NCBI GenBank assembly: GCA_963971425.1
Contig: OZ020525.1
Coordinates: forward strand, 16,746,187-16,810,186
Source of the DNA: Bryoerythrophyllum caledonicum
Lineage: Eukaryota; Streptophyta; Bryopsida; Pottiales; Pottiaceae
DNA length: 64,000 bases
Reading direction: 5' to 3'
Shown here: piece after piece, positions 1 through 64,000 of the stretch
Layout: every line of letters starts with the position of its first letter
Numbering within the stretch: the stretch's first letter is position 1
The notes under the pieces: generated by a model
What the model saw: only the letters and a program-made list of their open reading frames with translations
What the model was told of the DNA's origin: nothing
Database searches by the model: none
Made by a program: the position numbers and the translations under genes

Positions 1-605
1 GATTTGAAGGTGGGTCTGTGGGATCATGTTTTTTTTAATAATATAAATCTGTTGCAGTAATGGATGTCATGTGAGGTGAATTAAATAATGAAAAATAATC
101 ATGACCTTTAAGACCCACCTTCGGATCCGAAGGTGGGTCTCTAACGTCACAATTCTTTTTTAAAAATTGAGGATCCTACAGAACTACTCTAGTTCAAGTC
201 ATGTTTGATGAACTCCCAAGTTCACTTTCTTGCATGCATGGAATGATCTCTTGCAATGTACATCTTTACTTTCATGCAGATCAAAGCAAGTCATTCATGT
301 CATGGGACTAATGTTGCATGATAACCATGTTAATCAGAGGTCACTGATTGTTATGTCTGAGTAGATGCTAGTGTTCAAATCATGGGAATTCATTAAACAT
401 GACTTGAACTGGAGTAGTTCTATAGGATCCTCAATTTTTTTTAAATAATCGTGACTTTAGAGACCCACTTTTGGATCCGAAGGTAGGTCTCAAAGGTCAC
501 ATTATTTTATTTTTATTTAATTCACCTCACATGACACATATCACTGCAGCACATTTGTAGTGTTACAAAAAAAACATGATCCTACAAACCCACCTTCAAA
601 TCCAA
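1..605. repeat. Foldback/MITE-like element with long inverted arms
   Basis: Bases 1-226 are an imperfect reverse complement of about 380-603, leaving a spacer of about 150 bp. The outer ends match (GATTTGAAGGTGGGT at 1; its complement ends near 602), so the left end probably starts at or before the window edge. Each arm carries a palindrome centred on GGATCC; the one at 111-140 is a perfect 30-bp palindrome, the one at 463-492 is imperfect. No coding capacity is visible. It is probably a non-autonomous inverted-repeat transposon. Confidence 0.7.
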
Positions 606-636
606 AGGGGGGTCTTGAAGGGTCACTATATTTTTC

Positions 637-969
637 TTAATACAAAAATTTGTTGCACTCGATGCAACGCTTGATGGTTAAAATCACTCTTGTATTGTGT
701 GCGGTGTGAAAGGTTGGGAGTCTACCGCGACCGTTTAGTTTAAATCTGTAGGATGAAAGTGTTGCAAAGACAATGGCAGTGCTTGCATCTCCTCCACGTC
801 TTCCAAGGGTAGCCAGACGGAGGTCTACTCCATGTTTTTTCATAGATTTGGAAGCAGAGGCTAGAGGTTCTGATAGTAGTGATTGATCTTTGGACAAGGG
901 TGACTCCAATCGCTTCTCAACGTAAGAATTGTGCTTCTTCAGTAACGGATTGTTGTTTTCTCTACTCAT
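637..969 (-). CDS. Hypothetical 110-codon ORF
   Basis: This ATG-initiated reading frame lies next to the foldback element. It is rich in Lys, Arg and Ser and I recognise no domain, signal peptide or membrane segment. It might be an exon of an unseen gene or a chance frame; its base composition is less AT-rich than the surrounding DNA, which is the only point in its favour. No function is proposed. Confidence 0.15.
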   Translation of the reverse strand: MSRENNNPLLKKHNSYVEKRLESPLSKDQSLLSEPLASASKSMKKHGVDLRLATLGRRGGDASTAIVFATLSSYRFKLNGRGRLPTFHTAHNTRVILTIKRCIECNKFLY

Positions 970-1446
970 CGGACTTTCAATTTGTTGACATCATCATTGT
1001 AGTTGTATTTCCCATTTTGTGTTGGTATGTTATTCCAACTGAATTACTAAATGTAGGCTCTAGTTTAATCTAGTGATCGATTCATTCATCAATCACCACA
1101 TCATTTTAATAAACTTACACATTATTTATTGCCGGTAAACTCTAACAACTTAAAATCATTTAGACAATTCACCCCATTTCTTAACCCCTAAATTATTTTG
1201 ACAACTTTGCACCAAGAACACTTCAAAATTGCTCGTTTCAATGCAATGAGTAAAGCAGGAAACAAAAACTGTGTGCCGTCCTTGAGCTTTAACACTTTGG
1301 ATTATCCCAATATTAGTTGGAAGAGGAATATATTGCTAAACCTTTATAAGTCGAGTCGTTCATGGAAGATTTGTAGGTGGATTCAAGGTTAGGGACACAT
1401 TCTTGTAGAGTTGCGAGTTGAGTTGTGGTTGTAGTCGTATAGGCTA
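970..1446. other. Non-coding, repeat-related stretch left of element 1
   Basis: No gene is visible. Bases about 1200-1275 resemble the edge of the inverted-repeat family at 57.64 kb (shared words such as GAACACTTCAAAAT versus AAACACTTCAAAAT, and GGAAACAAAAACT). The segment therefore looks like a fragment of that dispersed family, into or beside which element 1 inserted. Confidence 0.4.
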
Positions 1447-1456
1447 TCCGCAAAGG
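1447..1456. repeat. Target-site duplication, left of element 1
   Basis: TCCGCAAAGG here is repeated exactly at 20422-20431. A 9-10 bp duplication is the usual footprint of Mutator-like transposases. With these boundaries the two element ends align without gaps from the terminal GG to GCTATTTTGCG. Confidence 0.75.
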
Positions 1457-1522
1457 GGGGATTGCTATTTTGCGTGCCTAATTATGCGAGCTGCGAGCTG
1501 CGAGCCTAGGTTTGCGAGCGTA
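1457..1522 (+). repeat. Left TIR of element 1
   Basis: It begins GGGGATT then GCTATTTTGCGTGC at 1464, followed by GCGAGCTGCGAGCTGCGAGC. It matches, in reverse complement, the right end at about 20355-20421. The GCGAGC repeats also occur in the element 2 TIRs. Confidence 0.8.
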
Positions 1523-1692
1523 AAATGAGAAAAATATAAAATTTTGGAGCAAAAGTAAAAGTAACAAAGCATTTAATAAGGAGGCCAATAAGAATGTATA
1601 AAAATGTTTAGAAAAAAGTATAAAGGAGAAAGAAATTCACAGAAAAGGGTAAAAAAGGAAGCAGTTAAAAGTGAAGATAAAAAAATGAAGGG

Positions 1693-1822
1693 CCCTATAG
1701 CCGTGGGAATGCGCGAGCAATTGGCATCAATATGAACGAAACCTTACAATAATAAGGCGAGGGGTAAAAACAATGTAGGGCATCTTAACTACGAAAGTAC
1801 CATAAATACCCTATAGCCGTGG
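1693..1822 (+). promoter_or_regulatory. Subterminal motif pair, element 1 left end
   Basis: CCCTATAGCCGTGG occurs exactly at 1693-1706 and again at 1809-1822. Inverted relatives lie near the right end (20158, 20240) and at both ends of element 2 (27013, 39735). The conserved placement 100-350 bp from each terminus suggests a transposase-binding or promoter site. The binding role is inferred. Confidence 0.55.
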
Positions 1823-2616
1823 GGTCAGAAACGGTGATCTTGATAAACTGCAAAACATTTGGAAATACCATAGTTTTACAATGATATACCGACGTTTATA
1901 CACTTGACAAAATAGACTCGTGAAGTAGGATGAACTCTCAAGTATTTTGGGGCGCTTCAGTATGCAAAGGAGCCCAGTACACGAAAGATGATATTTAGTG
2001 TAACCACAGTAATATTTTTGGTAAAGCAATAACTTTTCTCTTTGGACGAAGATTTTTACCGAGGCACAACTATCAATACTATCATATAGAGAGTGATCAT
2101 TGTTAACATAGTTGGTAAAAAAGATCATGAAGAGTAAAAACGAATAGCACTTAAAATCCAGATGGAGTGGTTAGACATGTAAGAGCTACGTTGACCAACA
2201 CGGTCAGAAGTAGCTTATTAGTCGTCGGTTTAGGGTATGGATAATGGGAACGGATTCACGCCCGCATTCCTGAACCATGTCTGAGAAGACATGGGCTTAG
2301 ATCCAATGAGTAATAGATTTTGCTATCAGAAGGATTCCCACTGAATCATGTTAAGGAAAATATCATGAACTGGAGGCTACTGAATTGCATATGAAGCATT
2401 GAGGTTTACAAACCGAATATGAGTGTTTACTAAATTGTGCAAAAAAAACATGTTGAGTAAAGGAAGTTCTGAAAAGTAAGCAGAGAAATAAAACACACAG
2501 AAGGTGCTGAAATTGATTGTGTGCGATTGTCAGTATACTGTGTGGTAGGATAAAATCAGAACCAGATGATGTACATCAAATTCCAGTCCTAAACAGAGAT
2601 GTAATCAAAAGTGTAG
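1823..2616. other. Subterminal non-coding DNA of element 1
   Basis: This lies between the left subterminal motifs and the stop codon of gene B. No convincing reading frame is present; it probably holds the gene B 3' untranslated region and terminator. No canonical polyadenylation context could be assigned with confidence. Confidence 0.4.
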
Positions 2617-5600
2617 TCAGAAGTAGGAATCCTTGGAAGTGTTTGTGGAAGATGAGAGGCCACAAATCTCCACGTCGGCTTCATCATCAATAAAACGACG
2701 AACACGACAGTCGAAATTTGGAACAGAAGAAGTCGAAGACGGAGATTGAGCCAGAGCCTGCGTAGTAGCAGCTGCCGCATCCCAAGGCATCATGTTGAAG
2801 TCTCGTTCAGGAGATAACAAATGCGCAATCAATCTGAGCATGTGAACCACAGAAAAGTTATGGACAGAGTCAACAGTTAAAGTATTGTATATCAACGAAT
2901 TATCAAACTTACGTACTCAATCTAGTTCTCTTTGCAACTCTCCGAATCGGGACGTCCACTTCAATAAGCGGATGAGCATCAGCATCAGAGGAAACATGAG
3001 GTACGGGATGACGCCCTTGAAGAAAAGGCTTCAATTTTGCGTTGAAGACTGGAATGTCATCTTCAAGGGCTACGATATGCCGGCCCGCTGATTTGCAAGC
3101 TCTTACGGAATTCCCTGTATTGAAAACATAAGATTCAACGACCGAAGAGGAAGACAAAGTTCAAATTACAGACCAATAATGCATCTTCAATGAGAAGGAT
3201 TAGAAATTACCAACGGAAGCGAATGCATCGAGGACAATGGAGCCAGGTTTCGTGAGTGCCTCAATGAACATCTCAATGAATGCTACGTCTTTTTCACGGG
3301 GGCCCCTCCACGGAACCGAGCCGTTCATCGATTGAGATTCTTTTGAAGTAAAGTTGAACACGACATCCGAATCCCCCACTCCCATGCCGAACTCGGTGTG
3401 GTCATCGTTTACGGCAATGAGGAAGTTGTCAGCTCCAAGCTTCTCATGAATGAAGAGTTGTACTTTGAAGCGTCTGCTCTGGAAATGAGATAAGAGGGCA
3501 AATAGTATGAAATCGAAGACCAGAATCCAAGAATGAAACAGAACAGAAAATCGTGTTATACCTGGACAGCAGGAGAGAAGAACGATGACAAGGGAAGGTC
3601 GTTAATTCCCCACCACTCACGAATCGGCTGAAAGCTATAAGCAGCCGCAAATGAGAGGACATCCGCTTTTATACTGGGAACGTCGGGGACAAACAATAGA
3701 ACAGCCCCCTTCGCTTGAAGAAAATGCTCCGCGAACTCAAAAAGCGTCTCCGTGTCCTCAACGGCATACTGATTCCATACTGGGATGAAACCAGAGTTCT
3801 CGGAGACCCCGGGAACCGTCATGCCGTCCTTCAAATCTCCAATAATCAAATCGAAGCCGCTATGCGGGCACTTCGCAGAAAGAGAGAGTGTCCCAGTTTC
3901 ATCCTTAACCTGAAAAACGAAGAGGCTTTAATTTATAAAAAAGGCATGAGCTCGAATATCAAAAACCGAATAGAAGATAGCAAAGGATGAAACAAATAAC
4001 AGAACAGATTGAAAGTAGAGTGAAAAAAAATAATAACAAAACAGAACGAGAGCTTATGAAATACAAGTGCCGATGTTGGCAATGCTTGGAGAATACATGA
4101 AAGGAGTATTTCCTTTCCATAAACGAGGTACCGACATTGGCGTTGAAGAAAACGGAATGCAAACAAATTGCATAATGAGTACATAACATGAAATCAGTAC
4201 AAAATAGTTGAATGGTAAGTGGAACTGAATTCTAAGTTAATGAGAGGAGTACCTGGAGGGCAAAGTTGTTGAGTTCTTGAAGGTTTGGATGGACGTTGGG
4301 CAAATCCTCCATTATATTTCTTATACTGAAGTTGGCAACAAAAACACGAGATCGAATAGAGGAGGATAGCTTGGTCTGGGGCTTCGTCGAAGCCACACGT
4401 TTCTTCCGCTGTTCAGAGATGATAGGGTCTGGATTCACAAGACCAAAGTCTACGTCCGCAGCCGATACCTCCGGGCAAGTTGAAGGCCGTGGTGGACAAA
4501 ATACCGGAGCGAACTCGGGGACGGCAACATCTAAATCCATCTCGGTTGTGGCCGTGAACATTGGTTCCAGCGTTGTCTTCCGGCTGGAATCCACTGCCGC
4601 CGCCTCTGATAACAAGAGAATTCTCGCTTCTGCTTCAGCTGCCGCCTTCAGGGAAAATTCCGCAGCAGCTTTCTTCTTTGCCTCCTCTTCGGCTTTGCGC
4701 TTTGACACTCGGGGCTTCGAGGTTGTGGCGTCGGAGGCGGGCGGGTGCACAAGTACCTCCGTGCCAATCAAGGCTGGCTGTATCCCATTCCTTAGGGAAA
4801 TCTCAAAAGACGGAGGGCATTTCAGTGGGCAATCTAAGTACCAACCGCAAGTTGCAAAATGCTCTTCACCCCACCTCTTCGCAATCTCGTCAGTTATCAT
4901 GCAATTGTCACTTCTTCTGTCCAAGAATCCAGGAAAGAATGCAGGAGTCTTCGACACTGCACTTCGAGGAAGGAGAACAAATTGGTAGTACCTGTATAGA
5001 ACTCTAGAAACCGCCTCGGCCAATCCGATCTGGTCCACCGGCTGTTTATTCTTATGCGTTTTATTGACCTCGAAGTCCTGAACAAATGCAAGATCCCATA
5101 GCTGGATCCGCATCTCCTCGACGTAATCTGGAAGAGTCTTCACAGCGCATTGACCAGCCGGGTGATAGTCGATCGTGACATTGAGATCAGATAGGGAGGC
5201 AGTGAAGAGGTCTTGAACATCACTGGCAATCTGGAAACATCGAACATATAAAATGAAGGAACATTAAACATAGAATTTTACAGCGAGTATGCAGCAAAAT
5301 TGCATACCTGCGCCCACCAGGTGGCCTTGTGCAGCCATTCTGGAAATGAGTGGTCAGCGAACTTTGATCGAGGAAACCGCACAGCTGCCCGAAGCGATGT
5401 AGGCATATTCCAACGCTGCAACCACTTGACCTTCGTTGAGGGATCCATGGTTGATGTCGCAAGGTACCAGAGCTTCTCCTGAGACATTTCAGGGTCATCT
5501 TCGTGGTTCTCATAGTGCTTTCGCACCTCACCTAGAAAATGCGGCGTATGCTTCGGATCTGCAATGGGAAGCTGCTTCATTACTTCGGACCGCCGGTCCT

Positions 5601-8600
5601 TCCTGATCTTGGCAACCGCTTTCCCAATAACCTCATGAAGTTTCCCAGTGTTCCACTCGCAAGATTTCTCTGGAAACTGTTCTTTGAACTTCCTAGTAGC
5701 ATGGGCGACAGCGTCACCTAACTCTTGCTGGAAAAACGAGATCAATAGCATTCAGTTAGGGGTCTAAATAGAAAAATGCTAATCAGAAAAAAAAAAACAT
5801 GGAAAAAACAAAACGGACAGGGACCGGTAACTACAAGATTTTGAGCATCACTAAAGAGGCCTGCTCAAGTAAGATGGTGCCTACATCGTCATCAGGAGAT
5901 GAGGTGAACCTATGGGACCGATTCAATCTATAGACTATTCGATGTCGGCAAGGGTAATGATAATCAATTCAATCGATGGCACTTTTAAATCAAGGCTGAT
6001 ACAATGTACTGAAAGAATGAGATATAAGGAGAATCAATTTTACATGTACCTGATAGAGGACACCAATGAGAGCATCGACTGTCAATGTATACCATGTGTG
6101 TTGATTTGCAGACTTTTGCTTCTTATCCGCGCTTGCGAGGTCCTCTTTCGATACAAAATCTTCAAAAAACTTCAAAGGCTGTCCAGCAATTCCTTGCATG
6201 CGGTAGAGCTTGTGAACGAGGTTAAGTTTTACATGTCCAGTTTGGTTCCTCCTGCATTTTAAAGGAAACACAGTTAGAAAAGTACAAAGCAAGAAAATTT
6301 ATCACGAATTGGTCCAGAAGCGTACCAATTCACTTGGTGAAGCGCGGTTTGGAGGCGCCCCACCTGTCCATCAACTTCAAGAATGATTGACTCAACCGCA
6401 TAATGCCATGCTGGGTCATTGTTGTGATCTCTATTAATTATAGGTAACCACGCTGCGAGCCTGTGATTACCGTCCCACACGAAGAACATTTTTCCCGAGA
6501 ACTGCATCCATACCTCTTCTTTCATTAACTCAATCTCGAACTCATCGTCAGCCTTAACCCACAATGGGCTCCATTTTGCTTTAACTTCATGCGTCACTTC
6601 CTGCGATCTGCCCTCATTATCATGGATGGCAACGTAGAACACTCCGTGGCCGTCCATATAGCCTGTGGTTACAAACTGTGCTCCAAGTGCCATGACATCG
6701 TTTTTTAGGTATGGTCTTACCGCAGCGAGAGGCAACATTCGGCATAGGGGAATACTTAGCTTCGACTTGTTTCTTGGCTTGAATCGCCGTTCGTCAAGGA
6801 TAAGACTGGTGTTCGATGACTCCATGACTACCAACTTATCCATTTCCCTCCCCAGCTCTTCGGCTGATAGTTCAACAGCCGGTTCGCAATCACGCAGTTG
6901 ATCTCCATTATCAGAAAGTGGAACGTCCTCGATGATCGATTCATTGTCCAAAGTATGAGCCTCCCCGCCATCATCACCTAAGGATTCAGAGCATGTTAGC
7001 CAGTTATCATGAATTCAGAATTGATGCAACTGAAGAATTACCTTCTTCAAAGATTTCAGGCTGTGACCGATGAGATAAACCAGCAAGAGCCGGGGCTGTA
7101 GCCTCCGCTTCTCCTTCTTCCAATGCTGAATAAGGACAACAATTCAAAGATTATGAACTACAATCGGGAGCAAAAGAGATTATGGATTGAATAGATCAGT
7201 CCTGATCTGGCGCACTTATAAAAGCCACTCTTGGAAACATGCGTCCAAGCACCTGGAGCCCCGGCATAGAGCCCTGGCACGAGGAGGCACGAGGAGGCTG
7301 CCGACATCGGCAGCCCCCTGCTGGCGCCGCATCCACGCGTAAAATATTATATATTGTTGACTCAGTCCCCGAAAAAAAGCTATGGTCGTTGGAGTGACGG
7401 AAGCCTGTGTAAGCTTGATCGACATCATAAGTCGGTCCTAATCTTCGGTGTCACCGAGCTGCTTCAAATATGCCAGGCTTGGCCATTTAGCGTAGCAGAT
7501 TATGTTGTGCGAGCAGCATGCAGACTATAACTTTAACTAAAAATACGGTACGGCACATACAAATGGACTTAACGAAGTAGATTGCATGCAGCAGTTGTAA
7601 CGTTGTAGCGTCACCTTGCTGTCCCTAAACCTGGACTCCCTGATGATGTTTTTTATTTACACCATAAACCCTAAATCTAGGGTCCGGAACCAGGTAGTTG
7701 GATTAACATGAATTGTGTATACAGTATCTGGTCGTTCGCAACAGAGAATACAACATTCACAACAGTACTACTCTGGCCTAGATAGAAATCTATCATTCTT
7801 ACGTGAGTTACTTGATTCCCTAGGATTTTGTCAAGTTGGAAATGCTTTAATATGGTACCTGAACTTGTAAATGGCATGAGTTGAAGATTTCTTTAGTTCG
7901 AATCCCAGTGACAAGTAACAACTGTACAGTAACGTCCTACGTGAAAATCCGACCAAGATACAGAATAGATTCAGTTTTTCAATCGCCTAATGCACACACC
8001 GGAAAACTGGACCGACCGGCTTGATTCTGTGCGAAAGAAAATTAGTCGAGAAACATGGAAATGAGTTGGGATGCAACAAGAGTTACATACCGTCATTGAC
8101 GTCCTCCGAGCTCCTTCTAATTTCGGCGTCCTCCATCGCCATACAATTTGGATGTCGTTCCTCTGCATTCACATCAACGCACATTTAGCATACAAAACTC
8201 AGTTCGCCGTATACAGTATGAAGAGCCTGGAGGCTGCCGACATCGGCAGCCCCCTGTTGGCATCGCGACCCGCGTAGGTTGCGGCGTCAGCAAGGGGCTG
8301 CCGATGTCGGCAGCCTCCAGGACCTGGCGCTCTTGTGCACGGAGCCCCGGCACCTGGGAGCTGCCGACATCGGCAGCCCCCTACTGGCGCCACAACCAAC
8401 GCTGGTCGCGACGCCAACAGAGAGCTGCCGATGTCGGCATCCTCTAGGTGCCGGGGCTGGATTCACGAGAGGATGGAGTCTTAGCCTCAGCTTACCCTAT
8501 TGTCAAGAAATTCCTTCACTCACTTGCAACTGAGAACTCCAATGTCGCGACTTCAATGATTTGGTGTAATGATGCACTGAAATGCCTACCTTGTTCGAGG

Positions 8601-11600
8601 CCTGCTTATAGAGCCCTGAAATTGAATTGAGGGCTTGGCGCGCACCAAAGCATGCATAATCCGTCCCCCAGAGATCTGCCGGGAATTAGACGGCCTCGAT
8701 TTGGACGGCTTGGCGCTGATTGGTTATCCGACTTAAAATATCATAAATTAAAGACTCATCCCCCGAAAAAAGCTACGCTAATTGGTGTCTCAAAACCCTG
8801 GTCCTAATCTTAGGTATTACAGTGTAGTTTAAAATATGCTGGTGTAGCTGATAATGCATGCTCGAGAATCATGCAGACCACTTCTCCGAATCCAACAGCA
8901 ACTTTAAATACACAACGTCGCAAACGAATGGACTTGGCGATGTAGTTTGAATGCAGCAATTTGTGTTGTTGTAGCGTCACCTTCCTATCCTTAAACCGGG
9001 ACACCCAGATGATGATATTTATATACACCCTGAACCCTAAACCTAGGGTTCGACCACGGGTTCTTGGATCTACATGAATTGTGTCTGTTCGTTCACAACA
9101 GACACTACTACATTCACAACAACCCGTGTACATTCGCAACATTAACTACTCTCGCCAAGCTAGAGATGTATCATTCTTACTTGAGTTACTTGTTTCTCTA
9201 GGGTTTCGTCAAGTTGGAAATGGTTTCAATATGCACACACCGGATAACTGGACCGACCGGCTTTGTTTTGTGCAAGAAAAAAAAAGGAAATAGAAACTGG
9301 ACCGACGATTGTTTAACGTGAGGTGAAAGATAGAATTTTGAAGTAGCTAATGATGGACATTCATACTGAACATAGCTGGATAAATGTATGAACAGTTTAG
9401 TGCTGGATTCCGGGAATTGATTACATTCGGAGGAATGATCCTTGGACTCCTGTTACAGGCTTTGTGAACAAGATTATGAAGACACGACCATGTATCTAGT
9501 GGTGACTCATTTGGTTGAGACGCACCTACGTAGTTCTCATCTGTTTTCGGGTTGATTCCAGAGAGCTCTGCTTGTGGACTAATTATTCATAGGTTAACCA
9601 CTAAAGTTGAAATCGACCAGAATGTGGTCGATCTCAGGCTCTCAGTTACTAAATTTAGATCGAATGAAGTTCAACATCTGGGAGGTTGTAGAGTTTTTCC
9701 ATACCTTTAAAATGACACCATTCATGCTTTAAAATTCCTCATACTTTAGGAGATATTCACGGTCAAAGTTTGAAAACACTGTTAGGTCATGCTGAAATCT
9801 GCCCAAAACTGCGGTATATGCTCATTTATTCTCAAAATCTGCCCAAAATCAATTAGATCGCAGTAATTTCAAAAATTCACCAATAATTGAGATTTTACTT
9901 TTTAATTCAGCATACCTCCATGTGAAAAATTAAGCATTTCTTTAGGTTTTATAGGTCCTATGAGTGTAAAAATTATATGGACATATTCCTTACTCACATA
10001 GGAACAAGAATTTAAAGAGCCTCATGTCAAATTTCCTTTCGAAAATGGTTTTATTGGCCCCCAAAACATTAGTTTTCCATTCTACAACAAGGAAAAAATT
10101 TACATGTACATGTACATGTACAAGTTAGGTACTAGATCTTACGGTTACATACTCGAAAATTTGTCAAAGTTAAAATTTTTTACCTTGCATTGAAAGAGGG
10201 CAGTTTTCAGGGTTTTTGGCAGTTTTGAGGGCTTTCGACTTTAGGGGTTAAGCTCTCTAGGAGGAGAGACGATGCTGATTAGCTCATTCAGCACCGGAAC
10301 AACTTCTTAATTGTCCAACTTCGGCTAAAAACGTTCATTTCGGAGATCGATCAAGGTGATTTATTGTTGTACCCATTTGCACAGTTGTTTACTTATTCGA
10401 CGCAGTTTTTAAATGGCCTCATGTACACACTACAGAACTGGACCGACCGGCTTGGTTCTGTGCCAAAAAAAATATATCGAGAAAGATGAAAATGAGTTGG
10501 AATGTAACAAGAGTTACATACCGCCATTGAGGTCCTTCGAGCATCTTCTAATTTCGGCGTCCTCCATCGCCATACTATTAGGATCTCGTCCCTCTGCATT
10601 CACATCAACGGACGTTTAGCATGCAAAACTCTGTTTGCCGCTTACTGTATGAAGTGCCTGGAGGCTGCCGACATCGGCAGCCCCCTGATGGCATCGCGAC
10701 CGGCGTAGGTTGCGGCGCCAGCAAGGGGCTGCAGATGTCGGCAGCCTCCAGGTGTTGGCGCTCTTGCGCACTGAGATGCGGCACCTGGGAGCTGCCGACA
10801 TCGGCAGCCCCCTGTTGGCGCCGCAACCAGCGCTGGTCGCGACGCCATCAGGGGGCTGCCGATGTCGGCAGCTCCCAGGTACTTGCGCTCGATTCGCATC
10901 GAGCGCCATCACCTGGGAGCAGCCGACATCGGCAGCCCCCTGTTGGCATCGCGACCCGCGTTGGTTGCGGCGCCAACAGGGGGCTGCCAATGTTGGCTGC
11001 CTCCAGGTGGTGGCGCTCTCGCGCATCGAGCGTCAGCACCTGGGAGCTGCCGACATCGGCAGCCCCCTGTTGGCGCCGCAACCAACGCGGATCGCGATGC
11101 CAACAAAAGGCTGCCGATGTCGGCAGCTCCCAGGAGCTTGCGCTTGATGCCCGAGAGGGTGGAGCCTTAGCCTCAGCTATCCCTACTTCTAAGGAATGTG
11201 TTCACTCAGTTGCCAGCGACAGCTCCATCGTCGAGACCCAATCGAGAACGATAAAATTGAGTTTGTGATGCTAGAAGAGTTACATACCGTCATTGATGTT
11301 TGCCATGCTCCTCCAAATTTCAGCGTCCTCCATCGTCATACTAGGATCTCGTTCCTCTGCGTTCACTTCGATACAAGTTAGTATGAACAACTCTGTGCGC
11401 CGCATACAGTNNNNNNNNNNNNNNNNNNNNNNNNNNNNNNNNNNNNNNNNNNNNNNNNNNNNNNNNNNNNNNNNNNNNNNNNNNNNNNNNNNNNNNNNNN
11501 NNNNNNNNNNNNNNNNNNNNNNNNNNNNNNNNNNNNNNNNNNNNNNNNNNNNNNNNNNNNNNNNNNNNNNNNNNNNNNNNNNNNNNNNNNNNNNNNNNNN

Positions 11601-14600
11601 NNNNNNNNNNCGGCTTGGCGCTGATTGGTTATCCGACTTAAAATATCATAAATTAAAGACTCATCCCCCGAAAAAAGCTACGCTAATTGGTGTCTCAAAA
11701 CCCTGGTCCTAATCTTAGGTATTACAGTGTAGTTTAAAATATGCTGGTGTAGCTGATAATGCATGCTCGAGAATCATGCAGACCACTTCTCCGAATCCAA
11801 CAGCAACTTTAAATACACAACGTCGCAAACGAATGGACTTGGCGATGTAGTTTGAATGCAGCAATTTGTGTTGTTGTAGCGTCACCTTCCTATCCTTAAA
11901 CCGGGACACCCAGATGATGATATTTATATACACCCTGAACCCTAAACCTAGGGTTCGACCACGGGTTCTTGGATCTACATGAATTGTGTCTGTTCGTTCA
12001 CAACAGACACTACTACATTCACAACAACCCGTGTACATTCGCAACATTAACTACTCTCGCCAAGCTAGAGATGTATCATTCTTACTTGAGTTACTTGTTT
12101 CTCTAGGGTTTCGTCAAGTTGGAAATGGTTTCAATATGCACACACCGGATAACTGGACCGACCGGCTTTGTTTTGTGCAAGAAAAAAAAAGGAAATAGAA
12201 ACTGGACCGACGATTGTTTAACGTGAGGTGAAAGATAGAATTTTGAAGTAGCTAATGATGGACATTCATACTGAACATAGCTGGATAAATGTATGAACAG
12301 TTTAGTGCTGGATTCCGGGAATTGATTACATTCGGAGGAATGATCCTTGGACTCCTGTTACAGGCTTTGTGAACAAGATTATGAAGACACGACCATGTAT
12401 CTAGTGGTGACTCATTTGGTTGAGACGCACCTACGTAGTTCTCATCTGTTTTCGGGTTGATTCCAGAGAGCTCTGCTTGTGGACTAATTATTCATAGGTT
12501 AACCACTAAAGTTGAAATCGACCAGAATGTGGTCGATCTCAGGCTCTCAGTTACTAAATTTAGATCGAATGAAGTTCAACATCTGGGAGGTTGTAGAGTT
12601 TTTCCATACCTTTAAAATGACACCATTCATGCTTTAAAATTCCTCATACTTTAGGAGATATTCACGGTCAAAGTTTGAAAACACTGTTAGGTCATGCTGA
12701 AATCTGCCCAAAACTGCGGTATATGCTCATTTATTCTCAAAATCTGCCCAAAATCAATTAGATCGCAGTAATTTCAAAAATTCACCAATAATTGAGATTT
12801 TACTTTTTAATTCAGCATACCTCCATGTGAAAAATTAAGCATTTCTTTAGGTTTTATAGGTCCTATGAGTGTAAAAATTATATGGACATATTCCTTACTC
12901 ACATAGGAACAAGAATTTAAAGAGCCTCATGTCAAATTTCCTTTCGAAAATGGTTTTATTGGCCCCCAAAACATTAGTTTTCCATTCTACAACAAGGAAA
13001 AAATTTACATGTACATGTACATGTACAAGTTAGGTACTAGATCTTACGGTTACATACTCGAAAATTTGTCAAAGTTAAAATTTTTTACCTTGCATTGAAA
13101 GAGGGCAGTTTTCAGGGTTTTTGGCAGTTTTGAGGGCTTTCGACTTTAGGGGTTAAGCTCTCTAGGAGGAGAGACGATGCTGATTAGCTCATTCAGCACC
13201 GGAACAACTTCTTAATTGTCCAACTTCGGCTAAAAACGTTCATTTCGGAGATCGATCAAGGTGATTTATTGTTGTACCCATTTGCACAGTTGTTTACTTA
13301 TTCGACGCAGTTTTTAAATGGCCTCATGTACACACTACAGAACTGGACCGACCGGCTTGGTTCTGTGCCAAAAAAAATATATCGAGAAAGATGAAAATGA
13401 GTTGGAATGTAACAAGAGTTACATACCGCCATTGAGGTCCTTCGAGCATCTTCTAATTTCGGCGTCCTCCATCGCCATACTATTAGGATCTCGTCCCTCT
13501 GCATTCACATCAACGGACGTTTAGCATGCAAAACTCTGTTTGCCGCTTACTGTATGAAGTGCCTGGAGGCTGCCGATGTCGGCAGCTCCCAGGTACTTGC
13601 GCTCGATTCGCATCGAGCGCCATCACCTGGGAGCAGCCGACATCGGCAGCCCCCTGTTGGCATCGCGACCCGCGTTGGTTGCGGCGCCAACAGGGGGCTG
13701 CCAATGTTGGCTGCCTCCAGGTGGTGGCGCTCTCGCGCATCGAGCGTCAGCACCTGGGAGCTGCCGACATCGGCAGCCCCCTGTTGGCGCCGCAACCAAC
13801 GCGGATCGCGATGCCAACAAAAGGCTGCCGATGTCGGCAGCTCCCAGGAGCTTGCGCTTGATGCCCGAGAGGGTGGAGCCTTAGCCTCAGCTATCCCTAC
13901 TTCTAAGGAATGTGTTCACTCAGTTGCCAGCGACAGCTCCATCGTCGAGACCCAATCGAGAACGATAAAATTGAGTTTGTGATGCTAGAAGAGTTACATA
14001 CCGTCATTGATGTTTGCCATGCTCCTCCAAATTTCAGCGTCCTCCATCGTCATACTAGGATCTCGTTCCTCTGCGTTCACTTCGATACAAGTTAGTATGA
14101 ACAACTCTGTGCGCCGCATACAGTATGAAGCACCTGGGGCAGCCTCTCTACGGTTGCGCATTGTTGTCGAATGTTCTGCGCTAACCAAATAATCAAAGAT
14201 AGACAGGAGATACTAACCCTCATTGACGGCCGCCGAGCACCGCCCTTCGTCTGGTCCTTCTATCGCTAAACTATGAAGATCTCGATATTCTGCGATCACG
14301 TCAACACAAATAGTGTTTGCATATAAATGTCGCCCGCAAAGACTCTGATGACTGAAACCCTCTGTCATCTCTTACGGGGCATTAGGTCGATCACAGTAAG
14401 AAAAACGAAGGTCAGAGCGATGATCTGAAATCCTAAGCACGAGAGTAAAAGCGTTGATTGTTGCTAATCGAGTATAGCTGAAATACCGTGTGTTATAGCA
14501 ATGATGTCGACATGACTGAGAAAGCAATTAGTTGCAGTCAATAGAGACTTTCTAAGCATTCAAGCGGTCAGTTCCACTTACCTGGGTGAGACAATTGCTC

Positions 14601-14825
14601 CGTCTCATAGGCACTGCCGCATTCACCGACGCCATCCTCACTTGTCAAACTTGCTCCTACCTCCCCCACTCTGGCCTTTCCTGTCCCATCAAACTCAAGT
14701 ACTCTTGCTGTGTCCCCAACATCCGCCAATCTATTGCTGGATCTCATCGCTCTAATCTGCCTGGATCGTTTCAGTTGCTTTCTATTCGTAAAGAACAATG
14801 TTTGTTTTCGGCGTCTCTTCGGCAT
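2617..14825 (-). CDS. Gene B (element 1): ParB-like plus beta-class DNA-methyltransferase-like protein
   Basis: About 16 exons are read by splice sites and phase: 14825-14582, 14289-14218, 14070-14002, 13498-13427, 11356-11288, 10593-10522, 8162-8091, 7125-7042, 6977-6326, 6251-6050, 5727-5308, 5230-4253, about 3910-3562, 3478-3211, 3114-2913 and 2833-2617; roughly 1350 codons. Exon 1 has basic runs (MPKRRRK) resembling a nuclear signal. Six 23-24-residue repeats (MEDAEI type) follow. The 6977-6326 exon looks ParB-like: IPLCRMLP, GVFYVAI, then FFVWDGNHRLAAW. An Ala/Lys/Glu-rich linker precedes the C-terminal domain, which has FDLIIGDLKDG where DPPY-type motif IV should be, then PWRGPREK and VLDAFASVGN...ACKSAGRHIVALEDD (motifs X and I, beta-class order). 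The 4253/3910 junction is out of phase, so an exon may be missed or a lesion present. Catalysis is doubtful; DNA binding is plausible. Confidence 0.7.
7298..8439. repeat. CTGCCGACATCGGCAG palindromes, first block (gene B intron)
   Basis: A solitary copy lies at 7298-7313. Four copies at 8234, 8298, 8361 and 8424, spaced 63-64 bp, alternate between the ACATC and ATGTC orientation of the central bases. Each has 7-bp arms (CTGCCGA/TCGGCAG), and the intervening sequences (CCCCCTGTTGGCGCC and relatives) are themselves inverted between neighbours, giving nested hairpins. The array lies in the introns of gene B. Confidence 0.85.
8706..11410. repeat. Tandem duplication, copy 1
   Basis: This segment recurs from 11611 at an offset of 2905 bp, changing to 2714 bp inside the palindrome block. 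The stretches I compared are identical, including the encoded short frames. It spans gene B introns, two MEDAEI exons (10593-10522 and 11356-11288) and a palindrome block. It ends directly at the assembly gap. Confidence 0.9.
10665..11127. repeat. CTGCCGACATCGGCAG palindrome array, second block
   Basis: About eight copies of the 16-bp near-palindrome occur every 62-65 bp, starting at 10665, with alternating orientation and flanked by CCAGG/CCTGG words. Neighbouring units form larger inverted repeats through CCCCCTGTTGGCG and its complement. They sit directly beside a MEDAEI-type exon, as in the other blocks. Confidence 0.9.
11411..11610. other. Assembly gap (200 N)
   Basis: Exactly 200 undetermined bases lie at the junction of the tandem duplication. 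The true length and content are unknown; expected content is the rest of a palindrome block and the start of the second duplicate. Confidence 1.
11611..14124. repeat. Tandem duplication, copy 2
   Basis: This matches 8706-11410. About 191 bp of the palindrome array present in copy 1 (near 10660-10855) are missing here near 13565, consistent with hairpin-mediated loss. Copies of the MEDAEI exons lie at 13498-13427 and 14070-14002. Confidence 0.9.
13568..13839. repeat. CTGCCGACATCGGCAG palindrome array, third block
   Basis: Five copies spaced about 63-66 bp form the shortened counterpart of the 10665-11127 block. It shows the same alternating orientation and nested inverted repeats. Confidence 0.85.
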
Positions 14826-15475
14826 AGCCCTTGAGTTGCAGTTTCCCTTCTATGTCAAGTTTACCACTCCATTCTTGTCGAGAGCCCCTACTCATTCTAT
14901 TCCTATATAGCGACCGCCACCAATAAGTCTAACGCGTTCATTCATCTGACAATTATTCCTAATTACCAAGTCGAAATCCCAGGTAGAACCCACGTTCATT
15001 GATTCACATATTGAGTTATTCATCGGTCTCTGTGCTGACAGTCCTGGTACTCTCATGAATTACATTGAGTTCGCCGCCATTCTCTGGACTTGAGGATATT
15101 TTGGCTGCAACTTGAGATGGTTATTGACGGCCTCGTTAATTCAATACTTGATTACACTCTATAGCTCATTAGTGCTCCTCCCTGACATTTTTAGAAACAC
15201 TGTACTCTTCATGGATATTATTTTTGAACACCTGATACTATAGCATTATTGATAATCTTCTTTTTAGTTCAAGGGCGGCGTCTCTTAACATCTCTACTAC
15301 GGAATTCGTTGAACTACGTCTCCCTTGAACTTATGGCATTCTCAGAACCTACATTTAATCTTTGTTCCGGCCGCTCGGAAGATCTTGCCATTCACAGGCT
15401 TCACATCATTTTGCATCTTTAGCCTCTCCAGCCTCATCCTTCTTTCTAATCTGTTCACCACACATCTTGTTTTAC
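14826..15475. promoter_or_regulatory. Divergent intergenic region of element 1
   Basis: The 650 bp between the ATG of gene B (minus) and the ATG of gene A (plus) must hold both promoters and 5' leaders. Element 2 has the same arrangement (31335-32213). No single TATA box could be assigned with confidence. Confidence 0.6.
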
Positions 15476-18400
15476 ATGGCTGCATCACATGTTCTGAAAT
15501 GTGGATCCGTTCTCATTCGCGCTGCTGGTCAAGCTTTACCCATTTCTTTTCCTGTTTCAAATGATGGTTTTACTACAGTCTCTGAAAGTCGTTTGGCCTC
15601 TCGTTTTCATTTCTTAGAACACAGTGTCCATGTCGATATGGATGTTCTTGATCCCGTCACAAACGAGGTCAGCCATACAGTTGCTCAAATGCCTTCCTCT
15701 CATGACAGTACAAAGACTTGGCTACTGGCTCCTGGAAACTATCGAGTTTATGGGACTGTTGATAATGCACCGATTACCGGATCGTTAAACTTGACACCTG
15801 GTCGTTGTTCTGCTGCAACTGATGTGACTCCACTTCTCCGGAAGGTAAAACTAGAGCCACCTGATGATGGAGTCGTCGTTCTAAGTGACGATTCCGACAG
15901 CGAGTGCATCCCTTATGCTTCCCCTCCCAGTGCTTCCCTTCTGAACTCGGCAATCAATGTTTCTGAGTCCACACCGTCTCAGAGTGTTAGTCGCACCAAT
16001 CTTAAACCCCCTCTTCCTCCTTCCCATAGTATCGTCCAGTATCTCCGACTTCTTAGCGGCCGACGTGGCTCGAAGTCTGTTTTGTCAAAACTAGATTACA
16101 ATTCCATTCCAGTACGCAAGGTTGATTTTCTCCCTCCAGATTTCGATGGAGATGTCATCTTTGAACTTCCCCCTCTGGGAAAGTATCCTCCTTCCACAAA
16201 GTCTGGGCACCTGCACGGAATGGATAAACGGGATGACGGCCACGCTTGGACGCGAACTGCCACTTCGCACATCAAATCTGAGTTTAACCTCACCTTTCGA
16301 ATGTCTTCATGTCTTGGCGACTTGAAGTGCGCCAATGATTCCTGTGATTTCATAAAGCGTCCGAATAGGTCGTCCTCAGTTAATGAAACTGAATGGGAGG
16401 GGAATTCTGCATCACCATTCGTGCCTGGCTGTGACCCTCCTCTTCATTCCACTGTTGTCTGCGCCGTGTGTCACGTTCCGCCTACCTGTTATGGATGTTG
16501 CCCGGCAAAGATATATTACGTTCTTGGTGATGGCCATGTGACCCGAGCTTGCATTCACTTGGGTTCACATGGTCATGCTGTGAAGAAAGGAAACTATAGA
16601 GACTCCTCTGCAAAGCTTCGTTGCCTCATTGGCGACCAGGTGGAACGAACTCCGGCTGGAACAAATTCCTCTATTGTCCTCGAAGCTAGCAAGGAGTTCC
16701 TTGGGGAATTACTCTTATGCCCTGATGGCGTGCCACAGAGGACATTGCCTTTGGAAGAACTTGTCCCCGTATTGGACAAGTTCAAACTGATGTCGTCTCC
16801 TAGCATTAGAAATGAGGTGACAACGTTCCGTTACCTTCGCCGATTCGGTGTCATGGACAGCATCACCAAGCTGAGGGGGTCAAGCAATTGGGCCTTCATA
16901 CAGGAGAACCGTTTCCCTGGTCAAGGAACAGACTCTGATAAAGTCTTCATTTTCAAGATGGCCGAGGTTGGTCCTGGGAGTGGAGTTGATTTAGTGAAGC
17001 GAATGCAACAAGGGGGTGATTTAGGAGACTCCTGGATGATGTTTGACCATGTCAAACGTGTCAAATCTTGGACCACAATGGCTTGCCATGTGTACGACTC
17101 TACTTACTGTCGGGTCATGACCATTGCAATTTGCGATATGCAGTCCGAAGATGTGGCAGCTCAGATAGTGTTCTGGCAGAATCTGAATGCAGTTTGTAGC
17201 AGGCATGACCTTCTCAGTCCAAATTTCAAGGGATTCATGGCGGATAGTGCCCAGGCAAACTGGAATGCTGTTCGAATAATTTACGGTAGTGGCGACCCTG
17301 CCGTTCCAATGGAGTCCAGAGAAAGAACTTGCCTCTTTCATTGGGCTCAGTCTCTTGAAAAACATACGAAGGCAGATATTCGAAGCGACCTCCAAGATCA
17401 GCACCGAAGGCTCTGTAAGCAATATAAAAATTCCATCTCTTTGGAGGTGGCTGAGTGCAGGTACCTGGCAATCAGGGCGTGGTGGTTGTCCTCCGGGGCA
17501 TCAACTGAGGACGGGCTTCCGAGACTAGAGCTCTGGCTATCTTTCTGGCATTTCCGATATCGGCAGTGGGGAGGATTCATGGAGCTTGTAAGTACACTCA
17601 TTGTTTCCTTTCCACAATTGCTTAAATTGGTGTCATCCGATAGCCTCACAAACTTAGTCATTGTAGGCACCCGGAAAGAACTCTAAGTTGCACATTCTGT
17701 ACTTTACTTTTCATATCGTTCATTTAAACACTGCCGACGTCGGCTGCTCCTGCTCCACAGCCGAAGCACCGCAGTTTGGTCCTTGCTTGATAGTCGCCCC
17801 ATCAGTTTTGGGCTTGCCGATATCGGCAGTACGATAGTTGTGGCCCTGATTACGTTACATATAATTATTGACCTCGCATTTCAAGATTTTCTAACATGTC
17901 CCTCCTCTCAGTGAAATCCTCTGTTATTTAATTCACGTCTACATGATCACTGCATTGCTTTTCTTTGCTGTTCTAAACGGTTCTTACAATTCAATCCTTC
18001 TTTTGAACTATGTTTTGTCCCATTCTCTGCAGAACCTCAGCAAAGCTGAACTAGCCGAGATGCCTTCCTGTAATTTGGCGGAGTCGGTTCACAACAAATG
18101 GTTACAACAGTCGGGAAAACGAGGGAATGATTTGTATGTTGCTGCAGTCGACGACATGGTCCGTGCTTTCATGCAAGTTGTCGCATACTATCAATTCCTG
18201 AAGGGTGAGAAGCCAGGTACGGGTCCAGGAAAGGAAGAACTCCGGCTCCGTACTGCCCTTCGCACCGCGCGGCGTTCAGGGAATGCTAAGGTTCTTCATG
18301 CCGCCCTCGCCAACATGCCCGGTGCGGACGAATTCTGCACTCGCAATCCTCACCTAGAAGGAGAAGAAGAGTTTGTATCCTTGAAGAGAAAAGCTGATCT

Positions 18401-19481
18401 TCCTCCAGGTTCTCAATTTGATTCACATCGCCCGGATAAGATTAGCATCTCCCGTCCTAGAGGTAAGGCACGTCGCATTGATGAAGTGATTGTGGATCTC
18501 ACAGCTGATGATCCCTTGCCATCACCAAATCCCTCTCCGGAACTTCCTGAAGTACTTCCTTCGTCTCCACCAAGAACTTCTTCCCGGGTTCCAGGCGTGA
18601 GAGCTGTACAAGAGACGGTCTGTGATGAGAATGACTGGCACATCGCAAGGCTTCCTAAAACATCTGCTAGGAAATGTTTCGCTCTTCAAGCCGGCACAAG
18701 GAAGAAGTGTGTGGCATCTATTGTACAGAACAACCGAGCAACAGCTGCCCCTACTTACACTGGCTTGATGGATAATTACAGAAAGACTAGATTAGAGAGA
18801 CATCGGTTCTTCTTCTGCAACGACGACATTCATCGTTGTGTTATGGGCACACGGCGCAAGTGGGTTCAAAGAATGCCACCTCGTCCACAGTTCTGGCCAG
18901 TTCAGATGGGCACAAACCTGAGCAGAACAGAGATACTTGCCTTAGAAACTGCTGGGTTTTGTCTCGCTGAGCGTGAGGTTCTGTCTCCTAGAAAGTTGTT
19001 CGGTGAAGGCGTCTCGGTGAACCTGAACGATTACCCTGTGCCTCTTAACCCTACAGACCATCCAACCAAGCGATACGGAAAAAACATCCGAAGAAACGAA
19101 GCTGCTCCTACTACTCGTCACCATAACAGCTGCGCCTCTGCTCACTCCATAATGGGAAAACTCTGCACGATTCTAATGGTTCCACCTCCAGCCCTTGGTT
19201 GCATTGTCACTTTGGAGTCGCGGAACATTTCCACAGTTTCCCGATATTTCGTCACAATCGGTCAGTTTCCAAGCTGCGACTGCCTCTCTTTCACAGAGAT
19301 GTCGAAGAAATCGCTTGGGAAATGCGGTTCATGGACTTACTGTAAGCACCTCTACTACATATTCAACATTGTGTGTGGTTTAGACCCGGAGGTAGATGTC
19401 TTTATTCACGCACCTAGTTTCAGTTGGAATGAAATCAAGCGTATTCTTCAGATTTTGCTCCTCAAATACTATGCAGCATAG
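15476..19481 (+). CDS. Gene A (element 1): MULE-type transposase with SWIM zinc finger
   Basis: Two exons, 15476-17587 and 18033-19481, joined in phase 0 (CTT|GTAAGT ... CTGCAG|AAC), encode about 1186 aa with no stop. The start at 15476 (MAASHVLKC) is chosen because it aligns with the element 2 start; the frame is open further upstream. Residues about 275-372 form a Cys/His-rich region (SSCLGDLKC, CAVCHVPPTC, LGSHGHAV) that probably binds zinc and DNA. The catalytic core has candidate D541 (CHVYDSTYC), D590 (FMADSAQANW), C619LFHW623 typical of Mutator transposases, and a candidate Glu at 721 (NLAESVHNKW). A C-terminal SWIM finger uses C1119, C1121, C1141 and H1143. The protein should cut and join element ends in the nucleus. 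The intron contains decayed copies of the gene B palindrome. Superfamily assignment is fairly sure; catalytic residues are by inspection. Confidence 0.85.
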
Positions 19482-20421
19482 CTACCATTCCCAATCGCTA
19501 AGCTTGTAAGAAGACAATCCTTCCATTTAAAAGACGGTGAGACTAAAAGGGCCACCTCCACAGCTTGTAGTACATCTTGTCTACTCTATCTCTTCACTTG
19601 CATGAAAGAAGGGACAGTTTCCCTCTGCCGCTTCTAATTTTTCTTGTCCCTAAACCCCAAATGTGGTTGAATTTCTCACTATCCCACTAACCCCTTGTGA
19701 CTGTCTCTGTCTATCGTCTTTCGTAGTTATCTTGAACTCATGAAGCTCCCCCAATACCCTAAACCGTGTTTGCTATCCACTTCACCTAAACCAAATCCAA
19801 CTATCCATCTTCTTATTGACCACTTCGTATAGGACTCCCATGAGACCTTACATTGTTTACTCTAACTGTAGCTCTTTTGTTATCCATCACTGTCGCCTAA
19901 ACCTACATATCTCCATCTTCTACTTTGTCTGCCACCGACGTTGTCTCTCTACAGCTCCATAAAACTGTGGACCCATAACTCTAAGTACTAGTTCCTCTAA
20001 ACCAAGAGTCCTACACCCTGAACCCTAAACTGAAAACTACACTACCACATGCCTCTCCTCCTCTCTTCCACTGCACTATTTTATACGTTGAACCCGTAAA
20101 CAAATGCTTCATAGCTACAGATATCCTATCTACCCGTTATTGTTGGACCATAGAATCCACGGCCATAGGTATAGGTAGGAAAATATGAACTAAATTATCA
20201 AACCCTATAACCTCACGCTTTGAGACCGTTCACCGTCCCCCACGGTCATAGGTCCACCCATTTATTGCGCCCAAACCTAGGTCACCAAAAACAAAACCCA
20301 CTAAACTTTTACTTTCTCTTACTTTTTTCAAATTTGATACAAAATATTTGCCTGCAAGGCTCGCAACCGTAGGCTCGCAGCTCGCAGCTCGCAAAATTGA
20401 GCACGCAAAATAGCTTGGTCC
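19482..20421. other. Right subterminal region and TIR of element 1
   Basis: No gene is present. Subterminal motifs CCACGGCCATAGG (20158) and CCACGGTCATAGG (20240) are inverted relatives of those at the left end. The right TIR covers about 20355-20421 and reads inward, on the minus strand, GGACCAA then GCTATTTTGCGTGC and GCGAGCT repeats. The remainder is C/T-rich and presumably contains the gene A 3' untranslated region. Confidence 0.75.
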
Positions 20422-20431
20422 TCCGCAAAGG
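20422..20431. repeat. Target-site duplication, right of element 1
   Basis: TCCGCAAAGG, identical to 1447-1456. Confidence 0.75.
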
Positions 20432-21130
20432 TAATTGAGAGATTGTTCCTCAGTTGATATGTTTCGTTCTACCTTGATCTCTTCCTTAAATAACTGCTTT
20501 ACAGTAGTTCCTGTTTGAAGTCATGCTTGTACTTCAACTCCGTTTAGAATGCTAGGTTTGGAGATGGATGCCCTTTTGTGGACCACGACGTCGCCACCTT
20601 TGTTCCTTGGAGACTTCCACAAGTTTTTGAATGAATGCAGTCTTCTTATCACAATCTGGAAGTCGTACTTTTGTCCACTTGATCGGATTTGCGTCAATCT
20701 AATTTAATTTTATGCTCTTCTATCATATATCTTCCAAGCAATGCGATTCAGAGTCACATCTAAGCATATCCATCGACTCGTCCATAGCACTACTGTTGGA
20801 GCATCTCTACGACTGGCTTTATAGAGGGTGGAGATAGACTTTTGTCATGAAAACATCGCAAGAACCGATGAGGAACAACGTGGGCTGAAAGAGTATCCAC
20901 TCTTACATGCATTTTTACGAAGTTGGCAACGGTTTAGCCATAGTCACTGGATTCGCAACTACAAAATGGACAATGCAGCACTTCTTTGAACGTGGGCTTA
21001 AAACTCTCACAATTGAGCAATTGTGCTCCTTGGATAAACTTGTCGAGCAGTCCCATAACCTCACAAAGATTCAACGGTGCAATGCTGCTGCTAATCTGTG
21101 GCCTTTCAACGACTTAGCATTGTAGTATCA
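20432..21130. other. Intergenic DNA right of element 1
   Basis: This should be the continuation of the pre-insertion target site left of element 1. Short frames are present (longest at 20907-21125) but none resembles a known domain. No gene is called. Confidence 0.4.
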
Positions 21131-21697
21131 GGGCCGCTTCACACTATGCCCAAGTCGAGAGGCCGACCGTCAAAATGAGTGGCCAAACTATGGCGAGAGG
21201 CCAAACTTTTTTGCCAAAAAAATACATTAAATAATATAAATTGAAGGTTTGGCCAGTCGTGGTGTGAAGCCCCAAAGGCCAAGTCCAAAGTCCAAACCCC
21301 ATATCATTACGCCAAAAAAAATCAGCCCAAAAAAATCAGCCAATCGAAATCAGCCAAAAAAATCAGCCAAAAGAAATCAGCCAAAAAAAATCAGCCCAAT
21401 AATTCGGTCTTTTTCATCTAACGGTCTAGATCTTGTCACTTTTTGATTATTTTAATAAAAAAATTCGACGGACTCTCGATTGTAGTTTGGGTCGAGCAAA
21501 ATGGGCGACCCAAGTTTTGCTCGAGAGGCCGTTGCTTTGGCGCCAAAACTACCCAAAAGTGTTGCCATGTAGGACGACGGCCTTTGGAGTTTGGGCACAA
21601 GTGTGAAGGCCCAAAGTCCGGACTTTGGCCATTCTAGCAATCTCATTGGTGGAAATCAACGGCCTCTCGACTTGGCCACCAAGTGTGAAGCGGCCCT
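21131..21697. mobile_element. MITE, about 570 bp
   Basis: The ends are inverted copies: GGGCCGCTTCACAC at 21131 and its complement ending at 21693, each followed inward by a CAAGTCGAGAGGCCG-type word. TCA flanks both sides, a 3-bp duplication compatible with a PIF/Harbinger-type origin. Inside, 21311-21402 is a tandem run of a unit of about 14 bp (AAAAAAATCAGCCC and variants). It has no transposase, so it would be non-autonomous. Confidence 0.7.
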
Positions 21698-22558
21698 CAA
21701 ACACCTCTTGCATCCAAGTGGTGGAAGGATTGGAGCTACCGTGGATCAAGGAATTCAAATATGATTACACTTGTGCCACAGTCTACAGATCCCAAACGAG
21801 CAACCCACTTCTGTACCCATTTTTCTGCCCCCGCTCTCTCCATCCTTGTATCAAGAACCATTTTTCATTTACACTTGAGGTAGCCGCACTAGGGGCGGAA
21901 GGGTGAGTTTTTCAACAAGGAGTATAGGATTAAATTGAAAGAATGATATGAAAATTAAGATTTGGTTTGTGGTCAACCTCTAAATGAAAGTAGAAATATT
22001 GGAAACAACATAAGTGTGTTGTAATATGTGAATTTGGGGTCTTAAATAAAAACCTTTATAGCCAATGTATTTTATAAAAATATGTTATCAACACACACAT
22101 GTTTTTTAGAATTGAGAAAAAACTCTGTTTTTAATTGGAGATAATTAAGATTGGATGAAATTAATTCATGCACTACATAATAAAAGAAATGATTCTTAAA
22201 AAAACATGCAATTATTTCACGAAAATTGTGAAATGAAGACTACCATGGCATTGTTGATGCATTTTTCTTCAAAAATCTTTTTAAAACGGAATTTTGTTGA
22301 AAATCATTATTTTAGTTACAAGTAATATGAAATGAAACACTAGTTTCTTATTTCAAAAATAAAATAAAATATTGATGATTTTTTATTAAAAATATAAAAT
22401 GGGCCAACATCTTCATAGCCTTTTAATTAAATCTCATAATACTATCTTAGGAAATGGTACCATCTTCCTTTTCACAATACAACTATACAAATGCGCACGC
22501 ATTTGTGTCAACTCATAAATTGCATTCTCAAAATCATTAAAGTATGCTATATCCACTG
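21698..22558. other. AT-rich non-coding stretch
   Basis: No gene is recognisable. Composition is strongly AT-rich from 21.9 kb onward, and stops are frequent in all frames. Confidence 0.4.
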
Positions 22559-22939
22559 CTAAGGCAATGACATACAATCCACAAGATGACAAATCAGTTT
22601 GTTGTTGTACATGAATGTACTTATATCTATATTTTCAGGAATACCAAATCTACTCAAAATTTTTAAATCAATATCATGTCTACCCAAAGTGTCATATACA
22701 TGACATTGATGAAAGAGATCGCTAGTGGGATTAAAATATATTAATATCCAATGCATATACTCTTTGTGATGAAAAAATTGGAGACATAGTTTTAGCAATG
22801 GTGGTCTTGGCTTCTTCAAGTTGCCGTCAAAGCAAGTTTCATGAGGATGAAATCCTCTATGTACTAAAATATCATCATATAATACTTTAAACGCAGCATC
22901 CATTATTGAAGTACTTAGCCATCTATCTTCTGACATCAA
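22559..22939 (-). pseudogene. Ulp1/C48-protease-like gene fragment
   Basis: A 126-codon open stretch reads EDRWLSTSIMDAAFKVLYDD, then HWILIYF and HVYDTLG, and ends near VDCMSLP. The spacing of His-Trp, an Asp in YDTL and a later Cys resembles the His-Asp-Cys order of Ulp1-like proteases that many plant transposons carry. It lacks flanking exons and a good start codon, and the Cys region is short, so I call it a fragment. It could instead be an unrelated transposon ORF. Confidence 0.4.
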
Positions 22940-23366
22940 GATTTCTTAGTCTTCCCATGTCAAAAATAATGGCTTCATCCACCAAATTCCTGTTAATCAT
23001 GTTTAGTAAGACCATACGTCAGTACATTATGTTTAATATTTGAAAGATATACAAAACAATATGTATACATATTATGGAAATAATCATCTGACATCTCTGG
23101 ATTTGTTTTCCTTCTTTTCCCTCTTCTTTTTTTTGAGACAATTTTTGTCCAATAATTCCACGTATTTGCTTTTGCAACGACGAAGAACTCTCAAATTTTT
23201 CATTTACACCTTCTTTATCTCCAACTTCTCTATCGTCAACATTAATTTTCTCAATTTTTTCTTCTCCTTCTTTTCCTTCTTGTTGTTGTTGTTCTTCTTC
23301 ATCTTTTCCTTCTATTTCAATTTTTTTACTTTCTTTTTACATTTCTTCATTTGAATCCATTATTTT

Positions 23367-23807
23367 TTAAAATCTCATTAGTGAAGATTGTCGAGTGTCT
23401 TTGCCTCCAGGTATTCCAATAATTTTAGGATTAGATCCAATAATATCATCCATCCTTGAAAACAAATTCCAAGAAGATTTCACACCCCTTGTTTGATTCT
23501 CCGCACTTCGTTGAGCTACGTATCTGCCTGACAATGATTTCCATTTTGATTTGCATTGCTCCACTGTTTTCGACCGACCATCAATGATATTTCTACCTTC
23601 ATTTACAACTATAGAACATTCTTGCTAATGGAATTTTTTTAAATTTCCCATATTAAGGTTTAAAATTTTATCATTATAATATGTCAAAAGAAGATTGACT
23701 TCTTGAGGAGTCCACATAGCTATGTCAGTTTTTCCTACTTTTTTACGACCCTCTGTAAGGCCTTTTTTGATGCCTTCTTTTGTACTATCATCTTTTGAAG
23801 AAGCCAT
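23367..23807 (-). pseudogene. Myb/SANT-like (trihelix) transposon protein with one in-frame stop
   Basis: The frame starts MASSKDDSTKEGIKKGL and contains WTPQEVNLLLTYYND, then after a TAG at 23625-23627 continues in the same frame to EQCKSKWKSLSGRYV and SWNLFSRMDDIIG. The Trp spacing matches Myb/SANT-like DNA-binding proteins that accompany PIF/Harbinger transposases as their second protein. A single stop codon splits it, so this copy is probably dead. A Lys/Glu-rich helix-like frame at 24165-24350 (EKVSENIAKQNREVLFENW) may derive from a related protein. Confidence 0.6.
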
Positions 23808-24350
23808 AAATTATAATAATATATAAAATAGGTGGATAAATAGGTAATCAATTATAATTGAAGTTATACCAAGAATATAATCTCATGTATGTTTTTTATA
23901 TAAATAATAAAATAAAATACTTACATTGTTTATATACTTTCAAAATTTTGAAATAAAAGTAAAATGAAATGTGAAATTAAAATATCTTTTACATAAAAGT
24001 TACGGAGGTGCCCATAATCTAAAATCACAATACAAATGTATATTTAATATCTCTTAATAAACTAAGAGAAAATCTCTAGAGCCATGAGCTTGATTACAAT
24101 GTTATAGTGGTGACAATTTCATTTTTTTTAGCTATATTTTTCTTTGCCAATTGTCTTTTCAACTTCAAGCTTTTTCACTTTTGTATTTTTGTATAAGCCA
24201 ATTCTCAAATAAGACTTCTCTATTTTGCTTAGCAATATTTTCTGATACTTTTTCAACCTCTAGAATGAATTTTGAAGATATAGCTATAGTAGAATTAAGT
24301 TCTTTATCAAAGTCATCGCTACCAACATCTCTATAGAGCCAAAATGACAA

Positions 24351-25940
24351 AAATAGATTTTTTCTAAAAATTAAGTGTAAAGAGGGTTGTAGATATAATG
24401 AGAATTAAATAATTAATGATTAAGTTTACCCTAAGTAGTTAATTAATCAAAAAGTGCCTATTCATATCCAAGAATTAGGAAATAATGGGAAAAGGGTTGA
24501 ACTCACATCCTTTGAGAAGGGTGTGCCTTTTCTTGAATAGATATGAATAGATGTGAAGATTAAGTGGAATTAATCTTAATGGTTAATGATAGGGAAAACC
24601 TCTAGCCAAGAGGTGTGCCTCTTGGATGTTGAGTAGAATGACTAGCTTGAATTTTTAGCATTCTTGGCCATTACCATAGCAATTCCTTGGAGGAAGATTG
24701 GAGTGAGCCCTAGCCTTAAGTGAAAAAGCTAGTTGATGATTCTTATGGTTGTAAGAGTATTTAATTTTATTAATATATATAATTATTATTGAATTTGCAT
24801 ATGTAAAGTCTTGTGTGTGACTTGATTAATATGTATAATTGCAATAATATTAGTTCTTCATAGAATAAATTTGACATTGTGTTTTGTAAATGCAATTTTA
24901 TGCATGAGGTATTGATTGTGAATAAATTCACATGCATAAATGCATTATTTATTTAGATCTTCATTGTAGAAATTAGGATATCATCCTAATTGTTTATGTG
25001 ACATGAAATTGTGCGTATTAATGGATTCAATTTAATGTATTGCATATGAGTGGTATATGCATGTTTAATATTAAATCTTCAAAAGATTAAGTTAGGGAAA
25101 GTCCCTAAGTATGTCAAAGTGACATTGTGAATGTTAAAGCAATAATTCTAAATGTGAGTGAAGCATTTAGGAGTTAATTTGAAGTAAGAAACTTAATGCA
25201 TTAATGTGCGAAATGAATAAGTAGTTGATGAAAGACTTAAGTTTAAGTGTGGAAACTTAAGCATTAAGACATAAGACGCGAGTCTTATGCATGTGTGAAT
25301 AAGAGAACTTAAGTCCAAGTGATAGAACTTAAGTCATGCAAGTGTACGAGTGAAGATATTCTTTTTGCATTTAAGTGTTAAGGACTAATAAATAGGTTAG
25401 ACTTAAGTCAAGTCTTAGAATAGAATTATTTAGGGGCTTAATCTAACTTGTGTGTTGTTTGAGTCTTACACTTGTAATGAGTACGTGAATACGTGAACCA
25501 TGGGACGTACGTGAGAAGTGGAGCGAATTGCACGAGGTAAATTTGTGAATTCTAATGGATTTAATTAAGGAACTAACAATGAGTGCAATGGATAGTATCC
25601 ATGAGCCGAAGATGGCAAAAGTCTAGGAAACTAACTAACGTGCACATTCATAGTTAATTAAAGAGCAAGGCTCTTTAGAGGAGCAAGGCTTTATCCTAGC
25701 ATTTAATCCTTGGGATTAATACCTTAAGAGTGGAATGCTAAGAGTGACGCATTTTAAGGCTTAATTCCCTAAAAACGAGTGCATAAACTTAAGTCATGTA
25801 ATAGAAGATAGCTTTTGGCATACAATTAGAGGAAAACTACTTAACAGTTGACGCTAGACCATCCCGAGAATGAATTTTGAGTCTAGGGAAGATTGTGTGT
25901 GAGTCTTGGGTGTTTTGTGAGTTGACCCGTTTTAAACCTT
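24351..25940. other. AT-rich gene-free region
   Basis: No coding region is seen. The stretch about 25130-25480 contains many ACTTAAGT-type words at irregular spacing, which may be decayed repeat DNA. Nothing further can be supported. Confidence 0.4.
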
Positions 25941-25944
25941 ACAA

Positions 25945-26835
25945 TCTCCTTCTTCAATTAAGAAGTTATGGAGTATACAACTAGCTGTGACTATTGTTGG
26001 AGCATATTCTAATTTAACATTCATATTTTTTAATATTTGAATCTTCATTTTAAGAATTCCAAACGCATTTTCAATTTTAATTCTACCAGCTCTTCACTTC
26101 CTATCAAATAAATCTTTTTTTGAATCTGCACTTTTAGTAATATTATAACATTTCATTAATCCTATCCGTAGAGGATATGCAGAGTCTCCGAGAAAATATG
26201 GTTGGATGTTTTTCCCGTTTACTTTGTAAACTTGATTATGTGGAAGCTAGTCTGTTTGAAGCATTTTCCACAATAAAGACGATCGAAAGTGGGCAGCATC
26301 ATGGCAACCTCTAGGTGCTTGTACACAAACATTTAAAAATCGCCGCCTATAATTACAAACACCTTGTAATAATATCGAATGAAATTTCAAACGATTAAAA
26401 TAGTCGGCAAAAATTTGTTGTGTAGTTGGTTTTTGAGCCAAGCGTATATAACTTCCGTCAATTGCTCCCCACATATACGGTATTCCAGTTAAATTTTCAG
26501 AACCCATCATAATGTCTTGTAATTCATCACCTTCTGGAATACAGATGTAACGATTATAAAATTGGTTCACTAAAACTTGACAAATTTTATGGTTGAACTT
26601 GGATGTGGTTAGAGCCGATACACCCAAGTAATGACCACCAATGTATACAGAGCCACCATATGCCAATCTATGCAAAACAATAGCCAAAACTTTATCATTT
26701 GGGAATTGGATCCCTCATTGTTCTCTTTTGTTTGGTGATGAATGGAGACAACATTTTGACAAGTTTATAAAATTGCCTATGAGTCATTCTAAACTCTTTT
26801 GTCCAACCGCTATCTAAAAGATCCCCTCTACGCAT
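25945..26835 (-). pseudogene. PIF/Harbinger transposase remnant
   Basis: Read on the minus strand from about 26835: MRRGDLLDSGWTKEFRM, then KLVKMLSPFITKQKRTMRDP, a frame change near 26.70 kb, PNDKVLAIVLHRLAYGG, MWGAIDGSYIRL (first catalytic Asp), GCHDAAHF, a TAG at 26247, LGDSAYPLRIGLM (Asp), a TGA, then ENAFGILKMK (Glu) and ASCILHNFL. The order of GAIDG, GDSAYPL and ENAFGILK is that of DDE_Tnp_4 transposases. At least one frameshift and two stops make it a pseudogene. Its 5' end abuts the left terminus of element 2. It differs clearly from the intact copy at 62653. Confidence 0.85.
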
Positions 26836-26886
26836 CAGCGACGCTATCTTGTGAGCGGTGAGCGGCGAGCGGCGAGCGGTGAGCAG
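26836..26886 (+). repeat. Left TIR of element 2
   Basis: GCTATCTTGTGAGCGG from 26843, then GTGAGC/GCGAGC repeats to about 26886. It is the reverse complement of 39944-39987 with few differences. The first 11 bases differ from the element 1 TIR at two positions. Confidence 0.8.
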
Positions 26887-27012
26887 AAAATAGTCTGAAA
26901 ATGGAAAATAAAAGTTGTTTATTTATAGCAAAACTTTTTTTTTTGGAAAATAATGATAAGTCTCTCAAACTTTGCGTGGAAAATTCGAAGAATTTTCTAA
27001 ACTTAGAATGTA

Positions 27013-27026
27013 CCCTATAGCCGTGG
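27013..27026 (+). promoter_or_regulatory. Subterminal motif, element 2 left end
   Basis: CCCTATAGCCGTGG, identical to both left-end copies in element 1 and 177 bp from the terminus. Its relatives at the right end, in inverted orientation, are CACGGCCATAGG (39736) and the weaker CTACGGTCTTAGG (39879). Confidence 0.55.
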
Positions 27027-27614
27027 AATCTCTAACCATGGACATTTTTACCAAATTCCTTTCGTCGCTCATGTCCAGGACTATCAACTCGCGGTTTTAT
27101 TTCCATTTATTAAAACCTTAAAATTACAGAGTCCACAATCAAATAAAAAATTTGAATGAAATTTTATAAAACTTACAATGAATGTGAAGTCCAACAGTAG
27201 GGGATGTGGAGTCATATAATTTCATCGTGATAGCTATATTACACAGTGTTTGGAACAAATAATATTTTAATGTTCTAACATTAGATTCTAAACTATCGTC
27301 CAATGGTTAAAGATACCGCATCTCTCCAATTGGAGTTAGGCGTGGTTCAAATTTGATGATATTATATGCTGCCAATACATGACATAACTTCTGCATGTTG
27401 CTAATATAGCTCCTCTCAAGTCGGTTAAAATAATGTATCAGAAAGAATGATACATTGTAACATAAATTAGTATATTGAAGAGAAGTATGAGTGAGAAATT
27501 CACTCATGCATTGACTATTAGCCATCCTCGTGACAAGCAAGACCAATTTCACATGTTCAAATACGAGCTACAGCAAAATACAAATACTATTCAGAAGATA
27601 CGTCACTACGATTT

Positions 27615-30600
27615 TCATGCTTGCTCGGCAATATTTGCAAGCTCTAGAATGCGCATGACCTCGTTAAAGCTGTAGCTTGGGGCATACATGAATAAGTCCT
27701 CCTTGTAGTCCATCTTACATAAATAGCGTAAGATGTAATACACATGCTTGCAATACTTCCATTGCCCTTTCTTCCCCAACGCCTTCACTGACATCTTCAG
27801 GAAATCTGGACATGTACACGCCGGATAGTCTGTGAAGGTTATGCAATACGACTTCTCCTTCTCCGTTAGAAGAGTGATGACGCATCCAAATCCCGGATAC
27901 GGCATGGCGGTGACATTCGTAACGTAGCAATTCTTCATCAACGCTACGCTTGACCACTTGTTTCGGTGCTCCACGGAAGGCACATCTGAACTTCGGCGAA
28001 TCTGGTAGCCGTTGCGGAAAGTATGGTACGAGTCCGGATTCTCTGGAAGAGGGAAGTTCGATCGCGGTAGAGGCATGCTCATAGTTACCTGAAACTGTCT
28101 ACGAGGCGACAAAGTACCACGTTGCTCTAACTGAAAACCTGCTTCTTCTAACGATAAAACTTCTTGCATCGTTAGATTCGTGCCAAGCTTTACTGGCCAT
28201 GTCATTGGGACTGATGGCCAGTCTACTACAAACGGTTTCTTCGAACCCATCACGCATCGGCTAATATCATCAGCACAAAACCAGAACTCGACAACAGTAT
28301 TTCGGGGCGGCCTGAATTCCTTCTTCTTGCCAATATATGTCGGGGCAGGTGTTCCCTGACTCCCACGCCCAACTCTAGCGTCACACCTTTCACCGGTGTG
28401 TGCCTGCAATGCTTGGCACTTTCGGTGGGAGGTCTTCGGAAGTCGACCAATGTGCCACTTTGACGGATCACACTCCGATTCCAATACTGCAGTTGTGTGA
28501 CGGACCCCGGAACCTTGTTCATTTAGGGCCTCTTCGATTCGCGCCCGCGTCACCCTTCTGCCATCACGTGGAATCGAATAGTTCACCGTATCGGATCGGT
28601 GGGAGTCGTGGCTGGACCCGGGTGGCATGTCAAGTTTGCGTTTTGTAGACCCAAAATGCTCCGCTCCTTCGAGCCCGCCCGTCTTTGTCAAGAGATCCTC
28701 CGCCCCCGGGAAACTCCGCACAGCTTCTACAATGAGTCTTGGATCACCAGAACGTTGGGCAGATCTTAATCGAAGCGTACCTTTGTCTGGACCTTTCCCG
28801 GAGGTGCCTCCATTGATCCATGCCCGATACGAAGTGATTTGCATGAAAGCCCGAATTAGGTCATCCACGGTAGCCGCATATAAACATGTCATGGTATTCC
28901 CGGACTGTTGAAGCCAGCGGTTGTGGACTGTCTCCGCAAGATTACATGATGGCATGTCAGCTCGCTGGTCGAGTGTGAGGTCCTGATATCATACAGCAAT
29001 GGTCAGTACATCATTCACATATAACTTTTCAACAATTTGAATATTTATAAACAACATTGCGAGAACTTACTAGTTGCATTGCTCCACCCCATTGTCTATA
29101 TCGGAAATGCCAAAAAGCCATCCAATCTTCCAGCGCACGACGCCCGCTCTCGGTAGTGGCTCCAGATGAAATCCACCATCCACAAATGACGTTGTATTGT
29201 GCTTCAGCCTCTTCTTGTGATCTCGCGTTCTTCCAAATCCTACAAAGTGCAATGTGTTGATCTTGGAATACTGGTAGAATGCTCTTCATGGTGGCTCGTT
29301 GAAGGCACTTGGTCCAATGGAATAAACAAGTCCGTTCTTTGTTTTCGATCGGGACGTCCTTGTCGCCATTGCCATACACTCGCCGAACAGCGTGCCAATT
29401 CGCTCCGGCACTATCAGCCATGAACCCTTTGAAATTCGTGTTCTCCACTCCGTGATTCAACATCGTATCATTCAGGTTCTCCCAAAACAACTGTTGTGCT
29501 TGAGCATCCTCCGATTGCATATCACACATAGCTATCGTCATAACTTTACAATACTTACTGTCGTATACATGGCATGCCATGGTAGTCCAGTCTTTAACCC
29601 GCTTTACGTGATCAAACATCAACCAACAATCTTTGAGATCTCCACCAGGTTGCATCCGCCGAACAAGATCAACACCGCTACCAGGACGATCCACAGACAT
29701 TTTAAATACAAACACCTTACCTTTAGATTGGCCTGGGAACTTGTTCTTGCGGATGAAGACAAACTTGGATGACTCCTTTAGCTCCATGATGTTGTCCATG
29801 ACACCCTTCCCACCACTGTAGAAGCGCTTGCATGTCGACACCAAATTCCTTATGTTAGGGGATGATAGAGTCTGGAACTGATACAAGACATCATCCATAG
29901 ATGCTCCTTCAAGGTTTGATGATCCCGATCCGGGACGGATCAAGTAATCGGAAAGGTAATTCTTACTGGCAGCCATAATGATTGCAGAATTAGTGGCGTT
30001 GGGTGTGCGCTCGACTTCCTTCGCAACGCACTCATGTATCACGTCCATTGCGGCTTGGTCAACTCCATTTGAGATGGGATGCTGGTGAATACCTAGATAA
30101 ATGGCAAGTCGGGTGCGCTCCGAATCGGTACACGTCACATAATAAATACGTGCATCACATAGAGCTAGACAAATAGGCGGGGTTTGACAAACCTTACAAG
30201 CCAAGGTTGATTTACGGTGCGGAGCGCCATTGAGAGGCCAGGGGGAAATGGCGAGACCACTCCATTCTGTTTGATTAGTGCGACCTTCATTCCTGCACTT
30301 ATAATCACAATGAAGATTAGGACATTGAAGATGGCCAGTACATGATGACTTTCGGTATGTCAAGCCAAAATCGTTCATGATATTCGTAGTCATTGTCTTG
30401 CACCATGTGTGACCATCGTGTTGCTTGCTCATACCATCCAGTCCTCCTCCGAACTGAGTTGGTATGCCTTCTGGAAGTGGAGGCAACTCAAACATCATGT
30501 CCCCGTTGTAAGACGAAGGCAAATACTTCACACGTGAAACCTCTATGCTGTCAAAATCCATGTGTGTCAACTCAGAACGGGATCATTTTCTAGAACAGGT

Positions 30601-31334
30601 CCTGCGAACATATGGAATGATACTGCGGATACTTTTAGATTTTGGATGGACAGGTGGTTTTCTAAAGGAAAGAGACGGAGACATGTGCGACCTACTTGGG
30701 GTATGGATAGACGCATCGGGAACAGTAGAGTTTTGCGACTTAAAAGTGTGCGATGATTCCCCCAAATTCACATCAGAGAGGTCCTCGTCCGTGTCACTTA
30801 GAAGTTGCACGCTTGGGTTAGACCGTGTGCCCAAACCGGGCACGAGTATCGTATCACCGGAATCGGAAGGAGGGATCATCACTGCACAGGACGCATTAGC
30901 AGACATTTGAGTATCCCTAACACCATATACTTTAAAAGAACCACGACACAGATTCCACAGAAAGCCTAAATTGTCTCGATCTTTCACTTGAACACCATAT
31001 TCATTATTTTGGGAGATTGTGAGCCTCCCAATTTAATACGTATGTTGCTCTTGAGCTCTAAAATGTACCCACTATGCACATTCAGCTCGAGTAGAGCTGA
31101 ATGTGCACTAGATCAAAATCATGGAAATCTCCCAATATAATGAATATGGTGTTCTTGGTATATAGAATGTTCTAGTCGTCCTGAGCTATCAAACACCTCT
31201 TGTTCAAGATGAACGGTTCCAAGTCTAAACCCAAAGCGACTACTGAGGACTGCCTCCGGGACATTAACAGTGCCATTTTCACCAACGGACATGACAAGCG
31301 GAACACCACCATTCTGAGATGTGAGTGACGCCAT
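27615..31334 (-). pseudogene. Gene A (element 2): MULE-type transposase, disrupted
   Basis: Exons 31334-29071 and 28982-27615 use the same intron position and phase as in element 1. Conserved blocks: TEW plus CKVCQTPPIC, LGIHQHPI, CHVYDSKYCKVMTIAMCD, FMADSAGANWHAV, CLFHW, PSCNLAETVHNRW, and a SWIM finger (CTC ... YCKH). Two lesions separate the start (MASLTSQNGG) from the core: a MITE of about 167 bp at 30989-31155 after codon block HSIYQ, and an in-frame TGA at 30583-30585 where element 1 has a sense codon (CSRK*SRSEL versus RRGSKSVL). The rest is open. Read-through, or restart downstream of the stop, cannot be excluded. Confidence 0.8.
30989..31155. mobile_element. MITE inserted in element 2 gene A
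   Basis: About 167 bp, with inverted ends GAACACCATATTCATTAT and a GGGAGATT continuation on both sides, and a central hairpin (TGCACATTCAGCTC with its complement, about 31076-31108). It interrupts the transposase reading frame after HSIYQ. The target duplication is unclear (possibly TT), so the superfamily is not assigned. Confidence 0.75.
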
Positions 31335-32213
31335 AGTTAAGAGCTCTCCACAACATAGGATATGAAATGCATGCGGATTATGATTGCGGTTGTATATTGA
31401 ACGAAATCAACTGCTTGATTAAACATCTGAGTGAAGACGTCGAAGTACGGAAACGCATCGTGCTCATAAATGGCTGAGTTTATTTAATGCCTTCTGTCAA
31501 ATGCCCATGCACGCTCCTTGACGGCGCCTCTATAAAAATGGAAACATTTTAAAATTTATGATAAAATTAAAAAGGTTGATCCAACTAAGGTGGAGTGTAC
31601 CATACAGTTGGTATTCGACGTGTACAGTGGTTATCCACTAAACTATCAGTAAATATCCAAAGATAAGAGGCTTGTGACGGCGGTGGGAGATTATAGTGAT
31701 GGAACAACCTAGAACTAATTTCAAGTTTAGTTAAGGCTGACAACATTAGTTTAAATAGATGTTTGGAAAGGGCCGTGCCAAATGTGGGTGCTCAGAGTAG
31801 GTCAATAGTCCAGGGTTTGCAACGATGAGGTGCTTTCAAAACTCATGTGCGAAATAGAATATTGATATATGTGCCACCTCAAGCTGTAGGATCACCCAAT
31901 CTAATTATGCTACGTGTGTTGTCGTTATTTAAGAATCCAAACCTATATACAAAAAATACAGTGTTTAGAATGGTGGGAGGAAAGAATATTATGGGCATAT
32001 CATAAATAGATAGCAGTTCCGATTCAAATTAAAGGCTGACAATAGCCAATAATATAGCCTAAACAATCGCCACCATGTACTGAAGATAATAGGAAAGGGC
32101 ATTCTTAGTCAACATTGCTTTGTAGTAGAAGCGTCAATATGTTTGTGGTCTTCTCTGTGAGAGAGTGATGTTTAGGCATAGAGAAGGAGTCGGTTTAGTT
32201 TTGAATATTGAGG
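31335..32213. promoter_or_regulatory. Divergent intergenic region of element 2
   Basis: About 880 bp separate the starts of genes A and B, mirroring element 1. It is expected to hold both promoters; no specific boxes were assigned. Confidence 0.55.
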
Positions 32214-35200
32214 ATGACTAAGAATGCTAGACAGAGTAGAAGATCTACCAAGTTTTCAAATCCTAAGCAAGTGCGCGCACAGAAGAAACGTCGAGAGCAG
32301 AGGGCACTATTAGCTTCCCAAAACACGGAAGTAGATGAACCAGAATGGGCAGAGCGATTTAGGGATTTGACTAGTATCCACGAAGGAGGTAATCCAATCC
32401 AGCCAAGGGTTCATGTATGTCTTGAATGGTCTGCCCAAATGATTTTGAATATCACGATTTAGTTCAATTCAATGGTGTTATTGCATGACTTTGCTATCTC
32501 TTTATGTTGTGTAGGTGACTACACCATTTGAGCATTCTCATGGGGATAGTGAGGAGGAAGAGTCTTTACAAGCCAATATGGTGAGTGAATGTCAGACATC
32601 CAGTGCCTCAGATTGCTCGTTGCAAAGGGGTAAGGTTGCAGTCGAAAAGGTTAAGGAATTCGAGTGTGAAAGTATGGAGACCACAGAAGTTTCCGGGAGC
32701 TAGGGACATCCACCAAACTCCTCAAGGATCATGAATGGTTCACCCTCTCGGACATCAGATACTCAAATAGAGAGCCATTATGAAAGCGCGGACGAGCGTC
32801 CAGAAGCACTGATGAATCCAGGATGGGCCCCATTGACTCAGGTTTGATTCATGGCATCCATTCGCAAGTTGTTTGAGGTTATGTATCGGCCTATAAATTA
32901 CAATGCACGACGCTTAATTACCAATCCATAGTTCGTCAGGATTTATCTAGAGAGTAAAATCTGTGGACATGAATATAGATGTAGTGTATGTCTGAAACAT
33001 CTAACTTTTGCATTGAATCAAAGTTCTAATCATTCAGCTAATACTTATTGAACTTGAAACCATCTTAACAAACGCTACATATAATGGCATTCTTACATAT
33101 ATTAGATTTAATTACATTGTTTAAGACTACTTCCGATATATGCATTTTATGCATTTTATTGATGCATTCATCTATGACATGTCAATCGGGTTCACCACTG
33201 GTTTTGGTAGGAAAATTCCTAAATGTCTTGACGTCTCCCCGGGGGGATTGTAGGGGCGGAGAAAAAATTACTAAATATAGTAAATTTTAGTGAAATTTCT
33301 GAATGGAAATTACTGCATTTTTTGTCGAATAGGACGGATGGGCATGTGGATTTCTATGTGTATCCGACAATTTGGGAATGTCATGATGACTTTAGAATTC
33401 GAGGAAATATTTACTTGACGCTTTCGGCACATGTTAAAGCTAAAAAATTGCAAAAGCATGACTTGTGCTTTCATATCTGGAGAAACTCCAATTCGGTATA
33501 TGTGTGTGAGCTTCGTGTGTTTCGCGGCTGTTTCATTTTGTTGCACATTTTTGACTTTGTGGTTTCCGGTGGTTCTTGTTCAGGGCGCAGTGCGTGCGGA
33601 TAGTCGGAGAGTTACGGAGGGAGCTGCGTTGGACGAGGAAGGAGCTGCACACGGCCGAAGCTTGCAATCCGTTCAGGTTCGAAACTCTGATCTCCATCCT
33701 CTGTTTGCGCGTCGGTTTAGATTGTTGTTTAAACAGGAGCTTCCGGTCGTGGGTAACGTTTACATGGTTGAGAGCGCACAAGGATGTGCGGCAATCACTT
33801 ACATCTCGCTGAAAACATTATGCTGCACTAGGATTAGACAATGTGGATATATCGCATCATTAGGGTAAGTTATTTTGTACACGACGGCGCATTAGAATTA
33901 GTCGATACGCACCCACTTAATACTCGTGTGCATGCTGCTTTTAAATTTCAGAATTTCTGTGAGTGAAAATATGACCCTCGGATCCGAGGGTAGGTTCAAT
34001 CCTCCAAATTTCTGTTTTCCTCCTTGCCCAAGTCCTGTTTTCATGTTAGTTTTTTTTCTTCTCGTGTGCATACTTCAAACTGAATTTCAGAATTTCTGTG
34101 AGCAAAAATTAGACCCTCGGATCCGAGGGTAGGATCAGTCCTCCGAATTTCTGATTTTCTCCTTGCCCAAGTCTTGTTTTCATGTTAGTTTTTATTCTTC
34201 TCGTGTGCATACTTCAAACTGAATTTCAGAATTTCTGTGAGCGAAAATTAGACCCTAGGATCCGAGGGTAGGTTCAGTCCTCCGAATTTCTGATTTTCTC
34301 CTTGCCCAATTCCTATTTTCTTAATAAATTTTTTTTCTTCTCATGTGCATACTTCAAACTGAATTCCAGAATTTCTGTGAGTGAAAATTAGACCCTCGGA
34401 TCCGAGGGTAGGTTCACTCCTCCGAATTTCTGATTTTCTCCTTGCCCAATTCCTATTTTCTTAATAAATTTTTTTTCTTCTCGTGTGCATACTTCAAACT
34501 GAATTTCAGAATTTTTGTGACTGTGAATGCGACCCTCGGATCCGAGGGTAGGTTCAATGATCTGATTTTTTTCCTTTTCCTTGCTAATTTCTGTTTCATT
34601 TTCGGTTTCTTTTTTTCATCTCTTGTTGCTTGGTCATGCTCAAATTGTTTGTGTCTTGATTTAAACTGGTGTAAGAGTGAGGAGCCTAAGCTTGCCATGC
34701 TCGTGTGCATATTGCTTGTGAATTTTAGAATTTTTGTGACTGTGAATGCGACCCTCGGATCCGAGGGTAGCTTCAGTGATCTGATTTTTCTTTTCTTTTC
34801 CTTCCTAATTTGTGCTTCATTTTTGGTTTCTTATTTTCATCTCTTGTTGCTTGGTCATGCTCAATGTGTTTGTGTCTTGATTCAAGCCGGAGTTAGAGTG
34901 AGGAACCTAAGCTTGCCATGCTCATGTGCATACTGCTTTTGAATTTCATAATTTGTAGGAGTGTAAATGGGACCCTCAGATCCGAGGGTAGGTTTAGTCA
35001 TATGTTTTTTTTTCTTTCTTTGCTAATTTTTGTTTCATTCTTGGTTTTTAATTTCATCTCATGTTGCAAGGTCATGCTTTATATGTTTGTGCCTTGATTT
35101 GAGCTGGTCTTAGAGTGAGGAACCTAAGCTCATGATGCTTGTGTGCTTGTTGCTTGAAAATTTCAGAATATTTTAGAGTTAAAATGTGACCCTGTAAATT

Positions 35201-38200
35201 TGTGCGTTACCTTGTTTTAGATGGCAGATGTTGAGCACGGCTCTATGTCCATGGGTGATGGCATGGACATTGAAATTCAAGTGGGGGAACATCCGGTGAT
35301 TGATTTGGAGGCCGAGTCAAGAATGGAATCGACCGAGCAAGCGTTGCAAAAGTCCATCAGGGGGACAGCTTCCGAGGTTCTTCGGACCTCGATTTATCCT
35401 TCAAGTGAGGAGCTCCTCATTCCCCTTTGCCGCATGATCCCCATGACAGAGGTGCAACTTCCTTTGAGGACCGACGTGGAGAAGTTGAAGGCGGAGTTTG
35501 TGAAGGGATATCGACCTGGCTCTGCCTGCTTCTACGTGGCGGTCAAGAATTTCTCATTAGTGGAACAGGTGGTGCTTCCCTCGGAGCGTGCAAAGTGGTC
35601 TGCACTATGGTTGGAGGAGGATAAGAAATTCGAGGCGATGTTGCAGAGTCGGCCAGAGTTGCAGGCGTTCTCCGACAAGTATTTCTTTGTCTGGGATGGA
35701 AACCACCGCCATATTGCATGGATGGAGTTGATCTCCCAGATGCACTCTACCGACTTCATCTATCATTCGCCAGTGACGGCAGTTGTTTTGGAGCCATCGT
35801 TGGCAAACCGTCATATTCTACTGAATGCTATGACAGATGTGAACAAGTAAGTAGTATCTACTAAACCACTATATCATGTTTTAATCTCAATTGCGCATTG
35901 TCATTGATGTCATGTTCATATTGAATATTTTGGTGGGATTATGCTAATTAGTGGTTATATATTTTCTAGGCAAAAAGAGGTAGATCATGTAACCCAACAC
36001 ATATCACACAAGTTGAAGAGGATCCAACATTTTGGATTGTTGGACTTTGACCAGCTCAAGGGCTTGATTAGCGATGACGATTACGAGGCAAGTGTTCACG
36101 AGTGGGGGAGGAGGGCAATGAAGAAGTGGAGTCACATGACCTATGATGCATTCTTGAAACTCATGTTTAAGTAACATATTCGATACAAGCCTATAATTCG
36201 ATTGCCTTTCAATCATATTTCAGAATATGTTTTTCTCTTATTTCTATTAATTGTTGTCATTGGTTTTTTCAGCGTGAGATTATTGCCACCCAGGAGGAGT
36301 GTATCAGAAATTACAAGGATGGCCTCGTAACTGGCGTTGGAGTTGATCGTGTTGGTAGTCCAGCTGAGTTGGTAAAACTTTGCACTGAGGCCGTGCAGAA
36401 GAAGAAAACGGCGTGTCAGACTACCTTCACCAGGATGTTGGCGATCGCAAATCCAACAAACGGCGAAGAGTTTTTCACAGAGGTGTGTTAATTCCAAGTC
36501 TGATTCTGTATTTGATTGTATTTTCCTTCTTCATTTACTTTCATTTATTGTCTATTAGTATTTGACAAATTTATTGTCTATAAGTGCTTCAGGTTATGCG
36601 TCATTTTGATATTTACCAAACTAAGCCAGAGATGACACTTGAGAAGCTCCAACTCTTTTGCACCGCTAAAGTGGCTGGAAGGTTCAAGGGGCGCTGGTGT
36701 AAATGGTGGAATATGAGCAAGCACAGTAGGGCGGAGTACAACTTTCCAAAATCGCCGGCTTCAGACACGAGCCTTCGGGGATGGATTGATACAGCTACAT
36801 TTTGGGCTGGAGTGAGTTCTTCTAATGCCTATTTTGTATTGAATTTCAATCATTTAGCTCAATATATCTTGCACACTTATATTTTTATTGTATGTGGTAG
36901 TTGGAGGAGGAAACTGGAACGAAATTTTCTGAGATCCTCGAAGAAGACAAGGTTGTTCTGAAGAAAGAGGGGCTTCCCAATCCCATTGAAGATATTGGTT
37001 CTTGGATGGAGGCTTGGAGCATTATGTTGTGGACTAAGGCTTTCAAGGACCATGTTGGGAGGAAGGGCGTGTTCTCTAAGTCAGAGGAGTTTCTGAAGCA
37101 GGAGGGTTGTGAGAAGACCATGAAGCGGGCGGTGCTTCGATACTTCTGGAGGGAACTCGTTGCAAAAGGAGCGTTGCAGCCGGGTCAATTGCCAATCCGC
37201 TTCAAGGTATGGACGGACCCTACTTCTGCAGATTGCATTTTCACCGAGCAGCAGAGGCGACGCTTCTCTCGTCACCACTTGGTACAGTGTCCTTGGTTCT
37301 TGGAGTTGACGGATGCTGATCCTACCCCGGGAGAGGAAATTCAGCTTCGTAGGGAGTGCGATTCTATAGCTGCCACTTCAGGAGATGGCGACATGCTTCC
37401 TTCGTCCGTCACTATAGTGACTCCCACGGTCGACGCAACACTCTCAAAGCAAGAGAAGGCAAAGGTTGCGGAGAGGGCGGCCAGGGCGGCGGTCAAGGCG
37501 GCAGAGAAGGAGGCGATGAGGGTGGAGAGAGAGACCGCGAAGGCACTGAAGAAAGAGACCAAAGAGAGAAACAAGGAGTTGGTGGCGTTGGTGGTGAGGG
37601 ATGGGCCTGAGAAGCTAATTGCTGAGCTTGGGGGGGTTGTAGCGTTTACTCGCCCTGCTGCGATGGTGACAACGACCGGCATTTCCCCTTCAGCTAGCAG
37701 TCGGCCTTCCACTTTTGTCGCGAAGCCTTCGCAGACTATCTACTCCATTCCGGTGGTGGAGGATGTCGAGTCTGTAGTTGGAATGGAGGTATTCTCTCAG
37801 AGTGCTCTTAGCATTATGACCCTCTTTGATAGTATCGCTGAAGAGGATGACCTCCCTCCAATTTGGTGTGAGATTCGCCAATTCATGAAGACGCATTCTG
37901 GATCGCGGATGCGGCGCCATCATGGGAGTGATTGCTCTGATGGTTTGGTGGACATGGTTCTATTCGACGTCCCAGAGAATTTGCCAGTCCCTGGAATTGA
38001 GGGCGGCTTTGACGTGCCGGTTTGGAACAAACTTCCAACCCAACTGTCTAGCGGTGGTAGGAACGAATCTCCATGGATTCATAGGTGTTTTGAGATGGCT
38101 GAGGCATTGCTTCGCGATGGGGCGCCACTCATCGTGTTCTACCCAGACTCAAAGTTCATATCGAATGAACTTCATGCTTGGGCAGAGTGGGCAGACTTTC

Positions 38201-39231
38201 GTGAGGAGACAAAGTGGTTTTCCATTAACGGTTTGTCTCTCTCGCGCGAAGGATACCCCGGGCGCACTCACAAATGCTTCATGGTGAAGTGCTATGTAAG
38301 GAAGCTTGATCCAACAATCCCTTTTTCTTCTAATGACAGGATGGAATTGTTGTTGGAGGGGATCCAATTGTCTTCAGATGGTCATTTGACCAATCTGATC
38401 ACACAAGAGACGCTGACGATGAGAGGTTCCAGTAGCCAGCCATGGCGAGGAGCGCGGGAGAAGTCCTCCAATCTCATGGAGGCTCTTATTGACCTTTGCA
38501 CTGAGGAGAATGACATCATCCTCGACCTGACAGCATCAACCGGTTTGTTTTCTTACTACTTTCAATTCAATGAAATTTGTCTTTTCTTTCAATGCAATTA
38601 TCAATTTCAAACTTTGTGTCGTACAGGAGCATCTATCAAGGCTTGCATGGCCCTCAAGCGCCACATCCTGGCGTTAGAGGAGGACTCGGATTTGGTAGAA
38701 GAGGTCCTCCGGCCTTTGATTCCTTGCACTTCAGAGGTGGAGTCCGAAGTAGCGCTGCCAGTGCAAGAAAACTCTCGCAAGCGTCCATTGGAGCTTGATG
38801 ACGACGAGCCGGAGGTGAAGACCGCTCGGAAGAGAACTTGTAAGTAAGTTCAGTGCCTTTGATAAAAGATTATGTTTACTAGTATACAATGTTTAATTAT
38901 ATTTTGAGTTATTAATGAAATGACACATTTTTTATGCAGTCGGACAACATCGTTGATGGCCGTTCCATCAAACACTCGGTCGGGGGTGCTATTACGCTTA
39001 TCGATGGAGGTGAAGAGTCCGCCGCGCACATTTCACATGAATCCTTGGGATAGAGGTATTGCAGATGCGATGGCTGCACTTCGATCTCCTTTACGTGTCT
39101 CAGAAGTAGCCCGTTGTAGGTCTGCCGCAAAGCAGTTCATAGATGGAGAGGCGGCCGCTAGTGGATCGGATAGTAGTTTGCCTCGTATCCAGGAGGATAG
39201 CTCGGATGACTGTTCCGTAGAGGAATCTTGA
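32214..39231 (+). CDS. Gene B (element 2): ParB-like plus beta-class DNA-methyltransferase-like protein
   Basis: Predicted exons: 32214-32414, 32515-32580, 32704-32841, 35221-35846, 35970-36170, 36273-36482, 36593-36811, 36901-38542, 38627-38843 and 38940-39231. The N-terminus is strongly basic (NPKQVRAQKKRREQRALL). The 35221 exon is ParB-like: IPLCRMIPMTEV, CFYVAV, FFVWDGNHRHIAW. A charged Ala/Lys/Glu helix (KAKVAERAARAAVKAAEKE) follows. The methyltransferase-like part has VDMVLFDVPEN at the motif IV position, then PWRGAREK and IILDLTASTG|ASIKACMALKRHILALEED. The intron inside motif I is at the same place as in element 1, as is the C-terminal block SPPRTFHMNPWD. The donor at 36170 is out of phase with the best acceptor at 36272, suggesting a one-base lesion or an acceptor near 36310. 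Function is inferred; methylation activity is doubtful because DPPY is not intact. Confidence 0.7.
32842..33939. other. Remaining part of the large gene B intron
   Basis: No convincing exon. A 145-codon plus-strand frame at 33431-33868 has no recognisable domain and overlaps other open frames, so it is not called as a gene. Confidence 0.35.
33940..35190. repeat. CCCTCGGATCCGAGGG palindrome array (gene B intron, element 2)
   Basis: Seven copies start at 33975, 34114, 34253, 34393, 34533, 34752 and 34973. The first five are spaced 139-140 bp and the last gaps are about 220 bp; a decayed eighth lies near 35186. Two copies carry one mismatch. The palindromes are better conserved than the surrounding tandem units. 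The array fills the intron before the ParB-like exon, as the different palindrome array does in element 1. Confidence 0.9.
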
Positions 39232-39994
39232 TCTCTCTACTTTGGTAGTTGTTTTCTTTTTCATCATGGATTTGGTTTCTTGACAGTTTCATTACAATTG
39301 TCAATCTACTGTGTCTTATTTGGGGTTTCCACAACCTTCTACAATCCAAAACTCCAACGTAATTACCAAGTCGTTACTCTTGTTTTGTTTATTATTCGAT
39401 CCATACAATGTCCACAACATCTGTCTACATGTATTTAACTACATGCATTTTCTTCATATTTTATTTTTCCAATTCAAAGTAGTTTGGACTCAATCGGTAT
39501 CACCTAGGTATCACATGGATATCACCTTTGAATTATAAGGGTATAAGCTTCGCATCAGATGGGTATCATCTATCTTAAACCCTATTAACTTTTCAAAAAA
39601 TTCTAGACAGTCCATCGTAGAATAATTATGAACTAAACGGACTAACCGCTCTCATATTTCCATAGGTGTATATTTTATCTCTCTCTCTATGTATTTAGTT
39701 TTGTAAAAACATGTTCATGTACCCCAAACTAAACGCACGGCCATAGGCATTTTCCCTCATTTTTTAGAAGAATTGTTGCAATTTAAACTTCAACAAGTCA
39801 GATTTCCATCTCTCCAAAACTCTAATTATTGTATGTTTTACATGTATTTTTTTCATGTCCAAAAAATGTATATATAACCTACGGTCTTAGGTGTCCCTTT
39901 CAAATTTTGAATTTTTTTGTTGCAAATGAAACACTAAAAATGAGTGCTCGCCGCTCGCTGCTCGCCGCTCACCGCTCACAAGATAGCATTCCTG
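39232..39994. other. Right subterminal region and TIR of element 2
   Basis: It holds the gene B 3' region, the inverted subterminal motifs at 39736 and 39879, and the right TIR (39944-39994; GCTCACCGCTCACAAGATAGC type). GTATCAC-type words repeat at 39496-39570. No gene. Confidence 0.7.
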
Positions 39995-41095
39995 TTCTAG
40001 TGTGTTGGAGATTTCTTTGATGAGTGTATCTAGGGTTTCACAAGCTTCTTGCCATTGAACTTGTGATAGCTCATTGTTATTTTCAAGAGTATTTATGAGG
40101 GAGTCTATTAGCATGGATTGTTCTTCAAAGAGTTTTGTGTTGAATTTTTCTAAGTTGCCTTTGGGAATGGGGTTGAGTATGCGTATAGTGTCATTGTTTA
40201 GGATTGTGGGTGTTCTATTAATTAAGGTATTATTTGGTACGTGTAGATGTATAGGTGTGTGGTCCGAGTTGAGAATAACATTTTTGTTTGTTGTAGAGGT
40301 GTATTGTGTATTGTTGTTGGTATTTATATAAAATCCATCTATTAGACTCCAATCGCTATAGTTATATCCGCCTTGTTTGGAGAATTGTGTATCAGTTTTT
40401 ATGTAAGTGAAGTTTATGTTTTCTGTGAAGTGGCGCCATTGGTAGTCTATAGTTTGGGGAGGAGTGCTATGGTTTCCGTTTTGGCGTCCAATTAATGCTA
40501 TATCTCTATTAAAGTCTCCGCACAGTATATATGTGTCGTTGGGGTTGTTATTTATTTGAGTTGTGATAGTGTTTTGTATGTCACTAATGAATCTAGAATC
40601 TTCGGGGTGAGATGGCATATACATGTGTAGAACTAGCCATGGTTGTAGTGGGTAGTTATTGATTTTGATTATTTGAAGGTAAGGGGATATGTGCATTGGG
40701 GTGGGGATCTTTTTGATATTGCCCGGGAAAGCATATTTTTTATGTATTAGTGTAAGGAGACCACCGCGTCCCGGTGTGTATGGTCTCCGTTGTTGAATAC
40801 ATCTTGTGAGTGCATGTGTATTGTTGAAAATGAGTTTATAGTTTTGAAATAAGTTTTGTATATATTTTGTGGATTTTGTGGCGGATAGTTTTGTTTCTTG
40901 TATAACTATAATGGCTGGCGGTGTGTTTGTATGTGCGACCAAAGATTGTAAGCTAGGGAGGGCGGTGTTTAGAGAAGAGGCATTCCATGTGATTATATAT
41001 GTATTTTCTTGATTTGGATTATTGTTTTGGTTTTGTGGGCGTATGTAAGGGGGTGGGGGGGTGGCTGGGTATATTCTGGTATTTGGACAAGGCAT
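39995..41095 (-). pseudogene. LINE ORF2 fragment: APE-type endonuclease
   Basis: Minus-strand frame with apurinic-endonuclease motifs in order: YIITWNASSL, IIVIQETKLS, LHMYMP, YILCGDFNRDI, SDWSLIDGFY and NSDHTPIHLHV. This endonuclease nicks target DNA for target-primed reverse transcription in APE-type LINEs. The frame meets the element 2 terminus at LEQE (39995) and no reverse transcriptase follows, so the LINE is 3'-truncated there. It is one frame away from the upstream 2A-containing ORF; the shift falls in a C-rich run near 41050-41060, consistent with a one-base indel. Confidence 0.85.
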
Positions 41096-41814
41096 TTTAG
41101 TGATTCAATAATTAGATTGTTGGGGAGGTATGGAAATTTTTGTTTTATAGTTTCTTGAGATGGTGGTGTATGATGATTGTGTATAAAATCATATAATTCT
41201 TTATGTATTGATGTTTTATGGTTTATAATATTTTGGTTATTTTCAATGAATGATACATAAGGATGTGGGGTGTTAATGTGTCTTTCGGGGGGGTTTCGTA
41301 GGTTAGCAAGGGAGTTTAGTAGTGCATTAGTCCATTGAGTTATGTTTGGGCTTTGTTGATTTAATAGGAGGTTACATTCGTCTATGTGTGGGTGGATTGT
41401 AGTTACTATGGCGTATAGAATATGTGGTGCGGGGTGTTCGTTTTGTTGTTGTATATATTGGATAATGTGTGGATGTGTGTTGGTGTGTGATAGGTGTAGT
41501 GTATGTGTGGGTTTTAGTATAGGTGCAAATGATTGGGCAATATGTCTATATTCTGGTTGTAATTTTATTGTGTTTGGTATAAAATATGCTTCGGCATTCT
41601 TTTTGTGTTGTGTTGGGTGTCTTTTTAGTATATTTGGCATAGGTCCTGGATTGGTTTCTATATCTCCTCCAAGTGTTAGTATTATTTTGTAATGTGGTGG
41701 TTTGTTATTATATTTAATGGTTATACTTTTTTTTGGTTTTCTAGGATACTTTTTTTGTTTTGTTTTGTATTTTTTCTTTGTATTGAGGGATGTGAGTGTT
41801 GTGTTTTCTTTCAT
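40993..41814 (-). CDS. LINE ORF with N-terminal 2A-like peptide
   Basis: 273 codons. Near the N-terminus, LTLGGDIETNPGP (GDIETNPGP at 41641-41667) matches the D-I-E-x-N-P-G-P rule of 2A ribosome-skipping peptides, which are known in some APE-type non-LTR retrotransposons. It is preceded by a Lys-rich segment (KKYKTKQKKYPRKPKKS). The remainder is His/Thr/Pro/Ile-rich without a recognised domain and leads toward the endonuclease frame. A 2A here would release the protein from an upstream fusion or set the nascent chain's N-terminus. Skipping activity is inferred from the motif. Confidence 0.75.
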   Translation of the reverse strand: MKENTTLTSLNTKKKYKTKQKKYPRKPKKSITIKYNNKPPHYKIILTLGGDIETNPGPMPNILKRHPTQHKKNAEAYFIPNTIKLQPEYRHIAQSFAPILKPTHTLHLSHTNTHPHIIQYIQQQNEHPAPHILYAIVTTIHPHIDECNLLLNQQSPNITQWTNALLNSLANLRNPPERHINTPHPYVSFIENNQNIINHKTSIHKELYDFIHNHHTPPSQETIKQKFPYLPNNLIIESLKCLVQIPEYTQPPPHPLTYAHKTKTIIQIKKIHI

Positions 41815-43060
41815 TTGAGTGAGTTTCCTTTGGTTTGATCTTCTTAGGTTTGTTATTTTGTTTTGGATTATTGTTTTGTATGTTGTTTTTGTTAATTAGT
41901 TTGGTGTTTGTTTTAGGGCTTTGGTTTGTGTTAGTCTTAATGTGTGGATTTTGGTTTGTATTTTTGCATCTTTTTTCGTATGTGGTGGAATATACTTGTG
42001 TGTGTGTATTGTAGGTAGTATTTTTGTTTGTATATGTATATGTATTTATATGTATTTTTTGAGGGTTTGTATTTGTATGTGTTTTGGTGTTTGTGTTAGT
42101 ATATGTGTTTGAGTATGTATATATATATTCTCTTTTGTATAGGATAGTGTATTTGTATTGGGTATAAGGTTTAGTACAATATTTATATGCCCCATACAGT
42201 GTATTAGTATAGTATCCGTAATTTATACTAGGCTTTGATGTACGGATACGGTATATTGTATAGTCCATGGTAGTTTCCTTGTAGTCTTTGAAGTCTACAA
42301 GTTTTGGCGGCTTGTCTCCAATCATAGGTTTTGTGTGTATGTGTTTATTACGTGTAAGGGTATTGGTTTCTATGTCTCTTTCAAGCTTTAGTATTTTACA
42401 ATATGGTGGTTTGTTATTATGTTTTAACCGTTGTATATATTTTTTTGTTTGTCTAATATACTTTTTTGTTTTGTTTTTGATTATATCCTTGTATTGGAAA
42501 ATGTGGGTGATTTGTTTTCTTTCTTTCGAGTGGATTTTTCTTGAATTGATTTTCTTTGGCTTATTGTTTTGTTTTAGTTTTTTGTTAGTTGGTTTGGTGT
42601 TTGTTTGTGTGTTATTATTTGTGTTAGGCTTGATGTGTATATGTTGGATTATATTTTTGCAACTTTTTTCGTATGTGGTGGGTGTTGTATTTGTATATGT
42701 GTGTGTATATGTATTGTATATAGTATTTGTATTTGTATATGTATATGTATGTGTATGTATGTTTTGAGGATTTGTATTTGTATGTATTTTGGTATTTGTA
42801 TATGTTTTTTAGTATGTATATGTGTATTTCCCTTTGTATAAAATGATGTATTTGTATTGAGTATGGAGTCTAATATAGTATTTATACAACCCATGTATCG
42901 GTGTATGTTTGTATCCTACTACATATAGTGTATTAGTATAGTATTCGTATCCTATACTAGATTTTAATGTATATATTTGGTATATTGTATGGTCAATGGT
43001 AGTTACCTTGTAGTCTTTGAAGTCTACAAGTTTGGCAGCTTGTCTTCAATCATAGGTGTT
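41640..43060. repeat. Tandem duplication inside the LINE (unit about 0.72 kb)
   Basis: The block around 41645-42325 recurs at about 42355-43060. Each copy starts, on the minus strand, with MIxDKxPxL and the CTTGTAGACTTCAAAGACTA word, continues through TG/TA-rich DNA, and ends with the 2A region. The copy nearer ORF1 has a decayed 2A (LERDIETNTL), the other an intact one. The copies also differ by one A near 43030 (AAACTT versus AAAACTT), which alters the frame. Confidence 0.75.
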
Positions 43061-44865
43061 GCCATGCTTCCCGTGATGGCTTGCATTGAGGCAAGTGCGG
43101 CGCTCATTGCTTGTTGAATGCTCAACATTTGAGTCTTCAATTCTTCATGTTTTTGATCGGCATACTCTCGTGTCTCCTTCCTCATTTTCTTGTTGCTCTC
43201 TTCCATCACCAACTCGACAACCTCCAAGACATCTTGTTTGGTGACATTGGATGAGGTTTCTTGTATCTTGAAGGTCTCCACCGTGTTGACCATGGCGGCG
43301 TTAACGTCATCAAACCCGAATGCCTTCACTTGTGCTTCGGAAGGGGGTTCCGTTCCTTCTAGACTCCTTCGGTGTGGTGCAAACTCTACAAGGTAGCCTC
43401 CCATGGCAAAGGTTTTGTTTATAAATTGCTTGTAAACAATTGGGTTAGCACAATGTATATTAGTGCTTCCGTTGTGTCTAGTTCCACATTCTTTGTGGAA
43501 CCAAATGGATCGAGTGTTAGCATCACCAATAATCTTGCGAATGGCATCACTTCTGTCATACACACTCATGAGGATAGGTAAGGGGGAGAGAGTTAGAATT
43601 AAGGCATCCTTTTTTGCCTTAGTTTCATGCGAAACCTTCCCTCCGGTGATGTGTTTAGTTTGTATTACCTCGTGGTGTGTAGTGACTTGATGTAGTTGGA
43701 TCTTCTTCGCTTGTTGTGGTGTCGTGGTCATAATGAACGCATGGGTGTCGTCGATGTTCTTTTGGACTCCAGTGATCTCAAACTCGTGTCCCCTTCGAAA
43801 ACTATTCAAGAGAGCATCCATGAAGAGAGTTGTGGCCGAAATACCCTTCAAATTGTCACTCTTCACTTTGACAGAGAGGTTAGAATGTCTAACAATATTT
43901 TGATAGCTTTTACAAACTTTTCAAATGATGTTGTGACCATCTAGTTTAAGGATGAAGAGTCTAAGCCCCTTAAGCAACATGATACCATCAATTTCGGGTT
44001 TTAGTAAGTGTAGTTTGATTATCCCCGCCCATACCCCCTTCATTCCCCCATTTTTGACACTCAAGCATTGAATTGAAATAGGATCAATAAGATCATTTCC
44101 AAGTTTTATATCCATTACTTCTAGTCTTTTTGTGATCATTATCTTGATTTCATCATGCATGATTTGGGAGGAAGGGGGTTCAAAGTGGATAGCGATGTGA
44201 AAGTCGAGAGCCAAACCTGTGGAGGTGTTGATGGTGATGTCAAAGGGGAGTTGGGTGATGTTGTAGTGTTGTCCCTCCACTCCGATTCTTGTGCTTGGAT
44301 AAAGAAGTTGTGGGATGCGAGGAAATGCCACCTTTGCCCCGCTTGCCTCTTGCGCTTCTTCAGCCTTCAACCCTCTTGTTATCATGTCTTCGGCGGTTTC
44401 TCCACTATAAAGCTCTTGAAGTCCTTCAATTGCTAGAGCCTCCATGTTAGCATACCCCATCCAAAATTTGAAATTGGTACTTACCGGTTGATTGATGTGC
44501 GGTTGATTTTCTTCAATCATGGCATTCTTCATCTTCTTGCTTGTGCTATGGGTTTCTTCGGTTTGCCATGGTGTCTTCTCAACCACCATTGTGTTCTCAT
44601 CCACCTTTTCCTTGAAGTTGAGGAGTCTTTTGATGCTACCCATGTCGATATTAATATAGCGGTGGCCTCTAATGGAGCTACGGAGGTTGCTGTCAAAAAA
44701 GAGGGGGTCACGAACTATACTGGGAAGGTCATTTTTAAGAAGGTGGGGGTTGCTGATGGGATTGAGAAGGTTTATGGCTGTGTAGGGGGTCGCTACGGCT
44801 GGGTGGGGGGTCGCTGAGGTTAAGTGGGGGGTCTTTAAGTCTAAGTGGGAGGTCGCTATGGTCAA
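43024..44865 (-). pseudogene. LINE ORF1-like protein with one in-frame stop
   Basis: A single minus-strand frame of about 614 codons runs from TIATSHLDLK to IEDKLPNL and is broken only by a TGA at 43921-43923. No zinc knuckle is obvious. The C-terminal 90 residues are Lys/Glu/Gln-rich (EESNKKMRKETREYADQKHE), compatible with a coiled coil, which many LINE ORF1 proteins have. It lies just upstream of the 2A/endonuclease frames on the same strand. Assignment as ORF1 rests on position and composition. Confidence 0.5.
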
Positions 44866-46900
44866 GTGAGAGGTTGCTATGGCTAAGTGGGGGTCGAAGT
44901 GGTTGCCAGGGAGGTCGCAGCGATTACAGAGGAGGTCGCAGCGGTTACAAAGGAGGTCTCAGTTGTAATAAGGGGGGTCGTAACGACGTGCGCTGGGGAC
45001 AGGTCAGGGTTATCGGGGGGTTGGGAGTCTGTATGAGAGGGGCAGTGGGCTGGGAAGACGCGGAGAGAGGAGAGGGTCCAGGGAAGGGGAGTAGTCCAGG
45101 GAATGGGAGGGGAAGGGGAAGGGAAGAGTTCAGGGATGGGGAGGGGAGTGTCGTGCTTCACAGGGGGAGGGAGGGTGATTGAGGGAGGGGAGGGTGATTG
45201 AGGGAGGGGAGGGTAGGGTTTTGGGGACGGACAGTAGGTGATTCCAAGGGTGGGAGGGAGAGGTTTTAGGCGAGGAGGGGGAGAGTGATGACTTGGGAGT
45301 GGGGGAGGGGTGGGAGGTGGGAGAGAGCTCAGTAGTGTAGATGGGAAGAGAGGAAGTGTGTGTGGAGGAGAGAAAAGGTGTTTTGGAGGGCTGTGGAGGA
45401 GAGGTGTATAGGTGTGGTCGTGAGTATCTCACCTTTGTGTTCCTGTATGCTGCGCCTTGATGTAGTCTTGACGAAAGTTGTCTTCTTGTTGCGCACGCTC
45501 TCTCTTGTTTTGTTGTATGTGTTGTTTTCTTCTTTTGTGTTGTCCTTGACTGCTCCTCTCGTGTGCACCACCTTGCGTCTATTGCGTGTGTTCTTCTCAT
45601 GTACGTTGTTTCTGTCTCGTTATGTTGTTTCCAACACGTCAATTTTAAAGCATACTGTTGGATCCTGATTCTTGGCTAAGAGGGTGTGCGGGGAGGAGAC
45701 GGTCTTGCTACGGAGATAGGGGAGGAAGGGGTTACAGGTTGGAGGGTGGGGGGGGGTCTGTATGTGGAGACTGTCTGTGTAGGGTCTAGCTGCGGGGATC
45801 TGTGATGGGGTTGCGGGCGGGAGGGGTCTGTCTGGACGCAGGTGGGGGGAGGTTACGGGCGGGGAGGGTTTCTCTACGGGGGAGTGGGTGGGGGTTACGG
45901 GCTGGAGGTGTGGTTTTAGGAAGGGAGAGGGGGGGGAGGGGTAGGGGCAGGGAGAGAGGGGGTCGGGAGAGGGGAGGTCGGGAGAGACAGGGAGAGGGGG
46001 ATTCGTAGAGGCGGGGTGGGGCCTCGGTAGATCGAGGGGGGGAGGGGCTGCGTTTGTAGAGGGGGGGTGTGTTTCGGGAGGGGAATGTGTTTTGGGAGAG
46101 GGGTGGGGAGGGGTAGCTATGTTTCTGTATGTGTTTTCTACCTTGTGTGCTTTCCTTTTGGATATTGGTTCTGCCTATTTGAGGTTGCTTCCTGACCAGG
46201 GTTTTTTCGTGTCCATAATTTTGTGGTTTTTCTCCCTTGTGTCTACAGAGAATTTGGCAGCGCTTCCGCGCGTATGGAGTAGATCTGGTCCATGGGTTGT
46301 AGCAGGAGGTATGTGAGTAGGGGGTGGATCTAACTTTTAGGGTTTTGTGTCTATTCAGTATTGTGCGTGAGGGATGGGAGGGGTATTCTAAGCTAGGTTT
46401 AAGTGGTGTGTTCTGTCTAGATGTTGTGGTGCTAGTGTTGTGCCTAACTACTTGATACGCGGTGTTCCATGTGAGATAGGTGAGGGTTCGTAGGCTAGGG
46501 ATGGTTTTTCTAATGCAACTAAAACAAGGAAGGAAATGGGAGTTGGTGAGGAACGTACCTGGATCCAGTAGATCTGATCTATTGAGATGTTCGTGCAGGT
46601 CTGGTGGTTGGAGCGCGACCAGATTCGTGTGGGGTGTGCTCCGCGTCGTTGCTTCTGCTCCTTTGCATTTGCTGGGGGTAGGTCCGCTGCTACAGCTGAT
46701 CCACTTAATACAATATCTAATTATGTGTACAAAACTGCCTATTGTGTAAGTAACATCCAATATTAAGAGCAAAAGATCACATGAGATAACAAATAATTGC
46801 ACGGGAGGGTGAGGGGGAGCTTGCGATGTTGAGTTGGGGCTGTGTAACAGCCGGATTTGGTGTAGCCTTCTCGCAATCTTTGAAGTTTGGGTTCCTAGAT
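44780..46900. other. G-rich (plus strand) low-complexity tract
   Basis: There are long runs of GGGAGGGG, GGTCGC and related words on the plus strand, C-rich on the minus strand, with strong strand asymmetry. Several minus-strand frames stay open (for example 45786-46802) but are Pro/Ser/Thr-rich and look like composition artefacts. Its position upstream of ORF1 suggests the LINE 5' region. Many G-runs could form quadruplexes. Confidence 0.55.
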
Positions 46901-48365
46901 TGGAAAAGGGGGGGACTTGATGGGGAGGTTTACAGATCTACTTCCAGTACTCCAGATCCGGGATGGATCGTATCTATGTGGACTAAATGTTTACAGATCT
47001 GGCTCCAACACTAAGATCCCCGCTTCAGAACAAACTTGCACGGATCTGCACTTGCCTAGGGCATCATCAAACTCACCATCTCAGATCTGGTGTTTTGAGC
47101 CACTCAACACATCAATGCATCTCAAACCTCCCCATACCACCTCTGATTTTCTCACTACGAGGGCTCTCGATAGGGTCATCCACCTCCTATCGCACGTCGA
47201 AGCAGCTCACAGGCTAAGTCCCCTCCTCCCCTCACCAGGAAATACGGAGCTCACTCGTGAGTCATCTCCAACTCCAACACACTGTTCTCGGATGGTCAAA
47301 ACTCTGATGCTGATGGTGGAGGTGGAGGCATAGGGGTTTTTGATTTCAACAAAGTCGAGGCAGCACAACAACATGTTTAAGGTCCATTGAACCCGAGTGG
47401 AGATGTTGATGGGCCGTCGTTTGGACAATTTTGTGCTGGTCAGGGACTTTGGCGTGACCACGAAGGGGGGCTACAGAACTTGGCGATCCCTGCAAACATT
47501 GACTTGCCTTCCCAACCTCAAAGTGATTCCCAACACAAAAAACATCATACTATATTGTGTTTCATACACATGCGAAATGATTTTGGTCTTAAAAATTTGA
47601 TTGAAATTTGTCATTAACAGATTCCTCATTGTTTTGTGATTGTTGATCTCTCTCATTGCATACAAAACTTCTATTTTTATTCGTACAAGTTTGGAACATT
47701 TTTGTGTACTATCAAGTAGGCAAAAGTAAAAAAAATCATCAGTAATCATGTATAAATGTTCTCTTCACAAATGAAACGTCAATGCAAAGCTATCGACCTG
47801 ATAATGAATAATGAAAATCAATATAGTGTGTATTTTTAAAATCATTGCGTGTAGTTTTTCATTAACAATTATTTTGTTTTTTTTCTAAGAGTAAAATATG
47901 TAACTATATATATGATCCTCCACAGACTATTAAGGGGTCGGGGACGGGGATTGAGGACAGGAGGATGAGGACTAGGTCCGACGAGTGGGGGAAGAGGAAG
48001 GGGACGAGGACTGGGGTACGCGATGAGAAAAGTAAGAAAGTTGCTATGTTGCTCCGTTGGGGACAACCAGTGAAGCTACGAATGTACTAGTCATGTTAAA
48101 ATGCGGAACCATACATGTAGAAAATTGTTGCCACCACCAAATTGTTCTGACGTTTAAAGGTTGACCTTTCAAAGTCAAATCCAACATCAAGAAAGATCGT
48201 GAGAGCTTATTGTGTGTATTCTATGTTCTTTGGACATAGATTTAGTAGTGGAACAATTGAACACTCTATAAACGCCGCCTTCTTCGGAGACCATAATTTT
48301 AGCCTCTCACAATTGCAATACAATCAACTCCCTTTACAAGAGCATCTGTTACATAAGCCATTTCA
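46901..48365. other. Unassigned DNA right of the G-rich tract
   Basis: Short overlapping frames at 46.9-47.6 kb encode nothing I recognise. From about 47.5 kb composition becomes AT-rich. No gene is supported. Confidence 0.4.
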
Positions 48366-48388
48366 TTAACAACAACAACAACAACATT

Positions 48389-48458
<70 letters not shown>

Positions 48459-48459
48459 T
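48366..48459. repeat. (AAC)n microsatellite
   Basis: About 94 bp of nearly perfect AAC/ACA trinucleotide repeat, interrupted once by CATT near 48385. Confidence 0.95.
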
Positions 48460-51121
48460 TTATCAACCCAAAAGTCACCATTAATGACATTTATTGCATA
48501 TACCAGCCATAATCAACCATGTCTACTACAATAAGTGCTTTAAATATCAGCCGTTCTTTGGAGCAGATAAATTTTGGTAAAACAAACAAGGTTTGTTTTA
48601 GAGGAAGTTGACTATATTTATTGTCGGTTCTTATATTTTTTCATGACGTTGCAAGAATGTGAGAATGTGCAAGAAATGGTGAGAGCAAAATTCCGTAATT
48701 GCGTGTTGTAAATGTTTTTGAATTTTTATTATTTACAATTATATTATAAGTTTTATACAAATAACTTAAATGAAGATGCTTGCTTGCTTAAAGACCTATA
48801 TATTTCAAGAATCAACGAAGACTTTGTCAAGTGAAAAACGCCTTGATAGATAATTATAAGTGCTTATGTTTTCATTTTGTAATTTTCTAAAAGTATAGGT
48901 TCATTCTCCAATAAACCATCATGCAATGTGCTTATTTTCTTTTAAATTTCATCTACATCCACATTGTACATTGTCAAAAGGAATGGAATGCATTTAATGT
49001 AAATATAGAAATATATAATTTAATATAAATATAGATATATAAATTATTTATATGAAATTTAAATAGAAATTTTATAATGTGCTTATTTATATATATGATA
49101 AATATTATATGTATAAGCATATTTATAATGTGCTTCTTTATATATAAATTATCTAAAGAATTATTTATTTTAAATTTCAAGCAAAATGAATCATATTTAG
49201 GATCTTGGTACTAATTTTAAGCAATTTCCTTCAAGGTTTTTATTATAGATGGAGAACTACTAAAAGATTTGTAAGAGTATATATATTTTTTGAATCCAAC
49301 ATTTGATTATAATATTAGTTATCTATAGCAAGCAATTTCTATTGAAGGGAGGGCAATTTGGGCAAATTCTAGGGTGATTAGAAAAATTGAGATTTTATAT
49401 ACAACTAACCAAAGTAATTTCTTTTGAGATTTAACAAAAAAACTTTCTACAATGCAAAAGTTTCACAGCAAGAGGAGTCAAAGTTTGTAAGCACTATGCA
49501 AAAAAAGCTTTTTTTCTTCCACATAGAATAGGCACAAAATTTTGAGGTTTTGCTCTTTTGTTTTCTACTTAAGGAAAACATAATATTTATTATGTTCACC
49601 CTTTGAGGTTAAGATTTTATTTGTAACTAAGATCCTACAAAGATAAAATGTATATTGTGTGATTTTAAATGCCATACTGTTACACAATTGTTTTGGATAT
49701 TTTATACACCTTAATTAAGGTACCTAATTTTTTGGACAAATAATTTACATTATATAGATTGTGATGGTAAAGAGTGGCAACTTTGCATAGTATAAAAAGT
49801 TCACTTTATCAAAAAAATGTCAGAGTGATGACCCTAAAAAATTAGGGTGCAAAAAGACCATTGACCCGTAGGGACCAAAAGTCTTGGTGGACTTTTATAA
49901 TCCTCATGCAAGTTTCCCATAATTGCACAAAGATGCAAGAAGACAAGAACCACCTAGGAATATGTTTTTACTCTCTAGAAATAAAGTTATGCCATCTTCC
50001 AAGAAAACATGTCGAGCAACTTCAAAGCCCTTGCTACAATGCTCCACAAAATGTGAAGTTTAACAAGAGATTAACATTATTGTATTTGGTATTCCATAGT
50101 ATAAAACTCACTGCAAGACAAGTCAAAGTTTTTTCACAATGTTCAAGCAAGGTACTACAAAGAAATTTCAGTTTCCATGAAAATTTAAATCTTATTGTTT
50201 TTATCATTTAATAGGTATCCTTTTTGCTTCAAGAAGAAGCACGAACCTTTGTATTGACTGTTTGGATTTTTTTATTTACACCAAAGTGCACATATCAAAA
50301 ATCAAAATCTACTTTTTTAATTCTTGAATCTCTCGTAATTGCTTAATTTTTATGAAAATGCTCCACTTCTCAAATACCTCCAAAAAACGGTATGCAAAGA
50401 ACTGACATCACACAAATCATAATGACAAAATTTAGAGCTTCCGTAATGAAAAAATTCCACATTAACCCTTTAAAGACAAGGTAGCTATGGATGATGGAGA
50501 ATCTACGAGTGTAATAGATGATATTGTACATACGCTATTATGCTCGTAGATTTGATCATCATCCATAGCCACCTCATCTTTAAGGGATAAAATGAAGTCA
50601 AAATCTATCGATCCTTGAAAGGCAAGGAAGAAGAAAACTTTTTTCTTCACTTCCAACACTATATTCTTTCAATTTGTGAGGTCAAAGATTATAACTCTAG
50701 ATGATGACCCTACAATATGTCATGACTTGGTTTTTCTGCTTCACTCTTTACATAAAATGAGCAAATTTGATGAGAAACAATCAAGGAATTTTAGAAATTC
50801 AACCTATCATTAAATGCTATAATCTTCCAATCCATGTGGTAAAAAATTATATAAAAAATTTCATATGTTCTTCTAATAGTACATAACAAGGACCAACGGT
50901 TAGAAGTGGAATGATATCATTGATTGTGCTTGTGTTATATTGGTAGTTCTAACAAATGTTTTTCTCCATAAACATAGTCATGATCCATCAAGGGTGAAAA
51001 AGCAAAAATTCCTCATTTTCTCAATACTGAGATGTGATTACAGTAGATCCACTATGTTAGGAAGAAAATTGTACCCAGATTGTATAAAGAGATTGGAAAG
51101 AATTTTAGAAGATAATGGTAC
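48460..51121. other. AT-rich repeat-derived DNA
   Basis: No gene is called. About 49.8-50.7 kb shares words with the inverted-repeat family at 57.6-59.6 kb (for example GACTGTTTGGATT). Around 50484-50570, CTATGGATGATGG and its complement face each other across a short spacer, suggesting the centre of a foldback element. Confidence 0.5.
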
Positions 51122-51885
51122 CTGATTGCAAGATGGGCAGGAGAGAGTGAGGTTGAACTCTCCCTCACTGAGACGGAAATAACGGCCATCCTTTGGGTTG
51201 AATTCCAAAGGACAAAGCTCCCACCGCCCAAACACATCATCTGGGTTCCATGAATCCTGCTCATAAAGTCCACATCTCTTGCATTGTATCCCTACCAAAG
51301 TTGTAAGCGGCTGCCAACATAACAGACATCATTTCTCATCAGTTTCCTTGGAAGCACACATATTCCTTCTACAATCAAGTTTGGAGGAAAAAAATTCTCA
51401 TGAAGAGAGAGTCAATTTTAGGTCAAAGATCGGAGTTCTTCTTCTTTGGAACTTTGCCAGAGCTGTTAAGGGTCTCGTACGCCTTTTAAGGGTTAATCTA
51501 CAAATTTCAACACAAGCCAGTTTGGTTAGAATGTGGGCCCACCTGAAAAGACTCTTGTCCTTGGAATGTGTAAAGTTGGTTCTTGGCTTTCACATCAGGC
51601 AACTGCACTTTGCTTTCCCCAGCGCATTGGAAGTAGACTTTAGGTTTAAGCCCAAACCACTCATGCGTGTTGTAGATTGTCAAGGCTTGCAATGTAACCT
51701 TCCCATCCGCGGCCACACCTGACAGCGTAGGTTTAGCATTAGGTTAGAGTGGAGCCCTAAAGAACAGACAACAAAATGGTGAGTTCTACATGAAATGCGA
51801 GTGGAGATCAATATGTACCCGAAGCGGCGAAAAGCGCCAAGATGCACAAGCATCGCACAACATCGCGGCACCCGATCAACGACAT
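51122..51885 (-). CDS. Small secreted plant protein of unknown function (5' exons)
   Basis: Three exons with consistent phase: 51885-51819 (signal peptide MSLIGCRDVVRCLCILALFA), 51718-51543 and 51310-51122, 144 codons in total. Sequence highlights are THEWFGLKPKVYFQCAGES, LPDVKAKNQLYTFQGQESFQ, QCKRCGLYEQD, DDVFGRWELCP and LSCPSCNQ; the paired Cys motifs suggest a disulfide- or metal-stabilised extracellular fold. From memory it resembles a conserved plant family described only as uncharacterised membrane or secreted proteins. The last exon, which in such proteins would carry a membrane segment and the stop, was not found; the donor at 51121 (GTACCA) implies it lies further left or has been lost. 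Function is unknown. Confidence 0.65.
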
Positions 51886-52084
51886 TGCCGGTAGTTGACA
51901 CTGCACAATTTACACAGAGATGGCTTTCACTTACTCATATACTGTATGTCCAGCAACCATGTCCTTAAAGCATACCCGAGATACACCGGGACAAAATATC
52001 CGGCATTCACAACACCCAAGAGTAGTTGACAAACTGCAAGGATTCCACAATGGCTAGATAGGAAACTGCGTTTTAGGGTTCTAT

Positions 52085-52560
52085 TGCTGAGCTCCCTGAG
52101 GAGCTTTCCAAAAAATGGGATAAACCGGTGAGTGTACCCAGCGCACGGTATTCTTTAGTAAAAGGCGAGAGAATAGTTCGCAATGTGCTGAGCACCCGGC
52201 ACAGACTTCGCTCTGGCTCCAACGCGGTTTCTTATACAGGGAGAGTGTTCTGTATCTAGCAACCCTTATGGGGTACAAATGATCATTCTCTCAAGTGGTT
52301 CCAAACCTCGAGCTTTCTCCATCTTCCATTGCATCTACTCAGGACTTCTTCATCTGATGCAACGAAGGTAGGATTTTGGATTGTGTGTCTGGAGCTACTT
52401 GAGAGAATGATCATATGTATCCCATAAGGGCTTTTGCTAGATCCAGAACACTCTTCCTGCGTAAGTGACCGTGCGCTGTGTACACTCACCGGCATATCCT
52501 TCTTTTTAGAATGCTCCTCACGGAGCCCATCAATGAAGCTTTCCAAAAAACTAATATCTT
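52085..52560. repeat. Imperfect inverted-repeat (foldback) element
   Basis: The left arm (about 52085-52300) and right arm (about 52390-52560) are reverse complements. Shared words include AATGATCATTCTCTCAAG / CTTGAGAGAATGATCAT, ACCCTTATGGGGTA / TCCCATAAGGGC and CCGGTGAGTGTA / TACACTCACCGG. It is non-coding and lies between the secreted-protein gene and the receptor kinase gene. Confidence 0.7.
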
Positions 52561-53288
52561 TACAGAGATCTCTATCACCCTCCACTTCGTAAGTTTTGCT
52601 ACTTGGTTATCGATTGAACTCAAAATGCATGATCAGAGAGCTCAAATGGGAAGTGGACTGCGGAATGTGCTCTGTGGTGAAGTGTGTTGGTTGATAAAGG
52701 AGTTGATGATGTGGCTTGCCGATGGCATGCTACACGATGAAAACACGCCACATTATCACCTCAAGATGTTTTACGGAACTTAACCACGACTCGCATTGAA
52801 TTAGTCAATTTGGAGGTGGTTCTGGAAACGTAACTTGGAGAGTGGGCAGCACGTGAATGTGCTCCGACCGACACAGATCCGACAAGTGATAGCTGCAACA
52901 AAAAAAGACCGGCCTTTGGTTTAAGGGCAATAGTCAGTTTATTTTCCACACCACCCGCCATAGTACTTAAGATGAAGCGGGTAGAAGAAGAAGATAGCCT
53001 CTTGCGAGGCGTCGTAGCAGGGCTTCACACAGTCTATGAAACGGGTAAACTCACAATGATCCCACACCTAAACTCATGAAAAACACCGGAGTCTAGAGAG
53101 AAAACGAAAAAAGGAGGAATACTTAAAGCACTTACGTCGGTGTCGTCGACACAGAGCCCACCGTCACGACGTCGGAAGCACCCGGGAGTTCTGTGTCCAT
53201 GAATCTTGGACAACGAGATGAGGAGGATGACCTGGGGATGAGGAGGAAGAGGAGGATGTACAAAGGAGGGCGTGAAGCTGGGCGTCAG
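52561..53288. other. Intergenic / receptor kinase 3' flank
   Basis: No independent gene is recognised. It should contain the 3' untranslated region of the minus-strand receptor kinase gene. Confidence 0.4.
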
Positions 53289-56027
53289 CTACCTATGGCG
53301 CATGTCGGAATTCTCTGACACCGACGGTGAGTGGATGAAGCCTTGCTGCGTGGCGGAGCAGAGCCTGTCGGCGTAGTCGTCGAGAGCTGGGGAGGTTGGC
53401 GGCGCGTTCACGGTGCGACCGCCTTCCAGCATGCGCACCACCTCATCCATGGAGGGGCGCAGCGCCGGGTCCGCTTGCACGCAGCACAGCGCCACAAAAA
53501 CCATGCCCTTAAGCACCTGCTGGTCGGTGTCGGAGAGCACGTTGATGTCGAGGCGCGGGTCCGCGAGCTCCAGAGCGGAATCCAGGTCGTTGTTGTGGTG
53601 CCGCAGCAAGGCGAATCCCCACGCGGGCAGGTAGCGGCGCTCCTCGGGAACAGCCTCCGGGACCAGGCAGCGCCGGCCGCTCACGAGCTCCAGAATCACC
53701 ACCCCGAGGCTGTACACGTCCGCCTTGGTAGTGAGCGGCAGGCCCTCCTGCAGCGACGACTCCGGCGCCATGTACCCGCGCGCGCCGCGCAGATCCTCGA
53801 ACGGCAGGGCCGCGGTTTGGGTGCTCCCCAGGTCCAGGAGGCCGTAGTCCACCAGCTTGGGCCGCCGGTGCGTGTCGATCAGGATATTCTCCGGCTTCAC
53901 GCCACCGTGCATGACGCCGTTGTGATCCAGGTACTGCAGTCCCTGCGCCGTCCCCAGCGCTATCAAGCGGCGCGTCGAAGCGTCCAGTGGCGGCACGCCT
54001 GCGTCGAACAGCAGCCAGCTGAGAGACTTGCCCTCGTTCACGAGCTCGTACACCAGCATCTTGTGCCTGCCTTCCTTGCAGTAGCCCAGGAGCGGCACCA
54101 GATTCGGATGCGAGAGCCGCCCCATGGTCGCCACGGTCGCCAGGAACTCTTTGTCCTTGTGGCCCCTGTCGTTCAGCGGCTTGACGGCGATCTTGGTGTC
54201 GCTGTTGTTGGGCAGCGTGCCAAAGTAGACAGAGCTTTGGGCGAGCGAGCCGCCGAACACATGTTTGAAGCCACCGGTGCTCATCTTCAGCTGCTCGTAC
54301 GTGTACCGTGGCGGAAGCTGTGACTTCCCCGCTGCTGCTGCTGCTGCTGCCGCATCGTACACTCCGCGGTCTGCTCTATCGAAAATCTTCCGCCGGTTGA
54401 GGACCAACCACCACGCCGACACGCCGAGAAGCAGCAAAACGAAGGCTCCGGCTCCCCCGGCGAATGCTGAGGCGGCCGTGCGCCGGGAGGAGGACCTGCC
54501 CTCAGGCGCAGGTGGAGGGGACAACGGGTCTGGCGACGGCCATGGGGCAACCGACGGAGAGATTCTCAAAAACAACATGTGGGGGTTCTCGCTCACATTT
54601 TGTCCCACACGGATCGTTTGCATTGAGTCAAGGTTGAGAAAGCAGCCTCCAATCTCCCCTCCAGTCTCCCCGTCGCTCTCACTCGACCCGTTTGCATCAA
54701 CATGCAGGGCGATGGTGCAATTGCAGTCGTTGTGGCAACGCGTCTCGCATTCCGTTCTGCTGAGGCGCAAGACACCTCCGGATGACATGCTCCAATACGT
54801 ACGCCCAGTAATATTGACAAAATATGACTCTTTGCAGACTAAAAACGATACGCGTTCGCACGTCTGGTGCCCAGTTTCAGTTTTCGATAGGTTGAAACCC
54901 GCAGGGCATGTACAATTCGATGGGCTGGAATCCGCACGGCGTCCCGGAGTGCACATTCCGAAGGATCCACAAGCGCCAGGGAGCCTGCAATCGCCGTTGT
55001 CTCCGACCACAAACTCAATCTGCTTCCCATCATAGGTTTTCACCGCCAAGCTACCATCGGACCCCAGCCTCGCATAATCCCATTTCTGACGATTCAAAGA
55101 AAGGGAAACATTCTCGTTGCCATAGAGTGCTACAAGGCCTTGGCCGTTCAACTGAACTTTCTGGATGTTCTCCGTCTTGTTCGAAACTGACCGATAAACA
55201 ATATGCCCTGTCGTGCCGTTGGCGTTGAAAGCTTGCTCCAGAGTCAGATTGGGACCAATTATTCGCATGGAGAAGATACCCCCAGCTGAGTACATGTGCT
55301 TCGAATCAGCCGCCATCATCCGTTTATCTTTCTCAAGTGTCTGCGACGTGATGAGAGTATCACCCAGGTAGTCCAAGCTCGAGGGGGACCCCTGATCTCC
55401 AAAATAGAGGATGCCATTGTCGTCAAGGCGCAAGATGTTGTATTTACTTTCCGGACCACTCTTCCAAATCTCCTGGCCGTTGCCAGTCAGCACTAAGCCC
55501 GCACCTAGTGTGAAGTTAAGCCAGCATGTCTGAATAATTCATCACAGCAATTTCAAACATCAGGAACAATGTCCAAAACCTCATCTCTTCCAGCACACGA
55601 CCTTTCTGGATGCAAAGAAACAACAACATTATCCGAGGATCGATGCAATCACAACGAAGATCTAAACTGGATGCATTCTGGTGCAAGTGAAAGAATAAGA
55701 CGGTAGGAGTTCCTAGCTTACCTCTACTGGATTGGAGAGATTGGAATTGCTAGATTCGAAATTAGCAACCCACACAGTCGTGTTGGAGGAAACATGCTGA
55801 ACTACAGCTGCGCAGAAATCTTTCGACCGAGGTGTGAACATGAGCTCGAAGGAGAAATCACCGTTGCGTGACTGAAGAATCTTGACGAGAGAGTTCGTAG
55901 AGTTAACGTTCCATTGCCCAGACTTTCTCAGGATGGATTGATCAGGCGTTTCTATTTGTTGTGCAAACGTGTGCCCCATACGCAACCACACCAGCAGAAC
56001 CAACAACTGCAGATCCTTGAACCCCAT
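53289..56027 (-). CDS. G-type lectin receptor-like kinase, predicted pseudokinase
   Basis: Exons 56027-55722 and 55529-53289 join in phase 0 (GAG|GTAAGC ... TTCAG|ACA) to give about 848 aa. Order: signal peptide 1-22; bulb-type lectin domain (about 24-150; NPVETCWLNF, GLVLTGNGQEIW); S-locus/EGF-like Cys cluster (CRLPGACGSFGMC, CTCPAGF); PAN-like Cys segment (CETRCHNDCNCTIA); Pro-rich stalk; membrane segment about 455-478 (GAFVLLLLGVSAWWLVL); poly-Ala; then a kinase-like domain. The ATP lysine (IAVK) is kept, but the glycine loop is poor, the helix-C Glu position reads FLATVATMG, HRD is H643-G-G, and DFG is D663-Y-G. The family senses extracellular ligands at the plasma membrane; this member probably signals through partners. 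The coding region is GC-rich, unlike its flanks. Confidence 0.9.
54328..54354. repeat. Trinucleotide (CTG/CAG) run coding poly-Ala
   Basis: A short CTG run inside the receptor kinase coding region encodes a run of alanines just after the membrane segment. It may vary in length between individuals. Confidence 0.8.
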
Positions 56028-57220
56028 TTTCGCACCCGCTCCAGACGCTAATGAAAAGAAGATAAAACCACCCTGTGTTGCATCTCTGAGACGCCCCTAA
56101 ATCCTCACTCCGAGTAGTAATGCTCCGATGTCGAACCTGACTCCAGCAACAAAACCTCCTCCTAACACCGCAAACTGCACTTACAACCTAAACCATGCCC
56201 CTAAACCTAGAAATCCTCAAATACCTGATCACAAAGTAAAACTGAACCCCTTTCAATAGCCTCAACATCCTGTGAGGATCAGCCGCTGCTGAAACCCATG
56301 CCGCCAAACACCAGAGAATCGTCGAGGCTTCACAGTACCACCTCCAAAATTGCACCCCATTCACTGACCGACAACCTCCGACACCGGCTACTCCAATCTA
56401 GGGCACCAGAGAGTCAACCCCAGACAAGACCTGCACAGGAGAAGAAATCAAACCAAACCCTAGCCGAAACTCCCACCTGACGTCCACACCGAAAGCGCCC
56501 ACCAGAAAAAAAAACTCCATCTTTGCCAACGAACTGGGCAGACACGGAGGCGGCAACAATCGGTAAAGACGTAAAAGACCTATCTGCCGACAAATGTGAG
56601 CAGCGAGCTGGATGATCGGTGACGAGCAACTTACCGGTGATGATGATGGGATTACTGCCAGCGACGGATTCAATCCGGGAGGACTAAGTTACGGCCTGAT
56701 CTCGAGGAGCTCAGTTGCCAGTGACGACTGGCTCCGATGCAGCAATGCGCCTGCTCGCGCGCAGCATCGTCGTCCGTCAGTCAGTGAGTCAGTCGTCGGC
56801 GGTGCTTGCTTGCGCATGGTGATCAGTTTTCACGCACAGGATTCTGGGCTTGACTTTCGCGTCTATTGGAAACATTCATACTGTTCCTCGGTTGGAGGTG
56901 CCGCGGATCCGGCGCTTCTTCGTCCACGTTCTGTCGTCGTGGTCGACCAGAATCGTTGACGAGGATGGAGAATGCCGCGAATGTCTGTCGCCCATCCCAG
57001 GTCGTCGTCGACGAAGAGATTTCTCGTTCTTCGGCGGCGAACTGTTTGCTGACCTGACGGTGCCGTTGGGCGGTTGCAGTAAGTGCAAGTGGGAGTACCA
57101 TTTTTATTTTTTAATTTTTTTTTGGTGGGCACACACAACATGCGGCGTGTTCCCGACAAGAAGAGAGGAGAGTCGAACCCCCAACCATTCCATTCAGTTT
57201 GGGTATCTCTCCTCAACCCC
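56028..57220. other. Receptor kinase 5' flank, no second gene supported
   Basis: The proximal part should hold the promoter and leader of the minus-strand kinase gene. Overlapping short frames on both strands at 56.3-57.3 kb reflect locally high GC and have no recognised domain. Confidence 0.4.
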
Positions 57221-57230
57221 TAAGAGCATC

Positions 57231-57615
57231 TCCACCCCAAGACGGAGAACCACCAAATTGGAGTTTTGTGAGGTCAAAAAGTTGCACCCATCACCTCAAA
57301 ACGGGGAAACTTTATAAAATTTTAGAAGTTTTGGTGCATGGCACACCAAAAGCTCCTTGGATGGGGGGAGTGCGCCATTTTTTGATGTTGGTGACACACC
57401 CATACCCTCGCGACACGTGGCGCCATGTCATTGATGTCGACACGTGGCACCGTGTCATTGGTGGCGGGAGGTAAAAGGTCAAAGCATTTTTTTGGGTAAA
57501 ATTTTTTGGAGCTTGGGGTGGAGCCAAGCAAGCACCAAACCCTCAACCACTCCTGGCGTGAAATTTTTTTTCCGTCCTAGCGTGGAAAATTCCACGCCAG
57601 GAGTGGAGATGCTCT
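57231..57615. mobile_element. MITE, about 385 bp
   Basis: It is bounded by AGAGCATCTCCACCCC at the left and the complement of AGAGCATCTCCACTCC at the right. The GAGCATCTCCA terminus is common among plant MITEs. A short TA-type flank is present on both sides, but the exact duplication is ambiguous. Non-coding. Confidence 0.65.
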
Positions 57616-57629
57616 AGGGTACCGTGACA

Positions 57630-59590
57630 ATTTTACACCAAAAACACTTCAAAATAGTTGGATTCTAGTGCAATGAACAAAGAAGGAAACAAAAACTTTG
57701 ACTTCTAGTTGTGACCGTAGGATCTCAATTAAGACTTATTCAGTAACATACTCAAAAAAATTCATAAACTTTGACCGCACGGATTGAAAGATTATAGTGT
57801 TTGAAGTCAAGCACATGGTTCATTTTCTTTCCTGCGTTCACTGGATCAGCAGACTTTGACTTCACTTGGTGTCAAATTTTTGAACTACACAAGGTCTAAA
57901 TCCATTACCCATCTTGTTAAGCATGATGTTAGTTCCTTGTACACCAATTTTTGGAGGTAGAGGACGGGTGTAGCATATTCAAAACAAGTGTGCAAGGAGT
58001 GGAGGTTTAAAATTTGCCAATTCAAACTTTAATTTTTGTGAACTTGTTATGTCTTAGATTGGTAATCCAAATGGTCAATAAGAAGGTTTACACCACATAT
58101 TGTTAAGGGAAAAAAAAAAGTGAAAAATAATTAAGTTATCTAGGTTTTATGTGGAAAAGAAGAAGTTTTTTTGGTACCTTGCCCATCAATGAGTGACAAT
58201 GTGTGAAAATGTTTGACTTGGGTTGGTATGCTATTTTTCACTAAAGACAAGAGACTTTTTTTGACAATATGAAGGGAAACAATATTACTTGCAAGTATTG
58301 AAAATCTCACTTTCAATAGAGTGTCCTAGCAAAAGTTTTTGGAGGTGCCCGGGGTGGCCGCTCTCCCCATTTGAAATTCAAAACCCTATTACTTTTTCAT
58401 TAGATGCCCAATTTGGGAAAAAAATTGTTTTACCACTAAGGTCTTGGTAATGCCTTTCTATAGTAAAATTTTCAAAGAGAAATGTTGGAAATTGACACCG
58501 TAGGAACCTGACCGAATTTTCATATTGCCATTTCGTGACACTTGGTCCTTTAGGGGTTAATAGCTCTTTTTTGGGAGAAATTTAATGAAAATCAAGAACA
58601 CAAACCTAAAAGAAAAATATTAATGCGTGTCTCCATGGAAGCTCTTAGTAAGCTTCATCGAGATAAAATATTCTCATGGATATCCACAACGATCGTGTCG
58701 ATAACGTTTTCGGCGACGTTATCAACATGATCGTTATGGATATCCATGATCAAGGGGTCTTGCACCTTCGACGTTTGGGTATCTCTTCTTTATCACCCGA
58801 AGTTTAGAGTCATCTTCACTGTTGGGTACCATATTTTCTTGTGCATCCAAATGCGCTATTGTCCTTAATTCCTAAATGATAAAAGTCTTGAGGTGCGCTT
58901 TTGCAAATATCGGGCAGGTTCCCATGGTTGCGATTTGTATTTGCAATTCTCAAAATTTTGTACAGAGATGCTTGAAGACAAGAGGTACATGGGAGTGTTA
59001 TTTTTCACTAAAGACAAAAAATGATTTTCACACATTGTCAAAATCAAACGTTTTCACACATTGTTGGACAAGGTACCAAAAAAACTTCTTCTTTTTCACA
59101 TAAAACTTAGAGATCTTCATATGTTTTATTTTTTATTTTTTCCATTACAAGATGTCGTGTAAAGATTCTTACTGATTGTTTGGATTCTTATTCTGAAACA
59201 TATCAAGTTCACCAAAAAAAATAACGTGAATTGGCAATTTTTGAGCCTTTACTTGTTGCGCAATTTTTTTTAAAATGCTACATCCCTTCTCCCCCTCTAA
59301 AAATTGTTGTACAGGGAACCAATATCATGCTTGACATGATGGTGATGAATTTAGACCTTTTGTAGTGCAAAACTTTGACACCAAGTAAAGTCAAATTTTG
59401 TTGATTCACTCAACGCAAGGTAGAAAATGAACCCTTTTCTTTACTTCAAGCACCATAATCTTTCAATCTGTGCACTACAAGTTTATGAAAATTTTGTGAG
59501 TATGTTACTCAACAAGGGTTAGTTGAGATCCTATGGTTAAAAATATAAATAGAAGTCTTAGTTTCCTTCCTTAGTCATGATATCAAGTCA
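57630..59590. repeat. Long inverted-repeat element, about 1.95 kb
   Basis: The arms at about 57.64-58.3 kb and 58.9-59.58 kb are reverse complements with many differences. Matching pairs include TTTGACTTCACTTGGTGTCA / TGACACCAAGTAAAGTCAAA, AGTAACATACTCA / TGAGTATGTTACT and TAGGATCTCAA / TTGAGATCCTA. There is no transposase. Related single-arm fragments occur at about 1.2, 50.2-50.7 and 61.0-61.3 kb, so this is a dispersed family. Confidence 0.7.
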
Positions 59591-62500
59591 ATGTTGTGAT
59601 CTACTGGATGCACGTTGCGATGTTGGATATGGTTTTTGTGACCTGTGGCTCTATCTAATTGATTTGTTTACATGCTAACTGATTACGGAGAGGCCATGAA
59701 TTGGAGATGTGAAATAGATAATTGTTGAGTCGTGAGAGAGGTCCAATAAAGAGGAAATTGTCTTGAGAGATGCATCAAGTTGATTAAATAAAGAAGTTTA
59801 TGAAGGGTCAGAGTCTGTTGGGAGTACAATCGTGACAATCCACTAGATTATGATAAGTTAATCATAGAGGTGACGACCCTATGATAGCTATGGCATAACT
59901 AATCATCAACTAGATGTGTGTGTACGTGGACTGGAGGCGTCACTACACAAGAAGATCCAGAGAGTTGATAGACAAAGAGTTGCCATTAGGAAATGTGGTT
60001 GATTAATTAGGTTACATTCTATTTGATGTAAGTTTGGCCGGCTATTTCAAATAGATGATTTATATAACAATCAGATGATTGTGGTGGCAGTGACATAATT
60101 GAATACATTGTAATTGTAAAGGTTTGATCAACCTTTATCAAGTAGATGAATTTAATATTGTCTACAAGTCGAGATCAAAATTGTAAATCGGCTCAAGTGG
60201 AGTCTGTAACTTGTAATTAATGCATCATGCATACGCAAAGGAATTTTATTGGATGTAGTGAACATCTCAATTGGATGTTGAGATCATGTTGAGATCACCA
60301 TGGATGGAAATCAATGTGATTATGACAAGTAATTACTATTGATAATGTCAAATTGATTTAACTAAAAGTAAACCAAATTGCTCTAATTTTCTAAAGAAGA
60401 ATCCCTGGGTTAAACTTGGAAAAACATTACATTTATTTTCTTTATATGACCTTAAGCTACAAATAAATTAAACGAAAAGATCCATTACCGATTATAACCT
60501 GTACATTTAAGTTTGTTTGGGTTATTCTGTGTGAGATTGAATTTCCTATATTTCAACCTTCTCCTTCCTTTAGGTTTTTTTTAGTGCCACTATCTTGTGA
60601 GCGGATAATAGTGGGTGGTGTGCGGTAAATTAAAAAAAATAGCAGAAAAGAATTACTTTGTTCTTGCGCCAAGTCCTTGCAGTGCCCGCACTCAAGAAAA
60701 TATTTAAAAACATGAAAGTGTTGCATGTAACTAAAAACCTTAAACCCTAAACCCTAAATCATGAACCATAAATTTGATTGCTCTCAACATTTACGGCATG
60801 AAGATAGCATTCAATGTTTTTTCTTTATTTTTCATCTACACAATGTGATCACTATAAAATCTCTCTCACCATATCACTTAAAAATTGTCCATTCTAATGG
60901 GATGAGTGGAAAGGTAAAGGGCAATTTTTATTTCCATCTCCAATTGTAAAATCTTTATTTATACCATTAAAAACACATGCTCACAAGTTTTTGTAACAAT
61001 CAACTTCTTGGATTGGAAGATTATAGTAATTAAAGTCCGAAGGAAGGTATATTTTATCTTCCTTTGTGTTTTAAAGACTAGCAAACTTCACTTGGTGTCA
61101 ATGTTTTTGCATTACAAAAGTTCTAAAATTTATACCATTATGGTGTACATGATGCCAATTCCTTATAAATTGATTTTTGAAGGTAGAGAAGATATGAGCA
61201 TTTTTTCTCCAAACTAAAAGGAGGTTAAAAATTTGCCAATATACATTACAGTATTTGTATAAATTGAGATCTCTAGATTGAAAAGTCAAAAGATTAAACA
61301 AATAATTATTTCAAAGTTCTCATTTAGTATGCAACCAAATCTAGAATTTTAAAATAAACTCATTAGGATTCTAGATGAGCAAGAATCGGAGTTGATTATG
61401 GCAATTTTTTAAGAAGTAAACTAGAATTTCTCATATGTAGGATGCAAGTAATGGTAGCTACATCAAACTAGCTAGGTAACCACACAAACATTAGGTATTA
61501 CTCTTTGTACTTCTTTTAAAATATTGTTTTTTTTATCACAAATTTTAATATCCTTTCATCTAATATTTTAAAAATATAAAGAAAACTAGTATAAGTACTT
61601 GCAAACAATTGGAGCCATTATTCCATCCATTCTTTTATTACAAGGTGTTTGAATCATAGAAGACAATTCTTTCATATCTGTGTTCATACCTCTAGTATAC
61701 TTAATACTAAATATAGTGTTGACGCATTGGTAATGTGGGTGAAAAATGATGTGGACGACATCAATTTTAGTTTTAGAACATAATCAATGTGGACACACTT
61801 CAACATGTGCCGCATTGCTCATTGCCACTTCACCGCCACTTACTACCATATATCTTCCACTCTCTGCCACTCTCCTCCACCTCACCACCACTCACCGCCA
61901 CGTCTCCATCACTCCACATTAATTTTGTCTCAACAATTTTGAAACATTCCACACTATTTTTGGAGGTACATGATTTGATGTGGATTGAGAATTGAGGTGG
62001 ACCACTATAATTCACATTTAGTGCATGTATTTTGAAATAGTATGGTCCACAATATATGCAGTGTTAGTGTAGTACACATTGTGCAACACATGTGTGATCA
62101 TCATCTCTATGGAGAATAATGAAAAATTATCAACTTCCAAGCTAGTTCAATATCATGGTATGTACTCATGAAATACAAAAATATGTTTTGTTTGATTGTG
62201 ACAATTCCCGCTTCATAGAAATGCAATATAATTCAATGCGTGACATGTATTCGGGTGGGCCATACTCGAGTGGTGCAAGGCCAAGTCGTAGATACGATAA
62301 CGACTCTAATGAAGATTGAGGGGTTGTTTACACCTGAAGGTTTGGGTTGGAGCCCATAAACACAAGTGGTACCCCGCTTGAAGGATGAAACCATTGTAAG
62401 CGGGGTACCTTCCACCAAACAAGGGAGTCCTAAGTGGGTTGTGGCCCAAAGTTTAGGTGTAAACCCGAATAGAAGGGTTGTGGCCCATTGTGCACTTGGG

Positions 62501-62652
62501 CTGAATTTCTAAGTAGTTGCATGAAAACGGGCTCTTTCTAGAATTACCCCGTAGTGAAAGAATTTCTTGTATTCTACATTTGCCTACATCTTTGTGTGTT
62601 GTTTTGTTCTATCTCTCTCAATTTTGGGCCATTTTTTTCGCTTATTGGCATC
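59591..62652. other. AT-rich intergenic region with repeat fragments
   Basis: No gene is supported. It includes a TIR-like word of the giant elements at 60591, a fragment of the inverted-repeat family at about 61.0-61.3 kb (CTTCACTTGGTGTCAATG), and a low-complexity CCAC-rich stretch at about 61.80-61.91 kb. The last few hundred bases should contain the Harbinger 5' end, but no TIR was recognised. Confidence 0.45.
60591..60627 (+). repeat. Solitary TIR-like fragment of the element 2 family
   Basis: CTATCTTGTGAGCGG matches the element 2 left TIR exactly, followed by a diverged GC-rich tail (GTGGGTGGTGTGCGG). No partner end or subterminal motif is seen to its right within the window, so it is either a truncated copy or the left end of an element extending beyond 64 kb. 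Confidence 0.5.
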
Positions 62653-64000
62653 ATGGATAGAAGAAAACGAGTCCTAGTAGTGCTAGCTATGTATTGGTCC
62701 TGTTATATGTTGATTCAACATGTTTTGAGCATGCAAGCCCTCATGATGGGCTTTGAATTGCAAAATTCAGCATTGCTTGTAGTTTTATGTGAATTGTGGA
62801 ATACGAGGGAGAGAGGTGTGTGGAGCATTCAGAGGCAAGAGGGTTTTTTTGATAGGCATTTGATGGGTTCCTACACGGAATTAATGTTTAAACGGAGAAC
62901 TAGAATGTCCCACCGTACTTTCCAATTTCTTTGTGTAGAATTGGGTCCATTACTAAAGAAAAATGATACAAAATTTAGAAATGCAATTTCTATTGAGAAA
63001 AGGATAGCAATCTCTCTAATCCGTCTTAGAAGTGGAAATGGATTGCAAATTGTAGGTGATTTATTTGGAGTAGCAAAATCTACCGTTTCAGGCATAGTGA
63101 GACAATTTTGTAGTACGGTGAGATTACATCTTCAAAAAAAATTTGTGAAGTTTCCGAATGAATTTAAATTACAAAAATTAGCAAGGGACTTTGAGGCATT
63201 ACATGGAATTCCTTATGTAGTAGGTGCCATAGACAAGTCTCATATACCGATTTTAGCACCAGTAGTTGGAGGTGAAGATTACTATTGTCGAAAATCTTTC
63301 CACTCCGCATTACTACAAGGTATAGTTGACACAAATTGCATTTTCTGGGATTATGAATTTGGATGGGCAGGAAGCATGCACGACTGTACGGTCTTCAAGC
63401 TTACAAAAGTAGGTAGAAAATGCATTGAAGGAGGATTGTTACCATACAAGTTGATTGGAGATGCGGCATATCCAGTGAGGCCGTGGATATATTCACCTTT
63501 TAAGGGAGGGGTTGATGTTTGTCTTCCACCGTATAAAGCTCATTGGAATTTTATTCAAAGCTCTACCCGAATGTGTGTAGAACGTGCTTTCGGAATTCTA
63601 AAATGTAGGTGGCGGATAATTATGAAACGTATGGAGTGTCCTCTGAAATTTGTACCGGATGTAGTTGCTACTTGTATTGTTTTACACAATATTTGCATCC
63701 TTTCAACGGATAGGTTTGATCGGGAGTGGATCCAAATTGGTGAAGATGACTTAGACCGAAGAATTAATGAAGGAGAAGTAGCTACAGGGCAAGAGCTTAG
63801 AGGCGAACAGGTTGCAATTGCTGAAGTAAGAAGAAGGATAGGAATTGGAAGAGACGAGCCAATTAGAATTGTAGAAGAAGACGAAGGTGGAGATGCGAAG
63901 GCGTTTTTAATCAAGGAAAATGAAGAAGAGTCTGTATTGTTTCGAGAGGCAACTGATTCACATATTTGCATAGCAAAAGCACTTTGGGAGTATCATATGT
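62653..64000 (+). CDS. PIF/Harbinger transposase, open to the window edge
   Basis: The frame from ATG 62653 stays open for 449 codons to the last base, so the C-terminus lies outside. An N-terminal helix-turn-helix-like region (SIEKRIAISLIRLRSGN, GDLFGVAKSTVSGIV) precedes the DDE core. The first Asp is in VVGAIDKSHIPI, GSMHDCTVF is the conserved HD block, the second Asp is in LIGDAAYPVRPW, and the Glu is in CVERAFGILKCRWR. VATCIVLHNICI and an acidic tail follow. These are the marks of DDE_Tnp_4 nucleases, which cut and paste DNA at 3-bp target sites together with a Myb/SANT-like partner. No frameshift or stop is seen, so this is a candidate intact copy, distinct from the decayed one at 26 kb. 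Confidence 0.9.
   Translation, partial: MDRRKRVLVVLAMYWSCYMLIQHVLSMQALMMGFELQNSALLVVLCELWNTRERGVWSIQRQEGFFDRHLMGSYTELMFKRRTRMSHRTFQFLCVELGPLLKKNDTKFRNAISIEKRIAISLIRLRSGNGLQIVGDLFGVAKSTVSGIVRQFCSTVRLHLQKKFVKFPNEFKLQKLARDFEALHGIPYVVGAIDKSHIPILAPVVGGEDYYCRKSFHSALLQGIVDTNCIFWDYEFGWAGSMHDCTVFKLTKVGRKCIEGGLLPYKLIGDAAYPVRPWIYSPFKGGVDVCLPPYKAHWNFIQSSTRMCVERAFGILKCRWRIIMKRMECPLKFVPDVVATCIVLHNICILSTDRFDREWIQIGEDDLDRRINEGEVATGQELRGEQVAIAEVRRRIGIGRDEPIRIVEEDEGGDAKAFLIKENEEESVLFREATDSHICIAKALWEYHM

Follow-up and report, generated by a model that had tools for sequence, protein, structure and literature searches.

The window (the whole 64-kb stretch of DNA that was analysed) contained two large elements, each carrying a gene A and a gene B. 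The features of element 1 were as follows.

1447..1456, left target-site duplication (TSD) of element 1, TCCGCAAAGG
1457..20421, element 1, 18,965 bp including 200 N, ends GGGGATTGCTATTTTGCG ... CGCAAAATAGCTTGGTCC
1694..1822, plus strand, two subterminal CCTATAGCCGTGG, left end of element 1
2617..14825, minus strand, gene B1, 16-exon predicted model, open for 1334 aa, GT-AG at all introns
2917..3909, minus strand, B1 exons 13-15 (3909-3562, 3478-3211, 3114-2917), methyltransferase-fold region
6326..6977, minus strand, B1 exon 9, with the conserved motif FFVWDGNHRxxAW
14070-14002, 13498-13427, 11356-11288, 10593-10522 and 8162-8091, minus strand, five in-frame copies of one B1 mini-exon of 69/72 bp
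7300..17827, 17 copies of the palindrome GCCGAYRTCGGC, of which introns of the gene B1 model contain 15 and the gene A1 intron 2
15476..17587, plus strand, gene A1 exon 1, transposase-like, with Asp541, Asp590 and CxxH; splice sites predicted by inspection
18033..19481, plus strand, gene A1 exon 2, with NLAE (Glu721) and CxC..CxH
20157..20252, minus strand, two inverted subterminal CCTATAGCCGTGG copies at the right end of element 1, with 1 and 2 mismatches
20422..20431, right TSD of element 1, TCCGCAAAGG

The 10-bp TSD was perfect on either side of the element. The exon structure of B1 was drawn by eye from the sequence. Its first exon started at 14825, approximately 650 bp from the gene A1 start at 15476, and the two genes thus share a divergent upstream region. 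The predicted gene A1 product comprised 1186 aa from two exons. On inspection, approximately 2 kb were repeated in direct order (8697-10650 and 11611-13560) on either side of an N gap at 11411-11610. Element 1 was enlarged by this internal duplication adjoining the 200-N gap, from which two of the five B1 mini-exons also stem; three sister copies measured approximately 16.1-16.3 kb by arithmetic. Gene A and B exon 12 lay 10.2 kb apart in the window, N gap included, and 7.3-7.6 kb apart in three sister copies, so the duplication may be either an assembly artefact or a real expansion of the array. Array length is variable between copies, though the N gap qualifies this for the window copy. To the left of element 1 (1-640), a 30-bp perfect palindrome, AGACCCACCTTCGGATCCGAAGGTGGGTCT, was present together with variants, and its core TCGGATCCGA was common to the element 2 palindrome; these palindromes may form an array that belongs to a different member of the family.

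Element 2 comprised the following features.

26836..39994, element 2, 13,159 bp, ends CAGCGACGCTATCTTGTG ... CACAAGATAGCATTCCTG, without a TSD in the window copy
27014..27026, plus strand, subterminal CCTATAGCCGTGG, A-side end
27615..28982, minus strand, gene A2 exon 2
29071..30561, minus strand, gene A2 exon 1, starting at the first ATG after a stop; upstream N-terminal part interrupted
32214..39228, plus strand, gene B2, partial predicted model
33974..34768, five perfect ACCCTCGGATCCGAGGGT palindromes, lying within a 139/221-bp tandem array of the intron that precedes the B2 exon at 35221 (partial model)
35221..35846, plus strand, B2 exon with FFVWDGNHRHIAW
36901..38844, plus strand, B2 long open reading frame (ORF) of 648 aa that reads through one intron; region with the methyltransferase fold from approximately 37900
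39735..39747, minus strand, inverted subterminal CCTATAGCCGTGG (2 mismatches), B-side end

A stop lay upstream of the gene A2 ATG at 30561, and three 97% copies elsewhere retained a 736-aa open frame. An apparent short inverted-repeat insert was seen by inspection at 30980-31175, within the 5' portion of gene A2. In gene B2, a stop codon interrupted the frame of the exon at 32515-32841 and phase was lost across the 36170 junction, reflecting either a degenerate gene or a model error. The flanks of element 2 were compared for a TSD (CTCTACGCAT and TTCTAGTGTG) and did not match. Its right end was overlapped by a LINE-like endonuclease ORF (39887-41095, minus strand; PF03372, E 4.9e-8), and on inspection the sequence immediately to its left (26100-26800) resembled part of a PIF/Harbinger-type transposase. 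In view of these two flanks, the missing TSD probably reflects rearrangement after insertion or a join made in assembly. Strongly strand-biased composition followed the LINE-like ORF up to approximately 46 kb. Elsewhere in the window were an (AAC)30 microsatellite (48368-48458) and an apparent host gene for a receptor-like kinase (53289-55493, minus strand), in which an S-locus-type domain scored just below the cut-off; this kinase suggests a land plant as host, possibly a moss.

The terminal inverted repeats (TIRs) of both elements consisted of an inner repeat, GCTATTTTGCG / GCTATCTTGTG, plus inverted subterminal motifs. Outside the inner repeat lay 7 bp at each end, which were incompletely complementary between ends. 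The subterminal motif CCTATAGCCGTGG (2 mismatches or fewer) had six sites in the 64 kb, all close to element ends and inverted from end to end, against a mean of 1.0 site in five single-base shuffles. This motif looks like the transposase site. An earlier note on this stretch had described two giant elements in opposite orientation, with related TIRs, a common subterminal motif and an outward-facing gene A/gene B pair, and all of these were present. Element limits were set using the TSDs of sister copies, by which the outer coordinates that the note had given, 1457 and 39994, were exact. The similar distances from stop codon to terminus that it reported were reproduced by arithmetic on the coordinates (approximately 0.76-1.2 kb in both elements), and the protein divergence that it described was also found, with A1 and A2 48% identical and the B1 and B2 exons 26% and 35% identical.

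Copies were sought in the host genome (437,360,962 bp, 894 contigs) by six-frame searches. For exon 1 of gene A, the best 63 of 3257 candidates were scored with the A1 query and the best 84 of 3001 with the A2 query; for three gene B exon queries, the best 123 of 1730, 68 of 3830 and 150 of 1855 candidates were scored. Within 25 kb, a divergent gene B on the other strand accompanied 123 of the 147 listed gene A copies (55/63 A1-type, 68/84 A2-type), whereas 1-3 of 147 were paired in controls with the gene A positions displaced by 0.5-2 Mb. No listed gene B was found for 24/147, and a non-divergent gene B match lay within 25 kb in 13/147. The initial impression that gene B was missing from many A2-like copies (18/84 paired) was largely dropped: the locus of one such copy was read, gene B was present, and with its exon as an added query 16/84 were left unpaired. 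One near-identical copy (C6) lost homology at approximately window position 14274, ahead of most of gene B.

Both ends were read by eye in nine copies, with a 10-bp TSD in seven, a 9-bp TSD in one and none in element 2 of the window. Further TSDs were as follows.

Further element-1 copies: C2 GCTGCCGAAC; C4 TGCACGGAGC; C7 CCTTGGGCAC
Element-2 relatives: C1 TATGCAGTGG; C7 GTGAAAATAG; C6 CCCGAGTTAT; C14 TATACATTA (9 bp)

Paired TIRs with 9-10 bp duplications, and gene A and gene B travelling together in other copies, had both been proposed as checks in the earlier note, and both were borne out (the former in 8/9 copies with both ends read); the refuting outcomes that it named, a failure of the two genes to co-occur or TIRs leaving out one of them, did not refute its reading. 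The host genome copies show the families of both elements to be genuine. Elements 1 and 2 belong to a single large and recently active group of TIR DNA transposons, whose insertions duplicate 10 bp of target. Sister copies were 99.8-99.9% identical in DNA over 4-5 kb, which shows that transposition was very recent.

Gene A was compared with MULE transposases using the DDE triad, a CxxH between the second D and the E, and a SWIM zinc finger. The residue order D..D..CxxH..NLAE (Asp541-Asp590-CxxH-Glu721 in A1) was present in the four sequences viewed, with predicted roles, and the CxC..CxH tail was present in A1 and A2. The TSD length lies within the 8-11 bp given for MULEs in the excerpted text of PMC6446971. 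On TSD length, TIRs and residue order, gene A is called MULE-like here, a candidate MULE transposase, and to that extent the label 'MULE-type' in the earlier note stood; profile comparison gave it little backing. The Pfam MULE family PF10551, searched at E up to 10, had no match among 26 gene A proteins, although 138 matches were listed in the host genome (best 150 of 384 candidates scored), none of them in the window. Alignment with canonical MULEs of the host genome in hhalign was weak, with P values of 0.039 and 0.041 and, for L002 by itself, 0.86; it covered the Asp590 and CxxH region of gene A, and one profile was not clean, its P0001 row containing alignment gaps. These profile results would suit a separate DDE superfamily in which the 10-bp duplications are a coincidence, a reading that we consider rather unlikely given the TSD length, the TIRs, the order of the putative catalytic residues and the CxC..CxH tail.

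In public genome and metagenome proteins, 45 relatives of gene A were found among 8000 scored candidates, the most similar being 68% identical across 58% of the query, and a profile of the long exon of gene B gave seven relatives (7999 candidates scored). No precomputed Pfam domain was present on the relatives of either gene. No gene A relative was confirmed among viral contigs, a PDB sequence search with gene A gave nothing meaningful, and the whole spliced B1 used as a protein query had no match among 8000 scored candidates. A two-exon gene A was present on a single contig of the GTDB genomes, the cyanobacterial MAG contig CADCWO010000080.1 (L001), which is probably eukaryotic contamination of the bacterial genome collection. 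The WDGNHRxxAW motif of B1 exon 9 looks ParB/Srx-like and is the one feature that points to such a domain. A ParB assignment of this exon was not adopted and serves as no more than a lead: PF02195 gave 0 matches in the genome at E up to 1, and matches in 11 of 14 control genomes. A structure model of the exon had a pLDDT of 34, and a PDB sequence search with it returned nothing meaningful.

The C-terminal region of gene B showed the fold of a beta-class DNA N6A/N4C methyltransferase, with motif IV placed before motif I, in predicted structure and in sequence. The fold model was of low confidence (mean pLDDT 50.8); its matches included CcrM and the PvuII N4 methylase, re-ranked among the best 1000 Foldseek chains. 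Two adenine methyltransferase chains (E 0.052) were among the four rows of a PDB sequence search, and Pfam searches with gene B pieces gave a weak N6_N4_Mtase match and DUF7104 at E 0.15. Phage DNA methylases (HMSP1_69 of Sinorhizobium phage HMSP1-Susan; Pseudomonas phage Orisa03) resembled this region in sequence and motif order. These phage proteins keep DLPY and are approximately 245 aa long, whereas gene B1 encodes 1334 aa and has an altered motif IV. In ten aligned gene B sequences, the motif IV aromatic (DPPY type; DLPY in the phage relatives) was replaced by an acid, giving DLKD, DIPD or DVPE/DIPE, and DLKD in B1 has also lost the proline. Gene B was consequently not filed as an active methyltransferase. 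An origin from a phage- or bacterial-type DNA methyltransferase is suggested, with the SAM-fold kept and methyl transfer probably lost; the fold could also be catalytic on another substrate.

An active gene B methyltransferase might mark the ends or palindromes of the element, for example timing or restricting transposition or blocking host silencing enzymes. The retained fold and motif I region, the acidic ALE.D that follows motif I wherever the exon was covered, the CcrM and PvuII matches, and the GATC contained in the element 2 palindrome would fit such an enzyme. The loss of the motif IV aromatic in all ten sequences, accompanied in B1 by that of the proline, makes it unlikely.

The palindromes were considered as possible targets of gene B. 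Within the window, no GCCGAYRTCGGC was found outside the B1 and A1 introns. Across the genome, CTGCCGAYRTCGGCAG was counted 335 times and CCCTCGGATCCGAGGG 616 times, against 0 for each reversed control and random expectations (by arithmetic) of approximately 2 and 0.1; these totals count the same transposons many times over. For CTGCCGAYRTCGGCAG, the first 50 listed sites comprised 33 enclosed by a divergent A-B pair, a further 12 located 5' of one gene B and 5 near neither; the listed A-B gaps make up 0.1% of the contig carrying these sites. Two CTGCCGAYRTCGGCAG clusters were located in copies whose identity to element 1 was just 73% for gene A and 48% for gene B. In the family member L082, whose gene B exon is 66% identical, four CCTCGGATCCGAGG-type palindromes lay upstream of the corresponding exon. 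At C1:1075985-1076953 of the host genome, palindromes were mostly 63-64 bp apart, approximately six helical turns, so that neighbouring palindromes would lie on one face of the helix. The arrays are tandem repeats whose genome counts partly mirror transposon copy number, and might have arisen, without any function, when intron sequence of the transposons was duplicated in tandem, with gene B as a passenger. We regard this as very unlikely, since A-B pairs no more than 73% and 48% identical still have the same palindrome between them, and CCTCGGATCCGAGG recurred at the corresponding position in L082.

Gene B might instead be an accessory protein that helps gene A to cut or insert, with the palindromes as docking sites. 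Mutator itself has a second gene, which offers a parallel of accessory type, and the frequent divergent co-occurrence of gene A and gene B would be expected of such a partner. The palindromes are intronic and far from the ends, where CCTATAGCCGTGG already resembles a transposase site, and an accessory role is accordingly judged improbable.

The reading that we prefer, at a probability of roughly 0.4, is that gene B would be a sequence-specific DNA-binding partner recognising the palindrome arrays of its own element, with an anti-silencing role, in a recently active MULE-like family. The protein would bind the arrays through its methyltransferase-derived fold, and this recognition would mark the element as self and keep its expression possible, as VANC does for VANDAL. 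Gene B is proposed to act like VANC because the architecture of transposase, divergent gene and motif array resembles that of VANDAL. A fuller version, in which a captured phage-type DNA methyltransferase lost its catalytic aromatic and became a self-recognition and anti-silencing factor on intron palindromes, convergent with VANC, is possible and more doubtful. Against a coupling of gene B to the palindromes, just 21 of the 50 listed CCCTCGGATCCGAGGG sites were tied to a listed gene A or gene B (10 between an A-B pair and 11 5' of gene B), and 29 were untied to a listed gene, in lists limited to the best candidates. The 24 gene A copies for which no gene B was listed, the 13 with a non-divergent gene B match and the truncated homology of copy C6 also speak against the preferred reading. 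The palindromes could also be bound by gene A or a host factor instead of gene B.

No such element was found in the accessible parts of the open-access literature; a prior listing in repeat databases such as Repbase is possible. MuDR, Jittery and Hop are Mutator-like elements, some of which have a second gene. TIRs, TSDs of 8-11 bp and, as a residue pattern with predicted roles, the D..D..CxxH..E order with a CxC..CxH tail are common to Mutator-like elements and those described here, which differ in their size of 13-19 kb, in a gene A without a Pfam MULE match and in a gene B with a DNA-methyltransferase fold. More than 3000 candidate places were obtained per gene A query (63 and 84 scored) and PF10551 matched 0/26 gene A proteins, so annotation based on domains may miss such elements. 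The nearest precedent found is the methyltransferase genes of virus-borne Mariner elements (PMC3627910, in part), likewise DNA transposons with a methyltransferase gene. Their transposase superfamily and methyltransferase classes are different, and palindrome arrays are unmentioned in the accessible part of that source. VANDAL/VANC is an anti-silencing system of Arabidopsis (excerpts of PMC10398659 and PMC5735166), in which VANC binds tandem repeats of short motifs and removes silencing marks (PMC10398659, same excerpt). As described in those excerpts, VANDAL elements share with the present family noncoding tandem repeats of family-specific short motifs, arrays whose length varies between copies and a further encoded protein. 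They may differ from it in fold, that of gene B being a methyltransferase fold, and they differ in that the motifs here are palindromic and intronic; anti-silencing is a proposed role for gene B. This reading can be tested, since very recent copies have open reading frames. If true, the family would represent a second, independent escape of a plant transposon from host silencing, built on a methyltransferase fold.
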